From Syncephalis plumigaleata (lineage: Eukaryota; Zoopagomycota; Zoopagomycetes; Zoopagales; Piptocephalidaceae): DNA of 38,810 bases. The notes under the pieces are model-generated. The model saw only the letters and a program-made list of their open reading frames with translations. It was not told the origin of the DNA and made no database searches. The translations under genes and the position numbers were made by a program. The stretch lies in NCBI GenBank assembly GCA_025201365.1, contig JAIXMF010000108.1, positions 1 through 38,810 of the forward strand. The letters are read 5' to 3'. The stretch's first letter is position 1; each line of letters begins with the position of its first letter. Positions 1 through 38,810 of this stretch are shown here, piece by piece.

Positions 1-1009
1 CATTATACTATATTACGTGCTTACCTAAAGTGAAGAATAAGCTTGTCAAGAATGACCATTTCTCCAGATACATAAATGCTATCGAGCCTAGTGACCACCA
101 TAGAGTGGTAACAACGATGGTATTGATAAAAAAACGTTCTTGATGCGATAGACCATTGCCTAGTTAGTGGGCACACGTTAAAATGATGTCACGTGAATAG
201 CCGGAAAAAGAAAAGAATAAGAAAAGAATAAGAACCGTAGTGGTCATGCTCGCGGTACATACCTCGAAGATTATGTTTCCTCGCATAGGACATATCATAT
301 AGTAATACTATAAACACCATTCCCGATATAACTACATCCGCGATACACATGTACCATTCGCTCGCGTAGGATAATTCGAAGCCATCTTTTGCACCAGGCA
401 TAATGGCAATGTACACGATTAACGCGGATAATATGAAAAGTACTAATACCGTTTAATAGGTCAGATGATCAAAATCTCGGCTAATAGTGGTTGCGTATGC
501 ATGCTACTCACCTCTTATCCCGGATGCAGCGGTAGTGATCATCGTCATGAGTCTAACGTGATAGAGGAGAAGCCGAGCGTAAAGGGCCACATTCGAGATA
601 ACAGCTGTGGCAAGTCCTAATGCCATTAATGTAGTTACCACTAGATACATGCAAGTCAATGTTTATAATCATGCTATAGAATTAGAATACTGCCATTTTA
701 TATTTGTTTTTTTCTCGATGAAATAAAAACGAGAAACAACAATAACTTACCAGTGGGTTTTGGCACGTCTTTGCTCGTATCACCCAGCAGTTCTTGACTG
801 CTCTCTTGTTCCCATTTGTCAACTACCGCAGGAATCGCCATAAACACTGTGAGTGGCATAAATACACCGGTAAATAGGATGTAGCGACGTCGAGCTTGAT
901 ACTCGGGAAGTTGAGAAATCGTTGGTGACTGAGGAAGTTGCGGTGACAACGGTGCTGTTGGCGAATCCACTCGTTCACCACGCCGTACTTGACTAGTGAT
1001 GATATGCAT
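1..1009 (-). CDS. TOK1: TOK-type outward-rectifying K+ channel, N-terminal part (cut by window edge)
   Basis: Plasma-membrane K+ channel of the fungal TOK family (eight transmembrane segments, two pore loops). Four exons are in phase: 1009-751, 640-512, 442-263 and 159-25. All four introns are phase 1 with GT-AG borders, and the last donor at 24 leads out of the window. Exon 1 gives a cytosolic Pro/Ser-rich N-terminus and a first hydrophobic segment (FTGVFMPLTVFMAIP). Exon 2 encodes MALGLATAVISNVALYARLL, the alanine/asparagine-rich segment typical of TOK. Exon 3 holds two more segments. Exon 4 reads GLSHQERFF, a hydrophobic helix, then FMYLEKWSFLTSLFFTL, which matches the 'IEgWsfldalYf' run just before the first TIGxGD pore signature. 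The selectivity filter itself lies off the window. The ATG at 1009 is the first in frame. Family assignment is firm in style but rests on the N-terminal half only. Confidence 0.78.
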
Positions 1010-1172
1010 GCTAACGAACGAATAGTGCTGCGACCCAATGCATCAGTGAAGAAGTGAGAATGCGTAGAAGAAATGTAGGAAATGAGTAAGCGAATGAGTA
1101 AGCGAATAGAATGAGTGCAAGGTGGCTAAAGAAGTGTGCCAAGTAAGCGAGTGCTATAATGTATGTGTGTAT

Positions 1173-1337
1173 TTACACTTTAATATGAATAATATTATAC
1201 ATGAATATATATTTTGCTTTTACCCTTTTCTCTTTATTAATATCGAACTAAATAAAGTAACTTGGGATTTTCCTCCTATAAATAGTGCCTAATGTGAGCA
1301 TGTATATTTCTCGCTTATCCGTTCTTCGCGGTCAATT
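1173..1337 (+). repeat. 3' inverted terminal repeat of the DIRS element
   Basis: Inverted copy of the 5' terminus at 5177-5374. The match runs from the CTTTAATAT block at 1177 to the GCGGTCA block near 1334, with a small gap near 1320. The outermost bases (TTACACTTTAATATG) differ from the other end and are represented separately in the internal complementary region. Confidence 0.8.
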
Positions 1338-1362
1338 CATGCTTGCGGAGGGTGTGGTGGGT

Positions 1363-1475
1363 AATATATATTCATGTATAATATTATTCATATTAAAGTG
1401 TAATTTTCATCAAATAAATTCTCTAGAAAATTACTTTAATATTCATAATATTATACATGAATATATATTTTGCTT
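1363..1475 (+). repeat. Internal complementary region (ICR) of the DIRS element
   Basis: Two abutting halves. 1363-1402 is the reverse complement of the left outer end (1173-1213). 1399-1475 is the reverse complement of the right outer end (5300-5374). The halves join at GTGTAATTTTCATC near 1400, which marks where the two element ends would meet in a circular intermediate. In DIRS replication models this region templates end completion and circle formation. Its inner edge overlaps the recombinase stop codon at 1474. Confidence 0.82.
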
Positions 1476-4400
1476 ATTCAGCTGACGCAAAGTGTACTGG
1501 ACTTATATCTAACACTTTTTCTGTAACATTACTTCTTAATAAACGCTGGCGTCTGTAATGTTTTTCGAATGTGCGTGCATCTGCCCAATTGCCTAGTGTA
1601 ATGATATCGTCGTGTGGCACACCTCTTTCAAGTGCTAAATCTGAAGCGATTGATCTGACACGAGGAGTTGGGCGAATGTCTGTTGAGAGCGCTGTCAACT
1701 TTGACAACCAAGAAGCAATGGTGTTATCGGCGACTTTATTGTGAGGCTTGCCTAACTTAGTGAATAGGTAGTTGTTTCTGACGATATATTGTGGGTGTTG
1801 TAATAGTGTTTCGTATGCTTGTACGGGGCATAGCTGTGGGATGTTGCTGTTAGGTGGAATAATGATTGGTTTAGTAATCGACTCCTTCTTTCGCTTTTCT
1901 TTCGGATTAATGATGTATAGCTGTAGGCCTTCGTCAGTTGTTTTTGATTGTGATCTGCAAATTCTATTGATATCAGAGGGTCTCAATAGTGCTGACATTG
2001 CCAGTAAGTAAGCCGTTTTTCGTCGTAGTTGATCAAAATCAGCTGCTGGTGACGTCGGTATGGCGTATAAGTGACGTAATGTGGGCGTAATATCAACTTT
2101 TGATTTATTCAGTGGACGTGGGATGTATTTGAAGTTCCTTATCAGTGCTTGTATGTCAGGATTGGTTTTGATTGATTCAGGGCGTGTGTGTAGCTTGACA
2201 ATTGCTGCTCTATAAGTTTGTAGAGTTGCTTTGCTGTAGCCTGCTTCATGTGCATCTGCTATGAAATTAACCAAATCTGCTGATGTAAATTTGCTGATAT
2301 TGATATCCCTTTGGATTGCCCATGAAATGAATAATTGTTGACCTCTGATGTACGTTTTGTGCTTTACTTCTGCTAGAACTTTCACTGCCTTGTCCGAATA
2401 TCCTGGCTCCTCATATTTTCGCTTGAGACACTCCACACGGATATTCTCCACTTGTGATTTATCCATGGCCAACTGGCGGAAGGGGAGGTAGTTTGCGCGT
2501 GGTGTTGTGGGTCGAGTATTATTGGGGGAGCTGTGGCTAAGTTGCTCAGTATGGGGAACCACATTGCTGACGGCCAGAATGGCGTCACTATCGTTGCTTG
2601 TGTTATCTTCTCCTGTTGTATCTTGTTCACACATTTGGATATCAAGTTCCACGGCGGATTCAGGTATGGGTGGTTGAATTGTTTCCAACTGATTGATAGT
2701 GCATCCGTGGCTATCGCATGAGGGTCTGGCTTCCACGCTACATACGTTGGTAGTAGATGAGACGTTCGATCGGCGAATAGATCTACGTCGTGTTGACCGT
2801 ACCTGCGTTGTATCTGTGCAAATGTGCGTGGATGTATTTGCCATAGATTCTTGAGGTAGAACTTGCGCGATGCGTAGTCTGCTTCGGTATTCTGAGAGCC
2901 TGGAATGTGTTTGGCTCGAATCTGAATGTTCCTCTTGAGACACATCTCCCATATCTGCGTTGCTAGTGAGCTGAGTTGACGAGATCTCGTTCCTCCCTGC
3001 TTGTTGATGTATGACTTCGCCGTCGTGTTGTCTGTGCGTATCAGAATCGTCGTATTCGATAGTTGCGGTAATGATTTGATCATCAATTCGATTGCTTTCA
3101 GCTCTCTCCAATTGATTGATTGCTTCGCTTCTTCGTGTGACCATAGACCTTGTATCATGTTGTTCTTGTAAACTCCACCCCATCCTGTGTCGCTGGCATC
3201 CACATAGATTGATGATGTTGGTGGACGTGTTATTAGTGATCTGCCGTTCCACTTGGATAGGTTGGTGGACCACCATCTCAGTTCTCGCTTGCAATCTGCT
3301 GGTAGCGTCTGTTTGCAGTCCCAGTTCTTGTTGTTCTTCACATGGGAATTCTTGAAGAACATCAATGCTTGGGTGTACAAGTTCACAGGAAATATTGCGA
3401 TCGTCGCTGCCTTGATTCTCATTGTGAGACTGTGGATCATTCGAGGTGTTGTCGTATTGCTGTTGAGCACTGCTTTGATCGATTTGCGTATGTCGCGGAT
3501 CTTCTTGGTGGGAAGCTTGATGGTCATCGTCTTCGTTTCTATCTTGAAGCCTAGGTGAACTAGAGACTGCGTTGGAGTGAGCTGTGACTTCTTGGGATTC
3601 CACAACCAACCTAGTTCTGCTAGTTTGGCCATTATTGTGTTTGTGTGACATTTCGATTCCTGCTTTGAGCTGGCGATGATGATCCAATCGTCTAGGTATG
3701 CAGAAACTCGAATGCCTATTGACCTTGCCCACGTTAAGACGGGCTTTGTTAAACGTGTAAAAACCCACGGGACTACTGATAGGCCGAAGGGTGTGGTGCG
3801 AAATTGGAATGTGTCTCCTTCCCAATTGAATCGTAGGTATTTTCTTGAGCTGCGATGTACCAAAATGTGTAGGAAGGCGTCGGTAATGTCTATGGACGTG
3901 AGGTAGTCGTTTTTCCTTACTAGCTGGGTGACCTGTTGGATTGTCTCCATCTTGAAGTGAGGGGATATAACGTGCTGATTCAGTGCCTTCAGATTGAACA
4001 CTGGTCGATAGCCTCCGTTCCACTTCGGGATGACAAACATGGGACTCATGTAACCTGGCGTATTCGTGGCAGGCTCTATTGCTCGTTTGGCCAATAGACT
4101 GTTGATCTCTTGCCTCAGTAATACGCGCTGTTCCTGGTTGAGCGGGATCGTCGGTCGCACTTTGTTTGAGATTGGTGGCCACTTGCTGAAATGTATCCGG
4201 AAACCTTCTTTGACGACGGCATGTACCCACTTGCTGTCTGTCAATCGAGCCCAGGCTAGATGGAAGCGCTGGAATCTGCCTCCTACTGTTGGTTGTTGTT
4301 GTTGTTGTTGTTGTTGTGGTTGCCTCTGTTGAATTGGGGCTTGACTCTGCCTCCTCTTCTGTTGTTGTTGGCTTGGTTGAATGGGCGCTTCTGGTAAGAG

Positions 4401-4587
4401 TTCCTGTTGTGCCAATTGGATTGATCCTGCCCGCCAGCGTTTCGTGGCGGGTCCGCTCGAAAAAACTGCTGGGCTTTTTTGTGTTCCAGTATGGCCTTCT
4501 TTTGGTTGCTTTGCTCAATGAAGGCTTGTTGGATAATTGCAAGATCTTCCTTTGGTTGCTCTTCTCTCTGAATGAGTGTGAAGTCAC
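1474..4587 (-). CDS. DIRS tyrosine recombinase ORF (recombinase domain at 1474-2466)
   Basis: The last ~330 codons encode a tyrosine recombinase that would integrate the circular DNA. Counting from the internal ATG at 2466, an N-terminal SAM-like DNA-binding domain (~1-110) precedes the catalytic domain. Arg-I is in LLRPSD (162), the second Arg in RVRS (271), the conserved Trp in GNW (294) and the nucleophile Tyr in KHYRR (304). The usual His of the HxxR box is not evident, a deviation also seen in some DIRS recombinases. The frame stays open for a further ~2.1 kb upstream (to 4587), overlapping RT/RNase H and the end of gag. That part is Ser/Thr/Gln/Arg-rich and has no recognisable domain. 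The real start is unclear; 2466 is the minimal option. Confidence 0.8.
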   Translation of the reverse strand: MTSHSFREKSNQRKILQLSNKPSLSKATKRRPYWNTKKPSSFFERTRHETLAGRINPIGTTGTLTRSAHSTKPTTTEEEAESSPNSTEATTTTTTTTTTNSRRQIPALPSSLGSIDRQQVGTCRRQRRFPDTFQQVATNLKQSATDDPAQPGTARITEARDQQSIGQTSNRACHEYARLHESHVCHPEVERRLSTSVQSEGTESARYIPSLQDGDNPTGHPASKEKRLPHVHRHYRRLPTHFGTSQLKKIPTIQLGRRHIPISHHTLRPISSPVGFYTFNKARLNVGKVNRHSSFCIPRRLDHHRQLKAGIEMSHKHNNGQTSRTRLVVESQEVTAHSNAVSSSPRLQDRNEDDDHQASHQEDPRHTQIDQSSAQQQYDNTSNDPQSHNENQGSDDRNISCELVHPSIDVLQEFPCEEQQELGLQTDATSRLQARTEMVVHQPIQVERQITNNTSTNIINLCGCQRHRMGWSLQEQHDTRSMVTRRSEAINQLERAESNRIDDQIITATIEYDDSDTHRQHDGEVIHQQAGRNEISSTQLTSNADMGDVSQEEHSDSSQTHSRLSEYRSRLRIAQVLPQESMANTSTHICTDTTQVRSTRRRSIRRSNVSSTTNVCSVEARPSCDSHGCTINQLETIQPPIPESAVELDIQMCEQDTTGEDNTSNDSDAILAVSNVVPHTEQLSHSSPNNTRPTTPRANYLPFRQLAMDKSQVENIRVECLKRKYEEPGYSDKAVKVLAEVKHKTYIRGQQLFISWAIQRDINISKFTSADLVNFIADAHEAGYSKATLQTYRAAIVKLHTRPESIKTNPDIQALIRNFKYIPRPLNKSKVDITPTLRHLYAIPTSPAADFDQLRRKTAYLLAMSALLRPSDINRICRSQSKTTDEGLQLYIINPKEKRKKESITKPIIIPPNSNIPQLCPVQAYETLLQHPQYIVRNNYLFTKLGKPHNKVADNTIASWLSKLTALSTDIRPTPRVRSIASDLALERGVPHDDIITLGNWADARTFEKHYRRQRLLRSNVTEKVLDISPVHFASAE
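2382..4415 (-). CDS. DIRS reverse transcriptase / RNase H / methylase-like polyprotein, 677 aa
   Basis: Copies element RNA into DNA. A Gln-rich leader (residues 1-45) is followed by the RT domain (~90-300) with SIDITDAF near 174 and the catalytic YLDD at 240-243. RNase H follows at ~400-520: Asp in YVDAS (406), Glu in WRELKAIE (438), Asp in RTDN (462) and Asp in EADYAS (513). From ~530 to the end lies the DIRS-specific region resembling an N6-adenine methylase (DVDLFADR, then NPPW at 586-589). The 3' end overlaps the recombinase domain start by 85 bp in a different frame. No stop or frameshift interrupts the domains. The ATG at 4415 is the first in frame, but translation may instead enter from gag. 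Confidence 0.9.
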   Translation of the reverse strand: MAQQELLPEAPIQPSQQQQKRRQSQAPIQQRQPQQQQQQQQPTVGGRFQRFHLAWARLTDSKWVHAVVKEGFRIHFSKWPPISNKVRPTIPLNQEQRVLLRQEINSLLAKRAIEPATNTPGYMSPMFVIPKWNGGYRPVFNLKALNQHVISPHFKMETIQQVTQLVRKNDYLTSIDITDAFLHILVHRSSRKYLRFNWEGDTFQFRTTPFGLSVVPWVFTRLTKPVLTWARSIGIRVSAYLDDWIIIASSKQESKCHTNTIMAKLAELGWLWNPKKSQLTPTQSLVHLGFKIETKTMTIKLPTKKIRDIRKSIKAVLNSNTTTPRMIHSLTMRIKAATIAIFPVNLYTQALMFFKNSHVKNNKNWDCKQTLPADCKRELRWWSTNLSKWNGRSLITRPPTSSIYVDASDTGWGGVYKNNMIQGLWSHEEAKQSINWRELKAIELMIKSLPQLSNTTILIRTDNTTAKSYINKQGGTRSRQLSSLATQIWEMCLKRNIQIRAKHIPGSQNTEADYASRKFYLKNLWQIHPRTFAQIQRRYGQHDVDLFADRTSHLLPTYVAWKPDPHAIATDALSISWKQFNHPYLNPPWNLISKCVNKIQQEKITQATIVTPFWPSAMWFPILSNLATAPPIILDPQHHAQTTSPSASWPWINHKWRISVWSVSSENMRSQDIRTRQ

Positions 4588-5110
4588 TGTCCATTGACTT
4601 GAGGACCATATCCATTCTAAACGATTTCACAGTGTGAATCGTGTTTAACAGCAACGATCTAATATCGTCTAGAGCTACTACAAACTGGCGGTCAGCTTCC
4701 TGGTCTGCTTGAAGGATTGCTTGTTGTAGGATAACATCTAGCGGGCGTACAACGCCTGTTAATAAATATGCTATTTGTTTGAATCGGCTGTCGTATGCCT
4801 TCTGATACTTGTTGAGTTTTGAGCTCGATTCATAGCTACTGACTGGCGTATAGTCAATACCTTCTATTGGAGCGTAGGCATCGACTATTGCCTTCTTGTC
4901 TTTCTCAGATAAGCTAAAGTTATCCAGCTTTGCTGACCATGAACTGACGTGGTTAACAAAGTTTTCGTCCGGAATCCAGGTGTCCTTCTGCCTGGTCGGG
5001 AGTTGAACCTGCAGAGTTTCTTGCATCTGTTTGAACTGCTGCATAGCTTCTTGCATTTGCTGCCACATCGCCATCATCTCCTGTGGGTTGAAACCTTGAT
5101 TTTGTTCCAT
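4283..5110 (-). CDS. DIRS gag-like protein (ORF1), 275 aa
   Basis: First frame of the DIRS element, starting 67 bp inside the 5' ITR. The N-terminal ~40 residues are Met/Gln-rich and look coiled-coil forming. The middle is helical and charged. The last ~60 residues are Arg/Asn/Gly-rich and end in a poly-Asn run encoded by AAC repeats at 4292-4320. No CCHC zinc knuckle is visible; the basic Arg/Asn/Gly tail may bind RNA instead, as in other DIRS gag-like proteins. The 3' end overlaps the next ORF by 133 bp in another frame, so downstream translation needs frameshifting, reinitiation or a separate transcript. Position and composition support the call; the sequence alone is poorly conserved. Confidence 0.7.
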   Translation of the reverse strand: MEQNQGFNPQEMMAMWQQMQEAMQQFKQMQETLQVQLPTRQKDTWIPDENFVNHVSSWSAKLDNFSLSEKDKKAIVDAYAPIEGIDYTPVSSYESSSKLNKYQKAYDSRFKQIAYLLTGVVRPLDVILQQAILQADQEADRQFVVALDDIRSLLLNTIHTVKSFRMDMVLKSMDSDFTLIQREEQPKEDLAIIQQAFIEQSNQKKAILEHKKAQQFFRADPPRNAGGQDQSNWHNRNSYQKRPFNQANNNRRGGRVKPQFNRGNHNNNNNNNNQQ

Positions 5111-5176
5111 TGCAAATGTTGTAAATAACGCTATATAAAATATAATGATAATAGAACGCTTTAACTAGAACTTTGC

Positions 5177-5374
5177 GGTGATGACCGCGAAAGAGAAAAG
5201 GATAAGCGAGAAATATACATGCTCACATTAGGCACTATTTATAGGAGGAAAATCCCAAGTTACTTTATTTAGTTCGATATTAATAAAGAGAAAAGGGTAA
5301 AAGCAAAATATATATTCATGTATAATATTATGAATATTAAAGTAATTTTCTAGAGAATTTATTTGATGAAAATT
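5177..5374 (-). repeat. 5' inverted terminal repeat of the DIRS element
   Basis: Read on the minus strand, this segment matches plus-strand 1177-1337 with few differences, including the blocks CTTTATTAATATCGAACT and TAGTGCCTAATGTGAGCATG. It extends about 30 bp further out than the 3' copy (ATTTTCATCAAATAAATTCT). One terminus longer than the other is also seen in Dictyostelium DIRS-1. It presumably carries the promoter of the element. Confidence 0.8.
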
Positions 5375-5916
5375 GTATAGAAATGAAAAGTGTGAATCAG
5401 TGGAAACATGTTGCATTTCTGCTAGTCTTGCTTTCTATTTATGTCCCCACGCTTTGTCTAACTATGGTGATAAAACGAGACGAACGGAGATGAGGATACG
5501 GCAGAACTCCGTGCAAATCTCAAGTGGATTTGTAGTGACTCCTAAAGGGCCGTTCTCCTTTATACTAGTAGTAGCCACTAGATTGAAACATAATGCACCT
5601 GACAGTTTGTAATAAAATAGAACTATTTTTGTATACATTACTTGATATTGACAATAGTGGTCATGCCTGCTTCTCTATTGTTGTTGTAACTCGCTCACAT
5701 TATCCATTTGGTTTCATACACAACATTTCGTTGTTCACCAATGAGTAGACGATATATGAACATTATAGTTAATATTGATTAATCATCAACAATACATGCA
5801 GCACGATTATCCAAGAGTATCAAAATGTGTTTTATTATGATTGAAACACATACATACATGGCTCATCATAGGAGCTGGAAAGGGAAAAAAGTGTAATCCT
5901 CACGTATTTACAGAAT
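5375..5916. other. Intergenic spacer between the DIRS element and LPMO A
   Basis: 542 bp, AT-rich, with short ORFs that resemble nothing known. It holds the 3' flank of LPMO A. No repeat, RNA gene or conserved motif was seen. Confidence 0.5.
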
Positions 5917-6390
5917 TTAGCTGATATTAATGTCAGCGCAGTTTTCGTATGGTTCCGTCGTGGTTACGAGATGTTTGGCATCCCAAGTCCATCGTAGCAC
6001 TTTACGACCGCTGATGTTATTGGGAATGTTGATGGTCCATGGTCCCGTTTTACCGGGTGCCGCGCAATCATCCTTCTCGGCGATCTTTTGCGGATTGCTT
6101 AGATTCTCATCTAGAATGTAGACGGCACACGGACCAATGTGTGGAGCGGTGATGTCGAACTGCAGGGTTACCGAGTGGCCCACGTCTGTAACCGTGCCCG
6201 CTGATTCACCACGACACATCTGACCGCCAAGATTGGGATTCTTTAGTGCGTCAATTTCAGAGCTCTTCTTTTCAAATCCTCGTGGCGGTGGATAGGTTAA
6301 GAAGCCATGGGCGGACACATTGACTACATTCAATAGCGTCAATGCTATAACGCAGATAGCGATGCAGGCAAGCATAGAAAGATGCGTCAT
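5917..6390 (-). CDS. LPMO A: secreted AA11-like lytic polysaccharide monooxygenase, catalytic domain only
   Basis: Copper enzyme predicted to cleave chitin oxidatively outside the cell. It is 157 aa from the ATG at 6390. A signal peptide (ACIAICVIALTLLNVVNVSA) ends just before His28, which becomes the N-terminal His of the copper-binding histidine brace. The second brace His is in ITAPHIG (84), and the axial Tyr is in EPYENCAD (148). Four cysteines (59, 88, 109, 151) can form two disulfides. AA11 enzymes share this order of HG..PxPRG, GHSVTL, AxHxGxC and YxNCA motifs. It stops right after DINIS, so it lacks the Gly/Ser linker and tail of its four paralogues. An in-frame ATG at 6504 exists, but a TATA box at 6511-6518 makes the 6390 start more likely. 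Intronless. The AA11 name is inference from motif order. Confidence 0.85.
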   Translation of the reverse strand: MTHLSMLACIAICVIALTLLNVVNVSAHGFLTYPPPRGFEKKSSEIDALKNPNLGGQMCRGESAGTVTDVGHSVTLQFDITAPHIGPCAVYILDENLSNPQKIAEKDDCAAPGKTGPWTINIPNNISGRKVLRWTWDAKHLVTTTEPYENCADINIS

Positions 6391-7053
6391 GTTGAAGATG
6401 AAGGAGTATATCGTAAAATTACTTGTTGACAAGAGCTTAGTACTACAAACTAGATGATATTGAAGGAAGTGGACGATGAATCCATGCTCATTTACTTTTT
6501 CCATTAGATGCTTTTATAGTCTAGTGAACGTCGTCTTATGCATGGATCGTTCATTAGCAATAAACCATATATGAATCATAGTTGCATTTGTCATGTATGG
6601 CATTGCATAAATACTCGTTTACATGTTGTTGTTTGTATTTAATGGCATTACATTTACGAATAGACTTGTTTCATTGGTAGTACTAGTTTGAATTGCAGAC
6701 TAGTAGAAGATTACATTGCATTAATGAAATTAAATACGAGAAAATCACCGACAATGCAAAACATTGAATGATGAGTGAGTTGTTTCACAATGTAATAATA
6801 ATAATAATTGAACATGCGTGTTAATACAGTGCTTACACTATTGTTTTAAAATGCAGATCCATCTACTAAAACGAGACGGCATTAACATAGTTACACGCAT
6901 TAATTAATTGCGATGTTTTATATAGGCAAAGATAATAAACACTATTGACTACAATTGCAGTATTATGTATTGTTTTTATTCGTTATTATACACTAGTGCA
7001 ATCCTGTTGCTTTAGCGTATCATGTGCATATCGCTACAAATGTATAAAGGCAA
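6391..7053. other. Spacer between LPMO A and LPMO B
   Basis: AT-rich. It holds the promoter of A and the 3' UTR of B. The part from about 6935 to 7053 (B 3' UTR) recurs in inverted orientation at about 20125-20242, downstream of LPMO C, with a few single-base indels. An ATAATAATAATAATT run lies near 6795. No gene seen. Confidence 0.55.
6511..6518 (-). promoter_or_regulatory. Probable TATA box of LPMO A
   Basis: TATAAAAG on the minus strand, about 120 bp before the chosen ATG at 6390. An upstream in-frame ATG at 6504 would lie only a few bases from the box, inside or before the likely transcription start, which argues for the shorter protein. Confidence 0.5.
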
Positions 7054-7995
7054 TTAGCCGCAGTAGATGGCACCGGCGGTCTTTTTGCACTTGGTACCAC
7101 TGGCGCAAGTGACCCAGTTGAACTTTTTGCTAGAGCACTGACCGACCTTGTTGCCTTCGCATTTGAATTCACCATCTTGACAGCCATCACCACCTGATGA
7201 CGATGACGATGAAGATGATGATGAAGAATCTGCTTCTGTTTCAGTAGCACTCGTATCCGAGGATGTTGATTCTGCTTCAGTGGTAGTGGTGTCACTAGTA
7301 GTACTATCAGCATCAGTACTGACATCTGATTTCTTTGTTTCAGAGGAGGATTCGTAGCCTTCATCAGTAGCGTCGCTTGAAGAGGGTGTGTTTGATTCAT
7401 CATCAGTCGATTTACTTGATTTCTTCTTATTTGATTTGGATGATTTACTCGATTTCGAATCGGACGAGGAATCTGATGCGCTATCATCGCCATAACTATC
7501 ACTGCTACTGTCACTGCCACCACCACCTCCACCAGAGATGTTGATGTCCGCACATTGTTCATAGTGTTCAATAATGGTCACTTGATGAGCAGCGTCCCAT
7601 TTCCAACGCAACACCTTACGTCCGGTGATATCTGATGGAATCTTGACAGTCCATGGTCCAACCTTGCCAGGAGCGGCACAGCCGTCCTTCGAGGCAATCT
7701 TGCGAGCATTGCCGAGGTTTTCATCAAGAATGTACACTTCACATTTACCAATGTGTGGCGCACTAATCTCAAACTTCAAAGTAACCGAATGACCAACACT
7801 ATTGATTTTACCAGCCTTAGTGATTCCACGGCAAAGCCCTTTGGTGTTAGGATTGCGAACTGCGTCAATGTTGGTTTTAACCAATTCAATACCCCGTGGT
7901 ACAGGATAGCTCATATGACCGTGAGCGGATACGCCAGAAGTATAGGAAAGCAGACTAGCTGCCGGTAGGAGAAGTAACCCAAAAAAAGACAGCAT
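7054..7995 (-). CDS. LPMO B: AA11-like LPMO with Ser-rich linker and C-terminal CBM19
   Basis: Secreted chitin-active oxidase, 313 aa, intronless. Signal peptide 1-24 (MLSFFGLLLLPAASLLSYTS, then GVSA), then the brace His25 (HGHMSYPVPRG), second brace His81 (SAPHIG) and axial Tyr145 (EHYEQCAD). Cys55, 85, 106 and 148 fit two disulfides. Residues 155-271 are a GGGGGG stretch plus a Ser/Asp/Thr/Lys linker, probably O-glycosylated. Residues 272-313 are a six-cysteine module (Cys272, 279, 287, 297, 303, 312; CQDGEFKC, FNWVTCASGTKC) that looks like a CBM19 chitin-binding domain, as in yeast chitinase. This is the only intact copy with a readable CBM. A TATA box lies about 195 bp before the ATG. The catalytic domain and upstream DNA recur at 20282-21850, and the linker, CBM and 3' UTR at 19620-20242. 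Confidence 0.9.
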   Translation of the reverse strand: MLSFFGLLLLPAASLLSYTSGVSAHGHMSYPVPRGIELVKTNIDAVRNPNTKGLCRGITKAGKINSVGHSVTLKFEISAPHIGKCEVYILDENLGNARKIASKDGCAAPGKVGPWTVKIPSDITGRKVLRWKWDAAHQVTIIEHYEQCADINISGGGGGGSDSSSDSYGDDSASDSSSDSKSSKSSKSNKKKSSKSTDDESNTPSSSDATDEGYESSSETKKSDVSTDADSTTSDTTTTEAESTSSDTSATETEADSSSSSSSSSSSGGDGCQDGEFKCEGNKVGQCSSKKFNWVTCASGTKCKKTAGAIYCG

Positions 7996-8754
7996 AGTGT
8001 TAACGGCCGGTGTTACAGTCGAGCGAGAGTTGAGTTCCAGTAATTTATCGTTTGGTCGATGTGTCTAGCAAGAAGGAAAAAAACGTATGACAAGGACCAG
8101 CCAGTGTCAATTGTAGTAGTTGCGATAATGTGGTAGAAGGACGGTTGACGTGATGATATGCTTTGAAATCCATACCCGATATCCACTTTATTTATAATAG
8201 CGAGCGGCATATAGCATATCCTTATTTGCAACCATTCAAATAAATGCAATTGATACGGCGGTCTAATCTCATGCATTTAGCGTTAACAAGCCAATGCCAT
8301 ATATGTCCAGACGATTGCTAAATTCAAAATAGACAAGCTGATGCTCAATTATTAATTGACGAGTGCACCAATGGCGAGAATGAATATCCACATATTTAGT
8401 AATAAGAATGTCCCTATTTATACTTGATAACCAATGGGGGAATCACCGGATAAATTTGAGTTTTAACAAAGGAGCAGCCTACACTCGACTAAGTAAATGG
8501 CTTGGAATGAGCAGTTAAGGAAGCCAGCAAGTTTTCAATTTTACACTGTGCTCTGATTAATCACAATGGATAAAGTATACACCGGTAAACTAGTCCGGTA
8601 AAGACAAACGATGTATTTCCACTAATTGATACTCTGACGTATACTAGCAATAATAATAATACTAATCAATTGAGCAAATATCTTCATATTCAGACATTTG
8701 GAATGGCTAAACATATCATGCATGGTTTATTAGTAACATTCCGCGGGTTATCCC
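7996..8754. other. Upstream region of LPMO B (duplicated, no gene seen)
   Basis: About 760 bp between LPMO B and the I78-like gene. It is nearly identical, in inverted orientation, to 20646-21404. High conservation across a non-coding region points to a recent duplication or conversion rather than selection. Contains the TATA box at 8189-8196 and an (AAT)n run near 8650. Confidence 0.6.
8189..8196 (-). promoter_or_regulatory. Probable TATA box of LPMO B
   Basis: TATAAATA on the minus strand, about 195 bp before the ATG at 7995. The same box at the same spacing precedes LPMO D (21204-21211) inside the duplicated block, so both copies kept it. Confidence 0.5.
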
Positions 8755-9080
8755 TTATCCGAAAAAGATACCCGTTATGATGTTGTCATTTACACGGACG
8801 TTTAGTCGATTCTCGATGAAATCCATCGTGTAGACAGATGATGGTCCAAGTATCCGGTGTGGATTAGGAAGCTTACTTTCATGTACAGTCTGTATTGCAT
8901 AGCGAGAGTAGTGCGTAGTTTTGGTTAGTTCCCTCATCCACCTCCCCCTTCATAGGATGGTATAGTTTGCTATACACCTACCATCGACTCGTCTATTCCT
9001 TCAGCGGCAGTCTCATTATCACGAAGTAGTCGTTTCCCAACTAGTTTCTGCTTCCACGCCTCGATGTCATTATGATTCAT
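8755..9080 (-). CDS. Small I78-like protease inhibitor gene, copy 1 (exon structure uncertain)
   Basis: The second part (8937-8755, 60 codons) contains HRILGPSSVYTMDF followed by IENRLNVRVND and ends ITGIFFG. This is the pattern of peptidase inhibitor family I78: an x-R-I-x-P loop, T-x-DF, RLNV, then a C-terminal Gly. Upstream, an ATG at 9080 opens MNHNDIEAWKQKLVGKRLL, giving the W...LVGK motif that starts these inhibitors. A GTAGGT donor near 8983 and AG acceptors near 8950 suggest an intron of 35-50 bp, but no consensus pair keeps the frame. Either a non-consensus donor is used or the gene is damaged. No signal peptide, so a cytosolic inhibitor is likely. A second copy lies at 20321-20645. 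The family call rests on short motifs. Confidence 0.5.
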
Positions 9081-9307
9081 TGTGAGATACTATGGAAACT
9101 ATACACTATTGTCAAGTTCAATAAATGAGTGAGAGAAAGAAAGGAATGACTAATACACCGTTAAATCCTAGTGATACATGCTGTAATGTAAGGAAAAATA
9201 ATAATCACATGCATGGCTATTGAATCACTCGCACGTTTATGTGTGAGCCTTGTTGACTGAATCAGTCAGAATTCACTATTTGCTATTTCTCTCTTTATTC
9301 TTTTATC

Positions 9308-10674
9308 ATGACTGACACTGCGATATCGATGTTCAAGAAGCGTGGACCTAAAGGTCTACGACGCAAGCGTCCAGCTGAGGATACGACGGCAGATAATGAT
9401 GATTCGGCATCAGATTCCGAATCTGTTGTAGTGCAAAAGAATCAACGAGTTGATCGAAATAATCCGCTAATTCAAGGTACAACAAGCATAATCGGCTCTA
9501 GTACCAAGAAGGGTCGTTGGCGCGAACATATAAACGGCGGCGAGGAGGAGAAAGAGAAGAAAACAAGTAAAGCTAAGGAGGAGGAGGAGGAGGATCTACA
9601 AGTTACATATGCGGCTCGACAAGAAGCGAAGGATAGTGCGTTAAAAGCGCGCGAAGACGCAACACGATCAGCCTGGGACATTCAAGAGGATGATCCAAAA
9701 GCGCAGGCATTGATTAATCAAGCACTAAAGGTAATGGCGGTCTATCGAGGAATGCTAAATGAGTCTAATTGTGTTATGCTACAGGATGCGGAAGCAGATG
9801 GTAATGAATTATATCGTGGTCAAAGCGGTTATCGCAGCTTCCAAACCGAGCGTGATCCTTCTAGTGCTAGCAGTGCAAGTACAGGATTTGCTTTGAATTC
9901 GAAATTACGGCAAGTATTATATTGAGGATAATAGTACACAATATCTATAGTAAGCTAACGCGCTAACTTGGATGAAATAATAGTGCCGGACCAATGCGAG
10001 CACCGGCTAACATTCGCGTAACTTGTCGATTTGATTATCAACCGGATATCTGTAAGGATTACAAAGGTAATACTGAGAAATTAACGATTTATCATCAGTT
10101 GGATGATTACTTACTTTCTAACAATAAACGATTATAGAAACGGGATTCTGTGGCTACGGTGATAGTTGCAAATTCATGCATGATCGTGGCGATTACAAGA
10201 GCGGTTGGCAATTGGATAAGGAATGGGACGAGTCGCATAAGAGTATTGCTAATGGAGGGGATCCGAACGAGTTTCTAGTAGAGAGTGACTCTGACGAGGA
10301 GATTCCATTTGCATGTTTAATCTGTCGACAACCCTTTGACAAGCCAGTTGTTACAAAGTAAGTAATCGATAGGGTAATGAGATGATTGTACGACGATAGC
10401 CAAATATTAATCTGCTGTTCATGATAGATGTGGCCATTATTTCTGTCAGAAATGTGCGCTAAAACGATATGCAAAGACACCGAAGTGTATGGCATGTGGC
10501 GGCCCTACTTCTGGCGTGTTTAAAACGGCCGTTAAAGTACTTGAGAAGATGCGCGAACGAGAGCGACAAAAGCATGAGAATGAAGGCTCGAAGGATAGCG
10601 GAGAAGAGGAAGAAAACTATTTGGATAACCTACCCGTTGAAGGAGAGGGAGCATTAGCAGAGCAAAGCGACTAG
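9308..10674 (+). CDS. CWC24: Pre-mRNA-splicing factor CWC24 / RNF113 (CCCH finger + RING)
   Basis: Spliceosome-associated ubiquitin-ligase-like protein acting at the first splicing step in the nucleus, 383 aa. Exons: 9308-9909, 9984-10066, 10138-10357, 10428-10674. The first ~200 residues are charged and disordered. [18 protein letters not shown] leads into the CCCH finger ([20 protein letters not shown], then MHDR). The RING follows: [18 protein letters not shown] and KCMACGG. Ends Asp/Glu-rich. All parts match the RNF113/Cwc24 order. Intron 1 (9910-9983) has a GC donor (GCAAGT); using it gives the frame that reads into GPMRAP, whereas the GT reading does not. The stop at 9923 seen without splicing is therefore intronic. 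Confidence 0.92.
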
Positions 10675-10978
10675 AGTATTGATCCATTGTTTTCTCGTAG
10701 TTTATTATTTAAATAAGTAAATAGCACAATATGTAAAGTGAATACTAGATTAGATTAAAGAGTAGTATAGATGCAATAGAAAAGTGTTGTAAGTAAATTC
10801 GCGTAAATGATCATCATTCCATTCCGTTCTTACAGGCTTTTTCCATCCAATTTGCGCAGTTAGCTTTCTGTCTTTACGAATAAATAATAATTAACACTTA
10901 CAAGTACAAGTACCCCCGTATTCTGTTTCCCAGCCCCCCTCTGGAGAAGGACTGGGGCGATAGCGATAACCACCGCGG
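10675..10978. other. Spacer downstream of CWC24
   Basis: About 300 bp of 3' flank with no recognisable gene. A short CT/GA-skewed patch lies near 10920-10960. Confidence 0.45.
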
Positions 10979-11176
10979 TTAATTTGTTTTTTGTTGTTTG
11001 GACCCCCGTTGTCCTTGCTCATCATTGCTTGAACGTTTAGAAGGAACGGTACTTCGTTGGAATTGTGTTGGAATACCCTTTCCATTACGAACACTGCGAA
11101 TAATCTGAATGAAGTTCAGACATGCTGCCATATCCCGATTCCATAAACGATCATTAATAGCTACTTGTAAGTACAT
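10979..11176 (-). pseudogene. Remnant of a Fanzor/TnpB-like RNA-guided nuclease gene (C-terminal end)
   Basis: A short reading frame encodes INDRLWNRDMAACLNF followed by IQIIRSVRNGKGIPTQFQR and a basic tail. The NRDxxAAxNF core resembles the last RuvC motif of TnpB and eukaryotic Fanzor proteins (DRDxNAAxNI), and the G-x-P-x-x-F ending is common in fungal transposon-borne copies. The Cys4 zinc ribbon that should precede it and the rest of the protein are absent: upstream on the minus strand there are only stops. I read it as a degraded terminal fragment with little chance of function. Alternatively it is a chance ORF. A perfect short inverted repeat (GATAGTTATCGCTATC) sits upstream near 11238. 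Confidence 0.4.
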
Positions 11177-11509
11177 GACATGACAATATCCAACTATACT
11201 AGTACACTTGTATCGTCTACCTTATATATTTGATAATGATAGTTATCGCTATCAATAAATGATCCATTACTAATACTGAATTGTTATTATTATCATGCTA
11301 TATCAATTGGCATTTCTATGGTAATAATGGTGTTAACAATTGTGCAAATCTATTTATTAGTAAACAGCAAATGTTAAAGGATAAATGCGCTAATTGGATG
11401 GAAAAACACTGTACAAGCACACAAACATACACAAATACGTACACGTGTACATTCCAACTTGTCCTTGATACTATTCGTTCTTCTTTTATTTCCATCTTGT
11501 CAGTTCACC
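11177..11509. other. Spacer upstream of the SmgGDS-like gene
   Basis: AT-rich promoter region. It includes the short palindrome near 11238-11253 and a C/A-rich run (CACAAACATACACAAATACG) near 11420. A CT-rich stretch precedes the ATG at 11510. No gene seen. Confidence 0.45.
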
Positions 11510-14425
11510 ATGTCTAGTGAGGTTGAAGCATCTACTACGGTTCGAGAACCGTCATCTGACTGCGCCAACAATATCGAGCAGTGTTGTGCGCAGTTAAAAA
11601 CGATATCCGAAGAAGTTGAACGGAATCATCCTGTAGACAACGGCAGACTACTTACTCTTGCCGAACAAGCTGCTATCTGGGGTCGTAATGGTAATCAGCT
11701 AACTAACTAGCTAGCTAGCACTTACTATGATAGTATCTTTTGCTTACTTTACTTCTTATACTGCCGCTATCTAGCTAATAACCGGGATATTCTCGGTACT
11801 TCAGGTCTTTTAAAAGTAATATGTGATATTATTGCCAATAAAACTGCACGAGTTGAGGAATCAGCTTATGTCCAGTGTCTACGTGTGGTTGCCAATGCTT
11901 GTGCTGATCATGGTAAGCGTGTTGTTAAATAGGCTAACCTACGATAGCTCATCTACTAGTAATATAGGCGATAACCGTGATATTGTATTGGATAGTCAAT
12001 GCTATGAAACGATCATTTCCTCGCTAAGTGGCTTGCCCGAATCAAACACCATTGTTATCGCCAAATTCGTGATGGCCACCTTGAATAATCTAGCCAACGA
12101 TCATAGTATGTGATTATCATCATCATCGTCATCATCATTATAGGAATACTAGGCTGATATGAATATTAGGTCCATTGAGACAGAAACTATTAAGTGCCAA
12201 TATCATGACCATCATTCCACCATGGTTAGATCCGAGTATGCTTGACAAGGAACCCGATGGTGATGTCGTAGTCGTTTACACAGCTAGACTACTATTCACC
12301 CTTTTGGAAGAAAGTAAGCTTAGAATGATATGTGTAATCAAGTGTGAATGCATTGATGCTCATCTTCGTATCTCTTCCATTAGGTGGATCGATTCTCAAG
12401 TTCCTCGAAGCAGATGGACTTGGCACTATTATTCCATTAGCGGAAAAGCTCTTAACAATGGAGGATCCAAGCGAGAATCCTGCTACTTGCACTGTTCTCG
12501 ATATATTACAGGTTCTAACTGCATTAAATGGTAGGATATTATCACTTGGTATAGATAGATGCACAAGCGTGTAAGCTAACAATAGGGTTAACAATAGAAA
12601 CGGCACAGGAAGCAGTTGGTACATCGAAGCTACTTTACACTTTGATGAATGCAATTGAAAGGAGATACATTAATGAGCAAGGCGATTGTATCGATGAAGA
12701 AAAGAATGACGACGAAGATGACGACAATAACAACAATGACTATAAAGAGTATATTGTGCCAGTACTCATACATGTATTCTCAAGCGGTAAATACAAATAT
12801 AAATAGATAAATATGTATATATAAATATGTATATTAATGACTTATTATTATTGTTTGTCTAGATACCTTGATGTTGCCTCTCTATACCAATGAGAAGGTG
12901 ATGAATCAGCTCATGCGATGGATCAAGTCTAAATCTGAGAAAATGGCAACAGTCGGCTTCCTGTGTCTATGCAACATATCTCGTATTGGTAAGTGCATGT
13001 ATTATTGAGTAGCCTAGTATGCGTATACATATGTATATATTGACATGCTAATACGTTATTATACATACATCCATGCATACATACATACAGAGAAAGTTGC
13101 AACAGGATTACTCACAGAATGGCAAGTAATGCCGCAATTACATTATTGGCTAAAGAATAGCACTGAACCATCGACAAAGCATGCTATCATTGGACTACTT
13201 AGAAATATGGCCGTACCATGTAATTGCCACTAATATCGTGTAGTAATGTATACCGCTAACTAGAAAATGTAACACTAAATAGATTCAAATCCACTAAAGA
13301 TATACAGCAATGATCTTATGATACTACTTGCTCCATTAGTCAACCATTCAATGCAAGCCATATATGCCAAGGTCATTGTACTACTCAAGATTATGACTAG
13401 ACCATTGTCGCAACAAGGTAATCAATGATTGTGATGATGATGTTTTGTAAACAATACCGTTTAACATTTATGTCTATATATATATATATATGTTATATAG
13501 AGAGTAGCAATGAAGAATGCGCCAAATCCATCTGTACATCCTCATCTCCTGGTAACGAAGCAATTATTACGCGTGTATACCGATTGCTTGAAACAGCAAC
13601 CGATGACACGACAAAGAACGAGTCATATCGCTTAATCGGACATCTTATTCGATATGGTTGGGATTCCAGTGTCAATGCAAATAGTGAGTAGACAAACATA
13701 TACATATAAGCACCTTCAATAGATCACATTAATTAACAGTGATAATATAGCGGCTAGTGTGATTCGTGCCTCTTTATTGGCACATTTAGTGTTCCCATCT
13801 TTTGTGGAATTCACCGTTACAAACAAGCATCCTATGCTGTTTAACGAATGTCTAAACACACTCACAATTGTAGCCGAAAAGGCCGATACATGTAAGTGGA
13901 GCAAGCGCATAAACTCAATCAACCCACTACTCTACTTATCTAACAATGATGATACTAGTTGATCTCCTAGAGAAAGAGATATTCAAGTCACATACCATTA
14001 CAAGTCAAGCAGAACCGGGTCAAACAGGAGCCGTGCCACCACCGACATCAGTGAATCTGTGTAGTAAAATAGTAAATCTGCTAAAGGAGAATGATCCAAA
14101 ATTACCCATAGAATATCGATCCAATGCAATAACATTCCTGGATGTATTCATGCATGCCGGTAAGAAGTCTATTGGTGGTAAGTTATAGCATTGAATTAGC
14201 AATGTAATATCAAATTGTATTCACCCTTTACTAACCAATCTCGAATATCAAGTACGCGGTTCAACAATGCAGAGAATGTTAACCCACGTATATCCTGTCA
14301 TTGTCGATCAACTGGCGAAAGATCCTGAACCTGTCAGTAAGGAAGTTAAGAGCAAGGCTGAGACACTAGCTCAATTCTTAGAAGAATACAAGATGATATA
14401 TGTCTTGAATCGTTATAACTATTAA
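11510..14425 (+). CDS. SmgGDS-like armadillo-repeat protein (RAP1GDS1 homologue)
   Basis: Predicted cytosolic armadillo protein that binds small GTPases (chaperone/GDP-dissociation stimulator type), 674 aa. Thirteen exons: 11510-11690, 11775-11912, 11968-12105, 12170-12313, 12384-12530, 12598-12786, 12863-12988, 13091-13219, 13283-13417, 13501-13683, 13751-13891, 13959-14159, 14253-14425. All twelve introns are phase 1 and every internal exon is a multiple of three, so exons correspond roughly to repeat units. Typical repeat text: NNRDILGTSGLLKVICDII, then VVANACADHGDNRD and TLNNLANDHS. An acidic Asp/Asn loop lies in exon 6. Repeat periodicity and the NACADxxxNR motif fit RAP1GDS1; a different ARM protein cannot be excluded. 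Confidence 0.72.
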
Positions 14426-14553
14426 ACAAGTCCAATGCATATAGCACTATTCTACAACATACTCGTTTCTTATTAAGATGCATGATTGCATATGTAACAA
14501 TTGTAATAATAATAGTACTAATAGTAGTAACGTTTATTAGAACTGTCGTTCAA

Positions 14554-14889
14554 TTAAAGTGGCTTAGCAGGCAACTGCGTCAATAGAATGTTGCATCGTT
14601 TCTTAAGTGTAACGCGTTGACGTGAGTATTTGTCGTCAGGCGAGAAGCGAGCTATTATCAGCAAGATTAGTTATACTGTATTACACACGCTTGTCATGCT
14701 AAATACCTGGATGAGCCGACTTGGTTACAGCGCCTTTAGGGGAGGCTTTCTACGATAGTTTGATTGAGTAGAACAACGAGTTAATATATATATATGTATA
14801 TATGTGTGTATACTGATTCCACAAGTACAACTAACCTTAAGCGTATAGACACGCTTGCCATCGGCTCCTTCGTAGTACATGAGATGCAT
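14554..14889 (-). CDS. NOP10: H/ACA snoRNP subunit NOP10, 64 aa
   Basis: Core protein of H/ACA ribonucleoprotein, which pseudouridylates rRNA and snRNA in the nucleolus. Three exons: 14889-14836, 14749-14707, 14651-14554. The assembled protein reads [18 protein letters not shown], then [20 protein letters not shown], then [13 protein letters not shown] and a short tail. This matches NOP10 end to end, including length (64 aa, as in human). Too short and split to appear as one open frame. It stands head to head with AATF (start 15059), with 169 bp between the two ATGs. Confidence 0.95.
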
Positions 14890-15058
14890 GGTTAGCTTTG
14901 ATTTAAACGATAAACCGGCAAGTCAATCTGATGATCTTCGTAGTTAAGGGTAAATAACCGCTAAAGTGATAAGGAAAGAACGAGTTGAAAAGTAGAAAAA
15001 AAAAAGTAGAAAAAAGCAAAAATATTTCTTTTTTATTTCTTCAAGTCATTCCATCAAC

Positions 15059-17566
15059 ATGCCTACATGTAAGTTGATTTGTAAAGTAGAATTCTAACTG
15101 GTAATTAACGTCGTACCACTTTGTATATATATATATATATAGCACGACGTAAGCAGAAGAAGAGTCTAGGAGAACAGCTGGCCAGCTTACTGGACCCAAC
15201 ACCTCAAGGTGAGTATAATAGTGTAAAGTAGATAGAATAAAAATGGTTAACTTTCCATACAATCGATATAGATGTTGACCCAGAGGAGTTTGGTGAAACA
15301 TTCCAGAATCATTCAATGATGGATAACGATAATTCTGACGCTAATGGTGTCGACAATAGTGATGATGATGATGATGATGATGGCTATGGTCAGGTAGCGG
15401 CACGCGCTCATTACATTGATATGGGGTAATTAGATAGATAAATAGATAGATAGATGTATATATGTAGTCGATACTAATACAACATTATTCAGACGTAGTC
15501 AAATGCGTAACAATACGGAATTCCTAGTTGATGATCCTAAATATGAAGGGAAAGCTCAGAGTCGATCCAAACTATATGAATCAGATGATGAAGAACATAA
15601 TAATCGTGCCACCGTTGATCGATCATATAGTTCTTCATTAGGGAGTGAGGAATTTATTACGGCAGATGAGCAAGAGGACAGTGAAGATGATGTTAGTGAA
15701 GATGAAGAAGAAGAAGATGATGATGAAGAAGATGAACATCAGAATGACATGTCTAGTGAAGAGGAACAAGAAACGGTATGTTATACTACACTTCATATTA
15801 TCACTATATATATATATATGTAACTTATGCACATTGATAGGATATGAATATGGAAGATGTAGATAGTACATTAAAAGAAATGGAAAAGGAAGAGAGGCAA
15901 GTATGGAATAGTTATGATTATAGATGATTCATACTTATACTCGTAATTAGACAATTGAAGACTACTATCACTCAAGGAGCAAAATCGGATGTAAGCAAGG
16001 GCATTGATGTACGGCATCAAATGGTAAGTTGAATACGAGTAATGTAATTACTATGAGTGGAATAGTACATACTAATCATTATTTGCAGTTGTTGTGGGAT
16101 AACTTGTTAGATACGCGTATTCGATTGCAAAAGTCTGTACTGCTAGCCAATCAATTGCCTCAGGTAATTATAAGATGTGGTATATTGAATACAGGCATAA
16201 CAGCTAATGAACCTGATCTAGTCTGAAAACTTCTACTCATTCGTGCAAGACATTAACGATGATAGTGTGTTAAGGAAGACACATCAGAAAATATACGGAT
16301 TACTAGAGGATCTAGTTGATTTACGCTTGGTAAATACATACACATCTATAGATGCATTTACGATTATTAACTAGATATCATAGTGTATAATAGAACAGAA
16401 TGCAACGATGGATGTATCTCTGGATTCATTGAAGCAACGTAAACGATCCCACGAGGTTATGGAGAAGGATGGTGAAACGATAGACTGGTCATTAGGCATA
16501 AAAAATCTTGATAATATTTGGTCGAGTGTTAAACAATTGGAGAATAGGTAAGATGCCATTAATAATGATTGAGTAATAATAAGTGTACTAATATCATGAT
16601 GATTAGCTTCAAACCGTACATGAATGAGACATTAGAGAAATGGCACAATAAAGTACAAGTGGCAGCTGGTGTACCGCTTAATAAAAAGTTCAAAGCTATT
16701 AATCAGGTTGGTTGACTAGTCATTGATTGACAATTTGCCAATGGAATACTAATCTATTCATTGATGCGTGATAGGGTGTACACGAACAAATCAATCAAGT
16801 ATTAGCCGATAAGGATCGACTTGTAAAGCGTACACAACTCAAGCGCAATGACTACCAAATACTGGGAAGGGTAAGCTATTACAATATCAAGCAAATGTGA
16901 AATGACTAATCCTAAGTGTATGATAAATAGACGGAAACTACCACGGTGAATGAGCATGACACGATGGATGATACGAATAAAACGAATGGTGAAGATTCAC
17001 TCAATAAGGATTACGATAATGAGATATTCGACGATACAGACTTTTACCAGCAATTACTACGTGAATTAATCGAAAGTCGTATGGTGGATACTGGTGAGTT
17101 GAAACGATGATATTGCGAGGATATACGTGTAGATTAACATTGTTACACTCGCTTCTTCAAGATGATCCAATGGCCATTGGTGTTAGATGGGCAGCATTGA
17201 AGCAACAAACAAAGAAGAACAAGAAGAAGGTCGACACGAAAGCAAGCAAGGGAAGAAAGCTTAGGTAAGTAGTAGACATACACACACACTCATATATGAC
17301 AATACAATACAGCAAGATAACTAATGGATGTATGTATGTATGTATGTAATGTCTCAATCGTATTTATTAGATATCACGTTCATGATAAGTTACAAAACTT
17401 TATGGTACCTATTCCAACTGGTACATGGCATCAGGAGATGACCGATGAGTTGTACGCGTCGCTATTTGGTCAACAGCAACAGCAGCGTGCGGAACGAGAA
17501 CAACCGACAGCATTGGTGGAACAAACGATCACTAATGATTTTGGTGGTCTACGCTTATTCAGTTAA
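15059..17566 (+). CDS. BFR2: AATF/BFR2 ribosome-biogenesis protein
   Basis: Nucleolar SSU-processome factor needed for early 18S rRNA processing, 543 aa. Fourteen exons: 15059-15068, 15143-15208, 15272-15425, 15493-15775, 15841-15896, 15951-16023, 16089-16163, 16222-16329, 16399-16547, 16607-16706, 16775-16870, 16931-17093, 17162-17264, 17371-17566. The N-terminus (SLGEQLASLLDPTPQDVDPE) and long acidic region (residues ~30-170) are typical. AATF leucine-zipper-like domain: LLWDNLLDTRIRLQKSVLLA. Conserved C-terminal block: DDTDFYQQLLRELIES, then basic KKNKKKVDTKASKGRKLRY, then HDKLQNFMVPIP. Exon 1 codes only three and a third codons. Intron 5 (15897-15950) has a GC donor (GCAAGT), required by frame. 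Confidence 0.93.
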
Positions 17567-18680
17567 TTTACTAAAACTACAATTACAATAATTATGATAA
17601 TAACAAATGAAAGATAATACGATCATTTCATTAGAAATACTTGTTTAATGTCATGGTATCGGATATCGCTATTATTGATTCCGGTGTTAATATTATTCAT
17701 GTTACAGAACCATTCATGATGGAAACAATGTGGCCGCAATGACGACAATTAGTTATTGTGAATGTGTAACATAATACTGGTTACTTCAAAATGAAAAAGC
17801 TTGAATGAAGATATGATACAAATAATCTCAAGTGATACGATATACTTGGACAAGTAACCGCCCGATTCTAATAATCATTTGTTCATGTCATAACATCCTA
17901 ATACAGACTTGTGCACGGCATTTTTACAACGATAAAGAAGTAAATTATTACATGATTGAATGGCCTAATTTTAATGAATTATTATAATGAATTACTTGAC
18001 GTAGTTGCAATACGTATAATGTCAATGCGCGAGTTGTCCGAGCCAATAGTTTCCTTTTACTGTTCTGTAAATAGATGTACACGACGAAACGTAGTTTAGG
18101 ATACTATGCTATTGCTCTCCGTTTTGATTGAATTCAACTCGGATGAAACACACGTCAACTTATGGAGGCGCGTAATTCCTTTTTCTAATATACAAGTGGG
18201 TTAATTTTTTTGAATATACGAAACATCATTCGAAACTCGGCTTTTTCTTTTCCGTGACAAAAATATCCTTACTCGACGTAGCTAATAGATCCGAGTCCTC
18301 CTTACAAGAGACACCAAGTAGAATGGGGCGAGATGGGATGGGAGCGAAAAAAAACGAAGAAGAAGAATGGTTCTGTATAGCTCGATAAGTGAGTGAAAAC
18401 CCGAGCAACAACCCTAATCGTAATGACTCGTGTGTTCAACAATAGTTGACACGGTGATACAGGCAAGGTGCGCTACACATATATGAGCAAAATAACGCAA
18501 TGGCATGGCAGTGGTACGTTTACCACGGCTCTGATCATTACTGATTTCCCATGCAGATATTGTGCAAATAAACATAGTGCAACACCTGTAGAACAGGTAA
18601 ATGAACGAGATTTCTAAAAGTAGATGTGCCCTACAGAGTCAGCATGCTTTGATGGCGATGTTTGCATGGCGAGTAAAGGA

Positions 18681-18705
18681 GGGGGAGGGGGGGGGGGGGG
18701 GGGGG
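18681..18705 (+). repeat. Poly-G homopolymer tract (G5-A-G19)
   Basis: Simple-sequence run with strong G-quadruplex potential, unusual in this AT-rich region. The exact length may be unreliable in an assembly. Confidence 0.85.
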
Positions 18706-18893
18706 TGAAACAGCACTGTACTCTCGGCATTTCTCATTCGGGCTTTATAGAGGCCTATGTAACATATCGGTGTGGGGGCTAAACATAGCGACCAGTTTAG
18801 TCAAAGTGTAAAGAGACTGGTGCTTGCACACATACACACACACCCATCATTTAGCATGTTTATAGAGTAGGACAGCGATGAACCCAAATTAGA

Positions 18894-18901
18894 TATAAAT
18901 A
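18894..18901 (+). promoter_or_regulatory. Probable TATA box of LPMO C
   Basis: TATAAATA about 270 bp before the ATG at 19169. LPMO E has a similar box about 300 bp before its ATG, so these two related genes share a long leader. Confidence 0.4.
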
Positions 18902-19168
18902 AGCGAGGTGATAGGAAAGTAACATATGCACTTTATTCGAATAACCTCTTCTTACGTCTTCTTCTACAACGACTACCGCTACCAATTTTGTTCTACGATA
19001 ACACAACTTGGGCTGTGCCTATTGATTTGTGTTCATTTTCTGTTAACTGCCCTTCAAGTAGCCAACTTTACCTCACGATTCAAGGTTAAGCAATCTAAAA
19101 GTACTTCCTGCTGCTGTTGACCGGTACTCTTCACTCCAACAATACACGTACTTTCGATAAAATCAAAC

Positions 19169-20143
19169 ATGATCCACTCTATCACTTCCTCTACCGCAAT
19201 GCTATGCGCATTTGCGGTTACTGCCCTTTCGGTCGTTTCTAGCGTGTCCGCTCATGGTTACCTGTCAAGTCCAACTCCTCGTGGCATTGAGAAGCTTTCC
19301 TACCAGATAGATGACTTGAAGTCACCTAACACCAAGGGTATTTGCCGTGATGAGCCAGCCGGCAAGGTAACCAATGTTGGACATTCGGTCACTCTTGGAT
19401 TCACTATCACAGCGCCACACATTGGCATGTGCGAGGTGTATATTCTCGATGAGAATCTCGGTAATGCTCGCAAGATCGCCTCCAAAAAAGACTGTGTCGC
19501 TACTGGCAAGGTTGGTTCATGGACTGTCAATATTCCATCAGATATCAGTGGACGTAAAGTACTACGCTGGAAATGGGACGCTGCTCATCTAAAAACTACT
19601 ATTGAACATTATGAACAATGTGCCGACATCAACATCTCTGGTGGTGGAGGAGGTGGTAGTAGTGACAGTAGCAGTGATAGTATGGGCGATGAGATAGCGC
19701 ATCAGATTCCTCGTCCGATTCGAAATCGAGTAAATCATCCAAATCAAATAAGAAGAAATCAAGTAAATCGACTGATGATGAATCAAACACACCCTCTTCA
19801 AGCGACGCTACTGATGAAGGCTACGAATCCTCCTCTGAAACAAAGAAATCAGATGTCAGTACTGATGCTGATAGTACTACTAGTGACACCACTACCACTG
19901 AAGCAGAATCAACATCCTCGGATACGAGTGCTACTGAAACAGAAGCAGATTCTTCATCATCATCTTCATCGTCATCGTCATCAGGTGGTGATGGCTGTCA
20001 AGATGGTGAATTCAAATGCGAAGGCAACAAGGTCGGTCAGTGCTCTAGCAAAAAGTTCAACTGGGTCACTTGCGCCAGTGGTACCACAGTGCAAAAAGAC
20101 CGCCGTGCCATCTACTGCGGCTAATTGCCTTATACATTTGTAG
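19169..20143 (+). CDS. LPMO C: AA11-like LPMO with CBM19 tail read out of frame
   Basis: Secreted LPMO of E type fused to a B-type tail. Signal peptide 1-28 ends VSSVSA; brace His29 (HGYLSSPTPRG), second His in ITAPHIG, axial Tyr in EHYEQCAD. The catalytic domain is closest to LPMO E (shared QIDDLKSPNTKGIC). From about 19620 the DNA matches the linker, CBM19 and 3' UTR of LPMO B. A net +2 change near 19681-19694 (ATGGGCGATGAGATAG against TATGGCGATGATAG in B) shifts the frame, so the tail becomes a basic, meaningless sequence (MGDEIAHQIPRPI and on) that ends at 20143. The six-cysteine module is therefore not made. Further +1 and -1 changes lie near 20084 and 20104. Either a damaged chimera or assembly error; the catalytic part is intact. 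Confidence 0.8.
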   Translation: MIHSITSSTAMLCAFAVTALSVVSSVSAHGYLSSPTPRGIEKLSYQIDDLKSPNTKGICRDEPAGKVTNVGHSVTLGFTITAPHIGMCEVYILDENLGNARKIASKKDCVATGKVGSWTVNIPSDISGRKVLRWKWDAAHLKTTIEHYEQCADINISGGGGGGSSDSSSDSMGDEIAHQIPRPIRNRVNHPNQIRRNQVNRLMMNQTHPLQATLLMKATNPPLKQRNQMSVLMLIVLLVTPLPLKQNQHPRIRVLLKQKQILHHHLHRHRHQVVMAVKMVNSNAKATRSVSALAKSSTGSLAPVVPQCKKTAVPSTAANCLIHL

Positions 20144-20320
20144 CGATATGCACATGATACCTAAAGCAACAGGATTGCACTAACGTATAATAACGAATAA
20201 AAACAATACATAATACTGCAATTGTAGTCAATAGTGTTTAATAATGTGTTGAATTTGTAATGACAAGTTAATAAATTTATTGAACTTGACAATAGTGTAT
20301 AGTTTCCATAGTATCTCACA

Positions 20321-20645
20321 ATGAATCATAATGACATCGAGGCGTGGAAGCAGAAACTAGTTGGGAAACGACTACTTCGTGAAATGAGGCTGCCGCTGAA
20401 GGAATAGACGAGTCAATGGTAGGTGTATAGCAAACTACACCATCCTATGAAGGTGAAGGAGGATGAGGGAACTAACCAAAGCTACGCACTACTCTCGCTA
20501 TGCAATACAGACTGTACATGAAAGTAAGCTTCCTAATCCACACCGGATACTTGGACCATCATCTGTCTACACGATGGATTTCATCGAGAATCGACTAAAC
20601 GTCCGTGTAAATGACAGCATCATAACGGGTATCTTTTTCGGATAA
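20321..20645 (+). pseudogene. I78-like inhibitor gene, copy 2 (first exon frameshifted)
   Basis: Inverted duplicate of 8755-9080. The second part (20463-20645) differs from copy 1 at two residues of 60 and keeps HRILGPSSVY, RLNVRVND and ITGIFFG. In the first part a one-base loss after CTTCGTGA (copy 1 GATAATGAG, here GAAATGAG) brings a stop at 20405-20407. With no consensus splice pair that removes it, this copy is probably non-functional unless an unseen upstream start or splice is used. Confidence 0.5.
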
Positions 20646-21404
20646 GGGATAACCCGCAGAATGTTACTAATAAACCATGCATGATATGTTTAGCCATTCC
20701 AAATGTCTGAATATGAAGATATTTGCTCGATTGATTAGTATTATTATTATTACTAGTATACGTCAGAGTATCAATTAGTGGAAATACATCGTTTGTCTTT
20801 ACCGGACTAGTTTACCGGTGTATACTTTATCCATTGTGCTTAATCAGAGCACAGTGTAGAATTGAAAACTTGCTGGCTTCCTTAACTGCTCATTCCAAGC
20901 TATTTACTTAGTCGAGTGTAGGCTGCTCCTTTGTTCAAACTCAAATTTATCCGGTGATTCCCCCATTGGTTATCAAGTATAAATAGGGACATCCTTATTA
21001 CTAAATATGTGGATATTCATTCTCGCCATTGGTGCACCCGTCAATTAATAATTGAGCATCAGCTTGTCTATTTTGAATTTAGCAATTGTCTGGACATATA
21101 TAGCATTGTCTTGTTAGCGCTAAATGTATGAGATTAGACCGCCGTATCAATTGCATTTATTTGAATGGTTGCAAATAAGGATCTGCTATATCCCGCTCGC
21201 TAGTATAAATAAAGCGGATATCGGGTATGGATTTCAAAGCATATCATCACGTCAACCCTCCTTCTACCACACTATCGCAACTACTACAATTGACATTGGC
21301 TGGTCCTTGTCATACGTTTTTTTCCTTCTTGCTAGACACATCGACCAAACGATAAATTACTGAAACTCAACTCTCGCTCGACTGTAACACCGGCCGTTAA
21401 CACT
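20646..21404. other. Duplicated promoter region upstream of LPMO D
   Basis: Inverted near-identical copy of 7996-8754, including the TATA box at 21204-21211. No gene seen inside. Confidence 0.6.
21204..21211 (+). promoter_or_regulatory. Probable TATA box of LPMO D
   Basis: TATAAATA about 195 bp before the ATG at 21405, the same sequence and spacing as in front of LPMO B. Confidence 0.45.
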
Positions 21405-22153
21405 ATGCTGTCTTTTTTCGGGTTACTTCTCCTACCGGCAGCTAGTCTGCTTTCCTATACTTCTGGCGTATCCGCTCACGGTCATATGAGCTATCCCGTA
21501 CCACGGGGTATTGAATTGGTTAAACCAACATTGACGCTGTTCGCAATCCTAACACCAAAGGGCTTTGCCGTGGAATCACTAAGGCTGGTAAAATCAACGA
21601 TGTTGGTCATTCGGTTACTTTGAAGTTTGAGATTAGTGCGCCACACATTGGTAAATGTGAAGTGTACATTCTTGATGAAAACCTCGGCAATGCTCGCAAG
21701 ATTGCCTCGAAGGACGGCTGTGCCGCTCCTGGCAAGGTTGGACCATGGACTGTCAAGATTCCATCGGATATCACCGGACGTAAGGTGTTGCGTTGGAAAT
21801 GGGACGCTGCTCATCAAGTGACCATTATTGAACATTATGAACAATGTGCCGACATCAACATTAGTGGTGGTGGCAGTAACAGTAACAGTAAGAGTAGCAA
21901 TACCAGTAGCAGTGACGAAGGTAAAGTGAATGATAGCGATGAAAGCCAAAAAGATAGCGACAAGAAGAGTAGCAAGAAAAATAATGCAAATGGCGAGGAT
22001 AACGATACAAGCGAGAACGAAGAAGAAGATAAAAGTAAGAAACAGGACCGAAATAAGAAGAACGATGAAGACAAGAAGAAGAAGAAAGAAAATGAAGACA
22101 AGAAGAAGAAAGAGGAAGAAGAAGATGGTAATAACAATGTTGATGAGGAATAG
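21405..22153 (+). pseudogene. LPMO D: B-type LPMO with frameshift and a Glu/Lys-rich tail
   Basis: The start matches LPMO B exactly through HGHMSYPVPRGIELVK. One A is then missing (B has TTAAAACC, here TTAAACC near 21522), so translation from the ATG ends at 21623 after 72 codons. From about 21600 the B-type frame resumes in the other frame: second brace His in SAPHIG, axial Tyr in EHYEQCAD, through DINISGGG. After about 21850 the match to B stops and a new tail of ~95 residues follows, first Ser/Asn-rich and then alternating Glu/Lys (runs such as KKKKKENEDKKKKEEEE), ending at 22153. The break is a single base in an A-run, so a sequencing error is a real option; if corrected, the gene would be a full LPMO of the same family. 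Confidence 0.8.
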
Positions 22154-22660
22154 GACGATGAAGAACGGGATAGCGGCGAATATACTACTTGTAAAGAGTA
22201 GTCATATTAGCTACTAGAGTATCCTTGTATATCTTTAAGATGATCTGAATAAAGTATTTGTAACAGACAATTTGTTGGAATGATTAAACGATGCATTATT
22301 AATAAATATGCAGCGGCGTACTATTCGCTACCTTCCTTATGCTGCAAATGAGAGATTAGATGTATTTTGTACAGAGCTATTTACATCATAGCATACCATA
22401 GAGCATAGTTTAAAGATTAATGATCATGGTAATTTCCATACACTGATGCTAGTATATTATTTCTATACTAATGCATGCTTCCAATGTTATCTGTTTGTAG
22501 TAAGATCATATCTGTGTAACAATATAATTCACTACGCATATCCACTAATAGGTTGATCGTTACACTTTACATGAACTACATTGTTCTGCCACGTTAATTA
22601 GCAATACTTACGAAGATAGCTTAACGATGATCAGTATTAGGACTAAAAGTATCAAGCAGA
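22154..22660. other. Spacer between LPMO D and Gemin7
   Basis: About 500 bp, AT-rich, convergent 3' ends on both sides. No gene or repeat seen. Confidence 0.45.
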
Positions 22661-23032
22661 TTATAAAGTCAAAGATATCGATTGAACATCGTCATGTCGA
22701 AGTAATGCTTCAGGATATTGACCAATAGGAGTGTTCAACTTGCCTACACGATAATGCGTCTCTTGTGCATGTGTACTTTTCAATACGGCTGTAACGTTAG
22801 ATCTACAGGTAAAATAAACAAAGCAATTTCAGTATTGTGTCATTCATAACAAACAAACAAACAAATGGTATTACCCGTCTACAAGTTGAAATGTAGCCAA
22901 AGGTTGCTGCTCCGTGATCTTGAGCCAAATATCCAAACAACGAGCGCGTAACTCGTATCTCGCCTCCTTGTTCTCGTCCTCACTCATCGTATTATCTTTA
23001 TGTTCGCTAATCTTGTTTGATTCGACTTGCAT
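22661..23032 (-). CDS. Gemin7 homologue (SMN complex), 99 aa
   Basis: Sm-like protein of the SMN complex, which loads Sm rings on spliceosomal snRNAs. Two exons: 23032-22875 and 22802-22661, joined in phase 2 across a 72 bp GT-AG intron. Residues ~20-50 (RYELRARCLDIWLKI, LATFQLVDGSNVTAVLK) form the first Sm strands. The C-terminal half reads YRVGKLNTPIGQYPEALLR followed by HDDVQSISL, matching the Gemin7 signature (QLxTPIGxxxEALLRxxDIxS). It is split, so it does not show as one frame. An in-frame ATG at 22987 is a shorter alternative start. It stands head to head with the DDT/WHIM/PHD gene, 376 bp apart. Confidence 0.88.
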
Positions 23033-23408
23033 CACACACACACATATATATATATCCTAGTTGAATTTATCGGTCAACCAGTACTATATGTCTATTATTA
23101 CAAAGTGATACACGAGTACGAAAAGTGAAGACAATCTGGAAGGAGCCCGCTCACTTGCTCATTTTCAATCTTTATAAAAGTTGTCTCACGAATTTGAACT
23201 TTTCATCTTCACGGAGCGCTCTCCGTTCACTTTTCCTTTTTTTTCTCCTGCTTCTATGACAGCCACTGATTAAACATATAATTTCTATTATTATTCCGCT
23301 ATTATTGTCTTATCACTACGTTTACTACAGTAGCTAGCTGTTTCGGAAGTAGTGTTGGCGGTTAGAATAGAAGACGATTCAATCGCTGTATCATTATCCA
23401 CTATTGTT
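23033..23408. promoter_or_regulatory. Shared upstream region of Gemin7 and the DDT/WHIM/PHD gene
   Basis: 376 bp between divergent start codons. Contains (CA)n/(TA)n runs near 23033-23060 and a GGAGCGCTCTCC palindrome at 23214-23225. No gene seen. A bidirectional promoter is inference from spacing. Confidence 0.4.
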
Positions 23409-26109
23409 ATGGTAACCACACGAGTGCCACGCCAGGCTGCGAGCGACGCAGGTAAATCCGCGTCGCCAGCCACGAGCAAACGAGCGTCGACAACGACAAA
23501 GGAACAAACGACACCGTCACAATCAGCTAGCTTCAATGAGGTTGCAGCTTCTCCTTTAGAGGAATTGCGTGGTTTGTGGCAGTTCGCGGCTATCGTACAG
23601 TTCTTTGAACTATTCCGCGCTTCCTATCAAGTGGATGACGTGGGCACAGAGGTAAGTAGTAGTGGGCATAGTAAGATATACGTCATGTTATGTCAAATTG
23701 CTGATAATTATCAATAGAAAATTGAACAAGCTTTCCTAGATGAATATAATCCATTTCTACGCGATATAGCCATTCAATTGTTGAAACCATTGACTACTAG
23801 TCGTGCACTAAAGTAAGCAACATATAACAGTGTATCGCCAGTTGATTTACTCTTAATTACACGCTATAGCAATGAGACTTGGGCACAATTAATAAGAAAT
23901 GAATTTATTAAACGGGATCCGGAAGCATTACCGGCAACCTGGCGTGTTAATGAGACTGTAGATTCAGCGACAGAATCTGACGCTCAATCGAAATTAACGG
24001 ATGAAGAAGTGTCCACATCGACAAGTTGGAACTTTTTCGATCTCTCGTTATTTGAAAAGGTATGCTCATAACAACTTACTAAGTGAATGAATGAATTACT
24101 GCTTAATACTAATCCGTTATAGGTTATGACTATGCATTACTTGTGTGAATGGCAATTTGATGAGCCAGAAAAGTTCAGAGAACGCGTAAAGAACGATGAA
24201 GATGCGGCAGATTGGGTGAGCCAATGTATCGACTAGACGATAGAATGACGACTAATAATATTGCATGTTATTAGCGTGTCCTCCCTATTGGATACGATTC
24301 TAAATACAAGACATATTGGCTTTTTGATGGTAATAGCATAGATGCAGAACATGCGTATATATACACACACATATATATATGATCAGAATATTAATAATTA
24401 GCAACAATAGATAATCGACTTTACTGTCAACATCCATTGCCACGACCAAAGAAGGCGTCCGTCAAAGCGGCTGCTCAAAAGAAAAAGAAGCTAGCTTCTA
24501 ATGGTAGCGGTGTAGCAGATGTGGAAGATACAGAACCAGCCTGGGAATTGGTAAGTACGCGTGTAGATGTACGCTTTTAGTTATCTAAAACTATTTAGAT
24601 ATGCAGCAATAAGGAAGACTGGTTGGCCTTTACCGGTCAATTTAAAGGTACCAAGAACCGAGTCGAGAAAGAACTGGTACAATTCGTAAATAATGAATTA
24701 TTACCGCGGATCATTCCTGAATTTGAGGTAGGTTACACATATAGAGAACACTGTTGTATATCATCGATAGCATACTCAACGAGTATAGGCCAAAGAGAAG
24801 GAACGAGAGAAGGAGTTGGCGATACTCAATCGTAAACGATCATCGCGTATTATTATGAAGGAGATCGAGCGTGCGCAACATCAGGAGGAACAAGCGCGAC
24901 ATCGTTTAATCGAAGAGAGACGACAGGCGGAGAAGCAGCGCATTAGGAAAGAAAATAAAGTGAGTGGATTAATGGTAGAAATAGTCATATAAATTAATTG
25001 AGATTAATACTAGGAACGAAAAGAACGATGGGAGGCTCGTGAGCTGCGTGCACTAGAGAAAGAGCAAAAGGGCGTGCTAGAACAGAAAGAGCAACCAAAG
25101 CAGATCGAACAAGATATTTACGGTGAATTACGCGCTTCTACACGTCATCGCGAGACACGTAAACGAAAGAGGGTTGTAGAACAGGTGGATTTCGACTGTA
25201 TATGCGGACAACATGGACATGAATATGTGAGTTAGTTAGCAACGCGTAATTATGATTATCATCTTGGCTAACTTGTAATGTATGAAGAATGACGAGCAAC
25301 CCACGGTTACTTGTCAACGATGTGGCGTACTTCAACATTTGTACTGTGTCGAGGAAGACTATCCAGCAGATGCACCAACACCAGACTGGTCGCATTACTA
25401 TTGTAGCCATTGTCAGAAGATACGGGAAGAGCGTGAACGCGAAGAGGAAAGAATACGCGAGAGGAAGCGGCGTCGCGAGGAGAAGAAGCAACAAATGAAG
25501 TATGACTATCTTCATCATTACAGGGATGAGCATCTATTATCATCAAGTCAACAGGACACGGATGGTGACATTGACATTGAGGATACCAGTGATATGGATA
25601 GTAATATTAGTGTTTATGGCTCTGGTATATCTACAACTGCCACACCATCTAGCTCGCTCGTCGATGTTAATGGTTCATCGCAAGAAACGGCACTAGCCTC
25701 GCATATTAAACGAATTCATTTGCGTTTACCTGAATCATCAGCGTCAATGGCATCATTACCCTTACTACCACCTCAAGCCTTAGTAGCACAACCGAGTGTT
25801 GATGATCACCTGGATATAAGACCAGTTCAACAGTATGTCACTCCCTCCAATGGTTCAACCGTCCTACCAACTACTGATAAGCCGGTGACAGTATCACAAC
25901 CATCCGTATCACAATCAGCGTATTTCCCTCACATTACTCCTACTGATACTACTGATACTGATACTACTGATACTACCACCAACTTGGCAGTGCCCGTCAC
26001 ATTATCAGCAGCAATCGCAACTACAGCAGAGCTTGAAACACATACCCCCACGCATGATAATGGTGAGAGGAATGACGCGTCGTCTTTACCGTCTTCCTCG
26101 TCCACCTAG
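23409..26109 (+). CDS. DDT/WHIM/PHD-finger chromatin-remodelling subunit (RSF1/CECR2-like)
   Basis: Predicted nuclear accessory subunit of an ISWI-type remodeller, 716 aa. Exons: 23409-23651, 23718-23812, 23870-24059, 24123-24215, 24275-24329, 24411-24550, 24599-24727, 24789-24959, 25014-25226, 25288-26109. Order of domains: DDT (LRGLWQFAAIVQFFELFRAS, residues ~45-110), WHIM (FDLSLFEKVMTMHYLCEW, then LPIGYDSKYKTYWLFDDNRL, ~160-250), a long charged coiled coil (~320-400), and a PHD-type finger (CICGQHGH, CQRCG, HLYCVEED, YYCSHCQ, ~435-490). The C-terminal ~220 residues are Ser/Thr/Pro-rich and disordered. The whole architecture fits RSF1; which remodeller it serves is not shown by the sequence. 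The start is the first ATG in frame with the DDT domain. Confidence 0.82.
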
Positions 26110-27545
26110 CATGTATATCCATTTTTGATGTGCGCCTATTTGCCTCGTGTGCTTTTACACCATCCTTCCTCCCCCTCATCCCTCACCAACTTTCGTTCTC
26201 TATCCATGGCTTGTTATGGTAGGAGTAGCACAGAAGAGTATGCTAACATTGTAAGCATGCCTTTTCTTCGTCTGGATACAAAATCAACTGATAAAGATGT
26301 GATTATTTTCAGCAACATATTAAGCTATTATTATTGCTGTTATTATTCTATTTCTATTTGATAAATTATTAGAGCTTGTCAATTAATTGCTACTACCTGT
26401 CTAGTTTGTTATTCAACAACAATAAATCTACTCTATATTTTTACTTCTTGCGGGAATTAGTCCAATTTAGTTTGTTGTTGCTACACACGTCGCTCGAGCA
26501 TTTGAAACATGCCCTTAGTTTACTCGGCATATACGTTGATTGCCGGCAACGATAATGCTGATGATGATGGTATGGTAGTACAAGGATCATACAACGTATC
26601 ACTTCACTTTCATCAGTAAGGTCTGCTGAGGCTGTTCTGTCGCCACAACATTAGCCATTATTTGCTGCTTGTATGAAGTAAGGAGCGGCATCGTGATAAT
26701 AATAACAGCAGCCATTTATTCATTAGTAACGACGTACAGAATAGTTGTATCGTATCATACTTGTTTTGATAATGCTTAATCAGCAGTAATGTATCAAGCA
26801 ATGATAAAGTATTAAAATGTAGCCATTCCTTTTAATATTAAAATAAACGTTGCTTATTTCCCGCATTACGTATGATAATGGTAATGGGAATGATGATAGC
26901 AAACCACATATCTAATAGTTAAAGTAGTAACATGTGCATCTTTACTGAATATGGTAATATCTTCATAATGTGCCTTGCTATTTCTCTATTGCACATAATG
27001 GTAATCATCATAAAGAGAAAGGAGGGAAAGGATTGTCGCCTATAATTAAACTGGGCGAGTGAGAAAGGAAAGGAAGAAAGTAAACTGAGGTAGCACGGCC
27101 CTCTACGAAGCTGATACCCGTTAGAGATGCTCGAGCGAGCGGATGAGGCGAAGGTAACGCAACGAGAAAAACGACCAGTACTGCCCAGAGAGTATTGCGA
27201 TAATGTATTGCGATAAAGAGTTGCTTGTGCGTCAACGACTATATAAACAGGAATGATATCGAGTAATTTCTTCTAATACTACATCACCTCAACAACAAAC
27301 GACAAACCATCACTATTCGATCTTTACGAAGGCTGTGCCTTTCTATCTTGCTCTCTTGCTCTCTAGCTAGCTTACACTTGGTGTGATCCTCGTTAAATCT
27401 CGACTAAATATCGTTATTGATTTTATCTTTTTCTTTCATTGAACGGGCCGGTTCTCGCTTCAAGAAATCATCCAGCTGTACGCTACGCTCATATCTATAT
27501 ATACATACGTTAAACGAAGAGTTATTCAAGTCAACAATTGCCATC
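26110..27545. other. Spacer between the DDT/WHIM/PHD gene and LPMO E
   Basis: 1.4 kb, AT-rich, no supportable gene. The distal part holds the LPMO E promoter: a TATATAAA box at 27240-27247, then a CT-rich leader of about 300 bp (with CTTGCTCTCTTGCTCTCTAG near 27350). Confidence 0.5.
27240..27247 (+). promoter_or_regulatory. Probable TATA box of LPMO E
   Basis: TATATAAA about 300 bp before the ATG at 27546. The long leader between them is CT-rich and has no in-frame coding sense; a leader intron is possible but not shown. Confidence 0.4.
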
Positions 27546-28481
27546 ATGACTCGTATCACCTCTGCTTTCGGTTGGTCCGTGTGCGCCTCTGCCCTCGTAG
27601 CCCTATCGGCCATCTCAGGTGTATCCGCTCATGGCTACCTATCGAGCCCATCTCCTCGTGGTATCCAGAAGGTCTCCTACCAGATAGATGACTTGAAGTC
27701 ACCTAACACCAAGGGTATTTGCCGTGGTGAGTCAGCCGGCAAAGTAACCAATGTTGGGCATTCGGTCACTCTTGGATTCACTATCACAGCGCCACACATT
27801 GGCATGTGCGAGGTGTATATTCTCGATGAGAATCTCGGTAATGCTCGCAAAATTGCCTCGAAGGACGGCTGCGCCGCTCCTGGCAAGGTTGGTCCATGGA
27901 CTGTCAATATTCCATCGGATATCAGTGGACGTAAAGTGCTACGCTGGGTATGGAATGCTGCTCATCTAGTAACTACTATTGAGCACTATGAACAATGTGC
28001 CGACATCAACATCTCCGGTGGAGGTGGTGGCGGTAGTGGTAGCGGTGACAGTGATAATGGAAGCACTGATGGTGGTAGTGATACCACAACTCCAGCCACT
28101 CCCGATGATAAAGGCAGTAGTAAGGGTGGTAAGGGTGGTAAGGGTGGCAAGAGCGGTAAAGGTGGAAAGAAGAGCCCAGATACTGGTGCCGACACCGACA
28201 CTGGAAATGATAAGTCTGATAATGCCGATGCCGATACTGATACTGGAAACGACAAATCAACTGAAAACAAGTCTGATGATGCCGATGCCGATACTGATAC
28301 TGGAAAAGGCAAATCAACTGGAAATGAAAAGTATGGTGGCGCCGATGCTGATGAGCAAGACTCACCCAATGGCAAGGACAAGAATAAAGACAAGGGATCC
28401 AATGGAAAGAACAAGAAGGAAAAGAACAAGAAGAAAAAGAATAAGAAACAACGCAAGCCAAAGGAATACTATGAAGAGTAA
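27546..28481 (+). CDS. LPMO E: AA11-like LPMO with Gly/Asp/Lys-rich tail
   Basis: Secreted copper oxidase, 311 aa, intronless. Signal peptide 1-28 (ends AISGVSA), brace His29 (HGYLSSPSPRG), second His in ITAPHIGMC, axial Tyr in EHYEQCAD. The catalytic domain is almost the same as that of LPMO C. After DINISGGGGGG the tail has no cysteine module. It is a Gly/Ser/Asp stretch, then KGGKGGKGGKSGKGG, then repeats of the type DADTDTGNDKS, and finally a strongly basic end (KNKKEKNKKKKNKK). The acidic-repeat-then-basic design could bind charged cell-wall polymers, but that is inference. The start chosen at 27546 gives a clean signal peptide; the frame is open further upstream but includes leader sequence. 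Confidence 0.9.
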   Translation: MTRITSAFGWSVCASALVALSAISGVSAHGYLSSPSPRGIQKVSYQIDDLKSPNTKGICRGESAGKVTNVGHSVTLGFTITAPHIGMCEVYILDENLGNARKIASKDGCAAPGKVGPWTVNIPSDISGRKVLRWVWNAAHLVTTIEHYEQCADINISGGGGGGSGSGDSDNGSTDGGSDTTTPATPDDKGSSKGGKGGKGGKSGKGGKKSPDTGADTDTGNDKSDNADADTDTGNDKSTENKSDDADADTDTGKGKSTGNEKYGGADADEQDSPNGKDKNKDKGSNGKNKKEKNKKKKNKKQRKPKEYYEE

Positions 28482-29293
28482 ACTAGATGATCGTAATGCT
28501 ATACTCGATGTAGCAGGATAGCAAGCAAATGCCTATTTGAATAATGTTCACGTTCAATGAAAGCAGCATGATGCACTATCCACGCGATCTATTCATTCTT
28601 CTTTAACCTATGATGTTTCATTTCTACTATTATGAATTCATTTGATATGATTCTCTTTTTTTTAGCGTTCTTTCCTTCTTTCCTTCTTTCTCTGTTCTTT
28701 CCAATTGATGTTCTTCACTATAACGATATATATATATATATGCATATATATGACACAACTCTAGTCTGATGACAAGATTGTTTATAGTTTGATTAGTGAT
28801 CAATGTCGTTTGCTCTATAAAAATAAAAGTAATAAATTCACTTTTACTAATAGTTATCCTTGTTTCTTACAAATGCTTTATTATATTGAATGTTAGAATA
28901 CACAAACAACATAATGAACTTTATTTGATGGTCAGTCATTCTGGTAGAACAAATTGTGAGAGGTAATGGTCTATTAAGCAGTAGTATATTTGTTACAGTT
29001 ATTCCCCTAGCTTACAATTTATTCAGTCTATTGCTCGTTTAGTGATGTCGTTATTGTTTACATTTCGTATTTTGACAAATCAAGCGAAAGCGGTCAAGCT
29101 CGTTAGCCTGCATTATTCGGATTTAGAGAATCATTCGCCCACATTTAGAGCGTATCACTTTCATTCCATTTGACTTCTTTGTATTACACACATACGCAGA
29201 CACTTATTGACGTACAAACAAGCATTTGTCTCTCTCTCTCTTTATTATCTACCAGAGTGTCCGTGCACACATTCATACGTATAACAATTCGCA
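28482..29293. other. Spacer downstream of LPMO E
   Basis: About 810 bp. Contains a TTTCCTTCTTTCC run near 28675, a (TA)n run near 28725-28750, and a (CT)n run near 29230. No gene seen. Confidence 0.5.
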
Positions 29294-31859
29294 ATGAGTA
29301 AACCAGTTAGACGAAGTAGAGTAGGTTAATACGCCTAGAATCTATCATATCCTCCTTAATATATAACCATCGATCCTTTTTCCTTTTCAAATTAGAGCGA
29401 CACGCTAAGAGTTAAAACCAATCGAGCTGAAGGGACAGGCGCTACGGCATTTGAACAGAATTCCCCTTACCTTGAAGATGTTCAGTCGTCGTCCGATCTA
29501 TTTCTGCAGAATCTAGCCACTAGCACTGCCAATCAAGAGGAGAATATATTTGCGGAACAACCACCGTCATTTGGTGTACTTACCACCATGCATGACGATA
29601 TGTCGAATCCCATAATGGCGGGCGACGACAACATTGATATGGATGATATCAAGGCGCGAGTTGATGGCATGTTGGACGGACTTCCCTTCTCGCATATGGT
29701 TCGAAAGAATTCTGCCGGTTCGGATGATTTTAGTGAAGCAGGCGACAGAGCAGTCATCCTCGTAAGTGTATTCAATAACAACGGCTATTGCTAGTAGCCT
29801 ATTAACCTGGAATGACTCCATTCTAGCCGGGTGCCCTGGATGATATACTCGATCTTAAGGAACTGGACAAGATAGGAGAGAAGAATAGTAATCGAGATGA
29901 TCCGCTCAGTGGTGGTGCATTAGGATCTAAGCACAAATCGTCATTATCGGCCGATCTACTAAAACGAGTCAGTGCACTTCGTAATGCAGTGAGTAGAATC
30001 GTACTCGTTATAAATGGGCAATTCCATTAACTACTCGTTATATTCTTCATCTAGCCTAAAGCTATAGTAGATGCTAGGAAGGAGGCGATCGCGCTATTCG
30101 ACAGTCCTAGCAGTGATGCCGATAAATCCGATACATTAAAGGTATGTTATTAGGTAACGGTAAATGCAAAATGGTTAGCCGGTTTGTTTTCACGGTCTAA
30201 CGATTGCTGTTATTTGTATTTGTCAATGCATACATGTATATTATAGTCGGCTTTTGCTTTACTGACCAGTGAGCCAAAAAGTACCAGTAAGAATCTATCG
30301 GACATGCATCAGAATCCCAGTTTTGGCGATGAAGGTCCCAGTGGACTATTAGAGCCACCCGACTTTGACGCATCCATAGTGCAAGGTGTACGTGTTTAGT
30401 CATTATTAGTTAGTAGTAGTTAATAGTAATTAGTAGTAGATTTGTAATTATGTATTCATACTAGTACTACTACATATTTATACCATTAATCATTTATTCA
30501 CTACCATTATTTCTACATTTAGTCGGATGTTTCGGGTAGTTTTCAGATGCACGGCCATATATACGATATTTCTTCGCTTAGTGATGCAAATGGACGAGAT
30601 AGTGCCGCTCCTTCGGGAGATGTATTAACTGATGAGGATGTACATCGGTAAGTATATATATATATATACGTACATATATCCGTTAATGGAATACTAAACA
30701 CTGTATTAGTTTACTACATTCGGGCAATAGTAAAGAAACTAGAATATTCTCAGAACTACGAAGAATGATAGAGAATGTTGACGAGTCCAATGTAAGTAGG
30801 GAAATGGGCTACAGTAATATCATATGCCACTTGACTAAACATTTGGCGAATAGAAAGAAATGCTTAGACTACGTGAACAATTCACGGAACGACAAAGAAT
30901 GGAGGAATTTATGGAGAAAAAACTTACTTCCGTCGAGTTAAAAGCAGCCGATCTACGATTTACTGTAATGAAAGAAAACGAGGTTAGCTACAATGATTGC
31001 AATGGTTAATGTGCATACCATATAAGCTAATTCATTATTTATTCATCTACCTAGTCTCTACCGTATAGTCGTCGGGCAGGTTACAACGACCGACCAGCTC
31101 GGTGTAGTAACACGCCAGCAATTGGATTGACACCATCGCATTCTGACTCGAAAAATCTACCACCCTCGCGTCAGTTACCACCGTGGCGTCCATCAATGCC
31201 ATCGCTTCCTCCCTCGCCACCACCCGGTGAACAGGTGAACACGGATGCTAAGCCATTACGTAGTCGAACTAGATCGGCCAGTCTTCCGTTGACGTCGAGC
31301 CAATCGGATCAGCCGGACAATCAGCCACCCATAGAGGTAAATGAGAGGAGAGCATCGATACTGCCCAATATGTCCATGTTGGTACAACGTATTCCGGGAT
31401 GGTTTGCAGGTACAAAGTACGCGCCACCTACGGCAACCGTGATTGCAGGGCAACGACGTCAATGGAGTGAATTCTACGCAATGGGCATGAATTGGCTACG
31501 TCCATTTATTATAGAAATTACGCCCGATAATGATGACAGCGTAGAAGGGACATCGGTATTAAGGCGTAGTCATCAGGGACAAGTATGGCTAGTGCGTGCT
31601 CTCACCTCTACTTATGGATCGATTGCACTGTTATTAGTATTGCTATTAGAGCTATGGCTACTTACGAGTTCAATGTAAGTGATCATGAATAACTCGTTTG
31701 TTTGTTTGTTTGTTTTCAATCATTACTAATGCAATATCAATTTACTATAGTCATCAAATAGGACTACGAGCTATTGCATTGGATCCTGTACATAGCGAGG
31801 AGCATGAACAACAATTCTACGGTGGTGGTAGTTATCATGATTCACTACTGCCTACTTAG
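29294..31859 (+). CDS. Unrecognised tail-anchored coiled-coil protein, 615 aa
   Basis: I do not recognise this family. Ten exons in phase: 29294-29320, 29396-29761, 29827-29988, 30055-30141, 30247-30387, 30523-30647, 30710-30791, 30854-30982, 31055-31674, 31751-31859. The first ~330 residues are acidic and Ser-rich. A coiled coil (~300-360; REQFTERQRMEEFMEKKL) follows, then a Pro/Ser-rich stretch (LPPWRPSMPSLPPSPPPGE) and a more ordered region (RIPGWFAGTKYAPPTATV). One hydrophobic segment near the end (GSIALLLVLLLELWLL) leaves ~40 residues after it. This suggests anchoring in an ER, mitochondrial or nuclear membrane with the bulk cytosolic. Exon 1 codes only nine residues; its GTAGGT donor is the least certain junction. 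Confidence 0.7.
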
Positions 31860-32158
31860 CATTTTACAAATATCTGAATTGACATGCCTCTATGAATATT
31901 TCCATCCTTGTAGTTCTGTAGCTTTAGCGTAGTATTAGACGATATGCACACATTAATAAATACATTATAGTTCTAAGTCAGTGATATGCGTAGAATACAT
32001 TGGAATGATCGATCAGTCAATCATCTGATAGATATGATGCATCATCTTGTATTGTAGAGTAAATCAAAACAAGCATATTTCTCTCTTATTTGCTTTCAAT
32101 GTATAATATGCATATGCAATGAATGATATATTGTTTTATAGTAGATATACGCATCGAA

Positions 32159-33463
32159 TTAATCTGCAGTTGCACTTAGTTCCTTGGTCATACGTAGTAA
32201 CGATTCAATCTCCTGTGGTGTGGCCAAACCATGTGCATACCATCGAATACGCTGATTCGAATCTACGAGGAATACCCAGCCTAGATATGCATTGGTGATA
32301 CCGATACGCTCTCGAATAGATTCAATATTGCCATAGTGAATGATGTAATTTTGCTGTATAACCTATAATTAACAATGTCGTCTCGCTAAATGGCTCAACT
32401 TACATGTCGTTCCACGGGTAAATGACGACGAATATACGGTGTACTAAACCAAAGCAACGGTATTTTCAAATAGTTCTCCTGCACATTAAACTAAATACAA
32501 ATTGGTAAGGGAACTAGTAGCACTTTTACATTGTTCTTTCTATCCATGTTCGTTTAACTACTTGCCTCCACTAATTGGATTTTCTTATCGTTAAAACCAA
32601 ATTGTTTAGTAAATGGCTCTATGAAACTGTTAACATGTCGCTAACAATATAATTAAGTAATTAATCATTGTTATTGCTATCATTGTTATTGTTACTGCTT
32701 ACCTCGCCAAACTGGGCAAAGCACATTGATACAAGGGAGACATGGCCTTTCAACACGTTGACACTATGCGTCTTCTCTCCCGTAAGTGTAGTTCCCGAGA
32801 TATTAGGCATATAAATGGCACGCTAATCACATTATAATCATTGGTATAATGTCATACGATACAATACAATACTACACGTACCCGAGCGTTATTCAATGTC
32901 GATTTGGCCTCCCAGCGCTTCTCTCCTTTGACGCGTAAATCTTAATTATGCACATTAGTTTACTTATCCATCGTGCTATCCTTACTAATCCACTAGCAAT
33001 AGTGAAGCTTACCGTGTAAATCATCCCAGTATGATTTTCTCATATCCTTTGATCTAATAGAAATATAAATGTCGTTAATTCGTAGATCTAGTGATTGGTT
33101 CATGCAAAACTACCGCCTCATTATTACTATCACGTACAATTTACTACGACGCTCGATATGTTTATCATAGTCGACGGCATTCTTCAACTTTTGCTCGTAT
33201 CGTTCACGAAAAGTACGATTATCAATGGTAGGTGGCTGATTATCCGTAGTATCGTCCTCTTCATTTCTCGGAATCTCCTCGGATATAGTCGATTTTGTCG
33301 TGTCATTCTTTGGTTGCGTAGTCGATTTAATGGGTGTTGACGTTGTCGTTTGTTTACTCGAGTAATTAGCGACAGCAATTCTTGACGGTAAAGCTCGAAC
33401 AGATCTGCCCGCCAATAACTGTACTTGTAAAGTACGACACGATGACAGGAGTGGTCGATGCAT
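32159..33463 (-). CDS. ATP10: Mitochondrial ATP synthase assembly factor ATP10
   Basis: Inner-membrane assembly factor for the Fo sector (Atp6) of ATP synthase, 311 aa. Seven exons: 33463-33114, 33053-33013, 32940-32882, 32822-32703, 32640-32566, 32490-32404, 32362-32159. The Arg/Ser-rich N-terminus (MHRPLLSSCRTLQVQLLAGR) looks like a mitochondrial targeting peptide. Family blocks: SYWDDLHDLRVKGEKRWEA, ARAIYMPNISGTTL, HVNSFIEPFTKQFG, YLKIPLLWFSTPYIRRHLP and GWVFLVDSNQRIRWYAHG. Intron 5 (32565-32491) has a GC donor (GCAAGT), required by frame. The exon 1 donor (CG|GTAGTT at 33113) was chosen because it keeps the frame; a GTAAAT 31 bp earlier does not. Confidence 0.9.
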
Positions 33464-33866
33464 GTTGTTACAAGAAGGGAAAAAGAACAATAAAAACACG
33501 TTGATACGCGAAGAGCAATGGTAACACATCAGTTTCAATAATGTCAAATGTTTACTACCATTTTGCTATTTAATAATTACATGACCTTTCTAACCAGTTG
33601 GCATTGTTAGCCTTTAACTTTTGCTCTTATTAATAATAATGTTGCATAGTAAGTAGCAACATTGTCAATAAATCTATTAATTATTCCATTACAAAATTCT
33701 ACACATTTATTAATAAAGGGTCTATCTAATTAATAAAGTGTTAACAAGTTTATTGATAAGAGCAAAAGTTCGACCCTAACAATGCCAAATGGTTGGAAAG
33801 GCTCTGTAGTATTGCAATAATACGAAAGCTTTGTAAAAAAAGACTTGCTTTAATTATAAGAACTAT
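33464..33866. other. Spacer between ATP10 and MRI1 with an inverted repeat
   Basis: 403 bp, very AT-rich. Most of it is taken up by the two repeat arms at 33585-33636 and 33750-33800 and the TTATTAATAAA-type sequence between them. No gene seen. Confidence 0.55.
33585..33800. repeat. Imperfect inverted repeat (MITE-like), third arm copy at 35336-35395
   Basis: Arms of about 52 bp: 33585-33636 (GGCATTGTTAG, AACTTTTGCTCTTAT) and 33750-33800 read in reverse. They differ at about eight positions and enclose ~110 bp of AT-rich DNA. A third copy of the arm, in the orientation of the second, lies at 35336-35395. The second and third copies are direct repeats that bracket the MRI1 gene. Confidence 0.6.
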
Positions 33867-35106
33867 TCATTCATTAATGGATAGTTGTGACATGTCATAA
33901 TGTCCTTGTTCATCTGGCCACACTGTTCCCTGCTCGGTAATAATGCCTCGAATCAGTGTCGCGGGCGTTACATCGAAACCGGGATTCCACACGTTGATAC
34001 CCGGTGCTGCAACACGTACGGTGTGCAGTATCGGCTTGCCGTGCTCATTCACGGCTATCGATTGATCGGGCAGTAATGAAGCACCGCGTATATCGGTTAA
34101 CTCGCAGGCTGGTCGCTCCTCTATCTGGATAAAACTTCCATCCGCGAGTTTCCGATCAATCGAGGTTGTAGGTGCTGCCACAAAGAATGGTATCTTATGA
34201 TGCGACGCAAGCACAGCCAACTGATAAGTACCGATCTTGTTGGCGGTGTCACCGTTAGCTGCCACTCGATCAGCGCCAACTACTACGGCGTGAACTCGAC
34301 CCGCTTGCATGAGCGCGCCTACCATGGAGTCTCCAACTAGAGTGGCCGGTATTTCGTCGTGTACAAGCTCATAGGCAGTTAATCGAGCTCCCTGCGCGTA
34401 AGGACGGGTTTCCGTGCAGTAAGCATGCGACAACCGATTATCTTGATGCAATTGACGAATAACACCCAGAGCAGTGCCTAATCCTGCGGTAGCCAGTGCA
34501 CCCGTATTGCAATGCGTCAACACAGCAATTGGCGACGATGCACCATCCTTGTCGAGCATCGATGCACGACACGCTTGTAGTAGAGCTGTCGCTCCATGTA
34601 TACCAATCTGTCGATTATCCGCTAGATCATCGACCAACATCTTCTCTGCCCATGTTAAATAGGCCGCCACCGTGTCCTGTACATTATTCGTGGTTGCGGT
34701 CGTATTCGTGTCTCGCGTTAGCGTGTCGGCCGCTCGGAATAGATTGACAGCAGTGGGCCGTGAAGTGCGTAGATAGTCAAAAGATACTTGAACGAATTTT
34801 GCTACATCCATGGCTTGTTGCCATTCACCCGCTAGATATCGTCGTTGTAACTCGACAGCCACCGATAGTGCCGCTACAATAGCAATGGCAGGTGCACCCC
34901 TAACCTAATAGTCTATTAGTATTGTAGTCATTATATCCTGTTTAGTATTAGCAATGCCTTACTTTCATTTGTTTGATAGCAGCATAACCGTCGTTAACGC
35001 CATTAACTGTTTCATAGACGCTTTGATACGGCAATAATAGCTGATCTAGTATTTGTAGACCTTCATTGCGGTCATAACGAATGGCTTCAAGCGAACGACT
35101 AGTCAT
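33867..35106 (-). CDS. MRI1: S-methyl-5-thioribose-1-phosphate isomerase (methionine salvage)
   Basis: Converts methylthioribose-1-phosphate to methylthioribulose-1-phosphate in the methionine salvage pathway, 393 aa. Two exons: 35106-34963 ([20 protein letters not shown], then [13 protein letters not shown]) and 34904-33867, joined in phase 0 so that KQMK continues into [13 protein letters not shown], a signature of the family. Catalytic Cys in [10 protein letters not shown]; catalytic Asp in [20 protein letters not shown]; further conserved [16 protein letters not shown] and [12 protein letters not shown]. Length is close to yeast Mri1. The family is related to eIF2B alpha/beta/delta, but these motifs are those of the isomerase. 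Confidence 0.95.
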
Positions 35107-35355
35107 GGTTGACAATACAAACGGGAAAAAGAGAAAGAAACCGGTTGCGACGGATAGTATCGGAGTGGCATCAACGTTCAGGGAAAGCGATAACGTAATG
35201 ACCGCGAGATATCAGGTAGTAACGAGTCGGATCCAGTCAACGATAACCAGCTTCTCATTCGTGTAACAGTATACAATGTTATGAACATTCTCTAATCTTT
35301 ATTAATCACCATGTTAATTGGGCTATTCTTACTTATTTATTAATAGGAGCAAAAG

Positions 35356-36849
35356 TTAAATACTAACAATATTAGCTGATTGGAAGAACCCTGTAGTTTC
35401 ACAGAAAGAACGTGGAGTATGAAGCCAGACACCAAGCGTGTTGCTACCGCTACCTAGTGACTCTTCTATCCTTCGCACTGCTCGCTCGTTAGCTGTAATA
35501 GTAGTCGCGCCTAATGCATCACCTAGGCCAAATACCGCTCGTTGCAACGGGGTTAATCGACAGCTCAGGTTTAAAATGCGCTGACTTTGCGGGATAGGCT
35601 TAGCGGATTGATCTGAACAAACTGAAGGTTCCGTATCGGCGGATTTTACCATTGCTATATCAACAATATGAAGTTGACTTGAGCATGGTAATATTGGTAG
35701 GACGGTTGAATTAACGTTTGGACACATTAACCATTGTGGTAGATTCCGTTTAATCTTATCTACCCGCTGCTGTTCCGTTGGACCTGCTAAAAGTGATGCT
35801 ATCTCACAAAACTTATCCCAAACAGGCTTGGCTACCACTACTTTGAAGGAATTATCCCGAGTGTAGCTATTATGTGGTTGTTGTTGTTGTTGTTGTTGCT
35901 TACTTTGCTCGCAATGATAGTAGCCCAGTAGAATACGACGCAATTCCAGTAGGATATCTGGATATTGTATGGCTACTTGGACCTGCCGATCTAGTTCAAG
36001 TACTTTAACCGGTGATAATGCCTCCAATTGCTCCGTCGATAAGTGAGACATTTCCGAACACAATGCCACTAATGCTGTAGTGTCCAGATTGATCACTGAT
36101 GACCACGGGTAATGCGTCATGTCTCGCATACGCGATATGCACAGCGGCGATAATGAAGCTGATGACAGGATGGTTACGGGTAATGCGGTCACCTGAAGTC
36201 GAATACTCTCAGGCAGGGTATGACGTGTCCAGAGGGCAACTTGGGGTATTCTATACTGAGCAGGATGCAATCGAGCCGCTTGCAAGTAGCGACGCAACGT
36301 ATTCGATAATTGCTCTAATGCATTACAATGAATAAATGTCATATGAGTACCTCTTCATTAGCTACCTTCTTTGTAACTTGGTGTTTGTCGCGCGGTAACC
36401 TTGATCCATTGGGTTCCCCAGCCTGCCACGACATCAATAATAAGCGGTGAATCGCTTGATTCAGTCGGTACTTTATGGTTAATTAGAATGACACCAGGCT
36501 GCGAAAGAGCACATGCGGCCACTGCTTCAATGAATGGAATATTGGAACAGATTGTCAACGGGCATGTTGTCATAGTATCCGTATCGGTTTGAAGATTGAT
36601 GGCCTAATACTACGTATGAGTAGCAGCTAAGGTATCACTAGTCTATACTCTGCTTACCTTAGTTAAAATAGAGGTCTCAGCATCCAGTAAAGTCAACAGC
36701 TTGTTTAAACCTTGGCTCAAATTGGATTGCTCATTGGATATCCAATCGTGTGACGTAGGCCAAGCGGTATTCATGATCGTCAACCGTTCTTCCAGCTGTT
36801 GACGTATCACCCGGGCTCGTTCTACCAGCTCTTGGTATGCTTTAATCAT
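35356..36849 (-). CDS. DUF1308 / UPF0415 protein (C7orf25 homologue), 462 aa
   Basis: Conserved protein of unknown function. Exons: 36849-36658, 36603-36366, 36314-35356. The N-terminus is helical (YQELVERARVIRQQLEERL). The family block VVAGWGTQWIKVTARQ matches the VVxxGxxWVKxxAR motif of C7orf25, followed by YLQAARLHPAQYRIPQV (family: FLxASRxxPVxYxxP). A Gln run (CAA repeats) lies near 35880-35897. Between exons 2 and 3 two in-frame stops (TAA TGA) occur. A 51 bp GT-AG intron (36365-36315) removes them and restores similarity. The last residues (SANIVSI) and stop lie in a repeated sequence also found at 33750-33800, so the native end may have been changed. Confidence 0.8.
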
Positions 36850-36993
36850 TGATGTTAATCACGAAATGAGGTGGAAAAATACAAATATTTTTTAATAGAA
36901 TAAACTGCCATTCTATCCACTCACTTGAATTGTTATTGCTGTCGTCATTGTTTATGGGTTTCCTGCTTTCTTTTATTAGTGTCATCGAATACA

Positions 36994-37783
36994 ATGTCGT
37001 TGCATCAACGTAGTAATACAAGCACTTCATCGAATGGACAGACATCATCCATATTGAATGCGAATAAAGAAGTGGATAAACGTCATGATTATCGAGTATG
37101 GCAGCCACTGTCATTATCGATGTATATCGCCAACCTACTAATGGTAGGATTGATCGTGTCAATCTACGTTGTCCCTCATTCAATGGCACCATGGCCTATT
37201 AGTTTTATACAACGCTGCTTAGGCACATTTTACATAGGTGTACCATTTTGGATTCTATTGTTTTGCCATTTCACTGAAACGTATATCGCCACCATTATCT
37301 GTTGTCGTCGTGGCTACACATGGCCCACTACTATTGCGTGCATGGCAAGCACGATGCTATGCGGTGTCAATTGTTTATTGCCACTTGTAGGCGTGAGTAA
37401 CATGAAATACAAATGCATACACGTGTACTAACTACTACTCGATGGACTAGCGTTCTACACGACCGGAATACTTTAAACGATTGCCACTAGCGACGTATAT
37501 TGCATTCGTATTATTGGGCGTCGTCATTATCTATGCTTATTGCATACCTGTCATAGAACATCCACTGCCATTAGGCATTGTTACTTGCACCATAGGCGAG
37601 AATGGAGTGGTTGCTGCCTATTGGCTATACATTGGTTTGCATGCGAGTCAGATGCTGTTCAGCTTCGTCATATGTCGATACACGAGAGGCTATTCAATGA
37701 CCACGACATTGAAATGGTCTGTACAAACCGCGATAACAGGCATGTATAATATGCATCTTTTATTCCCTCGAGAATATGAATAA
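36994..37783 (+). CDS. Multi-pass membrane protein with two DUF4499-like halves, 243 aa
   Basis: Function unknown. Exons 36994-37392 and 37451-37783, phase 0. After a polar N-terminus (~45 residues) come about eight hydrophobic segments in two similar halves. Half one ends HFTETYIATIICCRRGYT followed by a helix and NCLLPL. Half two ends LHASQMLFSFVICRYTRGYS followed by a helix and NMHLLFP. The H-x-x-E/Q...C-R-x-x-G-x pattern followed by a W/Q-T-x-x-x-G helix resembles DUF4499 (TMEM254), which is a single such unit, so this looks like an internal duplication. It stands head to head with the DUF1308 gene, 144 bp apart. Confidence 0.65.
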
Positions 37784-37965
37784 ACATTAAACAATGCAGA
37801 GGTGTTGATATATATATATGTATAGCCGTGTCACTTCATTAACATGTAATGGTAGCAATAACAATTTACAGATCCATCATGCACACCATGTAACTATTCT
37901 TTATTATCATCATTCAATGAGCTAAGAAGGGAAACGAAAGAATATTCATGTCTAGCTATCGCAAT

Positions 37966-38133
37966 CTATGCTGCGTAACTCTTGTTATGCAACCAACGAT
38001 TAAACATGTCAAGTGAATTAGTCGGTTGATCGTACGGCGCCATATGGCCTGCCTTATAAATACGCAAGAAAGTAAGCGGGCCACTCTCGCGCGCCATACC
38101 TGCCTCTTCCCCATCGACAACCCAAGACTTGTC
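37966..38133 (-). CDS. Serine carboxypeptidase (S10), last exon only
   Basis: 55 codons plus stop, opening at an AG acceptor (ACCAAG at 38134-38139). It reads DKSWVVDGEEAGMARESGPL, then TFLRIYKAGHMAPYDQP and SLDMFNRWLHN. This is the C-terminal end of carboxypeptidase Y-type enzymes: the catalytic His is in AGHM, and the PxxSLxMxxRW ending is diagnostic. I could not find the preceding exon (with the catalytic Asp) in the 677 bp up to the window edge. Other introns here are 45-100 bp, so either a long intron is present or this is a stranded fragment. Confidence 0.7.
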   Translation of the reverse strand, partial: DKSWVVDGEEAGMARESGPLTFLRIYKAGHMAPYDQPTNSLDMFNRWLHNKSYAA

Positions 38134-38810
38134 CTTGGTAGAAAAAATATACGCGTATTAGATTTTCATGTATAAAACGTACGTTAGTATTTTTAGATTG
38201 ACAACTAAACATTTATTTGTGCTCTAGATTGTAGGAAAGTAGCAGCAATCGGTACATGATTGTGTACAGCCGGATATTAGCTATACTTTATTCATATTCC
38301 TATTTACTATTACCATCATTGTTATTATCGCTATAATTTTATGTCACACACAGTGTAGTGAACTTACATTAGTTATCGATTATGATGTAACCGTATTATT
38401 AACCATATGTTATAGGCGCGCTCTCTGTTACAACATCGCCAATAACAAGACTATACATGTCAATGATATTTACATAACATATTCATGGCCATGCTACTAC
38501 CATCAATGCAACAGTTGCTAATGCATGGAGCGTAATGATTGCTACCACTTTATTTCCATTGCTAAGAGTACTTGACCTCATTCTCTTCTTCATTGTTGCT
38601 CGTATTACCCGCATAGATAACGTATGGAAACAAGTAGAACTGCTGAAATGAAACAAAAAGCTTCCAAGAGATTGATGACATAGTTACAAGATGAATCTAT
38701 AAAGACAAGAAATCCACTAGTGATATTACTCGACGAGTACGCATGCATCTATTCTTTGTATTTACGATCCTGCCATAGCTAATATTCTTATTAGTATGTC
38801 TAGATTATTC
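38134..38810. other. Region upstream of the carboxypeptidase exon
   Basis: 677 bp, AT-rich, to the window edge. No frame with carboxypeptidase similarity was found, and no other gene. It is either a long intron or intergenic sequence. Confidence 0.45.

Follow-up and report, generated by a model that had tools for sequence, protein, structure and literature searches.

AA11 genes occur in zoopagomycotan mycoparasites (Ahrendt et al. 2018, PMC6784888). The portion of that paper available to us names CBM19 on a GH19 protein and, measured against it, the tail architecture, gene cluster and recombination described below belong to the Syncephalis plumigaleata case only. A limited literature search found no paper linking Syncephalis with LPMOs. 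It did turn up an Olpidium phylogeny paper that mentions the S. plumigaleata genome, an Auricularia genome paper in which LPMOs and gene conversion both occur, and three papers with AA11 and CBM19, PMC6784888 among them. The AA11 structures AoAA11 (4MAH), AfAA11A (7P3U) and AfAA11B (9EXJ), which are the best solved sequence relatives of the family profile, share with the Syncephalis enzymes a second His within an A-x-H motif, an axial Tyr within E-x-Y, a subsequent C-A-D stretch and a Gly-rich tail start. The Syncephalis catalytic head differs from these structures in its short length of 129-130 aa, has 26-29% identity to them in structural alignment and is followed by a CBM19-like or charged tail. 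Disordered C-terminal regions are reported for 34% of AA11 in the accessible text of PMC8615602; LPMO D and E have tails, and B and C have linkers, that are similarly low-complexity and charged or Ser-rich, but in Syncephalis neighbouring genes with different heads have a common tail. For the organisation of the locus, a comparison is offered by human segmental duplications, for which a permuted block order between two segment copies serves as the signature of circular intermediates in the part of PMC7450558 consulted. The same kind of order is found here, although in a fungal unit of 2.2 kb as opposed to human duplications of over 20 kb.

The window, that is, the whole stretch of DNA analysed, is a complete contig of 38,810 bases (C11, JAIXMF010000108.1) in the 32.6 Mb, 383-contig assembly GCA_025201365.1 of S. 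plumigaleata. This fungus belongs to the Zoopagomycota and is a mycoparasite, a possibility that an earlier sequence-only reading of the DNA had raised. The reading we favour, and consider reasonably probable, is that of an AA11-type LPMO cluster in which tails and upstream regions were moved by ectopic recombination, with the breaks in the C and D reading frames being consensus errors. The locus would provide a concrete, datable case in which a mycoparasite re-pairs both the binding tails and the promoters of its chitin-active catalytic domains, making use of recombination at the conserved head-tail border.

Table 1 Features of the LPMO locus, in positions of the 38,810-base window (contig C11)
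Feature	Position	Strand	Description
LPMO A	5917-6390	-	apparent signal peptide and AA11-type head; stop directly after DINIS, no tail; copy on contig C112 alike
B unit	6933-9126	-	upstream region with I78-like gene, signal peptide, head, tail, 3'UTR
LPMO B	7054-7995	-	apparent signal peptide, head (to 7537), Ser-rich linker, C-terminal CBM19-like module
Six-Cys CBM19-like module of LPMO B	about 7057-7200	-
Small I78-type peptidase-inhibitor-like gene	8755-9080	-	two exons; inside B unit
LPMO C signal peptide (apparent) and head	19169-19641	+	nearest to E, 90% protein identity
C tail (Ser-rich linker and CBM19-like module) and 3'UTR	19642-20243	+	B-type; frame broken on C11, open on C112
Spacer, about 31 bases, between C 3'UTR and D upstream region	20244-20274	+	meeting point of B-unit ends
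D upstream region and D signal peptide	20275-21475	+	I78-like gene at about 20321-20645
LPMO D as given by the sequence-only reading	21405-22153	+	in-frame part only
LPMO D head and Lys/Glu/Asn/Ser/Asp-rich tail	21476-22153	+	frame broken in N-terminal part of head (C11)
LPMO E	27546-28481	+	apparent signal peptide, head, Gly/Lys/Asp-rich tail with internal 57-base repeat

AA11-type heads on two haplotypes

The presence of five LPMO-type genes at these positions was confirmed. The individual proteins A, B, C and E score above the cut-off of Pfam LPMO_10 (PF03067), with the D fragment just below (21.0 versus 23 bits), and all five genes pass in a six-frame scan of the genome. LPMO_10 is ranked above AA9 for four of the five proteins, the reverse being the case for the D fragment. 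No AA11-named match was returned by the Pfam search of the five proteins, nor any NCBIfam LPMO family for A, B or E. When a profile of the family was compared with PDB sequences, ranks 1 to 3 were all AA11, followed by an AA9 entry at 5.7e-3; with LPMO B alone as the query, 7p3u was followed by AA9 and AA10 entries and no further AA11. The heads adopt the LPMO beta-sandwich in fold comparison, a fold that does not separate AA11 from AA10. Following an apparent signal peptide (cleavage judged by eye), the heads of A to E start with HGF, HGH or HGY. H57 is invariant and Y121 nearly invariant among 19 sequences. Together with an alignment to AfAA11A, this shows the N-terminal His, the second brace His and the axial Tyr to be kept. 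As the three best solved relatives of the profile are AA11 and the copper-site residues are retained, the catalytic head is most likely that of an AA11 LPMO, in line with the original assignment. By inference, the enzymes would be secreted, bind copper at H1/H57/Y121 and oxidatively cleave fungal-wall chitin. Family knowledge and the lifestyle of the organism suggest that the likely role is oxidative loosening of host-wall chitin, with the CBM19-like tails of B and C as substrate anchor.

The same five genes are found on a second, 2.35 Mb contig (C112; 2,349,014 bases). Protein relatives of LPMO B include BDF22DRAFT-named S. plumigaleata proteins from a contig of this length. C11 is collinear with C112:1556756-1598231 at 96.5-97.8% identity, with private insertions on one side or the other, and the next small contig, C344, begins at C112:1600776. 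Three further LPMO-family loci that were compared also occur as contig pairs (94.6-98.0% identity over the longest alignments). Collinearity and the pairing of other family loci together indicate that C11 is an alternative haplotype of part of C112. This agrees with reports, in the passages available, that non-haploidy is common in Zoopagomycota (PMC6784888) and in zygomycetes (PMC10386755). Single-base indels are present at the right end of C11 (33.5-38.7 kb), where the contig may therefore be poorer.

All copies on C112 have open frames, of 157 aa in A, 320 in B, 323 in C, 249 in D and 310 in E, with heads of 129-130 aa and tails of 0, 166, 166, 95 and 153 aa respectively. The five C112 heads have 60-90% protein and 58-91% DNA identity, so that the description of nearly the same catalytic domain was overstated. 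The proposal that the enzyme core is held under constraint stands: dN/dS of the heads is 0.18-0.32 in the 6 of 10 pairs for which dS is estimable (the four pairs with A are not), and the heads are under purifying selection and therefore kept functional. The LPMO genes had also been described as interleaved with unrelated housekeeping genes. None of three intervening ORFs given to Pfam, a subset of those in the interval, rises above threshold: two match no family, and the third has PHD and Nop25 matches below threshold. MtnA (33867-34862), the clear housekeeping gene, lies outside the LPMO interval. The I78-like gene is likewise a sub-threshold Pfam match (20.7 versus 23.6 bits), with splice sites placed by eye.

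Tails and their pairing with heads

The tails start right after DINIS-Gly and A is tailless, as first described; the four tails of B to E open with a Gly-rich stretch directly after DINIS, or DSNIS in D as found on C112. In B and C the tail terminates in a small, six-Cys module akin to CBM19/CBM14-type chitin-binding modules. The window's tail on its own gives no match to CBM_19 (PF03427), and a genome scan with PF03427 finds nine places, three of them over the cut-off, all elsewhere than the window's tails. However, two family relatives, P0017 and P0018, pass PF03427. The tail is therefore termed CBM19-like, its kinship being argued through relatives, and the original CBM19 assignment is supported to that extent. 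Der p 23, the chitotriosidase CBM14 and Avr4 are among the best matches to the predicted fold of the tail, although unrelated folds score equally high. For the D and E tails, the resemblance is to the disordered C-terminal stretches that are common among LPMOs, and not to a known targeting module. As a set of targeting modules the tails thus hold for two of the five genes, B and C, which carry one common tail.

Comparison of B and C on C112 reveals a sharp contrast between heads and tails. The heads are identical at 280 of 387 nt (107 differ) and the tails at 491 of 498 nt (7 differ; Fisher P 5e-34 for the head-tail contrast), with dS of 1.13 and 0.038 respectively, and the CBM modules are identical over 41 residues. 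The head of C is instead nearest to that of E (dS 0.26), and the head tree rejects a B+C clade (p-AU 0.0055; 0.013 for a tree that omits D and includes P0010). The switch in B/C similarity is located in the last head codons and the Gly-rich run, and the tail travels together with its 3'UTR, beyond which homology stops sharply. The upstream regions of B and D are 98.3% identical on C112 and 97.4% on C11 (97.4-98.7% for the C11 D upstream region against that of B on either haplotype), and the signal peptides of B and D also match. The assembly contains four copies of this upstream region (B and D, both haplotypes) in addition to one short flank match.

The sequence-only reading proposed a family that diversifies its targeting tails, also by frameshift, around a fixed core. 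Head-tail pairings do differ among relatives, and the S. fuscata homologues P0006, P0012 and P0013 look out of frame in their tails (annotated proteins, judged by eye). The view of a constant core with new tails is nevertheless only half right, given that B and C have similar tails on divergent heads. Heads no more similar than tails, which were to refute it, are found in the pair B/C and not in D or E. With a single common tail accounting for both targeting tails, and the C frameshift absent from C112, diversification of this kind appears improbable.

A permuted relative of the B unit between C and D

Between C and D on both haplotypes, the ends of the B unit (2.2 kb) lie side by side, about 31 bases apart. 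A 32-base pattern for this spacer has no other match in the window with up to three mismatches. The C-D interval is thus related to the B unit by circular permutation, with B itself in opposite orientation. Both the permuted block order and the joining of the unit ends in the partner locus, as looked for in the case of a circular intermediate, are present. The common tail of B and C, the common promoter of B and D, and the permuted C-D interval together argue for movement of tails and promoters by ectopic recombination. According to this scheme, recombination at the last head codons and Gly-rich run would have placed one CBM19-like tail and 3'UTR onto B and C, and one promoter and signal peptide would have been placed onto both B and D. 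Both transfers would probably represent one event, by way of a copy of the unit in circular or tandem form. An intermediate of either type is likely on the basis of block order, which a former tandem array could also produce.

In the tandem version, which we regard as doubtful, C, two tandem B units and D once stood in a row, and birth and death within the array would have required no circle. Two deletions by unequal crossing-over between heads would create the C head/B tail and B promoter/D head combinations, the inverted B being a separate copy. This yields the same final order as a circle, involves genes that are close and heads similar enough to recombine, and is compatible with the short spacer at the join of the unit ends, as a tandem-duplication junction can carry one. 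It does require more steps (an inverted duplication, a tandem duplication and two deletions), and the search of the assembly, with its four upstream copies, left no tandem B copy on either haplotype.

With respect to direction, transfer from the C-D interval to B would make B a chimera of D-type promoter and head with a C-type tail. The CBM modules nearest to those of B and C are from P0002 (33/41) and P0003 (32/41), the heads of which are nearer to E and C, albeit without starred support. The nearest relative of the B head outside the S. plumigaleata genome is P0010, with a charged tail that lacks a CBM. The P0010 head, from a possibly incomplete gene model and placed in a head tree that omits D, has 61% identity to the D head of C112 and 74% to B. 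The pairing of B/C-like CBMs with E/C-like heads in P0002 and P0003, together with the CBM-less P0010, favours the direction from C-D to B, which on the basis of these three proteins is somewhat more likely. A tentative extension is that LPMO B was born in one step: C and D would have recombined at the DINIS-Gly codons, releasing a small circle with D promoter, signal peptide and head joined to the C tail, which reinserted in inverted orientation 11-13 kb away, the three loci exchanging sequence since. Although we would not call this origin probable, it would represent a new wall-degrading enzyme with re-paired targeting.

Frame breaks and mosaic sequence

C11 has breaks in two reading frames, in the linker/CBM part of C and in the N-terminal part of the D head; on C112 both frames are open. 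The out-of-frame CBM19 originally attributed to C is therefore present on C11 and absent from C112, which points to assembly error as its probable cause, as opposed to diversification. The break in D escaped the sequence-only reading, which had seen the in-frame part of the gene only. A programmed frameshift giving alternative tails was considered and rejected, as the frame is open on C112 and, at the DNA level, the C11 tail hardly differs from that of B, with no record of selection in another frame.

A consensus caller may turn mixed templates into single-base indels at columns where copies differ. Within the repeat, 8 of 9 tested single-base indels lie at or beside such columns. The upstream alignment has 4 of 5, against a background of 11.0% (binomial P 7e-4), and the tail/3'UTR alignment has all 4, against 11.8% (binomial P 2e-4). 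Four are in the C11 C tail/3'UTR (two of them coding), one in the C11 D upstream region and four in the C112 D upstream region. The test covers the repeat only, as upstream region and tail/3'UTR beyond the linker; C first loses its frame within the linker, and the first break of both C and D falls outside these stretches. The first C break lies in a linker that is length-variable among copies, with several indels as judged by eye; the D head alignment contains zero isolated single-base indels, and the D break sits in a column where the C112 D differs. In eight haplotype pairs, a subset of the family pairs (A to E, C1/C23, C112:1610k/C344 and C168/C376), 14 of 16 gene copies are open, and the two broken ones are the C11 copies in the repeat.

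The alternative that C and D are real haplotype-specific pseudogenes draws on both frames being broken on C11, with the first break of each beyond the indel-tested stretches. This is unlikely, considering that the only broken copies of the 16 sit in a near-identical repeat where other indels coincide with mixed sites. Mixed-template consensus errors are probably the cause of the C11 breaks, and more likely than pseudogenes, because the frames are open on the other haplotype, indels occur at mixed sites and only repeat copies are broken. Frame-broken LPMO copies in heterozygous assemblies of early-diverging fungi may hence be consensus errors arising where near-identical paralogues meet two haplotypes. 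The mycoparasite AA11 cluster with tail and promoter modules moved between loci is, by our assessment, real, and its out-of-frame CBM19 probably an artefact.

The D head on C11 has the sequence of the B head on C112, with one indel and one substitution as the only differences. It matches C112 B at 7 of 7 allele-distinguishing sites and has one private difference in 382, compared with 70 in 383 for the D head on C112. Identity between the two D heads varies from 64 to 95% by 50-nt window. A search of the assembly revealed no close donor for the divergent C112 D head, the best other match (84%) being its own allele. Upstream of D, each copy forms a mosaic of the two B alleles, and private sites occur at only 4/1201 and 5/1198 positions. 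The mosaic upstream sequence and B-type D11 head could mean ongoing gene conversion, although read mixing gives the same mosaic, and template mixing would weaken fine-scale inference in the C-D interval.

It is quite possible, if short of probable, that the B-type sequence of the C-D interval on C11, including the B-type D head, is partly an assembly artefact of mixed-in B reads. Besides the placement of the indels (8/9 at or beside paralog-differing columns versus 11-12% background), this is suggested by a D11 head with the sequence of the opposite haplotype's B, alongside a C11 tail that mostly resembles own-haplotype B, and by the six other family gene pairs compared being open on both sides. 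However, C112 also has a B-type C tail and B-type D upstream region, with the same spacer and boundaries. An artefact may therefore explain the breaks, and perhaps the D11 head, but not the sharing of the tail.

Haplotype differences around the LPMO genes

Coordinates of a retroelement, an insert and additional genes on the window and on two contigs of the same assembly
Feature	Location	Remark
DIRS-type retroelement	window 1175-5372	matches to element domains; inverted repeats at both ends
5.8-kb insert	C112:1562891-1568651	C112 only; directly upstream of B
I78-type peptidase-inhibitor-like gene, two copies	window 8755-9080(-); 20321-20645(+)	small gene
LPMO family member, predicted mature protein starting with Asn	C112:1610140-1611057; C344:13905-14852	one copy per haplotype

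Alignment of the window haplotype with C112, the 2.35-Mb contig carrying the other haplotype, revealed that the DIRS-type retroelement is present on the former, and that the corresponding C112 site is without the element. Its reverse transcriptase and Dam-like matches were above the cut-off; those to RNase H-like and integrase-type domains were weak. The 5.8-kb insert of C112 contains long open frames which on visual inspection look like retrotransposon gag and protease-reverse transcriptase-integrase. A 7-base overlap at the insert junction suggests a target-site duplication.

Compared with C112, single-base indels cluster towards the contig end (window 33500-38700), with three of these located within a weakly TMEM254-like ORF (37481-37783). 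The cluster probably reflects low consensus quality.

Duplicated promoter and I78-like gene

The LPMO promoter and the I78-type peptidase-inhibitor-like gene were duplicated as one. In P0004, the public model of LPMO gene D, a portion of the I78-like gene is fused to the LPMO.

Family members with apparently altered termini

The copper-brace His is replaced by Asn at the predicted mature N-terminus (SVSANGY) of both copies of a further family member, one on C112 and one on its small pairing contig, C344. The tail is CBM19-like, and the sequence is possibly that of a non-catalytic LPMO-like protein.

Outside the window, the tails of three annotated S. fuscata homologues (P0006, P0012 and P0013) appear by eye to be out of frame relative to their siblings, which could be due to assembly errors or be genuine.
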